Notes under the pieces: model-generated
Told to the model about the DNA's origin: nothing
Databases searched by the model: none
What the model saw: only the letters and a program-made list of their open reading frames with translations
Made by a program: the position numbers and the translations under genes
Source: Kordia aestuariivivens
GTDB lineage: Bacteria > Bacteroidota > Bacteroidia > Flavobacteriales > Flavobacteriaceae
Reading direction: 5' to 3'
Length of the DNA: 64,000 bases
NCBI RefSeq assembly: GCF_014397005.1
Contig: NZ_JACGWS010000016.1
Span: 62,001-126,000, forward strand
In this document: positions 1 to 64,000 of the stretch, one piece after another
Layout: the number at the start of each line of letters is the position of its first letter
Numbering within the stretch: position 1 is the first letter of the stretch

Positions 1-3000
1 ACTATCTCATAGAAGACAGCGGATTAGAAGTATTAATCATCAGCAAAGAAATTGAAGCAACAACGACAGTTTCAACACTAGAATTAAGTGTTTCTGAACT
101 ATCAACATACAATAGCAATTACAAAGCAATCAATCCAAACAAAGATAATGTAGCGTATTTGATGTACACATCTGGAACGACAGGGAAACCGAAAGGCGTA
201 GCTGTGAGTCACGGTTCTATGTTAGATTATGTGGAAACATTCAAAAACTATTTTGAACTTACGGAAAACGATGTTGTCATTCAACAATCGTCTTTTTCGT
301 TTGATACAAGCGTTGAAGAAATTTATCCAATTCTAAGTGTTGGTGGCAAATTAATCTTAACGCCTTCTGGCGGAAAAGATGTTGAAAAACTATTGGAACT
401 CACTGAGAAGCATCGCGTAAGTGTACTAAGTAGTACGCCATTGGTGATACAAAGTTTAAACGAACTTATAGTAAACAATAACGTTCCATCACTACGAATT
501 TTAATTAGTGGAGGAGACGCATTAAAATTAGAATACGTATCTAACTTCTCATCAAGAATCAAATTATACAATACGTACGGACCCACGGAAGGAACAGTTT
601 GTACGAGTTATTACGAACTAACAAAATCAAGTGTTTCCAATTGTATTGGTTCGCCGATTGCAAACAGAAGTATTTTCATCTGTAATGAGAATTTAGCATT
701 ACAACCAACTTTTGTCATTGGAGAATTGTATTTAGGTGGAAAAGGAATCGCACTTGGTTATCACAATCAAGTAGAATTAACAAAAGAAAAATTCATTGAA
801 AATCCTTATGGCGAAGGAACACTCTACAAAACAGGCGATTTAGGTTATTGGGATAACGAAGGAAACATTCACTTCATTGGTCGAAAAGATCATCAATTAA
901 AAGTACGTGGCTATCGCGTAGAAACGATGGAAGTTGCGAACGCAATTCTTCAAGTCAAAGAAATTAATGACAGTCATGTTGTTGGATATGAATCTCATGG
1001 AATTCAACATTTAGTAGGATATTTTACAGGAAATTGTTCTGAAATCGCTTTGCGCGAATATCTACGTGGCGAATTACCCGATTATATGATTCCAACGTAT
1101 TTAGTGGAGCTGGAATCTTTCCCGATGACGGCAAACGGAAAAATAGCGACAGACAAACTACCAGATCCAATCAGCGTAACCGAAAAGATATATCAAGAAG
1201 CAAGAAACGAAAGAGATGAAAAATTAATCGCGATTTGGAAAGCGGTTTTAAAAGTCGAAACCATTGGAATCACAGACAACTTTTTCGAGTTGGGCGGACA
1301 TTCTTTAAAAGCAGTTCAAATCGCAAGTCGCATTCAACAAGAATTTTCAGTTGCTATCGGATTGAAGGAAATATTCATGTATCCAGAATTGCAAGAACAA
1401 TCGGATATATTGGCAAAACTTGAAAAATCTAGTTACGAGGCAATTCCCGTGACAACGGTACAAGACGGATATCCATTATCATACGCACAACGCAGATTAT
1501 GGTTTTTAGATCAACTAGAAATCGCAAAACAATCGTTCAACTTATGTTGGTTGTGTAACATCGAATTAGGAAACAAAGCATTCAATCCAACGGCTTTCGC
1601 AAAAGCAATGAAAACAATTGTCAATCGTCATGACAGTTTACGAACGGTTTTCAAAACAAAAGCAGGCGAAGTCTATCAACAAATCATTCCAGCAGCAACT
1701 TTTGAATTTGAAGTTGGGATCTTAGATTTTAGTAGTCAATCTGAACCAGAAATAGTAGCAAAATCACGCGCGTACGATGTGGCAAATAGCAGTTTTGATT
1801 TATCAGAAGGACCTTTGCTTCGCGTGGAACTTATCAAAATATCAGAAGCGCAGTACTACTTTATATTCGTGATTCATCATATTATCAGCGATGGTTGGTC
1901 CATTGATATTATCAGCAAAGAGTTACAATCCTTATACAAATCATACAGTTTAGGAAACGATTCAGCACTTGAGCCACTTCGTTTGCAATACAAAGATTAC
2001 GTAGCTTGGTATGCATCGTATGAATCAACTGCTTCGTATGAAGCTTCTCGCGCATATTGGTTAGATCGTTTTTCAGGCGAATTACCAAGTTTAGAATTAC
2101 CATTTTCACACAATAGCGGCGATGCATTATCTTTTTCAGGAGCATACTTGCATCATACTTTTGATACTACAACTTGTAAAAAACTAAAAGAACTTTGCGC
2201 TTCACATCAGGTAACTACGTTTACCGGAATCATGAGTGTGTTGAGCAGTTTATTCTATCAATTGACAGGAAACACCGATATGATTATCGGGACCGATACG
2301 GCAGGAAGAATTCATCAAGATTTAGAAAATCAAGTTGGATATTACTTGAACTTATTACCAATTCGAATTGATTTTTCAAGCGAAGACAGTTTTACAGAAG
2401 TATTAGCTTCAGTTCATGAACATTTATTGGCAGGTTACAGTCATCAATCCTATCCTTTTGATACGTTGATCTCAGAATTGGGATTGCAACGAAACATGGG
2501 GAAACTTCCGTTATTGGATGTTTTAGTGTTATTCCAAAACTTTGAAAATGCGCTAGGTTTTAATGATCTAATTGAAGATGTATCAATCACAAGTCAAACG
2601 ATTGAAACACCTACAAGTCTCAATGATTTACTCTTAGAATTTAACGAAAAAGATGATTCATTAGCATTAACAGTTCGGTACAACACGGCAATATACAACG
2701 AAGCACAACTGACGGTTTTTATAGCATCTTTAGAAGAATTACTAACGAAAATAGTTGCTGAACCAACAAAAGAAATAGGTAGTTACAATATACTTTCTGA
2801 ATCAGAAACAGATACTATTCTAAACTTTAGCAAAGGAGAAATACAAAAATATAATTCTGAATCGATTATTGATTTATTCAGAACGCAAGTAGCAAAAACG
2901 CCGAATGCAAGATGCTTAACGTACGAAGGAGAAAGTCTTACGTATCAAGAAGTAGAAGCACGCTCTAATCAATTAGCAGATCAATTAGTAACTGATTACG

Positions 3001-6000
3001 GAGTAAAAAATGGAAGCTTTGTTGGATTAATGACAAATCGCGGATTTGACATGATTATCGGAATGTTGGGCGTCTTAAAATCGGGTGCAACGTATGTTCC
3101 AATTGACAGCGAATATCCTGTTGCACGAAAAAACTATCTCATAGAAGACAGCGGATTAGAAGTATTAATCATCAGTAAAGGAATTGAAGCAACAACGACA
3201 GTTTCAACGCTAACGATAAACACATCTGAACTATCAACATACAATAGCAATTACCAAGGAATCAATCCAAACAAAGATGATGTAGCGTATTTAATATACA
3301 CATCCGGAACAACAGGAAAACCAAAAGGTGTTGCTGTGAGTCACGGTTCTATGTTAGATTATATAGAAACATTCAAAAACTATTTTGAACTCACGGAAAA
3401 CGATGTTGTCATGCAACAATCGTCTTTTTCGTTTGACACCAGTGTTGAAGAAATCTATCCAATTTTAAGTGTTGGAGGCGAATTAATCTTAACACCTTCT
3501 GGCGGAAAAGATGTTGAAAAACTATTGGAACTCACTGAGAAACATCACGTAAGTGTTTTAAGTAGTACGCCATTGGTGATACAAAGCTTAAACGAACTTA
3601 TAGTAAACAAAAATATTCCGTCATTACGAATTTTAATTAGTGGAGGAGACGCATTAAAATTAGAATACGTATCTAACTTCTCATCAAGAATCAAATTATA
3701 CAATACATACGGACCAACCGAAGGAACTATTTGTACGAGTTATTACGAACTAACAAAATCAAGTGTTTCCAATTGTATTGGTTCGCCGATTGCAAACAGA
3801 AGTATTTTCATCTGTAATGATGATTTAGCATTGCAACCAACTTTTGTCATTGGCGAATTGTATTTAGGTGGAAAAGGAATCGCACTTGGTTATCACAAGC
3901 AAACAGAATTAACCGCAGAACGCTTCATTGAAAATCCTTTCGGAGAAGGAACACTCTACAAAACAGGCGATTTAGGTTATTGGGATGCTTCAGGAAACAT
4001 TCACTTCATCGGTCGAAAAGATCATCAATTAAAAGTACGTGGCTATCGCGTAGAAACGATGGAAGTTGCGAACGCAATTCTTCAAGTCAAAGAAATTAAT
4101 GACAGTCATGTTGTTGGATATGAATCGCATGGAATTCAACACTTAGTAGGATATTTTACAGGAAATTGTTCTGAAATCGCTTTGCGCGAATATCTACGTG
4201 GCGAATTACCCGATTATATGATTCCAACGTATTTAGTGGAGCTGGAATCTTTCCCGATGACGGCAAACGGAAAAATAGCTACTAACAAATTACCAGATCC
4301 AATTCTGGCAACAGAAAAAACACATCAAGAAGCTAGAAACGAAAGAGATGAGAAATTAATCGCGATTTGGAAAACGGTTTTAAAAGTTGAAATCATTGGA
4401 ATTACAGACAATTTCTTCGAGTTGGGCGGACATTCTTTAAAAGCAGTTCAAATCGCAAGTCGTATTCAACAAGAATTTTCAGTTGCTATCGGATTGAAGG
4501 AAATATTCATGTATCCAGAATTGCAAGAACAATCGGATATATTGGCAACGATGGAGAAATCGCTTTACGAGGCAATTCCCGTGACAACGGTACAAGATGG
4601 CTATCCATTATCATACGCACAACGCAGATTGTGGTTTTTAGATCAACTAAATGAAGCTTCGATTGCGTATAATATCACATTTGGACATTGGTTGCAAGGA
4701 ACCTTAAATGTAGACGCATTATCATACGCTTTTACGCAACTAATAAAAAGACACGAAAGTTTACGAACTGTATTTCTTTGGAAAGACGAAACCGTTAAAC
4801 AATATGTAAAAGCTTCTAGAACGGTTGATTTTTCAGTAGAATACATCAAATATTCAAGAAGTTCAAATGATGATAAAACTGTAGTTGATCACATTTTTGA
4901 AACCTATAATACACCTTTTGATTTATCGGAAGGGCCATTGCTAAAAGTGTATGCTATTCAACTAAAAGAAGACAAACATTTTCTTTTTATCAACATGCAT
5001 CACATCATTGCTGATGAAACTTCGGTTCAACTATTAATTACAGAATTACAACAAGTATATAATGCTAAAATCAGTGGAAATCACGCAATATTGGACGAAT
5101 TAAGAATTCAATATAAAGATTTCGCAGTATGGCAGCAAGCATCGAAAGTGCATGAAGAATCGGTTCACAAAACGTATTGGTTAGAAAAACTAGCGGGCGA
5201 AATAACGCCGTTAGATCTTCCGACCTGTTTCTCAAGAACCATACAACAAACGTTTGACGGAAAACGCATCAAACACACTTTTGGACAGGAAATAAGTAAA
5301 GACTTCCAAGCATTAGTTGAGCAAAACGATTCGTCACTATTTATGGGCGTATTGTCATTGGTCAAAACGCTTTTATATCGCTACACAGGAACGAAAGACG
5401 TTATTGTCGGAACTCCAATATCAGGAAGAGTGCATCCCGATTTAGAAAATCAAGTTGGATTTTACTTAAATACACTCGCGCTTCGCGATCAACTTTCGGG
5501 CGACATGAGTTATGAAACTTTATTAGCTCAGGTAAAAGAAACCTGTTTAGAAGCATATGAACATCAATCATATCCGTTTGATTTATTAGTAGAAGAATTA
5601 GATACTTCTCGAAACTTAAGTCGTTCACCATTATTTGATGTGATGGTTGTTTTGGAAGATATGGAACGCAATAACCATGAATCTTCCTTTTCAGATTTAA
5701 CAATTTCAGGAGAATATGTAGATGAAGAAACGAGCAAATTTGACATTACATTCTACTTTAGCAAGCGTGATGATGAATTGCACCTTTCGGTAGAATATAA
5801 CACGTCGTTATTCTCTGCTTCGCGCATTACGCGAATGGTTTCACACATAGAAGAATTAGTACGATTAGTAGTTTCGGCTCCGAAAACGAGTATTGGAACG
5901 TATGATTATTTATCAGAAAATGAACGTTCTCAAATTCTGTTAGATTTCAATAATACTGCGAAAGATTATCCGTTATCGGGAAGTTTCTTAACGAGATACG

Positions 6001-7754
6001 AACAATATGCTACAACAACTCCAGAAGCAATAGCGATCTACTTTGCAGATCGTGTGGTGAGTTATGGCGAATTAGATACTTCAGTGAATCAGCTTTCAAA
6101 TTATTTAAAAGAGAATTACAACGTCAAGCAAGGCGATTGTGTTGGTTTACTAATGGATCGAAGCGAATGGATGCTGATTTCTATGTTGAGTATCTTGAAA
6201 CTTGGCGGAATTTATTTGCCAATGGATAAAAGTTATCCAAACTCACGAATCAGTTACATACTAGAAGATGGTGGCGCTGACTTACTAATCTCAGATATCG
6301 CATACAACAATGAATCATCAGACATTAACATGATGATGCTACCAGAAAAAATAGAAGAACTATCAAATTATAACAGTGAATTAACTTCGGTTGCTGTTGA
6401 TGAAAACGACTTGGCGTATATGATTTATACTTCAGGATCGACAGGAACACCAAAAGGAGTTAAAATAAAACACAGATCAGTTACCAATTTAATGTATACA
6501 ATGGAACGTGAAGTTTCAGCAGTTGCATCAGATTCGTTATTGGCAGTTACTACGTATGCGTTTGATATGTCTGTGGTAGAATTATTCTTGCCGTTGCATG
6601 TTGGTGGAAGCGTCATTATTGCCTCGACCTCATCATTAAAATCGCCAGAAAAAATGATTGAGTTGTTCGACAAACACAATCCAACAATCATGCAAGCAAC
6701 ACCAGGTTTCTGGCAAATGCTAGTCGATGCAGGTTGGAAAGGAAGCGAAACAGTTCGTGTGATTACAGGTGGAGAAGCCTTGTCTTTATCCTTAGGACAA
6801 TCGTTGATCAACTACTCACAAACGATTTGGAATATGTACGGTCCAACAGAGACTACAGTATATGCTACGTATAAAATGGTCAAAAAGACACAAGACATTC
6901 AATACATCGGTCGTCCCGTAGACAATGCACAATCGTACATTTTAGATGAAGATTTACAACTAGTACCAATTGGCGTGATTGGCACATTATACATGAGCGG
7001 TGCAGGAATCGCAGTTGGTTATCAAAATAAAGAAGAGCTGACACAAAAGCTATTCATAAAGCATCCGTACCAAGAAAATACAGTCATGTATAACACGGGA
7101 GATTTATGTAGTTGGAATGAAGAAGGAAGCATTAAATACTACGGACGAATTGACCATCAAATCAAAATTCGTGGGTACAGAATAGAATTTGAAGAAATTA
7201 TATCAGCGATGTTGAGTTGCAAAGGAATTCAACAAAGTATTGTTATAGGAATAGAAATTAACGGCGAAAAACACTTAGCAGGTTATTATACAAGCGAAGG
7301 AATTGAAAATTCAGCACTTCGAACGCACTTGCTAGATTGTTTACCAGAATACATGATTCCAACATATTTAATTGGCTTGGAAACATTCCCGTTAACACCA
7401 AATGGAAAAATAGACAAGAGAGCTTTACCAAACCCTTCAGAAGAACTCGTCAGCGTATATGTAGCGCCAACCAATGAAACGGAACGCGCGTTAGTCGCAA
7501 TTTGGGAAGAAATATTAGGTAAAGAACAAATCGGAATCAAAGATAACTTCTTTGAACTCGGTGGACATTCACTCAAAGGAATCCAGATTATTTCCAGAAT
7601 CAAAAAAGAATTAGGAATTACATTGGAATTAAAAGAACTCTTCATTTCGCCAGTATTGACAGATGTTGCTTCAAAAATTTCGATCATTCAATGGGCAAAA
7701 AGCTCAAAAAATTCAGATGATACTATCATTAAAAAAGAGACCATAATATTATGA
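1..7754 (+). CDS. Non-ribosomal peptide synthetase, 5' end outside the window (A-T-C-A-T-C-A-T)
   Basis: The reading frame is open from the first bases (nt 3), so the gene enters the window inside an adenylation domain. Domains seen: A (to about 1160, core YTSGTTGKPKG), carrier (Ser codon 1302), C (about 1440-2820, HHIISDG at 1875), A (2870-4310), carrier (Ser 4434), C (4580-5930, HHIIADE), A (5960-7430), carrier (Ser 7569). It is a cytoplasmic assembly-line enzyme that activates amino acids as adenylates, loads them on phosphopantetheine carriers and condenses them. Pocket residues read by eye are DTESIGTVCK, DTESIGTICK and DMVQIGMVYK. The first two resemble the published lysine code DAESIGSVCK; the third I cannot assign. 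The end overlaps the next synthetase by 4 nt (ATGA), implying translational coupling. The C-terminal tail ending in KKETIIL could be the partner peptide for the TubC-type docking domain of the next protein (inference). Confidence 0.95.
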   Translation, partial: YLIEDSGLEVLIISKEIEATTTVSTLELSVSELSTYNSNYKAINPNKDNVAYLMYTSGTTGKPKGVAVSHGSMLDYVETFKNYFELTENDVVIQQSSFSFDTSVEEIYPILSVGGKLILTPSGGKDVEKLLELTEKHRVSVLSSTPLVIQSLNELIVNNNVPSLRILISGGDALKLEYVSNFSSRIKLYNTYGPTEGTVCTSYYELTKSSVSNCIGSPIANRSIFICNENLALQPTFVIGELYLGGKGIALGYHNQVELTKEKFIENPYGEGTLYKTGDLGYWDNEGNIHFIGRKDHQLKVRGYRVETMEVANAILQVKEINDSHVVGYESHGIQHLVGYFTGNCSEIALREYLRGELPDYMIPTYLVELESFPMTANGKIATDKLPDPISVTEKIYQEARNERDEKLIAIWKAVLKVETIGITDNFFELGGHSLKAVQIASRIQQEFSVAIGLKEIFMYPELQEQSDILAKLEKSSYEAIPVTTVQDGYPLSYAQRRLWFLDQLEIAKQSFNLCWLCNIELGNKAFNPTAFAKAMKTIVNRHDSLRTVFKTKAGEVYQQIIPAATFEFEVGILDFSSQSEPEIVAKSRAYDVANSSFDLSEGPLLRVELIKISEAQYYFIFVIHHIISDGWSIDIISKELQSLYKSYSLGNDSALEPLRLQYKDYVAWYASYESTASYEASRAYWLDRFSGELPSLELPFSHNSGDALSFSGAYLHHTFDTTTCKKLKELCASHQVTTFTGIMSVLSSLFYQLTGNTDMIIGTDTAGRIHQDLENQVGYYLNLLPIRIDFSSEDSFTEVLASVHEHLLAGYSHQSYPFDTLISELGLQRNMGKLPLLDVLVLFQNFENALGFNDLIEDVSITSQTIETPTSLNDLLLEFNEKDDSLALTVRYNTAIYNEAQLTVFIASLEELLTKIVAEPTKEIGSYNILSESETDTILNFSKGEIQKYNSESIIDLFRTQVAKTPNARCLTYEGESLTYQEVEARSNQLADQLVTDYGVKNGSFVGLMTNRGFDMIIGMLGVLKSGATYVPIDSEYPVARKNYLIEDSGLEVLIISKGIEATTTVSTLTINTSELSTYNSNYQGINPNKDDVAYLIYTSGTTGKPKGVAVSHGSMLDYIETFKNYFELTENDVVMQQSSFSFDTSVEEIYPILSVGGELILTPSGGKDVEKLLELTEKHHVSVLSSTPLVIQSLNELIVNKNIPSLRILISGGDALKLEYVSNFSSRIKLYNTYGPTEGTICTSYYELTKSSVSNCIGSPIANRSIFICNDDLALQPTFVIGELYLGGKGIALGYHKQTELTAERFIENPFGEGTLYKTGDLGYWDASGNIHFIGRKDHQLKVRGYRVETMEVANAILQVKEINDSHVVGYESHGIQHLVGYFTGNCSEIALREYLRGELPDYMIPTYLVELESFPMTANGKIATNKLPDPILATEKTHQEARNERDEKLIAIWKTVLKVEIIGITDNFFELGGHSLKAVQIASRIQQEFSVAIGLKEIFMYPELQEQSDILATMEKSLYEAIPVTTVQDGYPLSYAQRRLWFLDQLNEASIAYNITFGHWLQGTLNVDALSYAFTQLIKRHESLRTVFLWKDETVKQYVKASRTVDFSVEYIKYSRSSNDDKTVVDHIFETYNTPFDLSEGPLLKVYAIQLKEDKHFLFINMHHIIADETSVQLLITELQQVYNAKISGNHAILDELRIQYKDFAVWQQASKVHEESVHKTYWLEKLAGEITPLDLPTCFSRTIQQTFDGKRIKHTFGQEISKDFQALVEQNDSSLFMGVLSLVKTLLYRYTGTKDVIVGTPISGRVHPDLENQVGFYLNTLALRDQLSGDMSYETLLAQVKETCLEAYEHQSYPFDLLVEELDTSRNLSRSPLFDVMVVLEDMERNNHESSFSDLTISGEYVDEETSKFDITFYFSKRDDELHLSVEYNTSLFSASRITRMVSHIEELVRLVVSAPKTSIGTYDYLSENERSQILLDFNNTAKDYPLSGSFLTRYEQYATTTPEAIAIYFADRVVSYGELDTSVNQLSNYLKENYNVKQGDCVGLLMDRSEWMLISMLSILKLGGIYLPMDKSYPNSRISYILEDGGADLLISDIAYNNESSDINMMMLPEKIEELSNYNSELTSVAVDENDLAYMIYTSGSTGTPKGVKIKHRSVTNLMYTMEREVSAVASDSLLAVTTYAFDMSVVELFLPLHVGGSVIIASTSSLKSPEKMIELFDKHNPTIMQATPGFWQMLVDAGWKGSETVRVITGGEALSLSLGQSLINYSQTIWNMYGPTETTVYATYKMVKKTQDIQYIGRPVDNAQSYILDEDLQLVPIGVIGTLYMSGAGIAVGYQNKEELTQKLFIKHPYQENTVMYNTGDLCSWNEEGSIKYYGRIDHQIKIRGYRIEFEEIISAMLSCKGIQQSIVIGIEINGEKHLAGYYTSEGIENSALRTHLLDCLPEYMIPTYLIGLETFPLTPNGKIDKRALPNPSEELVSVYVAPTNETERALVAIWEEILGKEQIGIKDNFFELGGHSLKGIQIISRIKKELGITLELKELFISPVLTDVASKISIIQWAKSSKNSDDTIIKKETIIL

Positions 7755-10700
7755 ATGTATATTCATTTTTAGAAGAATTAAAATCTAAAGAGGTTGAATT
7801 AAATCTCAATGATGGAAAATTAGAAGTTCAAGCTCCTGAAGGAGTATTGACGGCTGATCTTGTGGAAAAATTAAAAAGCTACAAGGAAGAAATTATTGAT
7901 TTATTAAAGCAACTTGGGAATGAAGAAAGTGTATCTGAAATTCCAGTAGCAGCAAAAAAAGAATACTATCCGCTCTCATTTTCTCAAAATAGATTGTGGG
8001 TTTTAGACCAATTTGACCAAGTTTCAACAGTTTTTAATGTAGCAATGCATTATTGGTTGAATGGTGCTATCGATGAAAAATTATTCGCGCAAGCATTTGA
8101 AATGTTAGTAGCACGACATGAAATTTTAAGAACACGTTTCGCATACAAAAATGAACAACCATTTCAACAAATTCTTGCAAATGAAAAAGAAGGAATTTCT
8201 TTTGAAACCTTAGACTATTCAAACAGCGAAAACCCAAAAGAACGTGCGGTAACAAAAGCAACAGCAGTTGCGGAATCAACATTCAAATTAGATACAGATC
8301 CGTTACTAAAAGTTGCATTTATAAAAGTTGATCACGAACGTTATTTTCTATCATTATGTATTCACCATATCATTTCTGACGAATGGTCTATGCATGTTTT
8401 AGTGAGAGATGTAATTGAAATATACAATGGCTTAAAAAGCGGAACAAACACAGAATTAACACCATTACGAATCCAATTTAAAGACTATGCAAGTTGGGAA
8501 TTAGACAACATAAAAACCGAAAATAGAAGCAAAGACTATTGGTTGAAAAAGCTTGAAGGAACACTTCCGATCCTAGAACTAGCTTCGGATCACATTCGTC
8601 CTGCGATACAAACCTATAACGGAAATGAAGTTTCGTTTCAAATCTCAAAACAAAACAGTCAACAATTCCACAAACTACTAGAAGAAAACGGCGCGACCTT
8701 ATTTATGGGAGTGATGTCGCTCGTGTATGCAGTACTTTACAGATATAGTGGTCAAAACGATATCATCCTCGGAACGCCAGTTTCAGGACGAACGCATGCG
8801 GATTTAGAAGATCAAATTGGGTTTTATATCAATACCTTGGCTTTGCGCCAGAATATACACGGAGTTTCAGATTTCACGGCACTATTAAACGATGTCAAAA
8901 AGAACATTTTAGACGGTTATCAACATCAATCGTATCCGTTTGATTTATTAGTGGATGAATTAGTCGTACAACGCGATCCGTCAAGAGCACCACTATTTGA
9001 TGTGATGGTTGTTGTGGAAGATAATGTAAAAGACACGATCACTAAATTTGATGGCATTACGATTGAAGAAGCACGTTTAGAAAAAACATTAAGCAAATAC
9101 GATCTTACGTTTTGGTTCAAGGAAAGTGCTGAAGGCGAAATCGCTGTTCACATAGAATACAATACAGACATTTATGGTGATGACCGAATGAAACGCTTAG
9201 GTGATCATTTAGGGAAATTGTTAGAAAGTGTCGTTGCAAACAGTACAATTTCGTTAGATAAATTACCACTGATAGAAGCTGAAGAGCGAACGGTTTTACT
9301 CAATAACTACCAAGGCGAAGTCGTTTCACAAGCAACTGAAACAACCTTAGTTTCACTATTTGAAGCGCAAGTAAACTCAAGTGGAAATGCGGAAGCTTTA
9401 CAGTATGAAGATACAACACTAAGCTATCAAGAATTAGAAGAACGTTCCAATCAATTTGCACAGTACTTACTAGCCAAACACAACATACAAAAAGGCAGTA
9501 TTGTCGGAATCATTCAAGATCGCAGTGAAAATCTACTCATCAGTATTTTAGGAATCCTAAAAGCTGGTGGCGCGTATTTACCAATAGACAAGAATTATCC
9601 TTCAGATCGTATTGAATATATGTTAACTGACGGAAATGTTTCTTTAGTTATTAGCGATTCAGAAATAACAAACTCAGTTGAAAATATCAACATTGTTGCA
9701 CTACAAGAAGAATTACAAAATCACCCAACAACAAAACCAGCAATCTCTCTTAACGGAGAAGAGGTAGCTTATGTTATCTACACTTCTGGATCAACCGGAA
9801 GACCAAAAGGTGTACAAATAAAACACAGTTCAGTTGTCAATTACTTAGATTGGGCAAACGAGAACTATTACGGAAACGAAGCAAACTATCCAAGTTGTTT
9901 ATTTACTTCGTTATCATTCGATTTAACAGTGACAAGTTTATGGAGCGGATTACTTCGCGGAGACGTATTAAACATTGTTTCTTCTGAAGAAGATGATTTA
10001 ACGGCGTTGCAAAAAGTATTCACGAACGAATCGATTAAAACTGTAAAACTAACGCCTTCGCACATTCAAGTATTGGCAGGTTTAGATATTTCAAGCACAA
10101 ACATTGCAGTCGCAATTGTTGGTGGAGAAGCGTTGACAGCAAATCATGTTTCCATTCTAAAAGGATTAAATCCTGAAATGAAAATCTACAATGAATACGG
10201 TCCAACAGAAACAACAGTTGGTTGTAGTGTCGCGTTAGTGGAAGATATAAATGCAATTACGATTGGTCGCCCAATACAAAACACTACATTATATGTATTA
10301 GACAAAAACCATGAATTGGTGCCAATTGGAGTTCAAGGCGAATTATATGTTGGCGGTTCAGGAGTTTTCAAAGGGTATATCGGAAAAGAAGATTTAACAG
10401 TAGAAAGAACACTATCAAATCCATTCGGAGAAGGAACATTATACAAAACTGGCGATATCGTAAGTTGGGATAGTGAAGGAAACTTGCACTATCACGGACG
10501 AAAAGATGATCAAGTAAAAATACAAGGACATCGAATTGAACTAGGTGAACTAAGTGGAATCTTATCGCAAAGCGACTTAGTTTCACAATTTGAAATCCTG
10601 ACTGTTTCAGACGAATCCGCAGCTTCTTTAGTTGTGTATTACATTGGTTCAGAAGAAATTTCAAGTGAAATAAAAGCCTATTTTGAAGCACAATTACCAG

Positions 10701-13700
10701 CGTATATGGTACCAAGTTATTATGTTGGATTGGATGAATTTCCATTGACATCCAACGGAAAACTTGACAAATCAAAGTTACCATCACCGCAAGGAGTTTC
10801 AACCAAAACATACATCGCACCAGAAACTGAGACAGAAAAACTGTTAGCAGAAATCTGGTCAGAATTATTATTAGTTCCGCAAGTTGGAAAAGAAGATAAC
10901 TTCTTCGAATTAGGTGGAAATTCGTTAAAAGCAGTTCAGCTCATCGGAAGATTGAAAAAAGAAGCTTCACTGAAAATAAGCATGGAAGCTATCTTTAGAA
11001 ATCCAATCTTAAAAAACCTTGCAGCAAACGCAACAAAAGTACATTCCGATGAAATCGTAAGCATTCCAAAAGTCCGAACACAAGAAGATTACGAACTTTC
11101 AAGAGCACAACATCGAACTTGGCTACAAGTCCAAAGAGATCCAAAAGCATTAACGTTTAATATCTTCAACAGATATCAATTAAAAGGAATTCTCAATCGT
11201 GAAGCATTAGAAAAAGCGTTTAATGCGGTGATAAATCGTCATGAAAGTTTACGAACGATCATTACGTTAAAAGGTGTGGAGCCGCGTCAGGTAATTTTAT
11301 CAAACGAAGATTATAACTTTTCTATCGCATACAAAAACGCTTCAAATCGCGCTGAAATTATAGCGGAATTCTCAAATCATATTTTTGACCTCAGCAAAGG
11401 ACCACTTTTCCAAGTAACCATTTTAGAGAACAATGAGAGCGATCATGAATTACTATTTTCGATGCATCATATCATTTCTGACGAATGGTCGGAGCAAGTA
11501 TTGGTACACGATTTAATTCGTTATTACAACGGTTATGTTGCTGGTGACGAAGTTTCTTTAGAAGCATTACCAATTCAATACAAAGATTATGCAGCTTGGC
11601 AATCGTCTTGGGTTGGAAGTGATGAATTCAAAACATCAGGTGACTACTGGAAATCACATCTAGCGGATGCGCCACGAATAGAATTAGGATCCGATCGTCC
11701 GCGACCAGAAGTCATGACGCATGAAGGTTCGCAAAACCACTTTCGTTTCTCAAAAGAAACAAGTGACGGTTTAAAAAAATTATGTTCAGAACTTGGATGT
11801 ACGTTATTTATGGGCGTGAGTTCATTAGTATATGCATTATTATACAGATATACTGGACAATCAGATATTACTTTAGGAACGCCAGTTGCAGGAAGAGATC
11901 ACGCAGATTTAGAAAATCAAATTGGGTTATTCTTAAACACCTTGGCATTGCGCGCAGAATTTAGCGGAGAAGACAGTTTCAAAGAATTAGTAGCGCATGT
12001 AAAAGAATTGAGTATTGCTGGATTCAATCATCAAACCTATCCGTTTGATTTATTGGCGGAAGAATTAGAAGTAGATTTAGCCATAAACCGTTCGCCATTA
12101 TTTGATGTGGTTGTGATTTTACAAAACGTAGAATTACAATTTATCGATGCGTTGCAAATGGAAGGTTTAGAAATCGAAGCTGCCAATGAAGAACTCAAAA
12201 TTAGTAAAGGAGATATCCGTTTTCAATTCATTGATCGCGAAGATTATATAGAAGGAAGTATTGAATACAGTACGGATTTATACGATACTGATCGCATCAC
12301 GCGTATGGTAAGTCACTTGGATAATTTGTTGTTAGAAGTCATTTCAACACCAGATGCATCGATGAAAGAATTGACGTATTTAGGTGAAGAAGAGCAATCG
12401 TCAACGGATTGGTTTTCAAAATCAATACCAGAAGCGAAACCTGAATACATTCACAAATCATTTGAGAAAATTGCCGCACTATATCCTGAAAAGACCGCAT
12501 TAGTAGAAGCTAGCGGAAGTACAAGTTACAAAGCATTAAACTCATTCTCGAATCAACTTATTGGTTTACTCGTCGACCTCGGATTATCAGCAGAAAATGC
12601 GGTTGGTGTTTTAGTACCTAGCGGAAAAGAACTCGTGGGAAGTTTATTGGCTTGTTTAAAAACAGGAATCACGTATGTTCCATTATCGAATAGTTTTTCG
12701 CTAGCGCGAATGCAGCAGGCAGTTTCAGAAACGTTAATGCAAGTGTTAATAACTGATGATGAATCTTGGACGGAATTTCAATCGAAAAATATTGAACATA
12801 AATTTAGTCATGTATTCGTATTTAAAGCATCAGGATCTTCATTATTGGGTGATTTAGGATTGGGGAATTCAGATTTAATCTCACTAGAAGAAACAAGTTT
12901 AGAAGTATATACAGTAAATGGTTCTGGTAATTACGAACTATCAAACCATAACATAGAAAGTTACAGCAAAGAAAATCTTTCAGTAGAATATCCAAAAGAC
13001 AATAGTAGTTATGTTTTCTACAGTTCTGGAACGACAGGAAAATCGAAAGCAATTGTCGGAAACCAAGAAAGTATTTCACACTATATCAATTGGCATAAAA
13101 ATACATTCGAGTTTAACACAGAAACGCGCATAAGTCAAATTGCATCCGTAACGTTTGATGCAAGTTTGAAAGATATCTTAACGAGTCTCATCTCAGGAAG
13201 TTGTTTATGCATTCCAAATGCAAAGACGAAAGAAAACATGTTGCTTTTAGGAACTTGGCTTTCAGAAGAAAAAGTCACCATCTTACAAACGGTTCCATCA
13301 CTTTTTAGATTACTTACGAATAATTTACAAGAGCAAAACCTGTCATTAACAGCTTTAAAAGAAGTTGTCTTAGCAGGAGAAAAATTATACGGACGCGATG
13401 TTGAATTATGGCGTTCGATTTCAGGACACACAGCTCGAATGAGCAATTTATACGGACTGACAGAATCAACAGTGCTGAAAAGTTGTTATCACATTCCGAA
13501 TGAAGAACTTGAAGCAGGAACGGTTTTATCTGTTGGAAAAGCAATTGATAACAGTATGATTGCTGTGATAAACGACAGTGGACTGAGCATGTGGGGAGAA
13601 ATTGGTGAAGTCTACATCAAAAGTCCTTATGTTACGAAAGGTTATTTAGACAAAGAATTAACAGCAAATTTATTTGTTCAGAATCCATTAGTAGGCAATC

Positions 13701-16700
13701 GAGAAGATTTAGTTTGTAAAACAGGTGATATTGGTCGTTATGATAGTGAAGGAAACTTAGAAATTCTTGGAAGAATTGACGATCAAATCAAATTGCATGG
13801 AGTGAGAGTTGAACTCGATGGAATTCGTAGTTCATTATTAAACCTAGAAAATATTGGTCAAGTTGAATTAATTGTTCACAATGACACTACTGTAGATTCA
13901 CTACTTTGCTATTACAGCGGACAGGAATACAGCGCAAGCGAATTACGTTCACTCTTATCCGCAAATTTAGACAGAAGTAGCATTCCTGATTACTTCATGC
14001 ACTTGGAAGAATTTCCACTAACCTTAAACGGAAAAGTAGACAAACGTGCACTTCCAAAACCATCAGAATTACTGAGAGGAAGCAACTATCAAGCACCGAA
14101 AGGAGCAATAGAAGAATCACTAAGCACAATTTGGTCAGAATTATTAAGTGTTCCACAAAAAAGTATTGGACGAACAGATTCGTTTTTCGATTTAGGTGGT
14201 TCGTCTTTAAAAGCGATTCAGTTAATATCGAGAGTTTACAAAATACATGAAGTACAGTTAAGCATTGGCGAAATTTTCAATCATTCAGAATTAAAAGGAC
14301 AAGCTTCTTTAATCTCAGAATCTAAAGGAGAAACGTATAGTTCCATTGAAAAAGTAGCGGAACAAGAAGACTATGAACTTTCACATGCGCAACGCCGAAC
14401 TTGGTTAATTGAACAACAAATAGAAGGCGTTTCACCATTCAACGGAATGGAAATCTATCGATTAAAAGGAAACTTAGACATTGATGCGTTAACGAAATCT
14501 TTCACCAAACTAATAGATCGTCACGAAAGTTTACGAACCATCATTACCATAAAAGATGGAACACCGCGACAAAAAATACTAAAAAATAGTGAAGTTGTTG
14601 TAGACATTGAAACCGTTGACATCAGGGCAACACCAGAACAACGAAATACATTCGTAACCGAATTACGACAAGCACGTTTTGACTTAAGTCAATGGCCACT
14701 ATTCAGAATCAAAGTACTCTCTTACGGAGACAATGTATACGATTTAGTCTTTATAGATCATCACATTATTTCAGACGAATGGTCCATGCAAATCTTAGTA
14801 CACGATTTGGTGAACTACTACAACGGATTCATCACAGGCAAAGAAACACCATTGGAAGCATTACCAATTCAGTACAAAGATTATGCAGCTTGGCAATCTT
14901 CTTGGGTTGGAAGCGATGAATTTAAAGCATCAGGTGCGTATTGGAAATCACATTTAGCAGATGCACCAAGAATAGAATTGGCATCCGATCGTCCACGACC
15001 GGAAGTCATGAGTCATCAAGGTTCGCAACATCATTTCTCTTTCTCAAAAGAAACAAGCGAACGCTTAAAAGAATTGTGTACTGAACTCGGTTGTACTTTA
15101 TTTATGGGCGTGAGTTCGTTAGTGTATGCATTATTATACAGATATACAGGACAATCAGACATTACACTCGGAACGCCAGTTGCAGGAAGAGATCATGCAG
15201 ATTTAGAAAATCAAATTGGATTATTCCTAAATGCGTTGGCACTGAGAGCACAATTCAGTGGCGAAGACAGTTTCAAAGAATTAGTAGCACATGTAAAAGA
15301 AGTTAGTGTTGCAGGATTCAATCATCAAACCTATCCGTTTGATTTACTCGCGGAAGAATTAGAAGAGAATCTTGCCAAAAACCGTTCACCATTATTTGAC
15401 GTCGTTGTAATTTTACAAAATGTAGAATTAGAATTTATAGATGCATTGCAAATGGAAGGTTTAGACGTTTCAACTGCCAATGAAGAATTACAAATCAGTA
15501 AAGGTGATCTTCGTTTTCAATTTATCGATCGTGACGATTGTATAGAAGGAAGCATCGAATACAGTACTGATTTATATGATGCAGACAGAATCACGCGTAT
15601 GGTAAGTCACTTAGATAACTTACTCTTAGAAGTTATTTCGACACCAGATGCTGCCATGAAAGAATTGACGTATTTGGGTGAAGAAGAACAATCGTCAACG
15701 AATTGGTTTGAAAAGCCAATCCAAAAAGTGCAACCACAATACATTCACAAATCGTTTGAAGCAATTGTGGATTTATATCCGAAAAACAAAGCAATCGTTT
15801 TTGAAGATGAATCGCATACGTATGAAGAAATTAATGGACTAAGTAACCAAATTGGACACTTATTAATTGACCTCAACATCCAAACGGAACATGCGGTTGG
15901 TGTTTTAGTATTGAGTGGGAAAGAACTCGTGGGAAGTTTGCTATCGTGTTTCAAAACAGGAAGTACGTATGTTCCATTATCGAATAGTTTTTCGCTTTCG
16001 CGAATGCAGCAGGCAGTTTTAGAAACTTCCATGAAAGTGTTGATTACCGATTCAGAATCTTGGACGGCATTTCAATCGAAGAATATTGAACATACTCTTG
16101 AATACGTATTTGTATTTAAAATAGCAAATTCGTCATTATTGGGCGATTTACAACTAGGTAATTCAGATTTAATCGCACTCGAAAAAACAAGCTTAGAAGT
16201 ATATAAAGTAAATGATTCAGGTAACTATGAACTTTCAAACCATAATTTAGACAGTTATAGCACAGCCAATCTTTTGGTTGAATATCCAATAGATAACAGC
16301 AGTTATGTTTTCTACAGTTCTGGAACAACTGGAAAATCGAAAGCAATTGTCGGAAACCAGGAAAGTATTTCACACTATGTAAATTGGCATAAAAACACAT
16401 TCGGATTTAACACTGAAACGCGTATAAGTCAAATTGCGTCGGTAACATTTGATGCAAGTTTAAAAGATATCTTAACGAGTCTCATCTCAGGAAGTTGTTT
16501 ATGCATTCCAAATGCGAAGACGAAAGAAAACATGGTGCTTTTAGGAAGTTGGTTATCAGAAGAGAAAATAACGATTCTACAAACAGTTCCATCACTTTTC
16601 AGGTTACTAACGAATAATTTACAAGAACAAAACATAGCGCTAACTGCTTTAAAAGAAGTTGTCTTAGCAGGAGAAAAATTATACGGACGCGATGTTGAAT

Positions 16701-19045
16701 TATGGCGATCAATTTCAGGGCATTCTGCTCGCATGAGTAATTTATACGGACTGACAGAATCAACAGTGCTAAAAAGTTGTTACCACATTCCAAATGAAGA
16801 ACTTGAAGCAGGAACGGTTTTATCTGTTGGAAAAGCAATTGATAATAGCATGATTGCTGTCATAAACGATAGCGGATTGAGCATGTGGGGAGAAATTGGT
16901 GAAGTCTATATCAAAAGTCCATATTTTACAAAAGGTTATTTAGACAAAGAATTGACGGCTAATTTATTTGTTCAGAATCCATTAGTGACGGATCGTGAAG
17001 ATTTGGTTTGCAAAACTGGCGATATCGGTCGCTACGATAGTGAAGGAAACTTAGAAATTCTTGGACGAATTGACGATCAAATCAAGTTGCATGGCGTTCG
17101 AGTTGAACTCGATGGAATTCGTAGTTCCCTTTTAAACCTTGAAAATATCGGTCAAGTAGAACTCATTGTTCACAATGACACTACTGTAGATTCACTACTT
17201 TGCTATTACAGCGGACAGGAATACAGCGCAAGCGAATTACGTTCACTCTTATCCGCGAATTTAGATCGTAGCAGCATTCCAGATTATTTCATGCATCTGG
17301 AAGAATTTCCATTGACACTAAACGGAAAAGTAGACAAACGCGCATTGCCAAAACCATCAGACTTACTCAAAGGCAGTAACTATGAAGCACCAAAAGGAGC
17401 CATCGAAGAATCGTTGAGCGCAATATGGTCAGAATTATTAAGTGTTCCACAAAAAAGTATTGGGCGGACAGATTCGTTCTTCGATTTAGGTGGTTCATCT
17501 TTAAAAGCAATTCAATTAATTTCAAGAGTTTATAAAAAACACGAAGTACAACTAAGTATTGGCGCAATTTTCAATCATTCAGAATTGCAATCACAAGCAT
17601 CTTTAATAACCGAATCGAAAGGCGAATCAAGTTATGAATCCATTACTAAAGTAGTGGCACAAGAAGATTACGCACTTTCGCATGCACAACGCAGAACATG
17701 GTTGATTGAAGAACAAATAGAAGGCGTTTCACCATTCAACGGAATGCAAATCTATCGTTTAGAAGGAAAATTAGACATTGATGCGTTGACAAAATCATTT
17801 ACACAATTAATAGATCGTCACGAAAGTTTACGAACCATTATCACCATAAAAGATGGCGTACCACGACAAAAAATACTAAAAAACAGTGAAGTTGCCGTTG
17901 ACATTGAAACGATTGATATCAGTGCAGATCCAGCACAGAGAAACCAACTCGTTACCGAATTGCGACAAGCACGTTTTGACTTAAGTCAATGGCCACTATT
18001 TAGAATAAAATTACTTTTCTACGGGGAAAATGTATACGATCTAGTCTTTATAGATCATCATATTATCTCGGATGAATGGTCCATGCAAATCTTAGTGCGC
18101 GATCTTGTAAACTATTACAATGGTTATATCCTTGGCGAAGAAGTTTCTTCAGAAGCCTTACCAATTCAATACAAAGATTACGCCGCTTGGCAAGCATCGT
18201 GGGTTGGAACTGATGAATATAATGCATCAGGCGCGTATTGGAAAACGCATCTTTCAGAAGCACCACGAATAGAATTAGCGTCCGATCGTCCGCGACCCGA
18301 AGTCATGACCAATAAAGGTTCGCAATATCATTTTTCATTCTCAAAAGAAGTAAGTAATGGCTTAAAAGAATTATGTACAGAATCTGGTTGTACGTTATTC
18401 ATGGGCGTGAGTTCATTAGTCTATGCATTGTTATTCAGATATACGGGACAATCAGACATTACGTTAGGAACACCAGTAGCGGGAAGAGATCATGCAGATT
18501 TAGAGAATCAAATTGGATTGTACTTAAACACATTGGCATTACGCGCAAAATTCAGCGGAGACGATAATTTCAAAGAATTATTAGCAAACGTAAAAGAGTT
18601 GAGTGTTGCTGGATTCAACCATCAAACGTATCCGTTTGATCTATTGGCAGAAGAATTAGAAGTAAATCTCGCTAAAAATCGTTCGCCATTATTTGATGTC
18701 GTTGTAATTCTACAAAACATAGAATTAGAATTCATGGACACCTTAGAAATGGAAGGTTTAAAAGTCGCATCTGACACGGAAGAACTCATGATTAGCAAAG
18801 GCGATTTGCGTTTTCAATTCATCGATAGAGAAGATCAAATAGAAGTAAGCATCGAATACAGTACCGATTTATACGATAACGATCGCATCATGCGTATGGC
18901 GACAGATATTCACAATTTACTATCGGGCATTCTAAAAAATACAACCACTAAAATTCGAAAATTAGACTTTCTATCCGAAATACAAACCAAAAAAATAGCT
19001 GCAAAACGGGCAAGTTTTGCAGATGATTTATCGGAAGATTATTAA
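7751..19045 (+). CDS. Non-ribosomal peptide synthetase, 3764 aa (TubC docking-(C-A-T)x3-C)
   Basis: Residues 1-60 look like a TubC-type N-terminal docking domain (MNVYSFLEELKSKEVELNLN), expected to receive the chain from the preceding synthetase. Domains follow: C1 (about 72-500, HHIISDE at 205), A1 (525-1010, YTSGSTGRPKG near 677), carrier Ser1058, C2 (His1239), A2 (1555-2090), carrier Ser2152, C3 (His2337), A3 (2660-3190), carrier Ser3250, C4 (His3436). A1 has pocket DLTKIGEVGK, one conservative change from the asparagine code DLTKLGEVGK. A2 and A3 are nearly identical and atypical: A3 core FYSSGTTGKSKAI, A5 YGLTEST instead of YGPTE, pocket DAKQVALVLK. The protein ends with a C domain and an acidic tail (DDLSEDY). 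Its cognate A domain opens the next gene, so one module is split between two polypeptides. Confidence 0.96.
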   Translation: MNVYSFLEELKSKEVELNLNDGKLEVQAPEGVLTADLVEKLKSYKEEIIDLLKQLGNEESVSEIPVAAKKEYYPLSFSQNRLWVLDQFDQVSTVFNVAMHYWLNGAIDEKLFAQAFEMLVARHEILRTRFAYKNEQPFQQILANEKEGISFETLDYSNSENPKERAVTKATAVAESTFKLDTDPLLKVAFIKVDHERYFLSLCIHHIISDEWSMHVLVRDVIEIYNGLKSGTNTELTPLRIQFKDYASWELDNIKTENRSKDYWLKKLEGTLPILELASDHIRPAIQTYNGNEVSFQISKQNSQQFHKLLEENGATLFMGVMSLVYAVLYRYSGQNDIILGTPVSGRTHADLEDQIGFYINTLALRQNIHGVSDFTALLNDVKKNILDGYQHQSYPFDLLVDELVVQRDPSRAPLFDVMVVVEDNVKDTITKFDGITIEEARLEKTLSKYDLTFWFKESAEGEIAVHIEYNTDIYGDDRMKRLGDHLGKLLESVVANSTISLDKLPLIEAEERTVLLNNYQGEVVSQATETTLVSLFEAQVNSSGNAEALQYEDTTLSYQELEERSNQFAQYLLAKHNIQKGSIVGIIQDRSENLLISILGILKAGGAYLPIDKNYPSDRIEYMLTDGNVSLVISDSEITNSVENINIVALQEELQNHPTTKPAISLNGEEVAYVIYTSGSTGRPKGVQIKHSSVVNYLDWANENYYGNEANYPSCLFTSLSFDLTVTSLWSGLLRGDVLNIVSSEEDDLTALQKVFTNESIKTVKLTPSHIQVLAGLDISSTNIAVAIVGGEALTANHVSILKGLNPEMKIYNEYGPTETTVGCSVALVEDINAITIGRPIQNTTLYVLDKNHELVPIGVQGELYVGGSGVFKGYIGKEDLTVERTLSNPFGEGTLYKTGDIVSWDSEGNLHYHGRKDDQVKIQGHRIELGELSGILSQSDLVSQFEILTVSDESAASLVVYYIGSEEISSEIKAYFEAQLPAYMVPSYYVGLDEFPLTSNGKLDKSKLPSPQGVSTKTYIAPETETEKLLAEIWSELLLVPQVGKEDNFFELGGNSLKAVQLIGRLKKEASLKISMEAIFRNPILKNLAANATKVHSDEIVSIPKVRTQEDYELSRAQHRTWLQVQRDPKALTFNIFNRYQLKGILNREALEKAFNAVINRHESLRTIITLKGVEPRQVILSNEDYNFSIAYKNASNRAEIIAEFSNHIFDLSKGPLFQVTILENNESDHELLFSMHHIISDEWSEQVLVHDLIRYYNGYVAGDEVSLEALPIQYKDYAAWQSSWVGSDEFKTSGDYWKSHLADAPRIELGSDRPRPEVMTHEGSQNHFRFSKETSDGLKKLCSELGCTLFMGVSSLVYALLYRYTGQSDITLGTPVAGRDHADLENQIGLFLNTLALRAEFSGEDSFKELVAHVKELSIAGFNHQTYPFDLLAEELEVDLAINRSPLFDVVVILQNVELQFIDALQMEGLEIEAANEELKISKGDIRFQFIDREDYIEGSIEYSTDLYDTDRITRMVSHLDNLLLEVISTPDASMKELTYLGEEEQSSTDWFSKSIPEAKPEYIHKSFEKIAALYPEKTALVEASGSTSYKALNSFSNQLIGLLVDLGLSAENAVGVLVPSGKELVGSLLACLKTGITYVPLSNSFSLARMQQAVSETLMQVLITDDESWTEFQSKNIEHKFSHVFVFKASGSSLLGDLGLGNSDLISLEETSLEVYTVNGSGNYELSNHNIESYSKENLSVEYPKDNSSYVFYSSGTTGKSKAIVGNQESISHYINWHKNTFEFNTETRISQIASVTFDASLKDILTSLISGSCLCIPNAKTKENMLLLGTWLSEEKVTILQTVPSLFRLLTNNLQEQNLSLTALKEVVLAGEKLYGRDVELWRSISGHTARMSNLYGLTESTVLKSCYHIPNEELEAGTVLSVGKAIDNSMIAVINDSGLSMWGEIGEVYIKSPYVTKGYLDKELTANLFVQNPLVGNREDLVCKTGDIGRYDSEGNLEILGRIDDQIKLHGVRVELDGIRSSLLNLENIGQVELIVHNDTTVDSLLCYYSGQEYSASELRSLLSANLDRSSIPDYFMHLEEFPLTLNGKVDKRALPKPSELLRGSNYQAPKGAIEESLSTIWSELLSVPQKSIGRTDSFFDLGGSSLKAIQLISRVYKIHEVQLSIGEIFNHSELKGQASLISESKGETYSSIEKVAEQEDYELSHAQRRTWLIEQQIEGVSPFNGMEIYRLKGNLDIDALTKSFTKLIDRHESLRTIITIKDGTPRQKILKNSEVVVDIETVDIRATPEQRNTFVTELRQARFDLSQWPLFRIKVLSYGDNVYDLVFIDHHIISDEWSMQILVHDLVNYYNGFITGKETPLEALPIQYKDYAAWQSSWVGSDEFKASGAYWKSHLADAPRIELASDRPRPEVMSHQGSQHHFSFSKETSERLKELCTELGCTLFMGVSSLVYALLYRYTGQSDITLGTPVAGRDHADLENQIGLFLNALALRAQFSGEDSFKELVAHVKEVSVAGFNHQTYPFDLLAEELEENLAKNRSPLFDVVVILQNVELEFIDALQMEGLDVSTANEELQISKGDLRFQFIDRDDCIEGSIEYSTDLYDADRITRMVSHLDNLLLEVISTPDAAMKELTYLGEEEQSSTNWFEKPIQKVQPQYIHKSFEAIVDLYPKNKAIVFEDESHTYEEINGLSNQIGHLLIDLNIQTEHAVGVLVLSGKELVGSLLSCFKTGSTYVPLSNSFSLSRMQQAVLETSMKVLITDSESWTAFQSKNIEHTLEYVFVFKIANSSLLGDLQLGNSDLIALEKTSLEVYKVNDSGNYELSNHNLDSYSTANLLVEYPIDNSSYVFYSSGTTGKSKAIVGNQESISHYVNWHKNTFGFNTETRISQIASVTFDASLKDILTSLISGSCLCIPNAKTKENMVLLGSWLSEEKITILQTVPSLFRLLTNNLQEQNIALTALKEVVLAGEKLYGRDVELWRSISGHSARMSNLYGLTESTVLKSCYHIPNEELEAGTVLSVGKAIDNSMIAVINDSGLSMWGEIGEVYIKSPYFTKGYLDKELTANLFVQNPLVTDREDLVCKTGDIGRYDSEGNLEILGRIDDQIKLHGVRVELDGIRSSLLNLENIGQVELIVHNDTTVDSLLCYYSGQEYSASELRSLLSANLDRSSIPDYFMHLEEFPLTLNGKVDKRALPKPSDLLKGSNYEAPKGAIEESLSAIWSELLSVPQKSIGRTDSFFDLGGSSLKAIQLISRVYKKHEVQLSIGAIFNHSELQSQASLITESKGESSYESITKVVAQEDYALSHAQRRTWLIEEQIEGVSPFNGMQIYRLEGKLDIDALTKSFTQLIDRHESLRTIITIKDGVPRQKILKNSEVAVDIETIDISADPAQRNQLVTELRQARFDLSQWPLFRIKLLFYGENVYDLVFIDHHIISDEWSMQILVRDLVNYYNGYILGEEVSSEALPIQYKDYAAWQASWVGTDEYNASGAYWKTHLSEAPRIELASDRPRPEVMTNKGSQYHFSFSKEVSNGLKELCTESGCTLFMGVSSLVYALLFRYTGQSDITLGTPVAGRDHADLENQIGLYLNTLALRAKFSGDDNFKELLANVKELSVAGFNHQTYPFDLLAEELEVNLAKNRSPLFDVVVILQNIELEFMDTLEMEGLKVASDTEELMISKGDLRFQFIDREDQIEVSIEYSTDLYDNDRIMRMATDIHNLLSGILKNTTTKIRKLDFLSEIQTKKIAAKRASFADDLSEDY

Positions 19046-19188
19046 AAACAACAAACAAACCAATATCTATACAGTATAGGAACTTCTGAAAATCTTTAGG
19101 AAGAACCAACATCACCGATTCATATTTAGTAGCACACGCTAAAAAAAAATTTTTCAGTAAAAAACCACACCGTTAAAAAAATAGATCA

Positions 19189-22100
19189 ATGACTAAAAAA
19201 TATATATACAAATCCTTCGAAGCTATCGTTTCGTTACATCCTGAACACACAGCATTAGTTGAGGCTAGTAGTACAACGAGTTATGCATCACTGAATTCAT
19301 TCGCTAACCAACTAAGTAGTTTGTTATTGGACATTGGATTATCAGCAGATGATGCGTTAGGTGTTTTATTGCCTAGCGGGAAAGAACTCGTAGGAAGTTT
19401 ATTGTCATGTTTCAAAACAGGAATCACCTATGTTCCATTATCGAATAGTTTTTCGCTTTCGCGGATGCAACAAGCGGTTTCAGAAACTTCGATGAAAGTG
19501 TTGGTGACTGACACCGAATCTTGGGCAGCATTTCAAGCTTTAGATATTGAACATAAATTTAGTCATGTATTGGTATTTAAAGCATCTGGTTCGTCATTAT
19601 TAGGTGGTTTAGATTTAGACTTTGGCGATTCAGGTTTAATCGCACTCGAAAAAACAAGCTTAGAAGTATACACACTAAATGATTCGGGTGAAGCTACCTT
19701 AACAAAACATACGTTAGACGCGTACAGCGAAACCAATCTTTCAATAGATTATCCTTTAGACAACAGCAGTTATATTTTCTACAGTTCCGGAACGACAGGA
19801 AAGTCGAAAGCGATTGTTGGGAATCAGGAAAGTATTGCGCATTATGTCAATTGGCACAAAGATACGTTTGGGTTTGATACAGAAAGTCGCGTAAGTCAAA
19901 TTGCAGCGGTAACGTTTGATGCGAGTTTAAAAGATATCTTAACGAGTCTAATTTCAGGAAGTTGTTTATGCATTCCAAATGCGAAGACACGTGAAAACAT
20001 GGTGTTGTTAGGAACTTGGTTAGCAGACGAAAAAATCACCATCTTACAAACAGTTCCATCATTATTTAGATTACTATCAAATAGTTTACAAGAACAAAAA
20101 TTAGCATTGACAGCTATAAAAGAAGTTGTCTTAGCAGGAGAAAAATTATACGGTCGCGATGTTGCTTTATGGCGATCAACCTCAGGGAATTCAGCACGTA
20201 TGAGCAACTTATACGGACTGACAGAAACAACCGTTTTAAAAAGTTGTTATCACATTCCAACTGAAGAATTAGACGCTGGAACCGTATTGCCAGTTGGGAA
20301 AGCTATCAGTAATACATTGATTGCAATCATCAATGAAAAAGGCTTATGTAACAGAGGAGAAATAGGTGAAATCTATATCAAAAGTCCGTACGTAAGTAAA
20401 GGATATTTAGATCAAGAATTGACGGCGAACTTATTTGTGCAAAATCCATTAGTAACCAATCGTGAAGATATCGTATGTAAAACGGGCGATATTGGTCGTT
20501 ATGATACAAATGGAAATATTGAAATATTAGGACGTGTTGATGATCAAATCAAATTGCATGGTGTACGAGTTGAACTCGATGGCATTCGCAGTGCATTACT
20601 GAACCTTGAAAATGTCGATCAAGTAGAACTCATTGTTCATACAGATGATACTATCGATTCATTGCTATGTTATTTCAGCGGACAAGAATATGAAGCTGGC
20701 GAATTACGCAATTTACTATCAAAAACGTTAGATCGTAGTAGTGTTCCTGATTACTTTATGCATCTGGAAGAATTTCCATTAACCTTAAACGGAAAAGTAG
20801 ACAAACGCGCATTGCCAAAACCATCAGAATTGCTCAGAGGAAGCAATTACGAAGAACCAAAAGGCGCAATAGAAGAATCGTTAAGTACAATTTGGTCAGA
20901 ATTATTAAGTGTTCCACAACATAGTATTGGACGAAATGATTCGTTCTTCAACTTAGGTGGATCTTCCTTAAAAGCAATTCAGTTAATTTCAAGAGTATAC
21001 AAAATACATGAAGTACAACTAAGCATTGGAGATATCTTCAATCATTCAGAATTAAAAGAACAAGCTGTATTAATAGGAGAATCTAAAGAAGAGACATACA
21101 GTTCCATTGTACAAGTTGCAACACAAGAAGACTATGGGCTTTCGCATGCACAACGTCGTACGTGGTTGATAGAACAACAAATAAAAGGAATTTCACCATT
21201 CAACGGAACAGAAGTATATCGTTTAGAAGGGAACTTAGACATTGATGCGCTAACAAAATCATTTACACAACTCATAAATCGTCACGAAAGTTTACGAACC
21301 ATTATCATCTTAAAAGATGGTGCGCCACGTCAAAAAATATTAAAAAACAGCGATGTTGTCGTGGATATTGAAACGATTGATATCAGCGAAACTCCCGAAC
21401 GTAGAGATACACTCATAACCGAATTACGACACAAACGTTTTGACTTAAGTCAATGGCCATTATTTAGAGTAAAACTACTTTGGTATGGAGCAGATGTATA
21501 CGATTTAGTATTTGTAGATCATCACATCATTTCGGATGAATGGTCTATGCAAATCTTAGTCCGCGATTTGGTAACGTACTATAACGGATCGGTAAAAGGC
21601 GAAGAAACTTCTTTAGAAGCTTTGCCAATTCAATACAAAGATTACGCGGCTTGGCAATCCTCTGCTGTTGGTAGTGCAGAATTTGATGCATCAGGAACGT
21701 ATTGGAAAACACATCTAGCAGAAGCACCACGAATTGATTTAGCATCCGATCGTCCGCGACCAGAAGTTATGAGTCATAAAGGTGCACAGCATCATTTCTC
21801 TTTCTCAAAAGAAACAAGCGCTGGGTTAAAAGAATTATGCTCAGAATTAGGTTGTACCTTATTTATGGGTGTAAGTTCATTAGTCTATGCGTTATTATAC
21901 AGATATACAGGACAATCAGATATAACACTCGGAACTCCTGTTGCAGGAAGAGATCATGCGGATTTAGAAAACCAAATTGGATTATACCTAAACACATTAG
22001 CGCTTCGTGCAAAATTTAGCGGAGAAGACAGTTTTAGAGGATTATTAGCACACGTAAAAGAAGTAAGTGTTGCCGGATTCAATCATCAAACCTATCCGTT

Positions 22101-25100
22101 TGATTTACTAGCGGAAGAATTAGAAGTAAATCTTGCTAAAAATCGTTCGCCATTATTTGATGTCGTTGTGATTTTACAAAATGTAGATTTACAATTCATG
22201 GATGCGCTAGAAATGGAAGGTTTAGAAGTTGCATCTGCCAATGAAGAATTACAAATTAGTAAAGGAGACATACGTTTTCAATTTGTTGATCGTGAAGATT
22301 GTATAGAAGGTGGCATCGAATACAGTACTGATTTATACGACGCGGATCGTATCACGCGTATGGTAAGTCATCTAGATAATCTACTCTTAGAAGTAATCTC
22401 TACACCAGATGCATCACTAAAAGAACTGACCTATTTAGGTACGGAAGAGCAATCTTCGAGCAATTGGTTCTTAGAATCTATCGAAGAAGTACAACCAACA
22501 TACATTCACAAAGCCTTTGAAACAATCGTTTCGTCGCATCCTGAACACGCTGCATTAGTGGAGTCAGGTAGCGAAACAAGCTATAAAGTATTAAACTCAT
22601 TCTCAAACCAACTAAGTGGATTATTACTAGAGTTAGGATTATCCGAAAATGATGCGCTAGGTGTTTTAGTACCTAGCGGGAAAGAACTCGTGGGAAGTTT
22701 ACTCTCTTGTCTAAAAACAGGAATCACGTATGTTCCATTATCAAATAGTTTCTCGCTTTCGCGAATGCAGCAAGCAATTTCAGAAACTTCCATGAAGGTT
22801 TTAGTAACTGATGCAGCATCTTGGACAGCATTTCAGACTCAAAATATTGAACACAACTTTAGTCATGTATTAGTATTCAAAGTATCAGGTTCGTCACTAT
22901 TGGGCGATTTCGATTTAGGCGATTCAGATTTAATCTCACTCGAAAAAACAAGCTTAGAAGTATACAAAACGGACGCTTCGGGGAACTATGAACTATCAAA
23001 CTACAATCTAGAAAGTTACAGTGAAGACAATATTTCGGTTGAATATCCAATAGATAACAGCAGTTACATTTTCTACAGTTCGGGAACGACAGGGAAATCG
23101 AAAGCAATTGTCGGAAATCAGGAAAGCATTGCTCAGTATATCAATTGGCACAAAAACACCTTCGGATTCAACACGGAAAGTCGTGTAAGTCAAATTGCGG
23201 CTGTGACATTTGATGCGAGTTTAAAAGATATCTTAACGAGTCTCATCTCAGGAAGCCGTTTATGTATTCCAAATACAAAAACACGCGAGAACATGATTCT
23301 GTTAGGAAGTTGGCTTGCAGAAGAAAAAATAACCATCTTACAAACGGTTCCGTCATTATTTAGATTACTGACCAATAATTTACAAGAACAAAATGTGTCA
23401 CTAACAGCCTTACAAGAAGTGGTTTTGGCAGGAGAAAAACTATACGGACGCGATGTTGCCTTATGGCGATCGATCTCAGGTCATTCAGCTCGCATGAGCA
23501 ACCTATACGGACTGACGGAAACAACAGTTTTAAAAAGTTGTTATCACATTCCAGAAGAAGAACTTGAAGCCGGAACGGTTCTTTCTGTTGGAAAAGCAAT
23601 TGATAATAGTATGATTGCTGTGATAAACGATAGCGGACTCAGCATGTGGGGAGAAATTGGCGAAGTCTATATCAAAAGTCCATACTTCACAAAAGGATAT
23701 ATAGATCAAGAATTGACAGGAAACTTATTTGTACAAAACCCGTTAGTAACGGATCGCGAAGATTTAGTTTGCAAAACGGGCGATATCGGTCGTTACGATA
23801 GCGACGGAAACTTAGAAATTCTTGGACGAATTGACGATCAAATTAAATTGCATGGTGTACGAGTTGAACTCGATGGTATTCGTAGTTCATTACTAAACCT
23901 AGAAAAAATTGGTCAAGTTGAATTAATTGTTCACAATGACACTACTGTAGATTCGCTACTTTGCTATTACAGCGGACAAGAATATGATGCAGGCGAATTA
24001 CGCTCGCTTCTATCTGCAAATTTAGATCGTAGCAGTATTCCGGATTATTTCATGTACATGGAAGAATTTCCATTAACACTAAACGGAAAAGTAGACAAAC
24101 GCGCATTGCCAAAACCATCAGAATTATTACGTGGAAGCAACTATGAAGCGCCAAAAGGAGCAATTGAGGAATCGTTGAGTACCATTTGGGCAGAATTGTT
24201 AAGCGTTCCGCAAAAAAGTATCGGACGAAATGATTCGTTCTTTAACTTAGGTGGATCATCGTTAAAAGCAATTCAGTTAATCTCGCGTGTTTACAAACAA
24301 CACGAAGTGCAACTGAGCATTGGAGAAATCTTCAATTATTCAGAACTAAAAGCACAAGCTTTACTAATCTCAGAATCCAAAGGCGAAACGTATGTTTCTA
24401 TTACCAAAATTGAAGAACAAGAAGATTATGCACTTTCGCATGCACAACGTCGTTTGTGGGTTTTAGACCAATTACAAGAAGACTTTACAGCATACAGTCG
24501 CCCTATCAGTTATGACATTGAAGGCGAATTAAACATCGATGCGTTAACCCAATCGTTTAAAGAACTCATAGAGCGTCACGAAAGTTTACGAACAACATTC
24601 ATCTTAAAAGATGGCGGCGAACCACGTCAGTTAATACAATCAATGGAATCCGTTGTTTTTGAAATTCCTGTAACGGATGTATCAGAAGCAACAGATCAAG
24701 AAGCGTCAATTGAAGAAATCTTAGCTGAACTAGCAGCTTTTCCGTATGATTTAGCAAGCGGACCATTATTCAAAGTGATATTAGTAAACTTAGGAAACTC
24801 TAAACATCGTTTGCTATTTTCAATTCATCACATCATCTCAGATGAATGGTCAATGCAAGTATTAATTCGCGATTTAATAAGCTATTACAACACAATTACT
24901 AAAGGTGAAGAAACTACTTTAGAAGCCTTACCAATTCAATACAAAGATTATGCAGCTTGGCAATTACAAGAATTGGCAGAAGGTGAGTTAGCAAACGCTC
25001 GAAACTATTGGTTATCCAAACTCGATGGCGAATTGCCAATATTAAACATGCCGTCAGATTATGTGCGTCCAGCAGTACAAACGTACAATGGAGCACAGCA

Positions 25101-28100
25101 ATATGTTACTTTTTCAAAAGAAGTAAGCAATACATTTATAAACTTCGTAAAGGAGCAAGACAGTACCTTATTTATGGGATTGGTGTCGCTTACGAAGGCA
25201 TTATTGTACAGATATAGCGGACAAGAGGATATCATTGTAGGAACGCCAATTGCAGGAAGGGAACATTCTGACTTAGAAAATCAAATAGGTTTTTACATCA
25301 ACAACTTAGCGTTAAGAACAGAATTTGCAGGAAGTGACAATTTCACAAGTTTACTAAACCAAGTAAAACAAACCTGTTTAGATGGCTATGAAAATCAATC
25401 CTATCCGTTTGATTTATTAGTTGACGAACTCGATTTATCAAGAGATTTAAGTCGTTTTCCATTATATGATGTTGTAGTTGTTTTAGCAACTGAGCAAGCA
25501 ACATCAGAAGAAACGGTAGAAATGGAAGGATTAGATGTTTCTTCAGTTCGTGTGGATGTAGATACAAGTTTATACGACATTACGTTTTGGTTCAAAGAAA
25601 GCGCTGAAGGCGAAATTGCAGTTCACATCGAATACAACACAGATATCTATGGCGATGAACGTATGAAACGTTTAGGCGATCATTTAGGGAAATTGTTAGA
25701 AAGTGTCGTTGCAAACAGTACAATTTCGTTAGATAAATTACCACTGATAGAAGCTGAAGAACGTATCGTTTTACTAAATAAGTATCAAGGTGAAGTTGTA
25801 TCGCAGTCTTCAGAAACAACGTTGGTTTCACTATTTGAAGCGCAAGTAAATTCAAGTGGAAATGCGGAAGCTTTACAGTATGAAGGTGCAACACTAAGCT
25901 ATCAAGCATTAGAAGAACGTTCCAATCAATTGGCGCAGTATTTACAAGCTAAGCACAACATACAAAAAGGAAGTATTGTCGCGATCATTCAAGATCGTAG
26001 TGAAAATCTACTCATCAGTATTTTAGGAATCCTAAAAGCTGGTGGCGCATATTTACCAATAGACAAGAATTATCCATCAGATCGTATAGAATACATGCTT
26101 TCGGACGGAAATGTTTCTTTAGTTATTGGTGATTCAGCTGTTGTTGAATATTCTATAGAGAGTATAAATATTAATAAGTTACAAGAAGAATTACAAAATC
26201 ACCCAACAACAAAACCAGCAATCTCTCTTAACGGAGAAGAGGTAGCTTATGTTATCTACACTTCAGGTTCTACAGGAAGACCAAAAGGTGTACAAATAAA
26301 ACACAGTTCAGTTGTCAATTACTTAGATTGGGCAAACGAGAACTATTACGGAAACGAAGCAAACTATCCAAGTTGTCTATTTACATCGTTATCATTCGAT
26401 TTAACAGTGACAAGTTTATGGAGCGGATTACTTCGCGGAGATGTATTAAACATTGTTTCTTCTGAAGAAGATGATTTAACGGCGTTGCAAAAAGTATTCA
26501 CGAACGAATCAATTAAAACAGTAAAACTAACACCTTCGCACATTCAAGTATTGGCAGGTTTAGATATAAAAAGCACAAATATTTCAGTAGCGATTGTTGG
26601 TGGAGAAGCGTTGACAGCAAATCATGTTTCCATTCTAAAAGGATTAAATCCTGCGATGAAAATCTACAACGAATACGGTCCAACGGAAACGACAGTTGGT
26701 TGTAGTGTCGCGTTAATAGAAGATGCAAACGCAATTACAATTGGTCGTCCAATACAAAACACTACATTATATGTATTAGACAAAAACCATGAATTGGTGC
26801 CAATTGGAGTTCAAGGAGAATTATATGTTGGTGGTTTAGGAGTTTTCAAAGGGTATATTGGAAACGAAGATTTAACGGCAGAACGCACATTATCAAATCC
26901 ATTCGGAGAAGGAACTTTATACAAAACAGGAGATATCGTAAGTTGGGACAGTGAAGGAAACTTACACTATCACGGACGAAAAGATGATCAGGTAAAAATA
27001 CAAGGTCATCGAATTGAATTAGGTGAACTTAGCGGAATCTTATCGCAAAGCGACTTAGTCACACAATTTGAAATCCTGACAGTTTCAGACGAATCCGCAG
27101 CTTCTTTAGTTGTGTATTACATTGGTTCAGAAGAAATTTCAAGTGAAATAAAAACATACTTAGAAGCACAATTACCAGCGTATATGGTACCAAGTTATTA
27201 TGTTGGATTGGAGGAATTTCCATTGACATCCAACGGAAAGCTTGACAAATCAAAATTACCATCACCGCAAGGAGTTTCAACCAAAACATACATTGCGCCA
27301 GAAACCGATACTGAAATACTATTGGCAGAAATCTGGTCAGAATTATTACTAGTTCCGCAAGTTGGAAAAGAAGACAACTTCTTTGAATTGGGTGGAAATT
27401 CGCTAAAAGCAATACGATTAGTATCCACCATTGGAAAAAATCAATCTGTAGAAATTTCACTAAAAGATATATTCACAACAGATGATTTAGCAGCATTAGC
27501 AGCACTAATTGATCAGCAAGAATTAACAGCATTCAAATCTATTGAAAACGTTGCTGAAGCAGATCATTATATTGCTTCGTACGCACAAAAACGTATGTGG
27601 GCATTAAATCAATTCAATGAAGCAAGAGCTGCGTACAATACGTCAATGTCTTATTGGTTCCATGGCGATTTAAACATAGAAGCCTTAAATCAAGCGTTTT
27701 TAGCACTCATAGAACGTCATGAAATTCTTCGCACCGTATTCAAAATGATTGATGATGAGGTACGACAGATAGTTTTAGAAACGAACGAATTCTTTAAAAT
27801 CGATCATATTGACTTAAAAGAAAGTGAAAATGGACATGCGGAAGCACAAGAAAAATTACGTGTCTTAGTAGAAAGTCCACTCGATTTAGAAAACGGACCA
27901 CTCATAAAAGTAGCTGTTTTTGAAGTTTCCGAAGGAGAATTTTTATTCACATTGGTAAATCATCATATCATTTCTGATGAATGGTCTGTGGGCATTATCA
28001 TTGAAGAAATTCAATTTTCATACAATGAAATCGTTGCAGGAAAAGAACTTGCATTGGAGCCATTATCTATTCAATACAAAGATTATGCAGCTTGGGAAGC

Positions 28101-31100
28101 AGAAGAATTAGAAGGCGATGAACAATCGACACACAAAACATATTGGTTAGAAAAACTAGCAGGTGAAATAACGCCGTTAGAATTGCCAACCGATTACATA
28201 CGACCGCCAGTAAAAACGTTCTCAGGAGCGCATCAATATTGTCAATTTGACACCAACCTTGCCAAAGACTTCAATACATTGGTAACAAGTGGCGGAAACA
28301 CCATGTTTATGGGCGTGCTTTCGTTAGTGAAAACACTTTTATATCGCTACACAGGCACGAAAGATATTGTTATTGGAACGCCGATTTCAGGCAGAACGCA
28401 TCCTGATTTAGAAAATCAAATAGGATTCTACCTAAACACATTAGTGCTTCGAAATGAAGTTTCTAAAGACATGAGTTATCAAGATTTATTAGCTCAGGTA
28501 AAACAAACCTGTTTAGAAGCGTACGAACATCAACTATATCCGTTTGATTTATTAGTAGAAGAATTACAAACTTCACGTGATTTAAGTCGTTCGCCACTAT
28601 TTGATGTCATGGTTGTTTGGCAAGATGGCATCAAGGAATCGAAAGAATCCATTAATGGAGTCGAAATAGAAGAAGACGCTACAAGCTTAGTCAACAGTAA
28701 ATTCGACATCACATTCTACTTTAGCAAACGTGATGATGAATTACACCTTACGGTAGAATACAACACGTCGTTATTTTCTGATTCGCGTATCTTGCGAATG
28801 GTTTCACATATAAAAGAACTCTTGCAATTAGTAGTTGCTGCTCCACAAACGAATATTGGTCAGTATGATTATTTAGCTGCTGCAGAACGTTCTCAAATTC
28901 TGGTAGATTTTAATAATACTGCGAAAGACTATCCGTTAACGGGAAGTTTCTTGTCGCGATATGAAGAAAATGTGATTGCAACACCAGAAGCAATTGCAAT
29001 ATACTTTGCAGATCGTGCAGTGAGTTATGGAGAATTAGATACTTCGGTAAATCAGCTTTCAAATTATCTAAAAGAGAATTACAACGTCAAGCAAGGTGAT
29101 CGTGTAGGTTTATTAATGGACAGAAGCGAATGGATGCTGATTTCTATGTTGAGTATCTTGAAACTTGGTGGAATTTATTTGCCAATGGATAAAAGTTATC
29201 CAAACTCACGAATTAGTTACATTCTGGAAGATGGTGGCGCAGATTTATTAATCTCAGATATTGCGTATGAAGATGAATCAGACATTAATATGATGATTCT
29301 TCCAGAAAAAATAGAAGAACTATCAAATTACAGTAGTGAATTAACTTCGGCTGCTGTTGATGCATACGATTTAGCGTATATGATTTATACTTCAGGTTCG
29401 ACTGGAACACCAAAAGGAGTTAAAATAAAACATAGATCAGTTACCAACTTGATGTATGCTATGGAACGCGAAGTTTCAGCAACTGCATCAGATTCATTAT
29501 TAGCAGTCACAACCTATGCTTTTGACATGTCCGTGGTAGAATTATTCTTGCCACTACATGTTGGTGGAAGTGTGATTATCGCTTCGACTTCATCGTTAAA
29601 ATCGCCAGAAGAAATTATTGAATTGTTTGACAAACACAATCCAACAATCATGCAAGCAACGCCAGGTTTCTGGCAGATGTTAGTGGATGCAGGTTGGGAA
29701 GGAAGCGAAACGGTTCGTGTGATTACTGGTGGAGAAGCGTTATCCTTATCATTAGGACAATCGCTAATCAACTACTCACAAACGATTTGGAATATGTACG
29801 GACCGACGGAAACAACGGTGTATGCAACTTATAAAATGGTCGAACAAACACAAGACATTCCATACATTGGGCGTCCTGTGGATAATGCACAATCGTACAT
29901 CTTAGATGAAGATTTACAATTAGTACCAATTGGGATTGTTGGAACGCTTTACATGAGCGGTGCTGGAATCGCGGTTGGTTATCAAAATAAAGAAGAACTC
30001 ACAAAGAAACTATTTATCAATCATCCGTATCAAGAAAATACAGTCATGTATAATACGGGCGATTTGTGTAGTTGGAATGAAGAAGGAAGTATCAAATACT
30101 ACGGACGAATTGACCATCAGATAAAAATTCGTGGATACAGAATTGAATTAGAAGAAATTGTATCTGCAATGTTGAGTTACGAAGGCATTCAACAAAGTGT
30201 TGTGGTAGGTCTTGAAATCGAAGGTGAGAAACACTTGGCAGGTTATTATACAGGCGAAGGCATTGAAAGTATGCCACTGAGAACGCACTTGTTAGACTGT
30301 TTACCAGAATACATGATTCCAACGTATTTAATTGGTTTAGAAATATTCCCATTAACACCAAATGGAAAAATAGACAAACGTGCATTACCAAATCCATCAG
30401 AAGAATTGGTTAGAGTATACGTAGCGCCAACCAATGAAACCGAACATGCATTAGTTGCAATTTGGGAAGAAGTATTAGGTAATGAACAAATAGGAATCAA
30501 AGACAATTTCTTTGAACTCGGTGGGCATTCGTTGAAAGGAATTCAGATTGTATCTCGTATTTACAAAGCATTCTCAAAGAAAATTGAATTAAAAAATATT
30601 TTCATGTATCCAGTATTAGGCGACTTAGCAGACCTAATTATCAATGGAGATTTTGAAGAATACACACCAATTACGAAAGCAGAAGAACAAGAGAATTATC
30701 CACCATCATATCCACAAAAACGAATCTGGATTTTAGAAAAATTAGAATCTTCAGGAGAAGTATACAATATGCCGTATAGTTATTGGTTAGAAGGAAATTT
30801 AGACAAAGAAATTCTAAAACAAACTTTTGAAACCATCATTGAACGTCATGAAGTATTCAGAACACTTTTCGTAGAAACCTTAGAAGAACCACGTCAAAAA
30901 ATTGTACCAATTGAAGAAGTTGATTTTGATATAGACTATATAGATTTAAGAAATGAACAAAACCCGAAAGACTTTGCAATAGGACTCGGGCAAAATGCTT
31001 CTCAAGAAATATTCGACCTAGAAGAAGACTTGCTTATCAAGGTGAGCTTATATCAAACAACGGATACAGACTATTTATTCTTCTTTAACATTCACCATAT

Positions 31101-34100
31101 TATTGGTGATGAGTGGTCATTGCAAATTTTAAATAGAGAAATAATTACTATATACAATGCACTTGTTAAAGGTGAAGAACATCAATTGCCAGTATTAACT
31201 ATTCAATATAAAGATTTTGCTACTTGGCAACAAAACGAACTAAGTGGTGAAAATCTACAACGTCATAAAGACTATTGGATGAGTAAACTTACGAGTGATT
31301 CGCAGTCGCTAGATATTACAACAGATATGTGGCGTCCACCATCGCGAAAATTTAATGGAGATCGATTATACTTCAAAATAGATGCGAATACAACGAAAAC
31401 ATTCCAAAAATTACTCGCAAAAGAAAGCAGTACTTTATTTATGGGATTACTGACCTTGGTTAAAACAATGTTGATTCGATACACTGGAAATGATGATTTA
31501 ACGATTGGAACGGCAATTACAGGAAGAAGTCATACTGATTTAGAAGATCAAATCGGATTCTACTCAAATACACTCGCATTTAAGAGTGAATATCAAGAAA
31601 ATGATTCATTCCTAAGCTTCTTACAAACAGTGAAAACAACGGTGCTTGAGGCGTTTGATCATAGAATTTATCCGTTTGATAAATTAGTGGATGATTTAAA
31701 AGTAATTCGTGATTTAAGTAGATCACCTATAATCGATGTCATGGTTGTATTGCAAGATGCAAACGCTGGCGATGAAAGCGAAATGATGTTAGAAGGCTTA
31801 GAAATTGAAGAAACAAATGTGCAAATGCCGATTAGTAAATTCGATTTAACCTATTACTTTAAAGAACGTGATGGAGAATTAATCATGTCAATTGAATATG
31901 ATACGGATATATTTTTCAAAGAACGTATTGAAACAATGGGAGCGCATTTAATTCAATTACTAACTTCTATCATGCAAGATCCATTAATGGATATGTATGA
32001 GTTAAATTATCTTGAAAAAGAAGAAAAACAACTCGTTGCAACAACGTTTTCTAGAAATGAACTCACAAACATTATAACTCCAGAAAAAACGCTCAATGAA
32101 TTATTTGAAGCACAAGTTATAAAACACGGAGATCGTATCGCTATTGTTGATGGTGAATATGAAATGACATATAAAGAGCTCAACGAAAAAGCAAACCAAC
32201 TAGCACAATATCTGAAGAATAAATATGATGCAAAACCAGAAGATATCATCGGAATCATTGCAGAACACAATGAATGGTTAGCAATAAGTATACTAGCAGT
32301 TGCAAAAACAGGCGCTGCATACTTACCAATGAATTCAAAATCTCCGGTAGAGCGTCTCAACTATCAATTAACGAATGCAAACGTTCAATTGGTACTAACA
32401 GATTATTTTGAAGAAGAACTAGTAGCAGAAACTTTCAAAATACCAGAACAATGGTATCAAGTTGATAACTATCCTATTACAAACCTGAAAAACGAAGCCA
32501 ACACAAACAACTTGGCGTATGTAATATACACATCAGGTTCTACAGGTAAGCCAAAAGGTGTAATGATTGAACAAGCAGGACTCATCAATCTTTGCGAATG
32601 GCATACGGAATATTACGAACTCACACACGAAAGTAGAGTAAGTATGTATGCAAGTATCAGTTTTGATGCAAGTGTCTGGGAATTTTGGCCTGCAGTACTA
32701 GAAGGCGCTACTATATACATGGCAGCTGATAAGATGGGAACTGGTTTTGATAGCTTATTCGATTGGATTCATGAAAAAGAAATTGATCAAGTATTCTTAC
32801 CAACTGTAGCATGTAAATTCTTGAAAGAATCTGGAAAAGAGGTCAATCCAAGGATTAAAATTTTAACTGGAGGAGACACACTTGGAACGTTTGATAAAGT
32901 ACCATTTGCACTTTACAACAACTACGGACCAACGGAAGCAGTTGTAGTGAGTACGGTATTTAAAGTAGATCAGAAATTTGAAGACAGAGATGTTCCAATT
33001 GGAAAGCCAATAAAAAACAAGGAAACATACGTTTTAGACAAGCACATGAATCCTATGCCAGTAGGTTTTGAAGGCGAACTATACATTGGTGGCGCAGGAA
33101 TCGCTAGAGGATACATTAACAATGAAGAACTCACAAAAACTACTTTCATTCCAAATCCGTTTGGAGAAGGACGTTTATACAAAACGGGCGATGTTGTAAA
33201 ATGGTTAGCAGACGGAAACATTGAATTCATTGGACGTAATGATGCACAAGTAAACATCAGAGGATTGCGTATAGAACTAGGAGAAATAGAAAGTAACCTG
33301 GGAATGCATCCGCTAATTCTTCAAGCATTAGTAACGGTATTTACAGTGCAAGAAGATGAATATCTCATTGCCTATTTCATGTCTGACGAAGTATTAGAAA
33401 AGAACGATCTAAAAGAGTATTTAAGAGACTTCTTGCCAGCATTTATGATTCCAGAGTACTTTATTCAAGTGGAGAAATTCCCGCTTACGCTGAATGGGAA
33501 AATTGATAAAAGAGCATTGCCTAAACCAACAGAAGTATCTTCTGCTAAATATGTAGCACCTACAAACGAGAGCGAAGCACAGATGGTTGAAATTTGGAAA
33601 GAAATCTTAGAACGTGAAGAAATTGGTATTGAAGATAACTTCTTTGATATTGGCGGACATTCTATGAAAGCACTTCAAATGGTTTCTAGAATAAATGCTG
33701 AAATGGATCTGAGAATAAATCTAGGAAATGTCATTAGTGCTCCATTCATAAAGGATTTAGTAGAACTCTCTAGCAATTATCAAGGAGATTTCAACAACAT
33801 CATAACGCTAACAGATGTTTTAGAAGAACAAGAAGACGTTTTCTTCTTTCCACCATTAATGGGAGCTTCATTAGCATACATGGGAATCGTAAAATTATTA
33901 AAAGATGATTTCAACTGTTACGGAATTCAAGACAACGGATTTGACTTTGACGAACCTTTTGATAAAAGTTTAGAAGACAAAGCTTGGAATTTCTCTCGAC
34001 AAATTTTAGAAGATCGCTCACCGAGAAAAATAACGCTAGTTGGATTCTCATTAGGAGCAAGTATCGTATTTGAAACTGCTAAAATATTAGAAGGCAAAGG

Positions 34101-34509
34101 ATTTGAAACACGATTACTTCTAATTGATAGAAACATCAGTAGAAGAAAACCAAAACTGACTGAAGAAGTAATAGAAGCGAATGAAAATGAACTACGTTAC
34201 TTAGAAGGATGGTTAAGAAGTTTTGAATACAATGAAGAGCAAACAGCACGTATTCAAAAACTATGGGATAACAATATCGAACTCAACAACAAATATAAGC
34301 AAAGAGGAAAAGTAAAAGGAGATATTATAGCTTTCAAAACTAAGAAACACATTAGTAACAAATTCTTGAACATGAAAGATTGGGAAAAATATACGACAGG
34401 GAATTTTGAACACATCTATCTTGAAGGAAATCACTACGATGCAATTCAATTAGTCAAAAACATTGAAATGATCGCAAATGAACTACTAGGAGAAACCATT
34501 CAATCCTAA
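19189..34509 (+). CDS. Non-ribosomal peptide synthetase, 5106 aa (A-T-(C-A-T)x4-TE), chain-terminating
   Basis: It starts directly with an A domain (MTKKYIYKSFEAIV aligns with the post-C linker YIHKSFE of the internal modules), 143 nt after the previous stop. Carrier serines are 593, 1691, 2738, 3781 and 4825. C-domain active sites read HHIISDE (three) and HHIIGDE (last). A1 and A2 are the atypical type (FYSSGTTGKSKAI, YGLTE, pocket DAKQVALVLK). A3 reads DLTKIGEVGK (Asn-like), A4 DMVQIGMVYK (unassigned) and A5 DAWFLGNVVK, identical to a published leucine code. A thioesterase closes the protein (about 4865-5106): GFSLGAS places the nucleophile at Ser4954 and GNHYDA suggests catalytic His5082. 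It should release the peptide by hydrolysis or cyclisation. No epimerase, methyltransferase or reductase domain is visible. An in-frame stop at 19174 supports the ATG chosen. Confidence 0.96.
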   Translation: MTKKYIYKSFEAIVSLHPEHTALVEASSTTSYASLNSFANQLSSLLLDIGLSADDALGVLLPSGKELVGSLLSCFKTGITYVPLSNSFSLSRMQQAVSETSMKVLVTDTESWAAFQALDIEHKFSHVLVFKASGSSLLGGLDLDFGDSGLIALEKTSLEVYTLNDSGEATLTKHTLDAYSETNLSIDYPLDNSSYIFYSSGTTGKSKAIVGNQESIAHYVNWHKDTFGFDTESRVSQIAAVTFDASLKDILTSLISGSCLCIPNAKTRENMVLLGTWLADEKITILQTVPSLFRLLSNSLQEQKLALTAIKEVVLAGEKLYGRDVALWRSTSGNSARMSNLYGLTETTVLKSCYHIPTEELDAGTVLPVGKAISNTLIAIINEKGLCNRGEIGEIYIKSPYVSKGYLDQELTANLFVQNPLVTNREDIVCKTGDIGRYDTNGNIEILGRVDDQIKLHGVRVELDGIRSALLNLENVDQVELIVHTDDTIDSLLCYFSGQEYEAGELRNLLSKTLDRSSVPDYFMHLEEFPLTLNGKVDKRALPKPSELLRGSNYEEPKGAIEESLSTIWSELLSVPQHSIGRNDSFFNLGGSSLKAIQLISRVYKIHEVQLSIGDIFNHSELKEQAVLIGESKEETYSSIVQVATQEDYGLSHAQRRTWLIEQQIKGISPFNGTEVYRLEGNLDIDALTKSFTQLINRHESLRTIIILKDGAPRQKILKNSDVVVDIETIDISETPERRDTLITELRHKRFDLSQWPLFRVKLLWYGADVYDLVFVDHHIISDEWSMQILVRDLVTYYNGSVKGEETSLEALPIQYKDYAAWQSSAVGSAEFDASGTYWKTHLAEAPRIDLASDRPRPEVMSHKGAQHHFSFSKETSAGLKELCSELGCTLFMGVSSLVYALLYRYTGQSDITLGTPVAGRDHADLENQIGLYLNTLALRAKFSGEDSFRGLLAHVKEVSVAGFNHQTYPFDLLAEELEVNLAKNRSPLFDVVVILQNVDLQFMDALEMEGLEVASANEELQISKGDIRFQFVDREDCIEGGIEYSTDLYDADRITRMVSHLDNLLLEVISTPDASLKELTYLGTEEQSSSNWFLESIEEVQPTYIHKAFETIVSSHPEHAALVESGSETSYKVLNSFSNQLSGLLLELGLSENDALGVLVPSGKELVGSLLSCLKTGITYVPLSNSFSLSRMQQAISETSMKVLVTDAASWTAFQTQNIEHNFSHVLVFKVSGSSLLGDFDLGDSDLISLEKTSLEVYKTDASGNYELSNYNLESYSEDNISVEYPIDNSSYIFYSSGTTGKSKAIVGNQESIAQYINWHKNTFGFNTESRVSQIAAVTFDASLKDILTSLISGSRLCIPNTKTRENMILLGSWLAEEKITILQTVPSLFRLLTNNLQEQNVSLTALQEVVLAGEKLYGRDVALWRSISGHSARMSNLYGLTETTVLKSCYHIPEEELEAGTVLSVGKAIDNSMIAVINDSGLSMWGEIGEVYIKSPYFTKGYIDQELTGNLFVQNPLVTDREDLVCKTGDIGRYDSDGNLEILGRIDDQIKLHGVRVELDGIRSSLLNLEKIGQVELIVHNDTTVDSLLCYYSGQEYDAGELRSLLSANLDRSSIPDYFMYMEEFPLTLNGKVDKRALPKPSELLRGSNYEAPKGAIEESLSTIWAELLSVPQKSIGRNDSFFNLGGSSLKAIQLISRVYKQHEVQLSIGEIFNYSELKAQALLISESKGETYVSITKIEEQEDYALSHAQRRLWVLDQLQEDFTAYSRPISYDIEGELNIDALTQSFKELIERHESLRTTFILKDGGEPRQLIQSMESVVFEIPVTDVSEATDQEASIEEILAELAAFPYDLASGPLFKVILVNLGNSKHRLLFSIHHIISDEWSMQVLIRDLISYYNTITKGEETTLEALPIQYKDYAAWQLQELAEGELANARNYWLSKLDGELPILNMPSDYVRPAVQTYNGAQQYVTFSKEVSNTFINFVKEQDSTLFMGLVSLTKALLYRYSGQEDIIVGTPIAGREHSDLENQIGFYINNLALRTEFAGSDNFTSLLNQVKQTCLDGYENQSYPFDLLVDELDLSRDLSRFPLYDVVVVLATEQATSEETVEMEGLDVSSVRVDVDTSLYDITFWFKESAEGEIAVHIEYNTDIYGDERMKRLGDHLGKLLESVVANSTISLDKLPLIEAEERIVLLNKYQGEVVSQSSETTLVSLFEAQVNSSGNAEALQYEGATLSYQALEERSNQLAQYLQAKHNIQKGSIVAIIQDRSENLLISILGILKAGGAYLPIDKNYPSDRIEYMLSDGNVSLVIGDSAVVEYSIESININKLQEELQNHPTTKPAISLNGEEVAYVIYTSGSTGRPKGVQIKHSSVVNYLDWANENYYGNEANYPSCLFTSLSFDLTVTSLWSGLLRGDVLNIVSSEEDDLTALQKVFTNESIKTVKLTPSHIQVLAGLDIKSTNISVAIVGGEALTANHVSILKGLNPAMKIYNEYGPTETTVGCSVALIEDANAITIGRPIQNTTLYVLDKNHELVPIGVQGELYVGGLGVFKGYIGNEDLTAERTLSNPFGEGTLYKTGDIVSWDSEGNLHYHGRKDDQVKIQGHRIELGELSGILSQSDLVTQFEILTVSDESAASLVVYYIGSEEISSEIKTYLEAQLPAYMVPSYYVGLEEFPLTSNGKLDKSKLPSPQGVSTKTYIAPETDTEILLAEIWSELLLVPQVGKEDNFFELGGNSLKAIRLVSTIGKNQSVEISLKDIFTTDDLAALAALIDQQELTAFKSIENVAEADHYIASYAQKRMWALNQFNEARAAYNTSMSYWFHGDLNIEALNQAFLALIERHEILRTVFKMIDDEVRQIVLETNEFFKIDHIDLKESENGHAEAQEKLRVLVESPLDLENGPLIKVAVFEVSEGEFLFTLVNHHIISDEWSVGIIIEEIQFSYNEIVAGKELALEPLSIQYKDYAAWEAEELEGDEQSTHKTYWLEKLAGEITPLELPTDYIRPPVKTFSGAHQYCQFDTNLAKDFNTLVTSGGNTMFMGVLSLVKTLLYRYTGTKDIVIGTPISGRTHPDLENQIGFYLNTLVLRNEVSKDMSYQDLLAQVKQTCLEAYEHQLYPFDLLVEELQTSRDLSRSPLFDVMVVWQDGIKESKESINGVEIEEDATSLVNSKFDITFYFSKRDDELHLTVEYNTSLFSDSRILRMVSHIKELLQLVVAAPQTNIGQYDYLAAAERSQILVDFNNTAKDYPLTGSFLSRYEENVIATPEAIAIYFADRAVSYGELDTSVNQLSNYLKENYNVKQGDRVGLLMDRSEWMLISMLSILKLGGIYLPMDKSYPNSRISYILEDGGADLLISDIAYEDESDINMMILPEKIEELSNYSSELTSAAVDAYDLAYMIYTSGSTGTPKGVKIKHRSVTNLMYAMEREVSATASDSLLAVTTYAFDMSVVELFLPLHVGGSVIIASTSSLKSPEEIIELFDKHNPTIMQATPGFWQMLVDAGWEGSETVRVITGGEALSLSLGQSLINYSQTIWNMYGPTETTVYATYKMVEQTQDIPYIGRPVDNAQSYILDEDLQLVPIGIVGTLYMSGAGIAVGYQNKEELTKKLFINHPYQENTVMYNTGDLCSWNEEGSIKYYGRIDHQIKIRGYRIELEEIVSAMLSYEGIQQSVVVGLEIEGEKHLAGYYTGEGIESMPLRTHLLDCLPEYMIPTYLIGLEIFPLTPNGKIDKRALPNPSEELVRVYVAPTNETEHALVAIWEEVLGNEQIGIKDNFFELGGHSLKGIQIVSRIYKAFSKKIELKNIFMYPVLGDLADLIINGDFEEYTPITKAEEQENYPPSYPQKRIWILEKLESSGEVYNMPYSYWLEGNLDKEILKQTFETIIERHEVFRTLFVETLEEPRQKIVPIEEVDFDIDYIDLRNEQNPKDFAIGLGQNASQEIFDLEEDLLIKVSLYQTTDTDYLFFFNIHHIIGDEWSLQILNREIITIYNALVKGEEHQLPVLTIQYKDFATWQQNELSGENLQRHKDYWMSKLTSDSQSLDITTDMWRPPSRKFNGDRLYFKIDANTTKTFQKLLAKESSTLFMGLLTLVKTMLIRYTGNDDLTIGTAITGRSHTDLEDQIGFYSNTLAFKSEYQENDSFLSFLQTVKTTVLEAFDHRIYPFDKLVDDLKVIRDLSRSPIIDVMVVLQDANAGDESEMMLEGLEIEETNVQMPISKFDLTYYFKERDGELIMSIEYDTDIFFKERIETMGAHLIQLLTSIMQDPLMDMYELNYLEKEEKQLVATTFSRNELTNIITPEKTLNELFEAQVIKHGDRIAIVDGEYEMTYKELNEKANQLAQYLKNKYDAKPEDIIGIIAEHNEWLAISILAVAKTGAAYLPMNSKSPVERLNYQLTNANVQLVLTDYFEEELVAETFKIPEQWYQVDNYPITNLKNEANTNNLAYVIYTSGSTGKPKGVMIEQAGLINLCEWHTEYYELTHESRVSMYASISFDASVWEFWPAVLEGATIYMAADKMGTGFDSLFDWIHEKEIDQVFLPTVACKFLKESGKEVNPRIKILTGGDTLGTFDKVPFALYNNYGPTEAVVVSTVFKVDQKFEDRDVPIGKPIKNKETYVLDKHMNPMPVGFEGELYIGGAGIARGYINNEELTKTTFIPNPFGEGRLYKTGDVVKWLADGNIEFIGRNDAQVNIRGLRIELGEIESNLGMHPLILQALVTVFTVQEDEYLIAYFMSDEVLEKNDLKEYLRDFLPAFMIPEYFIQVEKFPLTLNGKIDKRALPKPTEVSSAKYVAPTNESEAQMVEIWKEILEREEIGIEDNFFDIGGHSMKALQMVSRINAEMDLRINLGNVISAPFIKDLVELSSNYQGDFNNIITLTDVLEEQEDVFFFPPLMGASLAYMGIVKLLKDDFNCYGIQDNGFDFDEPFDKSLEDKAWNFSRQILEDRSPRKITLVGFSLGASIVFETAKILEGKGFETRLLLIDRNISRRKPKLTEEVIEANENELRYLEGWLRSFEYNEEQTARIQKLWDNNIELNNKYKQRGKVKGDIIAFKTKKHISNKFLNMKDWEKYTTGNFEHIYLEGNHYDAIQLVKNIEMIANELLGETIQS

Positions 34510-34605
34510 ACATGTTTTTTTAGCTAAAACATAAAACCACCTATATAATCAATTATTACAGCTTCTTTACACAAGGAGCCACTAATTACTATTAAAAAAG
34601 TAACT

Positions 34606-36207
34606 ATGGAAAATGAAAAAGTATATCTGAAACCCAATGTAGTTTTAGAACCATTAATAGATAAATGGTATGCTTGGACGCATCTAATTTATCCGCCTAC
34701 ATCAGCGATGAATATGAAGTCTAGACATTTAAAAATCATGAACTCGTATGTGCAAGCTCCAAACATTCACATGGCAGCTACGCGAAATCCTAAAATGTTG
34801 GGTGGCCCTTTCATGAACTACAAATCAAATCGAAAGGAAGAAGTACAGGCACTCATAAAACATGCGCACGAAGATCGAAAAGAGATGCTTGAATTAGCGA
34901 AAGCAATTCATGAATTGACCAGATTATTGGAAAAACACGGAGATGGATACTCACTAGAACCGATATACGAAAAAGTACCAGAAGTACTAAAAGGATATGT
35001 TGAACTCAATTACGATCTCAACGGAAATCCTTCGTTTAGAATCTTTGAAAGTCTCATGTACAAAAGTGAATACTACAATACGGATGCACAAAGTATCACG
35101 CTTTGGCTTACCGAAAATGACGAACGTCCTTTTGTATTGAGTACAGCAAGATTGCCTGATGAAAATTGCTTAGAAATCAACATTCCGTTTGCACATAAAG
35201 CCATTGACAAAATGTGTAGCATGCGAAATGTACCTGATACCTTAGAAAATCTGTACAACGATTTCAACATAACTGAAGATCAAAAAGCATTATTTCAATC
35301 ATTATTTACCACGGAAGAACCTGTAAAATATAAAAAATATACAGGCGATAAAATCAGAATGCGCTATTACGGACATGCGTGCATCTTAATAGAAACCAAA
35401 GACATTTCCATATTGGTTGATCCTGTAATAAGCTATTACGGATATCAAAATGAAGTCAACAGGTATTCATTACAAGACTTGCCGGAAGAAATTGATTATG
35501 TGTTAATAACACACAACCATCAAGATCATATTTTATTTGAAACCATGTTGAGTTTACGACACATGGTAAAAAACGTTGTAGTTCCAAAAGGAGCCACAGG
35601 AAACTTGCAAGATCCAAACCTAAAACTCATGTTGCAAACCATTGGTTTTGAAAACGTGTTGGAATTAGGAGATTTGGAAACCATTGAAGCGAACGAATGT
35701 AAAATTACGGGAGTTCCTTTCTTGGGAGAGCATGGCGATTTAGACATTCAGGCAAAAATATGTTACGCAGTTAACATCGGTAAAAACTCAATGATGTTCA
35801 TGGCAGATTCTTGCAATATAGAACCCAAACTCTATGACATTGTAGCAAAGCACATTGGTTCTATTGATGTTATCTTCTTAGGAATGGAATGTGATGGTGC
35901 TCCTTTTTCTTGGGTTTACGGACCATTAATAGAAAAAGAAGTAGACAGAGATATTGACAGTACTAGAAGACTCGCAGGATCAAACTTCGAAAGAGGAAAA
36001 GGCTTGGTCAAATCGTTTCAGCCAAAAGAATTATACGTCTACGCAATGGGATTAGAACCTTGGGTAGAATTTATCAGTAGCGTTCGTTACAATGAAGAAG
36101 CGCATCCAATAGTAGCTTCAAACAATCTCATCAATCATTGTAAGGAAAACAACATAGAAGCCGAGCGCTTGTATGGGGAAAAAGAATTACACTATGAAAT
36201 TGACTAA
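34606..36207 (+). CDS. CmlA-like diiron beta-hydroxylase acting on NRPS-bound amino acid
   Basis: At 533 aa it is close to the size of CmlA of the chloramphenicol pathway, which beta-hydroxylates an amino acid while it is carrier-bound. An N-terminal region of about 240 residues precedes a metallo-beta-lactamase fold. The metal ligands are visible: H303-x-H305-x-D307-H308 (THNHQDH), E375 (GEHGD) and D401 (MADSC). The CmlA ligands, as I recall them, are H305, H307, D309, H310, E377 and D403, a constant two-residue shift. The gene lies 96 nt after the thioesterase-bearing NRPS, on the same strand, and 33 nt before a second hydroxylase gene. I infer hydroxylation of one or more tethered residues; which one is unknown. 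A plain MBL hydrolase is less likely because of the long N-terminal region, the Glu/Asp ligands and the NRPS context. Confidence 0.85.
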   Translation: MENEKVYLKPNVVLEPLIDKWYAWTHLIYPPTSAMNMKSRHLKIMNSYVQAPNIHMAATRNPKMLGGPFMNYKSNRKEEVQALIKHAHEDRKEMLELAKAIHELTRLLEKHGDGYSLEPIYEKVPEVLKGYVELNYDLNGNPSFRIFESLMYKSEYYNTDAQSITLWLTENDERPFVLSTARLPDENCLEINIPFAHKAIDKMCSMRNVPDTLENLYNDFNITEDQKALFQSLFTTEEPVKYKKYTGDKIRMRYYGHACILIETKDISILVDPVISYYGYQNEVNRYSLQDLPEEIDYVLITHNHQDHILFETMLSLRHMVKNVVVPKGATGNLQDPNLKLMLQTIGFENVLELGDLETIEANECKITGVPFLGEHGDLDIQAKICYAVNIGKNSMMFMADSCNIEPKLYDIVAKHIGSIDVIFLGMECDGAPFSWVYGPLIEKEVDRDIDSTRRLAGSNFERGKGLVKSFQPKELYVYAMGLEPWVEFISSVRYNEEAHPIVASNNLINHCKENNIEAERLYGEKELHYEID

Positions 36208-36240
36208 TTAAATAATAAACCGAATTAAAAAAAGGAAAAA

Positions 36241-37212
36241 ATGAAAACACTAACATCACACCAAGACATTATAGTTGAAGAAGACAAATATCCAATGACC
36301 ATTACTTTTAAAGATGGAAGCATGGATAAGTTTTTAGCATACTACGAAGAAAATAAAGAAGTTATTGAAGATCGATTAATGCATGTTGGAGCAATTCATG
36401 TCGTTGGAATTAATATTGACAATGTTGACAAGTTTGGAAGTCTAATGGAGGAATTATGTCCAAAAGCACCCGCTTTTCTTGATGGAAACTCTTCAAGAGG
36501 AAAATACTCTTCAAACGTATACAATGCTTCTGAATACGATGAAGCTTCCATAGTACGATTACACACAGAGTTTTCATACTCTAACATTTATCCGAAAAAA
36601 ATATTCTTCTGTTGCCAAAATCCAGCAACTACAGGCGGACAAACTACTGTTGGCGATTGTAAAAGGGCGTTAGATTTAATCAAACCTGAAGTCGTTGAAG
36701 CATTTGATACAAAACAAATTACATACATCCGAAACTTACACTCAGGTGCTGGTTTAGGACCATCATGGCAGGAAGCATTTGAAACTGAAGATAAAAGCTT
36801 CATGGAAGCATACTGCAAGGAAAATGGAATAGAAGTAGACTGGAGAAAAGATGGAATTGTACGATTAACGCAACACAGACCTGCCATTAGAAAACATCCA
36901 ATTACTGGAGAACGCTTATGGTTCAATCAAGTAGATCAATTCTTTCCTGCCGCAATGTACGAAGAAGAAATATACGAAACACTGTTACTTATGAATGGCG
37001 GAGAAGAAGACGCATTGCCAATGTTCTCTCGTTTTGCTGATGGAACAGAAATCAAAAAAGAATACATCGAAAATATCATTGAAGTATTAGACGAACTTAC
37101 CATTCCTGTACCTTGGCAAAAAGGCGATTTATTAATGGTTGATAATATGACTGCCCTACATGGTAGATTACCATTTACTGGCGATCGTAGCATTTTAGCA
37201 TCTATGGGATAA
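36241..37212 (+). CDS. TauD/SyrP/AsnO-type Fe(II)/2-oxoglutarate dioxygenase (amino-acid hydroxylase)
   Basis: The 323-aa protein shows the facial triad of the clavaminate-synthase-like group: H108-x-E110 (RLHTEF) and distal H307 (TALHGRLP). The 2-oxoglutarate-binding Arg is probably R316 (GDRSIL). HxE rather than HxD is the form found in AsnO of the CDA pathway, and SyrP-like enzymes of this family beta-hydroxylate Asp or Asn in non-ribosomal peptides. The two A domains with an asparagine-like pocket make beta-hydroxy-asparagine a reasonable guess; this is inference from context. It probably belongs to the NRPS transcription unit, lying 33 nt after the CmlA-like gene. The start at 36241 follows an A-rich leader; no strong Shine-Dalgarno is expected in this phylum. 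Confidence 0.87.
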   Translation: MKTLTSHQDIIVEEDKYPMTITFKDGSMDKFLAYYEENKEVIEDRLMHVGAIHVVGINIDNVDKFGSLMEELCPKAPAFLDGNSSRGKYSSNVYNASEYDEASIVRLHTEFSYSNIYPKKIFFCCQNPATTGGQTTVGDCKRALDLIKPEVVEAFDTKQITYIRNLHSGAGLGPSWQEAFETEDKSFMEAYCKENGIEVDWRKDGIVRLTQHRPAIRKHPITGERLWFNQVDQFFPAAMYEEEIYETLLLMNGGEEDALPMFSRFADGTEIKKEYIENIIEVLDELTIPVPWQKGDLLMVDNMTALHGRLPFTGDRSILASMG

Positions 37213-37301
37213 TCTCAAGCGAATACCAACGTAGTAGCGTACCCAACATCTTACACAAACTATAGATGTTACCAAAAAAAATAAAAATTAATAAATTGAA
37301 C

Positions 37302-38558
37302 ATGCAAAAATTTAAATCATATACATTAAATAAACTTGAAAAGATTCCTCAATTAAGTGGTCTTAGTGAAGAGCAAATGGAGGAAATAAAAATAGTAAGC
37401 TCAATTTATCCTTTCAAAACAAACAACTATGTATTAGAAAAACTTATCGATTGGAATAACATTCCAGATGATCCAATCTTTCGTTTAAACTTTCCGCACA
37501 AGGAAATGTTGCAAACAGAAGATTTTGAACAACTAAAAGAAGTCCGCGCAAACGGAACGGAGCAAGAAATCAAACAAGTAATTTATGACATTCGAATGAA
37601 GTTAAATCCGCATCCTGCGGGACAAACAGATTTGAATGGTGCGTATCTTGGAGAAGAAAAACTAGAAGGAATTCAACATAAATACAATGATATTTTATTG
37701 TTTTTTCCTAGCCAAAGTCAAACCTGCCACGCGTATTGTACATTTTGCTTTCGATGGCCACAATTTATCAACGATTTAGATTTTAAAATTCAATCAAAGG
37801 AAATTGATCCACTGTTAGAATACTTAGAAAGAAATCCGCAAATTTCAGAAGTATTGTTCACAGGAGGCGATCCGATGATTATGAATTCGCGTGTGTTGGA
37901 TTCGTACATAGAACCATTACTCAAAGTAGATAGCATCACTACCATTCGTATCGGAACCAAAGCATTAAGCTATTGGCCATACAAATTTACAACGGATGAT
38001 GACGCGGAAGGAATGCTGAATGTATTGCAAAAAATTACAGATGCCGGAAAACACTTAGGGTTTATGGCACATTTTAATCATCCAGTAGAATTAGAGCCAC
38101 CAGTAGTAAAAGAAGCAATCGATAATTTACGAAAAGTTGGAGCAACCATACGAACACAATCTCCTTTATTACGATTCATAAACAACAGTGCAGAAACATG
38201 GACAACCATGTGGGAAAGGCAAGTACAACTCAATTGTATTCCTTACTACATGTTTTTACCAAGAGACACAGGCGCGCAACACTACTTTGCAGAAACGTTG
38301 GAAAGTGCATATGAATTATATACAGAAGCCATCCGAAATTGCACAGGATTAGCATCCACGGCAAAAGGACCTGTAATGTCTATGACACACGGAAAAGTAG
38401 AAATACTAGGCGTTAATGACAATGTATACACGTTACGATACGTAAAACACAGAGATAATAGCAAAACATTTAAAGTATTCACAGCGGAACCTACGACACC
38501 AAAACCTATGTGGATTGATGATTTAGTAGAAGTAAAATCAGAAATAACGAATTATTAA
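37302..38558 (+). CDS. KamA-family radical SAM/PLP protein, probably a 2,3-aminomutase of unknown substrate
   Basis: The start chosen at 37302 (MQKFKSYTL, 418 aa) fits the family; an in-frame ATG at 37266 would add 12 residues. The radical SAM cluster motif CHAYCTFC (CX3CX2C) lies at C142-C149, followed by a GGDP motif (FTGGDPM). The PLP lysine aligns with K355 (TAKGPVM, against GKTPVM in lysine 2,3-aminomutase). The two aspartates that hold the lysine side chain in Clostridium KamA (D293 and D330) do not align with aspartates here: the first falls on Pro/Arg of FLPRDTG and the second on Thr. A substrate other than lysine is therefore possible. It could supply a beta-amino acid to the NRPS, or act on the two peptide genes that follow, the first only 18 nt downstream. 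Function beyond the family is uncertain. Confidence 0.8.
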   Translation: MQKFKSYTLNKLEKIPQLSGLSEEQMEEIKIVSSIYPFKTNNYVLEKLIDWNNIPDDPIFRLNFPHKEMLQTEDFEQLKEVRANGTEQEIKQVIYDIRMKLNPHPAGQTDLNGAYLGEEKLEGIQHKYNDILLFFPSQSQTCHAYCTFCFRWPQFINDLDFKIQSKEIDPLLEYLERNPQISEVLFTGGDPMIMNSRVLDSYIEPLLKVDSITTIRIGTKALSYWPYKFTTDDDAEGMLNVLQKITDAGKHLGFMAHFNHPVELEPPVVKEAIDNLRKVGATIRTQSPLLRFINNSAETWTTMWERQVQLNCIPYYMFLPRDTGAQHYFAETLESAYELYTEAIRNCTGLASTAKGPVMSMTHGKVEILGVNDNVYTLRYVKHRDNSKTFKVFTAEPTTPKPMWIDDLVEVKSEITNY

Positions 38559-38576
38559 TTTTAAACCATAAATACA

Positions 38577-38744
38577 ATGAAAAAAAGTTTCAAAAAATTA
38601 AGCTTGGAAAAGCAAACAGTTTCAAAATTAGTACAGGCGCGCATAAGCGGAGGAGAAAATAGTTATGTCTGTACAAAGAAGTTTTCAAGAGATTACGGAG
38701 AATATTGTCGTAGTGAAGCATGTAACGGTGATTCACCAATGTAG
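38577..38744 (+). CDS. GG-leader Cys-containing mini-peptide 1 (55 aa)
   Basis: It begins MKKSFKKLSLEKQTVSKL, has a double glycine (RISGGEN) near residue 25 and a short core with three Cys spaced C-x11-C-x4-C. The leader pattern L-x-L-x-K-x-x-V/I-S-x-L is typical of Bacteroidota peptides annotated as GG-leader natural-product or class I lanthipeptide precursors. It starts 18 nt after the radical SAM gene and could be cotranscribed with the biosynthetic genes. Its nearest relative is the next peptide gene (same Cys spacing). No LanB/LanC or peptidase-exporter gene is visible nearby, so modification is unproven. Confidence 0.75.
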   Translation: MKKSFKKLSLEKQTVSKLVQARISGGENSYVCTKKFSRDYGEYCRSEACNGDSPM

Positions 38745-38831
38745 CATACTTCTCTAGAGCCCTTACTGTGTAGCATACATTACAAAAGTCTCAATGAAGA
38801 GACAAAATTTAACCCAATTAACTTTAAGATT

Positions 38832-38990
38832 ATGAAAAAAAGTTTCAAAAAATTAAGCTTAGAAAAGCAAACAGTTTCAAAATTAGTACAAAGACGTATA
38901 CTTGGAGGAGAGAATACATACGTATGTACAAAGGAATATTCTAAAGATTATGGAGAGTTTTGTCGTAGTGAATTGTGTAGCGAGCAATAG
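38832..38990 (+). CDS. GG-leader Cys-containing mini-peptide 2 (52 aa)
   Basis: It is a close paralogue of the peptide at 38577. The first 20 residues are identical (MKKSFKKLSLEKQTVSKLVQ), the GG (RILGGEN) lies at the same place, and the core keeps VCTKE-x-S-x-DYGE-x-CRSE-x-C with C-x11-C-x4-C spacing. It arose by tandem duplication; the 87-nt spacer shows no obvious extra gene. A strong bidirectional hairpin at 39071-39102 ends the unit. The core has mostly conservative substitutions (FSRDYGEY to YSKDYGEF), which suggests selection on the peptide and not decay. Confidence 0.75.
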   Translation: MKKSFKKLSLEKQTVSKLVQRRILGGENTYVCTKEYSKDYGEFCRSELCSEQ

Positions 38991-39070
38991 TATAAGTAAA
39001 CTTCACTAAAAAGCTAAACTGTCCCTACAAATATTTGGATGCTTAAGTAATAGAAGACTATAAAAAATAT

Positions 39071-39102
39071 AAAAGCCCAAGGATGTAAATTCTTGGGCTT
39101 TT
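39071..39102. terminator. Bidirectional intrinsic terminator
   Basis: Perfect 11-bp arms AAAAGCCCAAG (39071-39081) and CTTGGGCTTTT (39092-39102). They sit between the + strand peptide genes and the convergent histidine kinase gene and give T-runs on both strands. Confidence 0.85.
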
Positions 39103-39115
39103 CTATGTTTTATAA

Positions 39116-40483
39116 TTACTGCGATAAAAACTTTAATGTAAAAGTAGTCTGTTTTCCTTCTTCTGATTTCACGACCAAAGTTCCATGATGTAATTGCATA
39201 ATCTGCTTGGAAAGACTCAATCCAATTCCTGTACCAATCTTTTTGGTCGTAAAAAAGGGCATGAAAATTTTATCAATAGCTTCGGGAACAATTCCTTTTC
39301 CATTATCCATTACAGCAACAAAAGGAACGCCTTTTTCATCGTATCCGCCCGTAATTTTAATTCTAGCATTTGCAATACCTTCATTTGCTTGAATAGCATT
39401 CTTTACCAAATTAATAAGTACCATTTCCAACAAATACGAATCTCCTTTAATTTCAATAGCTTTCGCTGGAATTGAATATTCAAAGGCAATGCCTGACTTT
39501 GTAACTTCTGGATCAAGTAATTGGGACGTTTTCTGGATGAGTTCGTTTAAATCAAGTTGTTCAAAATTTGGTTTTGGAAGATTTGAATACACACGATACG
39601 AATCAATAAACTTTACCAAACCGTCTGTTCTATTCCCAATAGTGCTCAAACCTTCTTTTAAATCTTCTACACTTTCTTCTGGTAGAATATACTTAGAATC
39701 TTCCAACACTAAATCTTCATCCAAAATATCTTGAAGCGTAGCATTCAAAGAGCTAATCGGCGTAATGCTGTTCATAATTTCATGACGCAAAATCTTAATT
39801 AGATTTTGCCAAGATTCAATTTCTTTCTGTTGAAGTTCTGAATAAATATTCTGAAACGTAAAAATTCGAACGGTTTTACTCTTAATTTTCAACGAAGTAG
39901 ATCGAATAATAAGTTGTGTATTATCATGAAAATCCAACAAATAATTCGAGTTTACACTAAATGAATCTAGTATTTTATACAAACGCTTATCAATAGATTT
40001 CAATTGATCAATATGGTTGATGCGTCTAAGATTTATGATCTTCTTAGCACGATCATTCACCAACACAACACTTCCATCATTATGTACCACCATAAGTCCG
40101 GTATTTACTTGCTGTAAAATGGTTTTTAAATACTGTAAATTTTCCTCTTTAGAAGCCCGTTCTTTTCGAAAAGCTTCTAAAATAGAGTTGAATGAATTAT
40201 TAAGTCCTTTAAAATTCCGATCCAAACTATCATCAGAAGAAAACTTCAACACAAAATCAGCATACTTTATAGAATCGATAAAACGTTGCAATTTTTGATT
40301 CGTCTTAGCAATAAAAAGATATAAATAGCGAAACAAGATCGCGCCAACAATTGTACACAAAATAGCGCCAAAAACTGCGGGAAAATTTCCGATGAAAAAC
40401 ACCAAATAAAGCGCAGCAGTAAAGCTAAGGCAAATGCCTATGAGGTAAATTATTATTTGAAGTTGAAATCTATTAAAGACCAT
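39116..40483 (-). CDS. Membrane sensor histidine kinase, NtrB-like (455 aa)
   Basis: Two N-terminal membrane segments (about residues 8-31 and 34-58) are followed by a linker and a PAS-like region (about 115-215), a dimerisation/phosphoacceptor helix with H234 (LRHEIMNSITP) and an HATPase domain. The N box (NLVKNAIQAN), G1 (DNGKGI) and G2 (TTKKIGTGIGLSL) are visible. It should phosphorylate the NtrC-type regulator encoded just upstream; the two genes overlap by 11 nt. It probably senses envelope or small-molecule stress and controls the divergent efflux operon through sigma-54. The pairing follows from gene order; the signal is unknown. Confidence 0.9.
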   Translation of the reverse strand: MVFNRFQLQIIIYLIGICLSFTAALYLVFFIGNFPAVFGAILCTIVGAILFRYLYLFIAKTNQKLQRFIDSIKYADFVLKFSSDDSLDRNFKGLNNSFNSILEAFRKERASKEENLQYLKTILQQVNTGLMVVHNDGSVVLVNDRAKKIINLRRINHIDQLKSIDKRLYKILDSFSVNSNYLLDFHDNTQLIIRSTSLKIKSKTVRIFTFQNIYSELQQKEIESWQNLIKILRHEIMNSITPISSLNATLQDILDEDLVLEDSKYILPEESVEDLKEGLSTIGNRTDGLVKFIDSYRVYSNLPKPNFEQLDLNELIQKTSQLLDPEVTKSGIAFEYSIPAKAIEIKGDSYLLEMVLINLVKNAIQANEGIANARIKITGGYDEKGVPFVAVMDNGKGIVPEAIDKIFMPFFTTKKIGTGIGLSLSKQIMQLHHGTLVVKSEEGKQTTFTLKFLSQ

Positions 40484-41837
40484 ATTTTTTTAATCTTCTA
40501 TAGAGTGAAGCTCTGGTGATTCCTAATTGTTCTGCGGCTAAGGAAATATTCCCGTCATGTGTGGTCATGACTTTCTTAATGTGTTGTTTTTCAATTTCAT
40601 GCAGTGTCGATGTATCCCATGAATCATCTAAAGTTTCAGCATCAGAAGCTTGTCGTTTCAACTGAAAATCATCCGTAGACAACATTGGCATTGTACTCAT
40701 AATAACGGCACGTTCAATTGTATGCTGTAACTCACGAATATTTCCTGGCCAATTGTAGGCTTTCAATTCTAAATAGGCATTCTTATGAAATCCTTCCAAC
40801 TTTTTTTGATACTTCTCGGAATATTGTTTCAAATAATGATCTGCCAATAAAACAATATCTCCTTTTCGTTCCCGCAATGGCGGCAAATCAATTTCAATGG
40901 TATTAATTCTGTATAATAAATCTTGTCTAAATTCTTTTTTAGAAATCATATCTGGAAGTGACATATTTGTAGCACAGATCAATCGGATATCAATTGGAAT
41001 TTCTTTCGTGCTTCCAACGCGGACAATCTTTCTGCTTTGCAAAGCGGTTAATAATTTCGATTGAAGATGCGGCGATAAATTGCCAATTTCATCCAAAAAC
41101 AAAGTTCCACCTTGTGCGAGTTCAAAACGTCCTACACGATCTTCGCGCGCATCTGTAAAAGCACCTTTCTTATGTCCAAACAATTCGCTTTCAAACAAAG
41201 AAGCACTAATAGAACCGAGGTCTACACTCACAAAAGGTCCAGAACTTCTGTTTGAATGTTCATGAATTGCTTTCGCGATTAATTCCTTTCCAGTACCATT
41301 TTCACCTAAAACAAGCACATTAGCATCTGTAGCTGCAATTTTATCAACCACATTAAAAACCGCTAACATTGGTTCGCTTTCGCCAATAATGGTTGGAAAT
41401 TTTTGTTGGTAATTATTTGTCGTTGTTTCGGAAAGTTCATTCTTTTCCTTTTGAATTGCGTCTCGCAAAGTTTTCAAAAAAGCTTCATTATCCCAAGGTT
41501 TCAACACAAAATCGGTAGCGCCCATTTTCATTGCTTTAATCGCAAGTTGAATATCGCCATACGCTGTCATCATTACAACAGGAAGCGTAGCGTCCAAATT
41601 TTTGATTCTTTGCAACCAATCAAAACCTTCTTTTCCGCTACTAATATCTTTGGTAAAATTCATATCGAGCACTACCACATCAAATGTATGTTGTGCTAAA
41701 ATACTTGGAATTCTTTCCGGATCCGTAGATGTTTCAATATGTGCAAAATAACGCTTCAAAAATAACTTTGCAGCAACAAGAATATCGTAGTGATCATCTA
41801 CGATTAAAATGCTTCCAGATTTTTGCGGTTTAGACAT
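40473..41837 (-). CDS. Sigma-54-dependent response regulator, NtrC family (454 aa)
   Basis: Three parts are visible. A receiver domain (about 8-125) has phosphoacceptor D58 (VVVLDMNF). An AAA+ domain (about 150-385) has Walker A GENGTGKE, the sigma-54 contact loop GAFTDA, and WPGNIREL near its end. A C-terminal Fis-type helix-turn-helix (about 415-454, NISLAAEQLGITRASLYRR) binds DNA. It activates transcription by remodelling RNA polymerase with sigma-54. It is transcribed away from an efflux operon whose upstream region holds a matching -24/-12 promoter and a long palindrome, so that operon is its likely target. It overlaps the kinase gene by 11 nt. Confidence 0.94.
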   Translation of the reverse strand: MSKPQKSGSILIVDDHYDILVAAKLFLKRYFAHIETSTDPERIPSILAQHTFDVVVLDMNFTKDISSGKEGFDWLQRIKNLDATLPVVMMTAYGDIQLAIKAMKMGATDFVLKPWDNEAFLKTLRDAIQKEKNELSETTTNNYQQKFPTIIGESEPMLAVFNVVDKIAATDANVLVLGENGTGKELIAKAIHEHSNRSSGPFVSVDLGSISASLFESELFGHKKGAFTDAREDRVGRFELAQGGTLFLDEIGNLSPHLQSKLLTALQSRKIVRVGSTKEIPIDIRLICATNMSLPDMISKKEFRQDLLYRINTIEIDLPPLRERKGDIVLLADHYLKQYSEKYQKKLEGFHKNAYLELKAYNWPGNIRELQHTIERAVIMSTMPMLSTDDFQLKRQASDAETLDDSWDTSTLHEIEKQHIKKVMTTHDGNISLAAEQLGITRASLYRRLKKYGL

Positions 41838-42000
41838 ATTGTGAATGTTTTAAATCATCTCTTCAAACAATATAAAATTTTTAAAAAGATGTGAATAACA
41901 AAAATACACTTTTATTCAAGAAATAGGCTAAAAGTTTTACAACTACTGTTGTTTTTGAATGTGTAAAAAAAACCTAAATTAGCTGTTCAACACTGCAAAA

Positions 42001-42045
42001 AAGTGTTCGATTTCGGACATAAGTGTTCGATATCGAACACTTATG
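42001..42045. promoter_or_regulatory. Tandem palindromic enhancer, probable NtrC-type binding sites
   Basis: A perfect 28-bp palindrome spans 42018-42045, centred on AAGTGTTCGATATCGAACAC. It abuts a second, imperfect copy at 42001-42022 (AAGTGTTCGATTTCGGACAT). Both lie 50-95 nt upstream of the sigma-54 promoter and next to the divergent NtrC-family gene. Tandem dyads at this distance are the usual layout for bacterial enhancer-binding proteins. The 306-nt gap 41838-42143 holds nothing else I can identify apart from the promoter. Confidence 0.8.
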
Positions 42046-42095
42046 AAATATGGGGTTTTCGCGTAAAGTGTTGTACATGAGCTACTAGTAAAAAG

Positions 42096-42110
42096 TGGTA
42101 CGCATATTGC
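42096..42110 (+). promoter_or_regulatory. Sigma-54 (-24/-12) promoter of the efflux operon
   Basis: TGGTAC-N5-TTGC matches the consensus TGGCAC-N5-TTGC with one difference and exact spacing. It lies 33 nt before the ATG at 42144, leaving a leader of roughly 20 nt, and downstream of the palindromic sites. Confidence 0.82.
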
Positions 42111-42143
42111 TAAAGTGGTAACAAAATTTAATAGTATATATAG

Positions 42144-43388
42144 ATGGACAAAAAGATCGCCAAAAAAAAGTGGACATATAAAAAAATAACCTCTATCGCA
42201 TTGGTTGTTTTCTTTGCAGGATTTATCTTGTATTACTTCTTATTACGTGAAAATAAATCTACCCTAAAAATTGACCCAGCTAAAGTAGCATTTTCGAGTG
42301 TTGTAAGTGGAGATTTTCAAGAGTATATTATACAACTTGGAGAAGTAATTCCGGGAAGAACCTATTTCTTAGATGCTGTTGAAGGTGGGAACATCACCAA
42401 AATTTTTAGAGAAAGTGGTGCGGATGTAAAAAAAGGAGATAAAATTATCGAATTGGAAAACATCAATTTAAGACTAAGTGTACTAAGTCAGGAAAATTCA
42501 TTGAACGAACAAATCAATAGAATTCGTACAACGCGACTTCAATTAGATCAAAACTTCTTAACGAAGAAACAAGAATTAGCACAAATAGAAAATCAACTGC
42601 AAATTCTAAAGCCACAATTTAGAAGAGATAGTATCTTATTCAAAAAGCAATTGATCTCTAAACAAACTTTTGAAAAAACAGAAGCGGATTATAAATACAA
42701 CATCAAAAGAAAAGTATTTACACTCAAAGCATTTGAGAGTGATTCTACGGCGCGTGTGTTACAATTAAAACAATTACGTTCTTCGGAAGCAAGTATGTTA
42801 GAAAACTTAGATGGAGTTCGACAAATATTAGATAATCTAATTATTAAAGCACCAATTGATGGACAATTATCTTCTCCGCAATTGCAAGAAGGTCAAAACA
42901 TTAACAAAGGAGAACGTTTAGGACAAGTTGATGTTTCGGGTGTCTATAAGATACGAGTTCCTGTAGATGAATTATATTTATCTAAAATTAAAAAAGGGCT
43001 TCGTGCAACTACTGAAATTGCAAATAAATTGTACGAACTTCAAATTACGTATGTATATCCAAACATAACCAACGGACGATTTGATGTTGATATGCAATTC
43101 ATGGAAGCAATTCCAGAAGGTATTAGAAGAGGACAATCATTACGATTAAAAATAGAATTAGGAAATCCATCTATTGCAACGCTCATTCCGGTTGGAGGAT
43201 TTTACCAAAGTACAGGTGGAAACTGGATTTTTGTAGAAGACGGCACCAACAAAGCTGTTAGAAGACAGATCCGATTAGGAAGACGAAACACGGCAAATTA
43301 TGAAGTCATTGACGGATTAAGTCCAGGAGAGCGCGTTATTATTTCTTCATATAGTACGTTTGGGGAAAATGAAGAGTTAGTATGGTAA
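42144..43388 (+). CDS. Periplasmic adaptor (HlyD/MacA-type membrane-fusion protein)
   Basis: The 414-aa protein has an N-terminal membrane anchor (about 15-36), then a lipoyl half (EGGNITKIFRESGADVKKG, about 80-100), a long coiled-coil hairpin (about 115-230, Q/E/K-rich), the second lipoyl half (APIDGQLSSPQLQEG), a beta-barrel and a membrane-proximal domain. Such adaptors link an inner-membrane ABC transporter to a TolC-like channel. It is the first gene of an operon with an ABC ATPase (29-nt gap) and a TolC homologue, and it has a sigma-54 promoter upstream. The substrate is unknown; export of the NRPS product from the neighbouring locus is possible but unproven. Confidence 0.9.
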   Translation: MDKKIAKKKWTYKKITSIALVVFFAGFILYYFLLRENKSTLKIDPAKVAFSSVVSGDFQEYIIQLGEVIPGRTYFLDAVEGGNITKIFRESGADVKKGDKIIELENINLRLSVLSQENSLNEQINRIRTTRLQLDQNFLTKKQELAQIENQLQILKPQFRRDSILFKKQLISKQTFEKTEADYKYNIKRKVFTLKAFESDSTARVLQLKQLRSSEASMLENLDGVRQILDNLIIKAPIDGQLSSPQLQEGQNINKGERLGQVDVSGVYKIRVPVDELYLSKIKKGLRATTEIANKLYELQITYVYPNITNGRFDVDMQFMEAIPEGIRRGQSLRLKIELGNPSIATLIPVGGFYQSTGGNWIFVEDGTNKAVRRQIRLGRRNTANYEVIDGLSPGERVIISSYSTFGENEELVW

Positions 43389-43417
43389 CTGAATAATAAA
43401 CATAAGAAAAAGGGGAT

Positions 43418-44128
43418 ATGATCAAAATTAATAAATTACTAAAAGTATACGTGAGCGATGAGGTGGAAACTACCGCTGTAAACGAAATAAGCTTGACAAT
43501 AAATAAAGGAGACTTTATAGCTATAATGGGACCTAGTGGATGTGGAAAATCATCGTTATTAAATATTTTAGGATTATTAGATAGCGCTTCTGGAGGAGAA
43601 TATTGGTTTGGCGATGAAGAAGTTGTAAAATATTCAGAAAAAGACAGAGCGAACTTACGAAAAGGAAACATCGGATTTGTATTTCAAAGTTTCAACCTTA
43701 TAGACGAATTAACGGTATTTGAAAATGTAGAATTACCATTATTATACTTAAAAGTATCTAAAGCAGATCGTGTTATCAAAGTAAACGAAGCATTAGAGCG
43801 AATGGGAATCATGCACAGAAGAAGTCACTATCCGCAACAATTATCAGGTGGACAACAACAGCGTGTGGCAATTGCCAGAGCTATTGTAACAAAACCGAAA
43901 ATTATTCTTGCTGATGAGCCAACAGGAAACTTAGATTCTGCTAACGGAACAGAAGTGATGAATTTATTGCAAGAACTAAACGAATCTGGAACTACAATTG
44001 TAATGGTGACACACTCGCCAGTTGATGCAAAATATGCAGACCGTATCATTAATTTATTTGATGGAAAAATAGTGACAGAAAACATAAACAAGTCTCAAGA
44101 ACTAGAACCTAACATTGACAATGAATAA
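43418..44128 (+). CDS. ABC transporter ATP-binding protein (LolD/MacB-type, 236 aa)
   Basis: Walker A GPSGCGKSS (about 37-45), Q-loop VFQSFNLI, signature LSGGQQQRVAIARA and Walker B IILADEPTGNLDS are all intact, followed by the H-loop VTHSP. The type matches ATPases that power MacB/LolCE-like mechanotransmission exporters. It lies between the adaptor and the TolC gene. No permease is encoded in the operon: the next gene overlaps this one by 8 nt and is an outer-membrane channel. The partner FtsX-like permease must therefore be elsewhere or lost. Confidence 0.94.
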   Translation: MIKINKLLKVYVSDEVETTAVNEISLTINKGDFIAIMGPSGCGKSSLLNILGLLDSASGGEYWFGDEEVVKYSEKDRANLRKGNIGFVFQSFNLIDELTVFENVELPLLYLKVSKADRVIKVNEALERMGIMHRRSHYPQQLSGGQQQRVAIARAIVTKPKIILADEPTGNLDSANGTEVMNLLQELNESGTTIVMVTHSPVDAKYADRIINLFDGKIVTENINKSQELEPNIDNE

Positions 44129-45443
44129 GCTATTTTTTACATATTTTTTAATTCTATTTATTGGAAACTCCATGTTTCTTAATGCCCAAGATATATTAAC
44201 TCTTGATGAAGCATTAAAATTGGCGGTAGAAAATAATGTAGATATTGCTAAAGATAAAAATAACGAAGCTACTACAAAGTTTGATAAAGCAAGAGCGTTT
44301 GTTTCATTATTACCATCTGTAAACGGTTCAGCAAATCTATCTGAATCTACGGGAACCAATTTTGACCAAATTACTGGAGTGTTAAGAACAGAAACTGGAC
44401 AGTATGTAAATGCTTCCATTACAGCAAGTTGGGATATTTTGAATGTGTTCAATAAAATTGCAGATGTAAAACAGTCCAAATACAATCATGAAAGTCAAAA
44501 AGCACAATTAGCGTATACAAAAGACTTTGTAATGTTGAATGTGGTTGGAAGATACTTGGAAACATTACAAGCCATCAAACAAGATGAAATTTTCAGTAAG
44601 TTTTGTGATGTACAAGAAGAACAATTAAAAAGAACACAAGAGCTTATCAGAGTTGGTTCATTACCAGGACAGGATTTTTATACTCAAAATGCGGAATGGA
44701 GTCGTTTAAAATCTTCCAGAGAAGACAATTTAAATGTATTAAATACAAAAAAGAATGAACTTATATTATTGCTCCGAATAAATCCAGCAGAAGAAATTCA
44801 ACTAGATAAAGACCTAGAAGCAAAATTATTCAAAGGCGATATAAATATTGATAGTTTATACTTACAAGCACTAGAAGTTCGTAACGATTACAAACAGCTT
44901 CAATCACAAGCATTGGCGAGTAAATATCAAGCGAGTTTACAACGTTCTAGGTACATACCATCTATATCATTGTTTTACAATTATGGATCACAATATTCAT
45001 CTTTTCAGGCGAGAACCTTTAATGAGCAGTTTCTAAAAGATAACATTACCAATACTTTTGGACTTTCTATAAATGTTCCAATATTTAATGGAATGGGCGT
45101 AAGAAATGCTGTGTACAAAGCCCGACAAGATTATCAAAATGCAGAACTAGATGTTATACAAGTTAAAAATGACATCTATGTAGAATTGAAAAACATTATC
45201 AATACCATTTCGGCAAACAAAAAGAAAGTTACCTATAGACAAGATCAAACAGAATCAGCAAAAAGAGCGTATGAATTAGAACAAGAGCGATACTACTTAG
45301 GACAAGGAAATCCTTTAGACTTAGGCGTAGCGCAACGAAACTATATTGAAGCTTCTTTATTACTCAACCAAATAAATTACCAACTAATGTACAATAGATA
45401 CGAACTTTTATTCCTAACAGGAAGCATTGATTCGCTATTGTAA
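44121..45443 (+). CDS. TolC-family outer-membrane efflux protein (440 aa)
   Basis: The ATG at 44121 gives a clear signal peptide (MNKLFFTYFLILFIGN...NAQ); a TTG at 44115 is possible but less likely. The mature protein has the two OEP repeats of TolC-like channels, with long Q/N/K/E-rich helices and typical phrases such as LDEALKLAVENN (N-terminal) and LDLGVAQRNYIEA (second repeat). It overlaps the ABC ATPase gene by 8 nt and completes an adaptor-ATPase-channel operon. A strong hairpin terminator lies at 45615-45642. Confidence 0.92.
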   Translation: MNKLFFTYFLILFIGNSMFLNAQDILTLDEALKLAVENNVDIAKDKNNEATTKFDKARAFVSLLPSVNGSANLSESTGTNFDQITGVLRTETGQYVNASITASWDILNVFNKIADVKQSKYNHESQKAQLAYTKDFVMLNVVGRYLETLQAIKQDEIFSKFCDVQEEQLKRTQELIRVGSLPGQDFYTQNAEWSRLKSSREDNLNVLNTKKNELILLLRINPAEEIQLDKDLEAKLFKGDINIDSLYLQALEVRNDYKQLQSQALASKYQASLQRSRYIPSISLFYNYGSQYSSFQARTFNEQFLKDNITNTFGLSINVPIFNGMGVRNAVYKARQDYQNAELDVIQVKNDIYVELKNIINTISANKKKVTYRQDQTESAKRAYELEQERYYLGQGNPLDLGVAQRNYIEASLLLNQINYQLMYNRYELLFLTGSIDSLL

Positions 45444-45614
45444 ATACAAGTTAAAACTTTTTATTTCAGGGATTTAGGACCATAACCATACTAACAATAA
45501 ATGAAGAATAATTCTAAAAAGCCTAAAAACTGGAAATAAACATTTTTATTAATAATTGTTTAGCTCAATGATTTAGAGTTCACTGATCATAACCCGATCT
45601 CTACATCAGAAAAA

Positions 45615-45642
45615 CAGCCTTCTCCCACGGAAGGCTTTTTTT
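45615..45642 (+). terminator. Intrinsic terminator after the efflux operon
   Basis: Arms AGCCTTC and GAAGGCT enclose TCCCACG and are followed by seven T. It lies about 170 nt after the TolC stop and before dispersed repeat copy 1. Confidence 0.85.
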
Positions 45643-45678
45643 GTATGTAAAATTTCTGTTTAGAATCTGTAATAACTA

Positions 45679-45905
45679 GAGTTCGATATAAAAATTACAC
45701 GCAGGTGATTCTTTTTCCGAAGTGTAGCAGGCATTTTTCGTTAAGAATTTTTGAAGCCTTGGAAAAAATTTAGAAAAATGAATGCGGTTTTAGTTTTTCG
45801 AGAGAAAAACTAAAAACACCTCTGGAAAAAGCGCACTTTCTTTTGTTTCTTTTCTTTGTGCGCGCAAAGAAAACGAAAACGAAATACTTAGTTCTAAATT
45901 TTCAA
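45679..45905 (+). repeat. Dispersed structured intergenic element, copy 1
   Basis: It begins GAGTTCGATATAA, as the left end of copies 2 and 3 does (AGTTCGATATAA). Stem A: 45727-45739 with 45773-45785 (CATTTTTC/GAAAAATG). Stem B: AATTTTT 45746-45752 with AAAAATT 45764-45770, around the conserved loop GAAGCCTTGG. Stem C: TTTTAGTTTTTC 45788-45799 with GAAAAACTAAAA 45804-45815, loop GAGA. The conserved ACACCTCTGG and stem D (GCGCAC/GTGCGC) follow. The end shared with copy 2 is GAAATACTTAGTTCTAAATT; the right inverted end of copies 2 and 3 is degraded here. With the terminator it accounts for most of the 589-nt gap 45444-46032; the remainder is featureless AT-rich DNA. Confidence 0.85.
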
Positions 45906-46032
45906 GAGATAATCAAATTTTGTTTTATAGAAGTTACATCAAATTCATATTATAATAACAAAAAAAAATCACCAAAATGAATTGATGAATTTTTAAAAAT
46001 TTCATAGTGAAAAAATGAAGTTTTAACATGTT

Positions 46033-46242
46033 TTATAAACAAGCGCAATCTGATTGTATATGTACTGTAAATGGAGCTGGATCAGTAGTTCCGCAATCAC
46101 CTTGAAATGAACATTCATGCGTACAATGGTTAGAACATATATATCCAGATTTTGCTCCACCACCATTAACTTGGTTTGTGTCTAAATTTGATACTGAGTT
46201 TTTCTTTAAGTTTAATTTTGCGTGTAAGCTCTTTTTTTTCAT
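46033..46242 (-). CDS. GG-leader Cys-rich mini-peptide 3 (69 aa)
   Basis: It begins MKKKSLHAKLNLKKNSVSNL, matching the L-x-L-x-K-x-x-V-S-x-L leader of the other small peptides here, with a GGG (VNGGGAKS) near residue 28. The core carries seven Cys (ICSNHCTHECSFQGDC, SDCACL). This family is annotated in Bacteroidota as GG-leader natural-product or class I lanthipeptide precursors, usually without modification enzymes nearby. Its upstream region is a near-duplicate of that before the peptide at 46445 and contains a 21-bp-spaced direct repeat pair, so the two are probably co-regulated. Function unknown. Confidence 0.75.
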   Translation of the reverse strand: MKKKSLHAKLNLKKNSVSNLDTNQVNGGGAKSGYICSNHCTHECSFQGDCGTTDPAPFTVHIQSDCACL

Positions 46243-46304
46243 AATAATACAGTTTATAGTTAATATGCTAAAATCGTTTACAGACAGTCTTAGCTTCTGT
46301 CTTA

Positions 46305-46337
46305 CACTGTAAATATGAGCAAACTAAACACTGTAAA
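46305..46337 (-). promoter_or_regulatory. Duplicated TTTACAGTG pair upstream of mini-peptide 3
   Basis: CACTGTAAA occurs at 46305-46313 and 46329-46337 (24-bp period; TTTACAGTG on the coding strand). The same pair with the same spacing lies upstream of mini-peptide 4 (46689-46697 and 46713-46721), within a region of about 130 nt shared by the two genes. It may be an operator or part of the untranslated leader. Confidence 0.5.
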
Positions 46338-46345
46338 CAATAGTA

Positions 46346-46378
46346 AATTCATAAGCGCAGCTATCTACTTCATATTCG
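46346..46378 (-). promoter_or_regulatory. 21-bp-spaced direct repeat pair, candidate LytTR site (mini-peptide 3)
   Basis: AATTCATAAGCG (46346-46357) and ACTTCATATTCG (46367-46378) are 21 bp apart start to start. The pair begins 104 nt upstream of the start codon. Pairs with the same spacing occur before mini-peptide 4 and before the lipoprotein at 48408, and a LytTR regulator is encoded close by. Confidence 0.55.
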
Positions 46379-46392
46379 AGATTAAATCAAAA

Positions 46393-46420
46393 AAATGGTC
46401 AGAAGAAATTCTGACCATTT
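46393..46420 (-). terminator. Terminator after mini-peptide 4
   Basis: Arms AAATGGTCAGAA (46393-46404) and TTCTGACCATTT (46409-46420), with a T-run on the - strand. It separates mini-peptide 4 from mini-peptide 3, so each is its own transcription unit. Confidence 0.82.
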
Positions 46421-46444
46421 CTGAACCGAAGTTCTTTTTATAAT

Positions 46445-46627
46445 TTATCTTTCTGTAGGACAACCAGTAACTGTTAAATTACACCAACACGACCCAGCTA
46501 ATCCAGTACATAAATAACAAGTGTCAGCATAAGTTAAAATACCTTTTCCTTTTATTTCTTCTTGTTCCTTTAAACTAGAAATAGATTTTTTGTTGAGTTC
46601 CAATGATTTAAAATTCTTTTTTTTCAT
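46445..46627 (-). CDS. GG-leader-like Cys-rich mini-peptide 4 (60 aa)
   Basis: It begins MKKKNFKSLELNKKSISSLK, the family leader pattern. The usual GG is replaced by IKGKGIL near residue 26-31. The core has five Cys (DTCYLCTGLAGSCWCN, then VTGC), aromatic residues and Thr/Ser. It has its own terminator and an upstream region duplicated from that of mini-peptide 3. It may be a RiPP-like precursor with a non-standard cleavage site or a small secreted Cys-rich peptide; no modifying enzyme lies next to it. Confidence 0.7.
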   Translation of the reverse strand: MKKKNFKSLELNKKSISSLKEQEEIKGKGILTYADTCYLCTGLAGSCWCNLTVTGCPTER

Positions 46628-46688
46628 AATAATTATAGTTTGAAGTTAATAAATTAGTAGTGTGTATTGACAGTTTTTCTCTGTCTTA

Positions 46689-46762
46689 CACTGTAAATAT
46701 GCGCAATGTAATCACTGTAAACAATAGTAAATTCATAAGTGTACGTGTCTATTTCAAATTCG
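46689..46762 (-). promoter_or_regulatory. Duplicated upstream region of mini-peptide 4 with two repeat pairs
   Basis: It holds CACTGTAAA at 46689 and 46713 (24-bp period), then AATTCATAAGTG (46730-46741) and ATTTCAAATTCG (46751-46762), 21 bp apart. Order and spacing match the region before mini-peptide 3, and the distance from the 12-mers to the start codon is almost the same (103 against 104 nt). Confidence 0.55.
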
Positions 46763-46788
46763 TAATCAATTCCATAAAACATATAAAA

Positions 46789-46821
46789 AAAAGCCGCTTA
46801 CATAAAATGCAAACGGCTTTT
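46789..46821 (-). terminator. Terminator after the lipoprotein pair
   Basis: Arms AAAAGCCG (46789-46796) and CGGCTTTT (46814-46821). The A-run preceding the first arm gives a T-run on the - strand after the stop at 46844. Confidence 0.8.
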
Positions 46822-46843
46822 AATTCGATCTAAAAAATTACTT

Positions 46844-47623
46844 TTAATAATCTAAAAAGTCTTTAAAATCTTGTATATCATTATACTGTGTATAACTACA
46901 ATTTGTATCATTTATTGGTTCATCAAAATTTCTATATGGACGTGCAATTATAATATTATCATAGTTGTTCACATACGCGTTTGTAACGATTACATTGTGT
47001 GTCGTAGAATAAACATTATCACCTTCACTACCTGTTGTTGTTCCTAGTAGCGGATCGTAATAGCGTATAATTCCATCATTAAAATTTTCTAATGGATTCA
47101 TTGAATGACCAGTTGTAGTAATCGTGTAGTTTCCTGTATAATTCATTGACTTTGGAAAATACAATTCAATACACTGTTGATTCAGAATATAACTGATAAA
47201 CAGTCCTGTAAGACTTGAATGTCCACCGCCATTGATTCCTTGTGGAGGTGGATTTGGTCTAGTTTTATCGTGACTTGGACGGCCTTCAATGAAATAAAAG
47301 TTTGTTTGGTTACGAAATGCATCTGCAAAAGCAGTATTGTTTTCTAACAGTTGATTCAATCTAATAACTCGATTTCCATTTTGAAGCAACGCTGCAATTT
47401 CTAATTTTGCATCTAGATTATCTCTCAGGACGCTTCCTGCAATATAAGCTGTCCAACGCATATTGATTTCCAATATTTCTCGCTCACTGTAATTGCTTGT
47501 AGTTTCAAAACTTTTAAGTGTTATTGGTTTCGATTGTATTGCTTCTTCTTCAAATAATGAACCTTCTTTCTGACAAGAAAAAACACAAAGAAGCAACAAT
47601 AAAGGAAATAGTATCTTTTTCAT
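46844..47623 (-). CDS. Lipoprotein of unknown function, paralogue of the upstream gene (259 aa)
   Basis: The ATG at 47623 gives a lipoprotein signal MKKILFPLLLLLCVFSCQKE with lipobox Cys17; a longer frame from a TTG at 47656 would bury it. The body shares long identical stretches with the neighbouring paralogue: AKLEIAALLQ, HDKTRPNPPP, CIELYFPKSM, NYTITTTGH, VYSTTHNV and the C-terminal DFLDY. I recognise no known domain. The protein is probably anchored to the outer membrane or surface. The pair forms one unit ending at the terminator at 46789-46821, next to the mini-peptide genes and near a LytTR two-component system. Confidence 0.82.
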   Translation of the reverse strand: MKKILFPLLLLLCVFSCQKEGSLFEEEAIQSKPITLKSFETTSNYSEREILEINMRWTAYIAGSVLRDNLDAKLEIAALLQNGNRVIRLNQLLENNTAFADAFRNQTNFYFIEGRPSHDKTRPNPPPQGINGGGHSSLTGLFISYILNQQCIELYFPKSMNYTGNYTITTTGHSMNPLENFNDGIIRYYDPLLGTTTGSEGDNVYSTTHNVIVTNAYVNNYDNIIIARPYRNFDEPINDTNCSYTQYNDIQDFKDFLDY

Positions 47624-47652
47624 CTGCAATATAGTATAAGGTGATTTTTGTT

Positions 47653-48408
47653 TCAATAATCTAAAAAGTCTGTAAAATCTTCAATGTCGTCATATTGTAT
47701 ATAATCACAACTGATGCCATTTATAGGTTGAGAAGGCAGTCTATAAGGACGCGCTATAATGATATTATTGTAATTTTGCACATACGCAGGCGTGACCATT
47801 ACATTGTGTGTGGTAGAATATAGATTACTGCTTCTTTCTAATTGCGGTTCGTAATAACGAATAATTCCAGCATTCGAATCATCTTCCGCATTCATTGGAT
47901 GTCCTGTTGTGGTAATCGTGTAATTTCCAGCATAATCCATTGACTTTGGAAAGTACAATTCAATGCATTGTTCGTTCAAAATATAATTTATAAATATTGC
48001 TGCATGGTTAGATTGTCCGCTTCCTATTGGAGGTGGATTTGGCCGCGTTTTATCATGATTTGGATAACCCATAATCAAATATAAACCTGCCTTTTGATGA
48101 AATGTAGTTGCAAATACCGTATTGTTTTCTAAAATCTCATGCAACTTAACAATAGTATTTCCACTTTGAAGTAATGCTGCAATCTCCAATTTTGCTTCCG
48201 GACTATCTCTTAAGACACTTCCTGTAATATATGAAACCCAACGCAAGCTGATTTCTAATTCTTCTCGTGGAGAATAGGTGTCATCTGAAGGACTTCTTGA
48301 ACTTTTAATAATTGTTGTTTCAATGGCTTCTTCTTCGGTTAAAGGATCTTCTTTTTGACAAGAAAAAATACAAAGAAGCAACAGTAAAGGGAATACTATC
48401 TTTTTCAT
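47653..48408 (-). CDS. Lipoprotein of unknown function, tandem paralogue (251 aa)
   Basis: The start is ATG 48408 (MKKIVFPLLLLLCIFSCQKE, lipobox Cys17); a TTG at 48414 would add two residues. It is a tandem duplicate of the next gene, which begins 29 nt after its stop. They share the signal region, a Glu-rich stretch after the lipid Cys (EEEAIETT), ISLRWVSYITGSVLRD and the HDKTRPNPPP, CIELYFPKSM and NNIIIARPYR blocks. No catalytic motif is recognised. Upstream, two identical 12-mers ACTTCATATTCG spaced 21 bp mark a likely regulator-binding site. Confidence 0.82.
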   Translation of the reverse strand: MKKIVFPLLLLLCIFSCQKEDPLTEEEAIETTIIKSSRSPSDDTYSPREELEISLRWVSYITGSVLRDSPEAKLEIAALLQSGNTIVKLHEILENNTVFATTFHQKAGLYLIMGYPNHDKTRPNPPPIGSGQSNHAAIFINYILNEQCIELYFPKSMDYAGNYTITTTGHPMNAEDDSNAGIIRYYEPQLERSSNLYSTTHNVMVTPAYVQNYNNIIIARPYRLPSQPINGISCDYIQYDDIEDFTDFLDY

Positions 48409-48495
48409 ATACAATGCTATTATGAGATGAACTTTATTTTAAAAATAAGGATTAATTTACGAATAGAACGATTGCAATGATACTTGAAGGCTTTC

Positions 48496-48528
48496 ACTTC
48501 ATATTCGCGCGACTTTACTTCATATTCG
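48496..48528 (-). promoter_or_regulatory. Perfect 12-bp direct repeats spaced 21 bp, candidate LytTR site
   Basis: ACTTCATATTCG occurs at 48496-48507 and identically at 48517-48528 (period 21 bp, two helical turns). It lies 88 nt upstream of the lipoprotein start codon. Two 9- to 12-bp direct repeats about 21 bp apart is the known binding geometry of LytTR regulators such as AgrA. Confidence 0.65.
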
Positions 48529-48540
48529 TGAAATAATTGG

Positions 48541-48875
48541 AGTTCGATATAAAAATTATAAGCAACGGATTCTTTTTCCGTAGTGTAGCAGTCATTTTAC
48601 GTTAAGAATTTTCGAAGCCTTGGAGAAAATTTAGTAAAATGATTGCGGTTTAAGCTTTCCAAAGAGAAAGCTTAAAACACCTCTGGAAATCGAAGATTCA
48701 TGAATACTTTAGTTTAAAATATAAATAATATGAGCTAAAAAGCGCACTTTCTTTTGTTGAAGCCTGTGCTGAACTTGATTCAGTATTCTTTGTGCGAGCA
48801 AAGTAAAAGAAAATAAAAAACTAAAAATGAAATACTTAGTTCTAAATTTTCTAGAAATTATATCGAGAACTCACG
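48541..48875 (+). repeat. Dispersed structured intergenic element, copy 2
   Basis: Left end AGTTCGATATAA (48541) and right end TTATATCGAGAACTCAC form imperfect inverted termini. Stem A: 48588-48600 with 48634-48646 (CATTTTAC/GTAAAATG). Stem B: AATTTTC 48607-48613 with GAAAATT 48625-48631. Stem C: TTTAAGCTTTC 48649-48659 with GAAAGCTTAAA 48666-48676. Each arm pair differs from copy 1 yet stays complementary. Stem D (GCGCAC at 48742, GTGCG at 48792) encloses an extra hairpin segment also present in copy 3. With the direct repeats it fills most of the 470-nt gap 48415-48884. Confidence 0.85.
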
Positions 48876-48884
48876 TTAAAAAAA

Positions 48885-49628
48885 TCACGTAAATATCTTC
48901 TCTAATGTAAAGTCTTTTCTTCTGCTAGAAACGGGAACTTTAATATCCAAATGTATAATGAGTACACCATTTTTATCATACTTAATGACATGTTTCTTAT
49001 TTACAATATACGATTGATGGCAACGAATAAACAATTCTGGAGATAACAATTCTTCCACCTTTTTCAATGGTTTTGAAATCATTATCTTTTCTTGTTGTTG
49101 TGTGTAGAATGTAGTATAATTTCCTTCTGAACGACAATATAAAATATCTTTCTCATAGACTGCGTACACAGCGTCAGACGTTTTTAAAATCACTCTTTTC
49201 TCTTTTACACCTTCAAAGAAATCTTGTGAAACTTCTATTAATTTATCCAAATGATTTTCTTCGCTTTTAAGTGCAATCACTTTTTCAATAGCTTCCGTAA
49301 ATTCGTCTTCGTCTACAGGTTTTAAAATATAATCTAGCGCGCCAACTTTAATTGCTTTAATAGCATTATTATCAAACCCTGTGATGAAAATTATATTGAA
49401 TGCTTTATTGTCAATTGCTGTCAATAGATCAAATCCGGTGCCGTCGCCTAAATGAATATCGAGCAAAATCAAATCGGGTTTCAAAGCCTTCACTTGTGCA
49501 ATTCCAGAAGCAACATTGGAAGCTTCACCAACAACTTCAACAGTTTCGCTAAAATGTTCTCGAAGTTTCTCTTTCAAGTCATTGCGAATTGCGGCTTCGT
49601 CATCAATAATGAGCGTTTTAATTTTCAT
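48885..49628 (-). CDS. LytTR-family response regulator (247 aa)
   Basis: The receiver domain (about 1-120) has the acidic pocket DDE at 9-11, phosphoacceptor D57 (ILLDIHL) and the conserved Lys in YILKPVDE. The LytTR DNA-binding domain (about 140-245) has DILYCRSEGNYTTFYT and FIRCHQSYIVN, typical of this fold. Phosphorylation should come from the kinase encoded just upstream, whose end overlaps this start by 11 nt. LytTR proteins bind paired direct repeats about 21 bp apart; three such pairs lie within 3 kb, before the lipoprotein and mini-peptide genes, making them candidate targets. Confidence 0.94.
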   Translation of the reverse strand: MKIKTLIIDDEAAIRNDLKEKLREHFSETVEVVGEASNVASGIAQVKALKPDLILLDIHLGDGTGFDLLTAIDNKAFNIIFITGFDNNAIKAIKVGALDYILKPVDEDEFTEAIEKVIALKSEENHLDKLIEVSQDFFEGVKEKRVILKTSDAVYAVYEKDILYCRSEGNYTTFYTQQQEKIMISKPLKKVEELLSPELFIRCHQSYIVNKKHVIKYDKNGVLIIHLDIKVPVSSRRKDFTLEKIFT

Positions 49629-51465
49629 CTGAAAGTTTATAAGGAATCGCTAAGGTAACTAAAACTCCTGTTTCTGATTGTGTGTTTGTTTCAATAGAAA
49701 CTTCTTTTTTGGTCGATTTTTTCAAGAAATCAGCAATTAATTTGATCGAAACAGAGTCTTTAAACGTACTTCCTGGATCTGAAAATCCTTTTCCGTTATC
49801 GCGAATTGCACATAAAATATAGCTGTCTTTCTTCGTGAATGTCAACGCAATCAAACCACCATGTTCCATCGCGGAAAAACCGTGTTCAATACTATTTTCA
49901 ATAAAAGGTTGCAACAGCATTGGCGGAACAAAAATAAAATCATCTTCCTCCATATTTTCGTAGGTAAACGTATAGCTAAATTTTTCTGGGAAGCGAATCA
50001 ACTGAAAATCCATGTACTTTTTAAGCGCGTCAATTTCTTTTTCAAATTGAATGTAATTTTTTGTCGAATTTTCTAAAATCAAACGCAACAATCGTGAAAA
50101 CTTTACCAAATGTTTTTTTGCTTCTTCCGAACTAAATTTAATCGTATTCTGAATAGAGTAGAGGACATTTGACGTAAAATGCGGATTCATCTGACTGCGC
50201 AATAAACGTTGTTGCATTTGTAAATTGAGCCGTTCAAAACGTAGTTTTTTATTTCTATAATAGAGAATTCCGCCTAGCGTAAACAACAATAAAACACTGA
50301 AAAGTAGAAACAAAGTATTGCGCAATCGGATATTTTTGAGTTCAGTATTTTTCTTTTGTTCAAACAGTAAGGCTTCATTTGCTGCCGATTCTTTCAACGC
50401 AAGCAATTCAGATTCGTATTTGTCTTGGTATGATTTATTTTGATTGTCCAACAAACGATCGAGTTCAGTTTCAACAATTGCTAACGATTCTTGCGTTTCG
50501 TTTGCTAATTTGAGTTCATATTTTAAAATATTTCGTTGATAATCGTTTGGTAATTTTTCAAAATTTTGACCTTTTGCAGAATCTAAATACTTACGTGCTT
50601 TGTCATACTCTTTTATGATAATATACGCTTCAGCGATGTTGGAATAACTATTTGCCAACAGTTCATTTTGATCAAAAACTTTCAATAATTTTACATTTTT
50701 GAGTGATTTTTTATAGTTTGAAATCGCACTTGTAAAATCACCTTGATAAAAATCGTAAATACCTCTGGAAGAATATACTTGACGTTTTAAATCGGTGGTT
50801 AAAAGCGAATCTTTTCGAATTAAATCATCTAAGATTTTTACACCTTCGTTTTCACGATTTAAGTAATATAAAATATTGTATTGACTCAGTAACTCTTGAT
50901 GGTTTGTCAACTTCAAAGAAGGATTTTTTTCAATAATTTCAATCCGTTTTTTATTGGCTGAAAGTGCTTTTTCATAACGCGAAGTCACTTTGTAAATATC
51001 TTCCAGAAAGAAATAATAATGACCTGAATTTAGCGGGTCTTTTTTCAAGTTTATTTTTCGTTTGAACGAATCTGCTAAAGTCATACAATCGCCATATTTC
51101 CCAAGACTTTTATAGGTTTCAAAAGCAACAAAATACTGAAAGAACTGTCGCGAATTTTGAATAGAATCTTCTTGTGCTTCTGTGGCTTTATAGAAATATT
51201 CTGAAGCATTTTCTAAGTCGCTTAGCTCTCTGTAATACAATCCAAACTGAAACAAATTTTCGGTTTTCAACGAATCAGAAACGCCCGCGTGTTGCTGAAT
51301 GAGTTTGTCTGCTTTTTGCAGATAATAAAATGTAGAATCTGAAGCAGTTTTTATAGCTTTTTGCTGAAGCGAACTAACCTTTTGAGACGCTTCAACAGGA
51401 GTCAATTTTTTTTGACAACCAATCACTACAAACACTAAAAATACACACGATAGATACTTTGACAT
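49618..51465 (-). CDS. TPR-containing LytS-like sensor histidine kinase (615 aa)
   Basis: The ATG at 51465 gives a signal/lipobox-like start (MSKYLSCVFLVFVVIGCQKK); the open frame runs further upstream but lacks such a signal. The sensor part is a series of TPR-like helical repeats (about 60-330), then a coiled segment and one membrane helix (FLLFSVLLLFTLGGILYY). The His_kinase motif RSQMNPHFTSNVLYS follows; the family norm is NPHFLFN, so the region after the His varies. An HATPase with DNGKGF completes it. This TPR-LytS plus LytTR pairing is common in Flavobacteriia. An inverted repeat TGTAAACAT/ATGTTTACA lies 3 nt upstream of the start. Confidence 0.88.
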   Translation of the reverse strand: MSKYLSCVFLVFVVIGCQKKLTPVEASQKVSSLQQKAIKTASDSTFYYLQKADKLIQQHAGVSDSLKTENLFQFGLYYRELSDLENASEYFYKATEAQEDSIQNSRQFFQYFVAFETYKSLGKYGDCMTLADSFKRKINLKKDPLNSGHYYFFLEDIYKVTSRYEKALSANKKRIEIIEKNPSLKLTNHQELLSQYNILYYLNRENEGVKILDDLIRKDSLLTTDLKRQVYSSRGIYDFYQGDFTSAISNYKKSLKNVKLLKVFDQNELLANSYSNIAEAYIIIKEYDKARKYLDSAKGQNFEKLPNDYQRNILKYELKLANETQESLAIVETELDRLLDNQNKSYQDKYESELLALKESAANEALLFEQKKNTELKNIRLRNTLFLLFSVLLLFTLGGILYYRNKKLRFERLNLQMQQRLLRSQMNPHFTSNVLYSIQNTIKFSSEEAKKHLVKFSRLLRLILENSTKNYIQFEKEIDALKKYMDFQLIRFPEKFSYTFTYENMEEDDFIFVPPMLLQPFIENSIEHGFSAMEHGGLIALTFTKKDSYILCAIRDNGKGFSDPGSTFKDSVSIKLIADFLKKSTKKEVSIETNTQSETGVLVTLAIPYKLSDEN

Positions 51466-51467
51466 AA

Positions 51468-51498
51468 TGTAAACATAAGTAAAAAATGTATGTTTACA
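51468..51498 (-). promoter_or_regulatory. Inverted repeat just upstream of the kinase start
   Basis: TGTAAACAT (51468-51476) and ATGTTTACA (51490-51498) are perfect 9-bp inverted repeats. They begin 3 nt upstream of the start codon, so they would lie in the leader or act as an operator. Regulator unknown. Confidence 0.45.
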
Positions 51499-51527
51499 AA
51501 TGTTAAGTGCTGTTTGTGGTGCGCGTA

Positions 51528-52499
51528 TTAAAAAATCCGAAATCTTTTCAGTACAATAAATACGATCAATATAACAACGATTGCTCCAATAGAGAGCCAC
51601 AGATTATTGATGCTCGAAAATGAAGTTTTAGTGCGTTGTAAAGTTGCTATTTCACCTAAAAAATTTGCGTCTTGCATTAACGATTCAAATTGTGATTTAG
51701 AAGGATCAATCACAATTGTATATTTCTCTTTTTCAATAAGATTCGCGATACTTTTATAAAAGTTACTATTCTTATTTAAGTTGTCAAAATCGACATCACT
51801 CACTATAATATTAGTGTCTTTTTCCTGAAAAATAACAGCAACCCAACGTTCTTTATCTTTATTAAACATATTTAAGAAATAATGATCTTTGTATTTTTTA
51901 AATACACATTTCGACTTTTTAGGAGCGGTATTTTCATCATATTCTAAAATCAGATTTGTTTTTAAATCAATCTCATAAATCAATTGTTTCTGATAGCTAT
52001 AGTTTTTATTATCAATGCTTAATGGGAAAGTTTTGAAGATTTGTCCTTTTTCATCTTGTTCTTTTAATTGTAAAAGTTGGCTAGATTCCTGTTCTGTTAA
52101 GTTATTTGAAGTACTTTTTTTGTTTTCTAATTTTTCTTTTAAAGCATGCAAACTATCATTTTTGTATACCAAAAGTTCGCCTTTGATCGTATAATATTTT
52201 GATTTTTTTGCAAGTTCTTCTTTAGTGAATGACAAATAACTTACAATGGTTAATTTGTGTTGATCGGTCACTGTAAATTTTATAAAATCGCGTCCTAATT
52301 TAAAATCATCTCCCGCAGGCTCTTTTGTAATAAGCTCAAAATCACCATCAAAATAAGATGGAAATGCTCTTAAAATAGGAGATTCATCAGATGGAAGCGG
52401 CTTTAATGTTTCGACAGAGCTACAACTTTGAAAAATAGATATAGAACAGAGTAATGTGCAGATAAAAGTGAATTGTATAATTTTAGTTTTGATCTTCAT
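51528..52499 (-). CDS. Lipoprotein-like protein with C-terminal membrane helix, function unknown (323 aa)
   Basis: The signal peptide has a lipobox-like Cys (MKIKTKIIQFTFICTLLCSI...FQSCSSVETL). The body has no domain I recognise; it is Lys-rich, with a likely beta-rich centre and a helical segment near residues 115-150. The last 25 residues form a membrane helix (IGAIVVILIVFIVLKRFRIF) ending in a basic tail. A lipidated N-terminus together with a C-terminal membrane helix would tether the protein twice. It lies upstream of the TPR-kinase gene on the same strand with a 62-nt gap and could be an accessory sensor; that is inference from position only. Confidence 0.7.
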   Translation of the reverse strand: MKIKTKIIQFTFICTLLCSISIFQSCSSVETLKPLPSDESPILRAFPSYFDGDFELITKEPAGDDFKLGRDFIKFTVTDQHKLTIVSYLSFTKEELAKKSKYYTIKGELLVYKNDSLHALKEKLENKKSTSNNLTEQESSQLLQLKEQDEKGQIFKTFPLSIDNKNYSYQKQLIYEIDLKTNLILEYDENTAPKKSKCVFKKYKDHYFLNMFNKDKERWVAVIFQEKDTNIIVSDVDFDNLNKNSNFYKSIANLIEKEKYTIVIDPSKSQFESLMQDANFLGEIATLQRTKTSFSSINNLWLSIGAIVVILIVFIVLKRFRIF

Positions 52500-52613
52500 T
52501 TCGAGTTACTTTTTTAAGATGTTTACCATCTAATTTATTCATACTTAAAGTTATGCTTTTTTTTAGGACTTAAAAAAGGTTTTCCGTAAACAACACTATT
52601 TTCTAATTATACA

Positions 52614-52639
52614 TTACAGAAATGGTGGTTTTTCTGTAA
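52614..52639 (+). promoter_or_regulatory. Inverted repeat upstream of mini-peptide 5
   Basis: TTACAGAAA (52614-52622) and TTTCTGTAA (52631-52639) are perfect 9-bp arms around TGGTGGTT. They lie 55 nt upstream of the peptide start and 115 nt from the divergent lipoprotein start. Possible operator; no regulator can be named. Confidence 0.45.
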
Positions 52640-52693
52640 CGGCAAATCAGTGATTATTTCTATCTTGAAGTATAACCCAAAAAACTTTTAATC

Positions 52694-52837
52694 ATGAAAA
52701 AACAACATTTACAATCGTTAAAACTAAACAAAAAGACAATTTCAAAAGCAAACATTGTTGCTGTAAAAGGTGGCGGACATACACAATTGGCTACAAATTG
52801 TGTAACGGCGTGTATTTCCTGTCAAGATCCAAGATAA
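52694..52837 (+). CDS. GG-leader Cys-containing mini-peptide 5 (47 aa)
   Basis: It begins MKKQHLQSLKLNKKTISKAN, the same leader pattern as the other peptides in this window, with GGG (AVKGGGHTQ) near residue 27 and a 20-residue core with three Cys and several Thr/Ser (TNCVTACISC). It stands alone between a divergent lipoprotein gene and a convergent hypothetical gene, with a strong terminator 15 nt after its stop. It is probably a secreted, possibly modified peptide; no LanB/LanC-like enzyme is seen in the window. Confidence 0.72.
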   Translation: MKKQHLQSLKLNKKTISKANIVAVKGGGHTQLATNCVTACISCQDPR

Positions 52838-52851
52838 GCATCACCAAAAAC

Positions 52852-52879
52852 AAAAAGCGAACTTCTCAGTTCGCTTTTT
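52852..52879. terminator. Bidirectional terminator
   Basis: Perfect 12-bp arms AAAAAGCGAACT and AGTTCGCTTTTT with a TCTC loop. It serves mini-peptide 5 and the convergent gene at 52902. Confidence 0.9.
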
Positions 52880-52901
52880 ATATAATATAGTAAGAAACAA
52901 T

Positions 52902-53258
52902 TTAACTCGCTTCTACGATTTCTAAAGTATACATTGGATCTTCGGCATCATTCAATGCAAATTCAACAGAAGTTACTTGAAAATCTTCCCAATCACTTGG
53001 ATCAATTGGCCAGCCACCAATTCTATTATAATCTTTATCGAACACATTAAACATTGGATAATTATAATCTGCTGTTCCAACTGCAATACCGCCAAAGACT
53101 GAAACGCCATCAGAAAATTTTGCATACGAAGCTGCCATAAATCCGCCTTCGCTCACTCCTTCAGGAATTTTGAATTTAGATGGATCTTGCATCATTTCTG
53201 TCCATATATTTTTTCCGTTTTTCGGAATTGTCATGGTTGCTTTTAAATTCGTTGCCAT
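52902..53258 (-). CDS. Hypothetical small protein (118 aa)
   Basis: The start at 53258 (MATNLKATMTIPKNGKN) gives a compact cytosolic-looking protein without signal peptide. The frame extends upstream to 53393, but those residues are partly encoded by the terminator of the next gene and are unlikely to be translated. The sequence is rich in Gly, Asp and aromatics (GGIAVGTADYNYPMFNVFDKD, shortened: GGIAVG and YNYPMF) and ends VEFALNDAEDPMYTLEIVEAS, suggesting a small beta-sandwich. No domain is recognised and no catalytic pattern is evident. It is transcribed convergently to mini-peptide 5. Confidence 0.65.
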   Translation of the reverse strand: MATNLKATMTIPKNGKNIWTEMMQDPSKFKIPEGVSEGGFMAASYAKFSDGVSVFGGIAVGTADYNYPMFNVFDKDYNRIGGWPIDPSDWEDFQVTSVEFALNDAEDPMYTLEIVEAS

Positions 53259-53340
53259 ACTAAAAAGTTTTTTTAAATTGATATTATTCAAAGTTATACA
53301 TAATGGCACGAATAAAACAGCGTATAAATACCTCATTTCT

Positions 53341-53384
53341 AAAACGAAGAAAGCTCCCATAATTGGAAGCTTTCTTCGTTTTTT
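53341..53384. terminator. Terminator after the M28 peptidase gene
   Basis: Arms AAAACGAAGAAAGCT (53341-53355) and AGCTTTCTTCGTTTT (53368-53382) give T-runs in both directions. It lies 16 nt past the peptidase stop. Confidence 0.88.
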
Positions 53385-53399
53385 ATAGTGCAATATGCT

Positions 53400-54965
53400 T
53401 TACTTTGTAGCTTTAACTTTTGCTTTGTCTGCAACAATTCTTTGATCTCTATTTGCCAATTCCCATGCGGTGTGAAATACTAATTTCGTACGGTTTGTCA
53501 ATAAATCGTAGTTAATCTTATCGGGCGTATCTGTTGGCTTGTGGTAATCGTCATGAGTTCCGTTGAAATAGAAAATTACAGGAACATTGTTCTTTGCAAA
53601 ATTGTAATGATCAGAACGGTAATAATAACGATTTGGATCATTTTCATCGTTGTATGTATAGTCCAATTCAATGTTTGTATACTTCTTATTAATCTCTTCA
53701 GAAATGTTGTGAAGTTCTGTACTTAACTTATCAGAACCAATTAAATAGATATAATTACGATCGCCTTCTGTACGTTTTGGATCAATACGACCAATCATAT
53801 CAATATTCAAATCGGCAACGGTATTTTCTAATGGAAAAATTGGATTATCTGTATAATATCGTGAACCTAACAATCCTTTTTCTTCTCCTGTTACATGTAA
53901 AAATACAATAGAACGTTTTGGACCATTTCCTTCTTTTTGTGCTTTTTGGAATGCTTCTGCAATTTCAAGAATCGCAACCGTTCCAGAACCATCGTCATCA
54001 GCTCCATTATAAATCTGACGTGCCTTAATTCCTTCGTGATCTAAGTGTGCAGAAATAACAATATATTCTTCTGGATTTTCTGAGCCTTTAATAATTGCCA
54101 CTACATTTTCCGAATCGATATCGTTGATTTTATCTTTGTTTATCAACGTACCATCTACTTTAATTGTTGTTGCATTTTCATCCGCTGCAATTGTCGGATA
54201 CAAATCAGTAGCTAATTGAGTATCAATGTAATAATTAAAGAATGTATTCGCTTCACCTTTTAAAGAAATACTACTATTACTTCGCATGTAATTAAACTGC
54301 GCCTTCACACGGGGATATAATTTATCTACATAGAATAATACACCTTTTGCTTTATGATCTTCCGCAGCTTTTAATTTAGCTCCTATTGCTTGAATAACAT
54401 TTCCAGACCATTTTGTAGCGTCTTCAGTTCCAGAAATTACATAATTTCCATCTTCTTGTTTTGGTTCTCCTAATTTGATTAAAATTACTTTGCCTTCAAC
54501 ATCTTGTCCTTTATAGTTTGAATACTTTTCATCATCAATTCCATAGCCTAAGTATACAACTTCAGAAAATGCAGTTGTTCCATTTTCGTTTGGTCTTATA
54601 GATATAAACTGTTCTATAAACGGATATGATTTTCCATTGATCGTTAATTCAGAATTTAATTTACTTCCTTTCTGTAATGGAACATTTTGATAGTAATTTC
54701 CATCTTTTTGTGCCGCAGGAATATTCAAACTTTTATATTCATCTCTCAAATATGCAACCGCTTTTTTCTGTCCTGGTGATCCAGTATCTCTACCTTCAAA
54801 CTCGTCAGAAGCGTACGTATATAAGTGTGTTTTTAATTCATCTTCGGTAATTGTGTTTGCATATGGGACAGGATCCAAATTCCGAACTGCTTTTTGATCC
54901 GCAGTTTTTTGGTTAGTGCCACATCCAATCAAAGCCAAAAGTGCTATGGATAGTAATTTTCTCAT
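53400..54965 (-). CDS. M28-family zinc aminopeptidase, lipoprotein (521 aa)
   Basis: The lipoprotein signal is MRKLLSIALLALIGCGTNQK. A PA-like insert (about 130-290, with EGKVILIKLG) precedes the peptidase core. Zinc ligands and catalytic residues of M28 are visible: SAHLDHEG (His), YNGADDDGSG (bridging Asp), TGEEKGLLGS (catalytic Glu and Glu ligand), NIDMIGR (Asp) and a C-terminal His in HDDYHKPTDT. It cleaves N-terminal amino acids from peptides in the periplasm or at the outer membrane. It is transcribed alone, with a terminator right after its stop. Confidence 0.93.
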   Translation of the reverse strand: MRKLLSIALLALIGCGTNQKTADQKAVRNLDPVPYANTITEDELKTHLYTYASDEFEGRDTGSPGQKKAVAYLRDEYKSLNIPAAQKDGNYYQNVPLQKGSKLNSELTINGKSYPFIEQFISIRPNENGTTAFSEVVYLGYGIDDEKYSNYKGQDVEGKVILIKLGEPKQEDGNYVISGTEDATKWSGNVIQAIGAKLKAAEDHKAKGVLFYVDKLYPRVKAQFNYMRSNSSISLKGEANTFFNYYIDTQLATDLYPTIAADENATTIKVDGTLINKDKINDIDSENVVAIIKGSENPEEYIVISAHLDHEGIKARQIYNGADDDGSGTVAILEIAEAFQKAQKEGNGPKRSIVFLHVTGEEKGLLGSRYYTDNPIFPLENTVADLNIDMIGRIDPKRTEGDRNYIYLIGSDKLSTELHNISEEINKKYTNIELDYTYNDENDPNRYYYRSDHYNFAKNNVPVIFYFNGTHDDYHKPTDTPDKINYDLLTNRTKLVFHTAWELANRDQRIVADKAKVKATK

Positions 54966-55060
54966 ATTTCGTTTTTTAGGATTTCCAAAGGTATTGAAAT
55001 AGAATTTTTGTTTTGTTATAGATTTCTTAAAAAAATGTGAAAACGCTGATTTTTAGGCAT

Positions 55061-55220
55061 GAACTCATCTTGACTTTTTGTTTTTAACCGAAAATGAGTC
55101 AAAATTTGTTCAGATAAAACTATTTTTAAAAGGCATAGCATCGCTACGCATGAGAAAATAGCTGAAATATGGGCGAATTTTAGCCATTTTTTAGGAAATA
55201 GAAAAAGTCAAGATGAGTTC
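55061..55220. repeat. 160-bp MITE-like element with 19-bp perfect terminal inverted repeats
   Basis: GAACTCATCTTGACTTTTT (55061-55079) is exactly complementary to AAAAAGTCAAGATGAGTTC (55202-55220). The interior contains a further potential stem (CTATTTT ... AAAATAG) and no open frame of note. It occupies most of the 312-nt gap between the peptidase and the next gene. Flanking target-site duplications are not obvious. Element family unknown to me. Confidence 0.8.
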
Positions 55221-55228
55221 TATAAAAA

Positions 55229-55260
55229 AAAGTCCATCAGTTGTATTTCTGATGGACTTT
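55229..55260. terminator. Terminator before the small membrane protein gene
   Basis: Arms AAAGTCCATCAG (55229-55240) and CTGATGGACTTT (55249-55260). The A-run before the first arm gives a T-run for - strand transcripts ending at 55278. Confidence 0.85.
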
Positions 55261-55277
55261 CTGATGAATTTTTATAT

Positions 55278-55607
55278 TTATTCTAATCCTTCGAGCTCTT
55301 TCTCGATCTCTTTGACGTCTTCTTTTTCTTGTTGTTCCTTCTCTTTTACAGTTTGTTTTACATCATCTGCCACTTTATTCTCTCTAAACATATTCATTGT
55401 GGTAATAGCTGCTGCCAGAAATGATAATGCAATGATCAACTTTGGAACACTATCACGCAAACCATTTCTTTTAGAAATAACCAATGCAGCTATTCCTAAA
55501 ATAAGTCCTAAAGCAATAGGCATAAAAGCAAAACTATCTAAAAAGAAAGAAAATAAAAAACCTAATACGGCAGCAATGCTACCTATAATAATACAAAAAG
55601 TTCTCAT
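55278..55607 (-). CDS. Small membrane protein with acidic/basic coiled tail (109 aa)
   Basis: Three hydrophobic segments lie within residues 1-70 (SIAAVLGFLFSFFL, FMPIALGLILGIAALVI, LIIALSFLAAAIT). A charged, probably coiled-coil tail rich in Glu and Lys follows (KVADDVKQTVKEKEQQEK, then EIEKELEGLE). No family is recognised with certainty. The gene begins 23 nt after the stop of the DUF3108 gene on the same strand and likely shares its transcript. A terminator follows. Confidence 0.75.
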   Translation of the reverse strand: MRTFCIIIGSIAAVLGFLFSFFLDSFAFMPIALGLILGIAALVISKRNGLRDSVPKLIIALSFLAAAITTMNMFRENKVADDVKQTVKEKEQQEKEDVKEIEKELEGLE

Positions 55608-55630
55608 GGTATGTATTTTAGTTTTAATGA

Positions 55631-56419
55631 TTAATTAGCTAAGCCAGTAGCGTTTGTTAATTGTAACGTTCCGCTTCCGATAGGAATGGTAAACCGTGCT
55701 TGTACAGGAATTTTGTTTGCATCAGCTGTTAACCAAAGTGTTCCAGATTTTAAAAAATCACCCGAAGTCAATACTTGTAACTTATAGCATTCTTTTTGCC
55801 CTAAGTTTCCAGCACGGATCGTTTCTTTTCCAACAAATTTAATGGTAATTGATGTTTCTTCTCGATCAAACAAAATTTTAAACGTTTTAGTATCTCCAAT
55901 TTTAGCGTTTTCAATAGGTAAGTTTCTTAAATTATATAACGTAGAAACTACATCCATTGCTCCGCTACTAAAGCTAAAGTTTTTATCTTGAACCCAATCA
56001 GTACCATTTCCTCTGCGTTTGGTTTGTGTACTTTTTATCGTTTTTGTCTTCTGATTGTACACATACTTCATTTTCTTCTTATAACCGCCTTCTTGGATAT
56101 CTCTTTTGTACAATAAAGGAAGTAATGAATATTTGCTTACATACGATTCATAAACATCACGAATTTTAAAAAATGCATCAAGCTTTTTATAAGTATTTGC
56201 ACGACATTTAAAATGCAACAATGTACTACTTGATGTTTTTACTTCTGATGTTTCCATGCTCACTTGCGCTAACTCTGTCATTAAGCCCGACACTTTATAA
56301 GATGCTGTAAACGTTAGTTTTTCGCCATCTTTAAAAGCCAAGCTTTCTTGAGCAATAGCAACAGCTTGAGACATACATAGTACCAAAAACAGACAAACTA
56401 TCTTTTTTATATTCTTCAT
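55631..56419 (-). CDS. DUF3108-type secreted protein (262 aa)
   Basis: A Sec signal peptide (MKNIKKIVCLFLVLCMSQAVAIAQ) is followed by the DUF3108 pattern: FKDGEKLTFTASYKVSG near the start, a KIRDVYESYV segment, and a C-terminal SGTLWLTADANKIPVQAR. Members are periplasmic beta-rich proteins of unknown function, common in Bacteroidota. The gene is divergent from the hypothetical gene at 56547 and followed closely by the small membrane protein gene. Confidence 0.85.
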   Translation of the reverse strand: MKNIKKIVCLFLVLCMSQAVAIAQESLAFKDGEKLTFTASYKVSGLMTELAQVSMETSEVKTSSSTLLHFKCRANTYKKLDAFFKIRDVYESYVSKYSLLPLLYKRDIQEGGYKKKMKYVYNQKTKTIKSTQTKRRGNGTDWVQDKNFSFSSGAMDVVSTLYNLRNLPIENAKIGDTKTFKILFDREETSITIKFVGKETIRAGNLGQKECYKLQVLTSGDFLKSGTLWLTADANKIPVQARFTIPIGSGTLQLTNATGLAN

Positions 56420-56511
56420 TATTGAGTTCTTTATTCTTTATATTAACGCAGCATAAATCACTTATTGTGCCAAACCTTATTAATGTGTACAAAACATCGT
56501 ATTACATTTTG

Positions 56512-56519
56512 TAGCTTTG
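56512..56519 (+). promoter_or_regulatory. Bacteroidota-type -7 box (TAnnTTTG)
   Basis: TAGCTTTG matches the Bacteroidota consensus exactly and lies 28 nt before the ATG at 56547. This also argues against the TTG at 56517 being the start. The -33 element is not clear. Confidence 0.6.
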
Positions 56520-56546
56520 GCAAAAATACACCATTACACTTTAGTG

Positions 56547-57101
56547 ATGAAATTAAAATATCATAAACAAAACTTTTTCAAAAACACCTATTGTATTTTC
56601 AAAACGGTTGCTATTGAAATCATTAAGGATAAAAAGCCAAATTACACAAGCCGATCTGGTAGTCAGTATTTTTATACAGAAGAAGGTGTATATCGCATTT
56701 CTTCACATTGGGGAAGAGCTGCTACTTGCAAATGGCGATTGCAAACGGAAGAAGAAAATACTAATTTCAGGAATACAACTAAAGTAGGTTTTGCCAAATG
56801 GTCAAGTTTTTATAGGGATAATGAAGTTGAAAAATTATACTTCATCAAAAAGAGTGAATTCACCAACAAATACGAATACTTTCATAAAAACGAACCTACA
56901 TACACTTCTGATTATGTTGTGCGTACCGCAGATGAAACTCGGAAAGTATTGAGACAGTTAAAAGCGATTACCACAGAAACCAAATGGGCAAAGTACATTC
57001 CACATGATGATTTAGACGATTTACGAAACTTTCTCATCAACGGATTAATTACTTCTAACAAAACGTTGCAAGAACTCAAACGTGCTTATACTAACCCTTA
57101 G
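56547..57101 (+). CDS. Hypothetical cytosolic protein (184 aa)
   Basis: The ATG at 56547 (MKLKYHKQNFFKNTYCIF) is preferred over a TTG at 56517 that overlaps the promoter. The protein is basic and aromatic, with no signal peptide or membrane segment. It contains EEGVYRISSHWGRAATCKWR and a later KWAKYIPHDDLDDLRNF segment. I do not recognise the family. Its stop codon TAG overlaps the first bases (AGTTCGATATAA) of dispersed element copy 3, so the element's insertion may have set the present C-terminus. Confidence 0.75.
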   Translation: MKLKYHKQNFFKNTYCIFKTVAIEIIKDKKPNYTSRSGSQYFYTEEGVYRISSHWGRAATCKWRLQTEEENTNFRNTTKVGFAKWSSFYRDNEVEKLYFIKKSEFTNKYEYFHKNEPTYTSDYVVRTADETRKVLRQLKAITTETKWAKYIPHDDLDDLRNFLINGLITSNKTLQELKRAYTNP

Positions 57102-57458
57102 TTCGATATAAAATTTGAAAACCGATTCCTTCTTTTCCGCAGTATAGCAGGAATTTTTCGTTAAGAATTTTTGAAGCCTTGGAGAAAATTTAGAAAAATT
57201 CATGCGGTTTTAGTTTTTCAATAAAAGAAAAACTAAAAATACCTCTGGGAAAGCGCACTTTCTTTTGTTGAAGCCTGTGCTGAACTAGATTCAGTATTCT
57301 TTGTGCGAGCAAAGAAAACGAAATCGAAGATTCATGAGTTCTGCAATTTGAAATAAAAATGACACGAACTAAAATAAAGAACTGATTTTTAGTATTTTAA
57401 ATTTCATATGGGAAGTGTTGACAAAATTTCATTTAAATGAAACTTATATCGAACTCAC
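57100..57458 (+). repeat. Dispersed structured intergenic element, copy 3
   Basis: Left end AGTTCGATATAA (57100) and right end TTATATCGAACTCAC (to 57458) form terminal inverted repeats. Stem A: 57147-57159 with 57193-57205 (GAATTTTTC/GAAAAATTC). Stem B: AATTTTT/GAAAATT around loop GAAGCCTTGG. Stem C: TTTTAGTTTTTC with GAAAAACTAAAA, loop AATAAAA. Stem D (GCGCAC/GTGCG) encloses the same nested CTGAA...TTCAG hairpin as copy 2. This is the most complete copy, about 359 bp, and it fills the 373-nt gap 57102-57474. Confidence 0.87.
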
Positions 57459-57474
57459 ATTACATTAGTGATTC

Positions 57475-57849
57475 TTAAAGAAAAGAAACACCCAATAAAA
57501 TCCAACCGATCACTAATAACAGTCCGCCAAGTGGCGTAATTGGACCTAAAAAGCGTAGTTTCTTGCCTTTTGCGCTGCTGATGCATAAACCATATATGCT
57601 AAACGAAAACAAAAACGTTCCTGCAATAAAACACCATGCAATCGCAGTTTCTAAACTTTCCGTAAACGAAAATTGAAATCCGATCACCAATAATACAATA
57701 GCGTGATACATTTGATACTTTACGCCAGTTTCAAAGCTTTTTAGTAAATCATCTGATAAAATTTTCTTCAATGCATGCGCACCAAATGCTCCAAAAATAA
57801 TTCCCAATGCGCCATACAAAGCCGCAATTAATAATACGTATTTTTCCAT
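57475..57849 (-). CDS. DUF423 family membrane protein (124 aa)
   Basis: With the start at 57849 (MEKYVLLIAALYGALGIIFG) the protein has four hydrophobic helices and the DUF423 signature FGAFGAHALKKIL near residue 20-32, then MYHAIVLLVIG and PITPLGGLLLVIGWILLG at the end. It is a small inner-membrane protein found across bacteria with no established function. The frame extends 12 codons further, but those overlap a TACCTTTG -7 box, so the shorter start is better. Confidence 0.9.
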   Translation of the reverse strand: MEKYVLLIAALYGALGIIFGAFGAHALKKILSDDLLKSFETGVKYQMYHAIVLLVIGFQFSFTESLETAIAWCFIAGTFLFSFSIYGLCISSAKGKKLRFLGPITPLGGLLLVIGWILLGVSFL

Positions 57850-57853
57850 GGCG

Positions 57854-57861
57854 CAAAGGTA
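57854..57861 (-). promoter_or_regulatory. Bacteroidota-type -7 box before the DUF423 gene
   Basis: On the - strand TACCTTTG matches TAnnTTTG and lies 4 nt from the chosen ATG. A TTG about 21 nt further upstream can serve as the -33 element. The transcript would be nearly leaderless. Confidence 0.5.
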
Positions 57862-58021
57862 AAAGATAATAGTTGCTTCTCTCAAATTATTCTAAAAATT
57901 ACTATTAAAGCATTTATGGAAATTTTTAGTTATTAATTTTTCATTTTCTTTGCTCGCATAAAGAAAACAGAAACAAAAGGACCAGAACTTATAGTGCCAT
58001 AGTGCTAATATGTTGTACGCG

Positions 58022-58411
58022 CTACTGATTCATTTCCATCTCAGATGAATATTGACAACATTTTGGCAATTTCTTATACGCTAATTTATTTCCTTTTTCT
58101 TTGTCTGTATCGTAACCAGCGTCCGCAATTGCTTCGCGAAGATCGGTTTCATTCGCTTTTGCTGCATCATACGATACTTGAATACTTTTCTTCTTTATGT
58201 CCCAAGTTGCTTCGGCAACGCCATCCACACTTTTAGCCGCTTTTTCAATGGTAGTTTTGCACATTCCACAATTTCCGCGTACGCCAAAATTAGCCACGGC
58301 TAAATCCTTTCCTTGCTCAGTTGTTGTTTTTACGTCTGTTTTCGCTTCATTTTTACAGCTAATCACTGTTAATGAAACAACTGCTAATAGACTTAAAATT
58401 ACTTTTTTCAT
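58022..58411 (-). CDS. HMA-domain lipoprotein (metal-binding, 129 aa)
   Basis: The lipoprotein signal is MKKVILSLLAVVSLTVISCKNE. An HMA fold follows at about 40-105, with the metal site NCGMCKTTIEKA (CxxC) and typical VDGVAEATWDIKKKSIQVSY and IADAGYD elements. A second Cys pair lies near the end (KCCQY). It should bind Cu(I) or a similar metal in the periplasm and hand it to or from the Cus-type efflux system. It is the last gene of the operon, 19 nt after chrA. Confidence 0.88.
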   Translation of the reverse strand: MKKVILSLLAVVSLTVISCKNEAKTDVKTTTEQGKDLAVANFGVRGNCGMCKTTIEKAAKSVDGVAEATWDIKKKSIQVSYDAAKANETDLREAIADAGYDTDKEKGNKLAYKKLPKCCQYSSEMEMNQ

Positions 58412-58430
58412 TGTTTTAAAAATTTAAAAA

Positions 58431-59567
58431 TTAAAATAGTTGATATAAAATATAACCTAAAATGGCTCCTATAATCACAATCCAAAAAGCATTCAGTTTC
58501 TTATAATAAAAAACCAAAACCATACTTATGATTGCGATTGTAATAGATTGCCAATTGATAAGAATTTCTTCTGATAAATGATACGTAACACCAATCATGA
58601 TTCCAACTGCCGAAATATTCACAGCGTCTAAAAAACCAGAAGCTAATTTCGATTTTCGCAATTTTGGCACAATCGGATTCAATACTAATACAAAAATAAA
58701 GGATGGTAAAAAGATTCCTAAAGTCGCAACGAGTGCGCCCCAAATTCCATTAATTTGATAACCGACAAAGGATGCAGTAGATAATACTGGACCTGGCGTA
58801 AACTGCCCGATAGCAATAGCATCTAACAATTCCGATTTTGTAAGCCATCCTAGTTTTTCAACCAATTCAGCATCCAAATAAGCAACTAAAACGTATCCGC
58901 TGCCAAATAAAATAGCGCCAACTTTTAAGAATACGAAAAAAAGTTTGGCATTCGTAACTGTTTTAGTCAAGGCTATTCCTGACGAGATTAGAAATGCAGG
59001 CGCGAAAACATTCAATTTTTTATCAGACATTTTCGGAACGCCTAACCATATTAATCCTATAAAACCACCTAATAAAATAATGGTAATTTCATTAATTCCA
59101 CATACGGAAGCGATCACGGTTGCCATACCAATGACGGCTAATTGCCAGTTTTTTAATGCTTTGTTACCTAATTTATAGATTGCTGAAAGTATAATTGCGA
59201 TTACGGCTGGTTTTATGCCGTACAAGAAAGGTTCAATTTGCGGTAACTTTCCATAACTCACATACAAATACGCTAAGATTGTTGTAAATACAACGGCAGG
59301 AAAAATAAAGGATATACCAGCAACAAATAGTCCTTTCCAACCTGCACGTTCATGACCACAATGCATCGTCATTTCGGTTGAATTTGGACCAGGAATAAGA
59401 TTGGTAGCGCCCATTAAATCTAAAAAATGTTCGCGTGTCATCCACTTTCGTTTACTGACAACTTCATCTTCCATCATGGCAATATGTGCCGCAGGACCGC
59501 CAAATGCAAACATGCCTAGTTTTAAAAAAACAGTCGCTACTTCTTTTAAATTCCCTTTAGTTTTCAC
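58431..59567 (-). CDS. chrA: CHR-family chromate/anion transporter (378 aa)
   Basis: It has two homologous halves, as in full-length ChrA. FLKLGMFAFGGPAAHIAMMEDEVV opens the first half (the FGGP and MEDE signature) and FLKVGAILFGSGYVLVAYLDAELV (the FGSGY form) opens the second. PGPNSTEMTMHCG and FTPGPVLSTASFVGY are the matching second motifs. About ten membrane helices are predicted. CHR proteins export chromate; many members in metal clusters have untested substrates. It begins 6 nt after the CusB-like gene stop, so it is cotranscribed with the Cus genes. Confidence 0.92.
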   Translation of the reverse strand: MKTKGNLKEVATVFLKLGMFAFGGPAAHIAMMEDEVVSKRKWMTREHFLDLMGATNLIPGPNSTEMTMHCGHERAGWKGLFVAGISFIFPAVVFTTILAYLYVSYGKLPQIEPFLYGIKPAVIAIILSAIYKLGNKALKNWQLAVIGMATVIASVCGINEITIILLGGFIGLIWLGVPKMSDKKLNVFAPAFLISSGIALTKTVTNAKLFFVFLKVGAILFGSGYVLVAYLDAELVEKLGWLTKSELLDAIAIGQFTPGPVLSTASFVGYQINGIWGALVATLGIFLPSFIFVLVLNPIVPKLRKSKLASGFLDAVNISAVGIMIGVTYHLSEEILINWQSITIAIISMVLVFYYKKLNAFWIVIIGAILGYILYQLF

Positions 59568-59573
59568 GTTATC

Positions 59574-61259
59574 TTACTTCAATACTTGTTTTACTTCTCC
59601 ACATGTCAACATCATATCGCCAAAATACGGATTTCTGATTTTTTCTTCAGTACTCAACCAATAGGCGCCTTTGTCATTGTTTGCCATTGGACAAAATTGT
59701 ACCGTAAGTTGTTGGTCTAATGTATCAAAATTTTGAACCATTTCTATAATATGGTTTGAAATGATTCGAAATTTTTCACGTTGTTTTTCAATCGTAACAT
59801 CTTTATTGATTCCTTTCGATGTTTTATGTAGCATTGACCAATACATATTTGAAGCATCTCGTTGTGGAATGGTTAATAGCTCCAATGCTTTTCGGAAGGC
59901 TTCACTCTTTGCTGCTGCGAGTTTTACATCGCTTTGCACCAATGCATCTTTTAGTTCAACATAAGCTTTTATAGAAGCTTGAAACGATTTTTCAAAAGCT
60001 GCATCAAACTCCAATTTTGTAGGTTCTTTTTTTGTTGAAGTTTCCTTCCGAGCATTCATCATCGATTTTTTGCCTTGCAATTGTGCGGCTGCATCCACAG
60101 TAAATGTTCCGTTTGTGACAATTTCGTCTTCAGCAGTAAGTCCAGAAACGACTTCGTAATTGTCTGCAATTGCAGTTCCTAAGGTAATTTCTCGCGCTTC
60201 AAAAACAGGTTCGTTGGCAGATGTTTTTACATAGACAATCGAACGTTTTCCTGTCCATAAAATTGCCGATTTCGGAATGGTCAACACTGTACTTTTGGCT
60301 GTATTGGTAGCTAACAAACCAGTAACAAACATGCCAGGTTTTAATTTCCCATCACGATTGTTCAATTCTACTTTCACCGAAACAGTTCGCGTAGCGGTAT
60401 TCAATACAGGATCAATAAATGTGATCTTTGCAGAAATCTTTTCATTTGGATTTGCATTAGTCGTAATCGTAATTTCATCTCCTTTTTTCAAACTAGACAA
60501 TTGCTTTTCGTACGCATCAAAACTTGCCCAAACTGTATTCAAATTAGAGACTTTAAACAATGCGCCACCTTCCATAATGTGATTTCCTTCTGAGACCATT
60601 TTTTCCGTGACAACGCCAGAAACACTTGCGTAAATAGGAAATTGCGAAGACACTTTTTGTGAAGTTTCAATCTGTTGAATTTGCGCTTCGGAAAGTTTCC
60701 ATAGTTTTAACTTATTCCGAACTGCTTTGTATAAAGCTGGTTGCGATTCTTTCATGCGAATGGCAGTAATCAATTCTTGTTGTGTGGTGACTAATTCAGG
60801 TGAATATATCAAGGCGATTCGCTGTCCTTTTCGAACTTCTTCACCTGTAATATTTACATATAATTTTTCAATACGTCCACCAAAATGTGCCGTTTGGATA
60901 GCGTTTGTCTTTTCATTGGCTTCAATCGTTCCTGTGAGTTTCATTGCAGTATCTGCAGCTGTTCCTTCAGAAATCTTTGTAGTTTCAATATTTGCCAATG
61001 CCATCGCGTTTTTAGACATTCGAAATTGATCCGAAGACAATTTCGTGCTACTTTCTTCCATAGGAATCAAATCCATTCCACAAATTGGACAATCGCCAGC
61101 TTCCGTGAGCATAATTTGTGGATGCATAGAACACGTCCATTTGGAAGCTTCCGCAGTTGTTTCATGCGTGTGTGTTTCGGCTGTTTCGCCAGAAAAGACA
61201 AACTTTCCAATGACAATTCCGACAACAATTAAAACGATATAAATGATATACTTTTTCAT
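59574..61259 (-). CDS. CusB-like RND adaptor with metal-binding N-terminus and DUF3347-like tail (561 aa)
   Basis: An N-terminal membrane anchor (about 4-22) is followed by a heavy-metal-binding motif WTCSMHPQI...CPICGMDLIP (about 42-68). The adaptor body comes next: lipoyl halves (GGRIEKLYVNITGEEVRKG and YASVSGVVTEKMVSEG), beta-barrel and membrane-proximal domains (to about 400). A DUF3347-type helical domain (about 415-540) closes the protein. It should link the CusA-like pump to the CusC-like channel and capture Cu(I) or Ag(I). It lies 18 nt after the HMA-MauE gene. Confidence 0.92.
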   Translation of the reverse strand: MKKYIIYIVLIVVGIVIGKFVFSGETAETHTHETTAEASKWTCSMHPQIMLTEAGDCPICGMDLIPMEESSTKLSSDQFRMSKNAMALANIETTKISEGTAADTAMKLTGTIEANEKTNAIQTAHFGGRIEKLYVNITGEEVRKGQRIALIYSPELVTTQQELITAIRMKESQPALYKAVRNKLKLWKLSEAQIQQIETSQKVSSQFPIYASVSGVVTEKMVSEGNHIMEGGALFKVSNLNTVWASFDAYEKQLSSLKKGDEITITTNANPNEKISAKITFIDPVLNTATRTVSVKVELNNRDGKLKPGMFVTGLLATNTAKSTVLTIPKSAILWTGKRSIVYVKTSANEPVFEAREITLGTAIADNYEVVSGLTAEDEIVTNGTFTVDAAAQLQGKKSMMNARKETSTKKEPTKLEFDAAFEKSFQASIKAYVELKDALVQSDVKLAAAKSEAFRKALELLTIPQRDASNMYWSMLHKTSKGINKDVTIEKQREKFRIISNHIIEMVQNFDTLDQQLTVQFCPMANNDKGAYWLSTEEKIRNPYFGDMMLTCGEVKQVLK

Positions 61260-61277
61260 CTGTTTTTTATTTCAACA

Positions 61278-62000
61278 TTAACTATATAATTTAACCAACA
61301 TCCAAACTGCCATCACGAGCATGATTGAGTTTTCAATAAACGTAGCTTTCGTCATTGGTAATTTTAAAGCAGTTCCTAAACAAGCACATTGAATCGCTTT
61401 TTTGTCAAACAATGCTTTAGTCACGCCAATGGTTGTAATTCCTAAAATGATAATTGTAACGATCAACGCCATTGGAATTTGGAATCTGAATAAAAAGAAT
61501 ATACCAAGCGTAATTTCTATAAACGGATAGATCCACGCATACGCAGGAATTTGCTTTGCTAACGGATCGTACATTTGAAACGATTTTGGAAATCCGGTAT
61601 AATCTAAAAACTTAAAAAAGCTAAAGACTACATAAAAAAGTCCCATGAAATCGAGCATAAATTCAGAAACTGACCAATCATTGAGGTTCATTAACACAGT
61701 TGCCGTTGTGATGTATAAGAAGATTAAAAACAACGGGAAAAGTTGTTGTAATTCACTCTTTTCTTCGGTAGTTTCAACCTGTGTAAATACATGTTGAGTT
61801 TGCTCCTGAATCGTATACTTTTCAGGTAAAGCAGCTTGTAATGTTTGCAAATCGGGTAGAGGAGAAGCGTCAATGATAGCTTCTGACTGTTCTAAATTCA
61901 CCGTTGCAGAAGTCACGCTTTCTAAACCGTTCAAGATTTTTTCGACTTGACTGCGACAACCGTTGCAAGTCATTCCTGTGATTTTATATATTTTTTTCAT
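61278..62000 (-). CDS. HMA domain fused to MauE/DoxX-like membrane protein (240 aa)
   Basis: The start at 62000 (MKKIYKITGMTCNGCRSQVE) begins directly with the HMA domain; an ATG at 62012 would add four residues. The metal site GMTCNGC lies within residues 9-15 and the HMA domain ends near 70. Four membrane helices follow, of the MauE type (YVVFSFFKFLDYTGFPKSF, PFIEITLGIFFLFRF, ACLGTALKLPMTKATFIENS), with a Cys pair CAC near the third helix. The fusion is typical of flavobacterial copper-efflux operons and may relay metal or electrons at the inner membrane. Dispersed element copy 4 lies between it and the upstream TolC gene. Confidence 0.87.
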   Translation of the reverse strand: MKKIYKITGMTCNGCRSQVEKILNGLESVTSATVNLEQSEAIIDASPLPDLQTLQAALPEKYTIQEQTQHVFTQVETTEEKSELQQLFPLFLIFLYITTATVLMNLNDWSVSEFMLDFMGLFYVVFSFFKFLDYTGFPKSFQMYDPLAKQIPAYAWIYPFIEITLGIFFLFRFQIPMALIVTIIILGITTIGVTKALFDKKAIQCACLGTALKLPMTKATFIENSIMLVMAVWMLVKLYS

Positions 62001-62030
62001 TTTTATAAACATTTATTTTATGTGTTCTTT

Positions 62031-62195
62031 TCTTTGCTTTCCCAAAGAAAACGAACCAAAAGAAAGGGAACTTTTATGAGGTGTTTTTAGTTCTTCTTTA
62101 AAAAGAACTAAAACCGTACTATTGATCCTAAATTTCTTCCAAGGCTTCAGAAATTTTTAACGTATCAATAGTACTACACTGCATAAAAGAGGGAA
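62031..62195 (-). repeat. Dispersed structured intergenic element, copy 4 (inverted, short form)
   Basis: It reads on the - strand. Stem A: GTACTATTGAT 62116-62126 with ATCAATAGTAC 62164-62174. Stem B: AAATTTCT 62130-62137 with AGAAATTT 62149-62156, around the conserved loop (GAAGCCTTGG on the - strand). Stem C: TTTTAGTTCTT 62085-62095 with AAGAACTAAAA 62103-62113. Stem D: TTCCC 62039-62043 with GGGAA 62066-62070, replacing the GCGCAC/GTGCGC pair of the other copies. The terminal GTTCGATATAA ends are missing. It lies inside the metal-efflux operon. Confidence 0.83.
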
Positions 62196-62230
62196 AACGA
62201 ATACTGTTCATTATTTCTTAATTTAATTTT

Positions 62231-63460
62231 TTATTTCGTGTCTGTTGTTAAAAATTCTAGAATCGCGCTATTGGAAAAACATACGTTGAGATCTTTTACC
62301 TTTTGCAATTCAAAACTTAGTGCTAACTGATCTAAGGCTAATAACTGCTCAAAGTCCATTTTGGCAGTTTGATACGCTGCTAAAATCACTTCTTTGGCTT
62401 GTTCGGCTTGTAAAATATTTTCGTCTTGTGTCCGAATGCTTTCTTTTGCATTTTTCAATGTATTTAAAGCTTGTTCATACGCAATTAATAATTGATTTTT
62501 TACGGTAATTTTTGTTTGCGAAATCGCTTCTTGTTCTAGTTGTAATTGTTTTTGCTTCGCGATGTGTTTCTTATTAAATAAAGGAATCGACACCGTAACC
62601 ATTGGCATAATGATATCTTTTCCGTTATCGGGAAGCGAAATGCCCGAACGTTCTGCCACTAATACATAATCGAGTCCGAAACCTATGGACGGATTTCCTT
62701 CTTTCTTGGCTACGATTTCCGATTGTTGCAAGGCATTTTCTAAATGATCCAATTGCTGTAATTTCGGATTCATCTCAATAGCTTCTTTGGTCGTAAAAAA
62801 GCCTACTTCCTGTACTTTTAAAGAATCTAATACTAAAACTTCGGTCGTTACAGGTTTGTTTAGCAATAGGTTAAAGGTTACTTTTTGACTTTGAATATTC
62901 TCAGAAATCTCTTGAAATTGTTGTAATAAGGTGTTCTTCTTCATCTTAATGTTCAACACATCCACCATATTTGTGCGATTGTTTTCGAGTTCGTTCAATG
63001 CTAACTTTTCATACGTATCTAAAATTTCGATGTGCTGTTTCGTAATCGTGTGTTTTTGTTGCAATGTGTACAATTCGTAATACGCCAATTTTACATTCAG
63101 CGAAAGCTGTCTTTTTAAAAAATCGATTTCACTTTCTTTTGCATTTGCCAATAGTTTTGCATTTTCCTTCTTCGCGCTAAGCAATCCAAACCAAGGAATT
63201 TTTTGACTCGCCGAGAAACGTGCTCTTTGCGGACCCACTCTGGTTTCTACGGCTTGCGCAAACACACCAACGCCCAATTGTGTATTGGGTAAACTTCCAA
63301 CTTCATTCACTTTTTCCAACGCACTTTCGTATTGAAATTGTTTGGCTAAAATTTCTGAGCTGTTTTTTTCGGCTTCCGCCAGATAGTTCTCTAAGCTTTG
63401 CCCATGTGTAACTTGAAACAACAATAGACAAGTGATTATATATACGTTTTTATGCTTCAT
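62231..63460 (-). CDS. TolC/CusC-like outer-membrane efflux protein (409 aa)
   Basis: The signal peptide is MKHKNVYIITCLLLFQVTHGQ. The mature chain has the OEP double repeat with long helical stretches (NYLAEAEKNSSEILAKQFQY near the start, MDFEQLLALDQLALSFELQK near the end) and the GVGVFAQ and GFGLDYVL strand segments. It is the channel partner of the CusA-like pump whose gene overlaps its start by 11 nt. Here the channel gene follows the pump, with the HMA-MauE and adaptor genes downstream. Confidence 0.9.
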   Translation of the reverse strand: MKHKNVYIITCLLLFQVTHGQSLENYLAEAEKNSSEILAKQFQYESALEKVNEVGSLPNTQLGVGVFAQAVETRVGPQRARFSASQKIPWFGLLSAKKENAKLLANAKESEIDFLKRQLSLNVKLAYYELYTLQQKHTITKQHIEILDTYEKLALNELENNRTNMVDVLNIKMKKNTLLQQFQEISENIQSQKVTFNLLLNKPVTTEVLVLDSLKVQEVGFFTTKEAIEMNPKLQQLDHLENALQQSEIVAKKEGNPSIGFGLDYVLVAERSGISLPDNGKDIIMPMVTVSIPLFNKKHIAKQKQLQLEQEAISQTKITVKNQLLIAYEQALNTLKNAKESIRTQDENILQAEQAKEVILAAYQTAKMDFEQLLALDQLALSFELQKVKDLNVCFSNSAILEFLTTDTK

Positions 63461-64000
63461 GAGTGTTCTTTTTTAATTGAATTTCTTCGCGCCAGCTATA
63501 TAAAACAGGCACAATAAAGTAGGAGGTAATATCGATGATCATACCGCCAAAAATTGGAATCGCCATCGGAATCATAATATCACTTCCTCTTCCCGTAGAA
63601 GTTAATACTGGAAGCAACGCTAATACAGTTGTAACTGTCGTCATTAAACAAGGTCGGATGCGTTTTCCAGCGGCTTCTATGGTTGCCAAACGGATTCCTT
63701 TTTTGTCAGAAGGAAGCACTTTCGCAAAGGTTTGCTTTAAATAGGTTGCCATAATCACTCCATCATCGGTTGCAATTCCAAATAGGGCAATGAAACCGAC
63801 CCAAACCGCCACACTTAAATTGATGGTTTTCATATTAAAGAGTTCTCTCAAATTCTCTCCAAAGAGATTGAAATTTAAAAACCATTCTTGCCCGTAGAGC
63901 CATATCATGATAAATCCGCCTGCAAAGGCAACCGTAATTCCTGTAAAAATCATTAAGGAAGTAGTGACCGATCGAAATTGGAAATACAGAATTAAAAAGA
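63450..64000 (-). CDS. CusA/CzcA-like RND metal efflux pump, C-terminal part (N-terminus beyond the window)
   Basis: The frame stays open to the window edge, so only the last 183 residues or so are seen. They comprise the final membrane helices of an HME-type RND pump: FAGGFIMIWLYG, SVAVWVGFIALFGIATDDGV and MIPMAIPIFGGMIIDITSYF, with the loop AGKRIRPCLMTTVTTVLALLP. ATDDGVIMATYL and RPCLMT are characteristic of CusA/CzcA proteins. It should export Cu(I), Ag(I) or divalent metals by proton antiport with the adaptor and channel encoded downstream. The metal cannot be told from this part. Confidence 0.93.
   Translation of the reverse strand, partial: FLILYFQFRSVTTSLMIFTGITVAFAGGFIMIWLYGQEWFLNFNLFGENLRELFNMKTINLSVAVWVGFIALFGIATDDGVIMATYLKQTFAKVLPSDKKGIRLATIEAAGKRIRPCLMTTVTTVLALLPVLTSTGRGSDIMIPMAIPIFGGMIIDITSYFIVPVLYSWREEIQLKKNTHEA

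What the first reader, a model, noticed from the sequence alone, without database searches (positions are those of the whole stretch)
45679..62195. Four-copy intergenic element with compensatory base changes in at least four stems
Copies at 45679, 48541, 57100 and (inverted) 62031-62195 share a core: stem A, stem B with an invariant GAAGCCTTGG loop, stem C, ACACCTC, stem D. Arms differ between copies but stay complementary. Stem A: CATTTTTC/GAAAAATG, CATTTTAC/GTAAAATG, GAATTTTTC/GAAAAATTC, CTATTGAT/ATCAATAG. Stem B: AATTTTT/AAAAATT, AATTTTC/GAAAATT, AAATTTCT/AGAAATTT. Stem C: AGTTTTTC/GAAAAACT, AGCTTTC/GAAAGCT, AGTTCTT/AAGAACT. Stem D: GCGCAC/GTGCGC, TTCCC/GGGAA. Covariation in every stem points to a selected RNA or single-stranded DNA fold. 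Copies 2 and 3 also have terminal inverted repeats (AGTTCGATATAA ... TTATATCGA(G)AACT), as a mobile element would. I know no named family matching it.
Basis: seen in the sequence. Interest (0 to 1): 0.85.

Follow-up and report, generated by a model that had tools for sequence, protein, structure and literature searches.

The report
Mobile folded RNA with triple helix
Scattered through this marine bacterium and many relatives is a copied DNA element whose RNA keeps one elaborate fold, apparently including a three-stranded helix, often just behind genes, where it may protect messenger RNA from decay.

Summary
The four copies belong to a family with 79 model matches in this genome (probably Kordia), present in all 11 genus genomes searched and in other Bacteroidota, without an Rfam 15 match. 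The fold is strongly supported: 48 of 50 modelled pairs change on both sides across genera, and in a tree-aware null test 18 of 19 significant pairs lie in the model; the 19th belongs to one further helix. "Stem D" is a pseudoknot whose pyrimidine loop matches the purine strand of its helix as a major-groove triple helix would, with covarying position and length. In Kordia the RNA rides in a short inverted-repeat element with 4-5 bp direct repeats; eight relatives lack copy 4. In the own genome and in Winogradskyella, not clearly elsewhere, copies favour the sense side behind a gene; in Winogradskyella orthologous copies mostly outlast their flanks. Best reading: a mobile mRNA structure that stalls 3'-to-5' decay. 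Family, fold and mobility are shown; triplex is inferred from covariation; function is inferred.

The parts
45674..45691 (+). copy 1, left terminal inverted repeat (AACTAGAGTTCGATATAA)
   Evidence: read; TIR family defined
45713..45880 (+). copy 1, RNA core: P1, P1b, P2, P3, P4 and triplex pseudoknot
   Evidence: R1 match 188.8 bits, E 1.3e-45
45933..45951 (+). copy 1, decayed right inverted repeat (by eye)
   Evidence: read
48535..48552 (+). copy 2, left terminal inverted repeat
   Evidence: read
48574..48689 (+). copy 2, first RNA domain (P1-P4)
   Evidence: R1 match 126.6 bits, E 5.7e-30
48690..48739 (+). nested insertion (~50-nt repeat, TCGAAGATTCATGAATAC...GAGCTAAA) between P1 and the pseudoknot
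   Evidence: (D13)
48740..48815 (+). copy 2, pseudoknot domain, with a second insertion in its loop
   Evidence: (D9)
48858..48877 (+). copy 2, right terminal inverted repeat
   Evidence: read
57093..57111 (+). copy 3, left terminal inverted repeat; overlaps the stop codon of the ORF 56517-57101
57133..57325 (+). copy 3, RNA core with an insertion in the pseudoknot loop
   Evidence: R1 match 148.8 bits, E 1.5e-35
57444..57461 (+). copy 3, right terminal inverted repeat
57937..58001 (-). truncated relic, mainly the hairpin of the pseudoknot domain
   Evidence: R1 match 40 bits, E 3.4e-8
62021..62188 (-). copy 4, RNA core without inverted repeats, in the spacer between two co-oriented ORFs (end 62231, ATG 62012)
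   Evidence: R1 match 163.4 bits, E 3.1e-39; absent at the orthologous place in 8 relatives

Best explanation
The element is a mobile, cis-acting messenger-RNA structure. Its DNA is copied around the genome; in Kordia it is carried by a ~330-bp non-autonomous inverted-repeat element. Where it lies in sense behind a gene it becomes part of that gene's transcript, as a 3' or intercistronic untranslated segment. There it folds into a three-way-junction domain (P1, P1b, P2 with P3, P4) followed by an H-type pseudoknot, S1 plus S2, whose pyrimidine loop L1 lies in the major groove of S2 as U.A-U and C+.G-C triples. My most likely function: the compact 3'-proximal triplex stalls 3'-to-5' exonucleases, so the upstream cistron outlasts the rest of the message, as the protective structure between malE and malF does in E. 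coli. Shown: the family, the covarying fold, RNA polarity, mobility, sense bias in two lineages, conservation in place in Winogradskyella. Inferred from covariation: the triplex. Inferred: transcription, and the decay-blocking function.
For: Family: 63 pattern places, 0 in the reversed control; 79 model matches, a few of them fragments or opposite-strand echoes; 11 of 11 genus genomes. Fold: own genome 28 of 56 pairs with both-sided changes (shuffles 13.1, slid 6-11); cross-genus 48 of 50 (shuffles 36.9, slid 28-40). Tree-aware null: 6 significant pairs, 5 in my structure as then set; cross-genus 19, 18 in it; the odd pair in each belongs to P1b, which RNAalifold also finds. RNA: G-T 100 against A-C 5 (49 against 5 without two G-U-rich pairs); cross-genus 194 against 34, on an alignment fitted to the model. 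Triplex: 19 of 23 distinct types fully matched, shuffles at most 15 (0 of 5000). Sense bias: upstream gene co-oriented 41 of 58 in the own genome (p 0.002) and 24 of 30 in the Winogradskyella set (p 0.001). Conservation in place: L133 against L343 core 0.97, flanks 0.75 and 0.71, coding 0.79. Precedent: malE-malF (PMC5927463, passages).
Against: No transcript or decay data. The sense bias is not general: in other genera, once 11 Winogradskyella-type loci that overlap the Winogradskyella set are removed, the upstream gene is co-oriented at 30 of 52 (p 0.33; with them 41 of 63); in G009 18 of 27 (p 0.12), tandem copies 7:7. 17 of 58 own-genome copies follow a gene on the opposite strand and could not protect it. 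The invariant unpaired CGUUAA and GAAGCCUUGGA are more than an exonuclease block needs; some variants lack them. In paaD/G pairs the upstream flank is sometimes as conserved as the core (0.88-0.94). In the triplex test 79 of 283 sites did not parse, and 30 of 173 usable ones had no pyrimidine loop as parsed, 21 of them alike, with an S1 (as in G009) that lacks four Watson-Crick pairs.
Confidence: 0.36

Rival explanations
1. Cis-regulatory switch or protein site for the downstream gene: the invariant internal loop and P3 loop bind a protein or ligand, and the fold controls translation of the next cistron.
For: Strict conservation of unpaired CGUUAA and the P3 loop. In several operons the element ends close upstream of the next ATG. 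Repeated presence in paa (10 of 30) and bioD/bioA (3 of 30) spacers.
Against: Downstream genes are varied, and many copies are followed by a convergent gene (17 of 58 own, 13 of 63 in other genera). Variants without the conserved loop exist.
Confidence: 0.23
2. The fold serves the element itself: a structured RNA or folded DNA strand needed for transposition or persistence, with no benefit to the host.
For: Mobile, with near-identical copies in unrelated flanks. No sense bias in G009 or, clearly, in other genera. In plants an RNA triple helix raises retrotransposon mobility (PMC12501189, start of abstract in the listing).
Against: At orthologous Winogradskyella sites copies mostly keep the core while flanks diverge, in genomes with 1-3 matches. 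Inverted-repeat elements with the same ends also occur without the core. By eye the Kordia-type ends are missing around most copies of other genera.
Confidence: 0.24
3. A new self-cleaving or processing RNA that cuts the message at a fixed point.
For: Complex fold with invariant single-stranded nucleotides; many dispersed copies.
Against: No match to any Rfam 15 family, ribozymes included; no cleavage site evident.
Confidence: 0.07
4. Guide RNA of an OMEGA/TnpB-type nuclease, or single-stranded DNA substrate of a Y1 (IS200/RAYT) transposase.
For: Dispersed structured element; the tetranucleotide GTAG/ATAG (columns 13-16) runs into the P2 hairpin.
Against: PF07282 in 0 of 12 carrier genomes. 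Y1_Tnp in 6 of 11 genus genomes, absent from G009, G004, G002 and G008, which have 38, 47 (capped), 19 and 18 matches. G-U polarity speaks for RNA. IscB was not searched; HEARO did not match.
Confidence: 0.04

Closest known systems
REP sequences and the malE-malF protective intercistronic structure (E. coli)
   Same: Structures in operon spacers whose RNA fold resists 3'-to-5' decay and stabilises the upstream gene (PMC5927463, passages)
   Different: REPs are 20-40 bp palindromes (PMC3733652, start of abstract and passages); this is a ~165-nt multi-helix RNA with a pseudoknot and apparent triplex, not tied to Y1 transposases here
Bacterial MITEs (ERIC, BOX and the like)
   Same: Short non-autonomous element with inverted ends and direct repeats, intergenic (reviews PMC2229807 and PMC10969869, starts of abstracts in listings only)
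   Different: The internal RNA covaries pair by pair, is found without these inverted repeats in other genera, and mostly stays intact in place over species divergence in Winogradskyella
Flavo-1 RNA (Rfam RF01705)
   Same: Structured RNA motif of Bacteroidetes, widespread in Flavobacteriaceae, function unclear (PMC9723704 passages; PMC2864571 table row)
   Different: 76-position model; its one match in the loci scanned is at a different place (L133:3075-3181); no copy of our element matched it
Triple-helix RNA stability elements (ENE; MALAT1, KSHV PAN, plant Copia93) and H-type triplex pseudoknots (telomerase RNA and SAM-II recalled; SAM-V in the listing)
   Same: U-rich strand in the major groove of an A-U helix; ENEs protect RNA 3' ends, and in Copia93 aid mobility (PMC12501189, start of abstract)
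   Different: Bacterial, encoded in one local pseudoknot, no poly(A) tail; triplex here inferred from covariation only

Membership tests
Flavo-1 (RF01705) | match to the Rfam covariance model | tested here: not met
   No match in the window at gathering score, nor at E<=10 over 45500-62400; in 32 other loci only one match, at a separate place
MITE | terminal inverted repeats | tested here: met
   AACGTGAGTTCGAYRTAA...TTATATCGAACTSACGTT around many Kordia copies; by eye missing around most copies of other genera, present in L128
MITE | target-site duplication | tested here: met
   4-5 bp direct repeats around G009 copies, e.g. L265 AATCT, L263 and L269 AATTT, L264 AAAAT (read by eye; length not constant)
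MITE | autonomous partner with the same ends | tested here: not met
   Pairs among the listed G009 ends are about 400 bp or shorter; the list is cut among three-mismatch places. In the own genome one pair of one-mismatch places 1.2 kb apart was not examined further
REP/RAYT repeats | short single palindrome mobilised by a Y1 transposase | tested here: not met
   ~165-nt multi-helix unit; PF01797 absent from 5 of 11 carrier genomes of the genus
OMEGA/TnpB guide RNA | nuclease gene in the same genome | tested here: not met
   PF07282 in 0 of 12 carrier genomes; it rang in 6 of 14 control genomes
HEARO | match to the Rfam model | tested here: not met
   No HEARO match
H-type pseudoknot with major-groove triplex | parallel pyrimidine strand matching the purine strand, covarying | tested here: met
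   19 of 23 distinct types fully matched, shuffled maximum 15; unparsed sites left out
H-type pseudoknot with major-groove triplex | triples seen by structure probing or crystallography | not testable with these tools
   needs bench work
3'-protective intercistronic mRNA element | sense position behind a co-transcribed gene | tested here: inconclusive
   co-oriented upstream gene 41 of 58 own genome and 24 of 30 Winogradskyella set, but 18 of 27 in G009 and 30 of 52 in other genera are not significant
3'-protective intercistronic mRNA element | longer half-life of the upstream cistron | not testable with these tools
   needs RNA decay data

The most novel reading that the evidence does not exclude
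Bacteroidota carry a superfamily of mobile 3'-protection modules: RNAs built on a triplex-forming pseudoknot with interchangeable upstream domains, inserted behind genes and in some lineages kept by selection to set the relative lifetimes of cistrons in operons such as paa and bio. This would be a bacterial counterpart of the eukaryotic ENE, spread by transposition.
Probability: 0.29. Interest if true: 0.9.

Novelty: new variant of a known kind. Interest (0 to 1): 0.74.

Why it matters
If right, a large and well-studied bacterial phylum has an undescribed, transposable RNA part that works like a portable mRNA stabiliser. It would make testable the old question of whether dispersed bacterial repeats are recruited to tune operons, because orthologous copies, empty sites, sense and antisense copies and natural fold variants are all available. 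It would also give a large natural alignment of a triplex pseudoknot for structural study.

Tried and rejected
Rfam: nothing on the element in the window or in 32 other loci. Plasmids, copy 1 core only: no match. IMG/VR viral contigs, one exact pattern: 0. Partner protein: all-against-all comparison of flanking ORFs printed recurrent TonB receptors, two-component proteins, paa and other metabolic genes (names by recall) and one small unnamed family (see Noticed in passing); I saw no recurrent transposase, reverse transcriptase or nuclease among the clusters printed. Y1 transposase and TnpB do not track the element. No transposase-size pair of ends. My first structure had a 2-bp base to P4 (columns 75-76/111-112) that never covaries; it was replaced by P1b. 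Model R1 still contains those two pairs. RNAalifold, which cannot draw pseudoknots, chose S1 over the S2 hairpin and did not draw P1. Intrinsic terminator: no T-run after the hairpin (by eye). Literature searches listed no paper that I recognised as describing this element; the library lacks most subscription papers.

Rows dropped: of 63 own-genome sites 42 went into the alignment; 12 were over-long (insertions) and 9 had no recognised 3' end. Searches used the first 93 of 126 rows of A3; one search used all. Triplex test: 283 sites, 204 parsed, 173 with a purine run of at least 5, 143 with a pyrimidine loop, 23 distinct types. A first, smaller run had 34 of 52 types fully matched and 2 of 2000 shuffles as good on mean match.
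Full report
The observation. Model R1 finds copies 1, 4 and 3 over their whole length and copy 2 with its pseudoknot displaced by an insertion, plus a relic at 57937-58001 (-). A 24-base pattern from the P3 region, with up to 3 mismatches, has 63 places in the 5.46-Mb genome and none in the reversed-pattern control. The model gives 79 matches at E <= 0.001, a few of them fragments or opposite-strand echoes. Rfam 15 has nothing on the copies.

The fold. I aligned 42 of the 63 copies (12 with insertions and 9 without a recognised end were left out). With the corrected structure 96.6% of cells pair (shuffles 88.0) and 28 of 56 pairs show both-sided changes (shuffles 13.1, slid versions 6-11). Across genera, on an alignment fitted to R1 and so leaning towards it, 48 of 50 pairs do (shuffles 36.9, slid 28-40), and the covariation score is 0.429 against 0.116. 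Because copies are related, I wrote a null of the R-scape kind that redistributes the tree's own substitutions over columns: 6 pairs were significant in the own-genome set, 5 in my structure; 19 in the cross-genus set, 18 in it. The extra pair in each set lies in one helix I had missed, P1b, which RNAalifold also predicted without guidance and which forms Watson-Crick pairs in 88 to 91 of 93 rows per position. This is a small reimplementation, not R-scape itself. The architecture is P1 - P1b - three-way junction with P2 (enclosing P3 and its nearly invariant GAAGCCUUGGA loop) and P4 - then an H-type pseudoknot.

RNA, and which strand. Among paired cells G·T occurs 100 times and A·C 5 times in the own-genome set; without two G·U-rich pairs 49 against 5; across genera, on the fitted alignment, 194 against 34. 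A DNA fold, or RNA from the other strand, would not be expected to give this asymmetry.

The triplex. The pseudoknot's loop L1 (e.g. UUUCUUUU) runs parallel to the purine strand of S2 (AAAGAAAA), as U·A-U and C+·G-C triples require; a Watson-Crick competitor would read UUUUCUUU. Where the G moves the C moves (AAAAGAAA with UUUUCUUU), where the G is lost the C is lost, and run lengths tend to follow. Of 23 distinct purine/pyrimidine types 19 match fully; 5000 shuffles averaged 7.9 and never passed 15. Over 143 sites the first C and first G share the index, or are both absent, in 139. Independent shifts are few, 79 of 283 sites did not parse, and 30 of 173 usable ones had no pyrimidine loop as parsed, so this is strong but indirect.

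Distribution. 21 of 60 relatives, own genome included, have matches: all 11 of the genus and 10 others, the latter with few copies. An even draw of 247 genomes of the class gave 17 with matches, own included; most distant ones are weak (E 1e-8 to 1e-5). In those the first domain differs altogether while a closing stem and a pseudoknot in the same triplex register remain (by eye); some closer variants lack the P3 block. I read this as a superfamily with a constant 3' module.

Mobility. In Kordia many copies sit in elements with ends AACGTGAGTTCGAYRTAA...TTATATCGAACTSACGTT. In G009 these are ~330 bp, lie in unrelated flanks and carry 4-5 bp direct repeats; 21 of 25 copies have a paralogue at 97% or more over 85 nt. 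In the own genome 18 of 62 do. Elements with the same ends but no core exist, so carrier and core are separable. No autonomous partner was found. For copy 4, at the orthologous junction 8 relatives have only a short spacer (by eye); G008 has about 100 nt, perhaps with a relic; G004 lacks the place. Of 25 G009 copies compared, 2 share both flanks with an own-genome copy, and 2 more share one flanking gene in another arrangement; at one shared site stem P2 differs by compensatory changes.

Position. The gene just upstream is co-oriented at 41 of 58 own-genome copies (p 0.002) and 24 of 30 copies of the Winogradskyella set (p 0.001); tandem contexts are 24:7 and 19:3 sense to antisense. In G009 it is 18 of 27 (p 0.12), tandem 7:7. 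Other genera gave 41 of 63, but that set contained 11 Winogradskyella-type loci; without them it is 30 of 52 (p 0.33), tandem 17:11 (p 0.34). So the bias is clear in two lineages only. The contrast of own plus Winogradskyella with G009 has p 0.034 by Fisher's test, compatible with insertion without preference followed by retention, but 14 copies are few. Finding that the bias is not general made me lower the odds of the mRNA-protection reading from 0.42 to 0.36 and of the novel case from 0.33 to 0.29.

Conservation. In the genus of G305 (Winogradskyella by record title) 18 of 41 genomes have 1 to 3 matches. Of 30 loci examined (28, 2 from an Ichthyenterobacterium genome), 10 lie in spacers of the phenylacetate operon, at five different spacers, 3 between bioD and bioA, and 3 behind what looks like a nucleoside phosphorylase gene. 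NCBIfam confirms PaaA, PaaB, PaaD, PaaZ, a 3-oxoadipyl-CoA thiolase, BioD and BioA above cut-off; PaaG and PaaH are below theirs. One further locus (L175) has four matches in its paa region, one clearly a variant. Orthologous cores outlast their flanks in most pairs: paaJ/Z L133-L343 0.97 against 0.75 and 0.71; bioD/A L157-L189 0.88 against 0.67 and 0.54; phosphorylase group 0.82-0.87 against 0.67 and 0.54-0.63; upstream coding DNA 0.71-0.79. Exceptions: in the paaD/G group the upstream flank is sometimes equally conserved, L166 carries an insertion, L196/L351 are truncated, and two bio pairs are the same sequence twice.

Mechanism. An intercistronic RNA, kept in place in one lineage, ending in a compact triplex, is what a block to 3'-to-5' exonucleases would look like; malE-malF is the tested precedent (PMC5927463, passages). 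Function is unproven; the conserved loops leave room for a protein or ligand, and the lack of a general sense bias leaves room for a selfish role. On membership it fails Flavo-1, REP/RAYT and TnpB; it would work like a REP stabiliser and, in Kordia, is carried like a MITE.

Noticed in passing
L104, L121, L186, L217, L330/L347, L332/L346, L337: A ~270-aa protein family without Pfam or NCBIfam match above cut-off (3 members scanned) lies within about 2.5 kb of the element at 9 loci (about 7 distinct genes) in several genera. Whether this exceeds its background frequency is not known.
   Followed up: partly
window 48690-48739; also e.g. L011, L038, L042, L052, L059, L060: A ~50-nt repeat (TCGAAGATTCATGAATAC...CATGAACTAAA) inserts into loops of the RNA element, after P1 or inside P3; another (GAAGCCTGTGCTGAACTTGATTCAGTAT) sits in the pseudoknot loop. 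Loops seem to be tolerated landing sites.
   Followed up: partly
L228-L232: Inverted-repeat elements with the same ends but no core carry a different repeat (GTCACTTCGAGC...GTCGAGAAGC), so the carrier is a modular mosaic.
   Followed up: partly
L290-L314: Distant relatives with closing stems such as CCACGCTGA/TCAGCGTGG, an unrelated inner hairpin (GCGAACC...GGTTGG) and the same pseudoknot register; possibly an even larger repeat family in other Bacteroidota.
   Followed up: partly
L110:1501-1588: A weak match, mainly the pseudoknot part, lies between two ORFs that look like halves of methionine synthase, with a SAM riboswitch (RF00162) at L110:2901-3003.
   Followed up: no
L133:3075-3181: A Flavo-1 RNA (RF01705) lies near one copy of the element, in the same paa region.
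   Followed up: no
window 46000-46650 (-): Two small ORFs (69 and 60 aa) with a MKKK...LNLKK-like leader and a cysteine-bearing C-terminal part, next to duplicated 100-bp regions 83% alike (46296-46395 and 46680-46779); they look like ribosomally made peptide precursors.
   Followed up: partly
window 46844-47656 and 47653-48414 (-): Tandem paralogous genes, stretches 73-85% alike in DNA.
   Followed up: no
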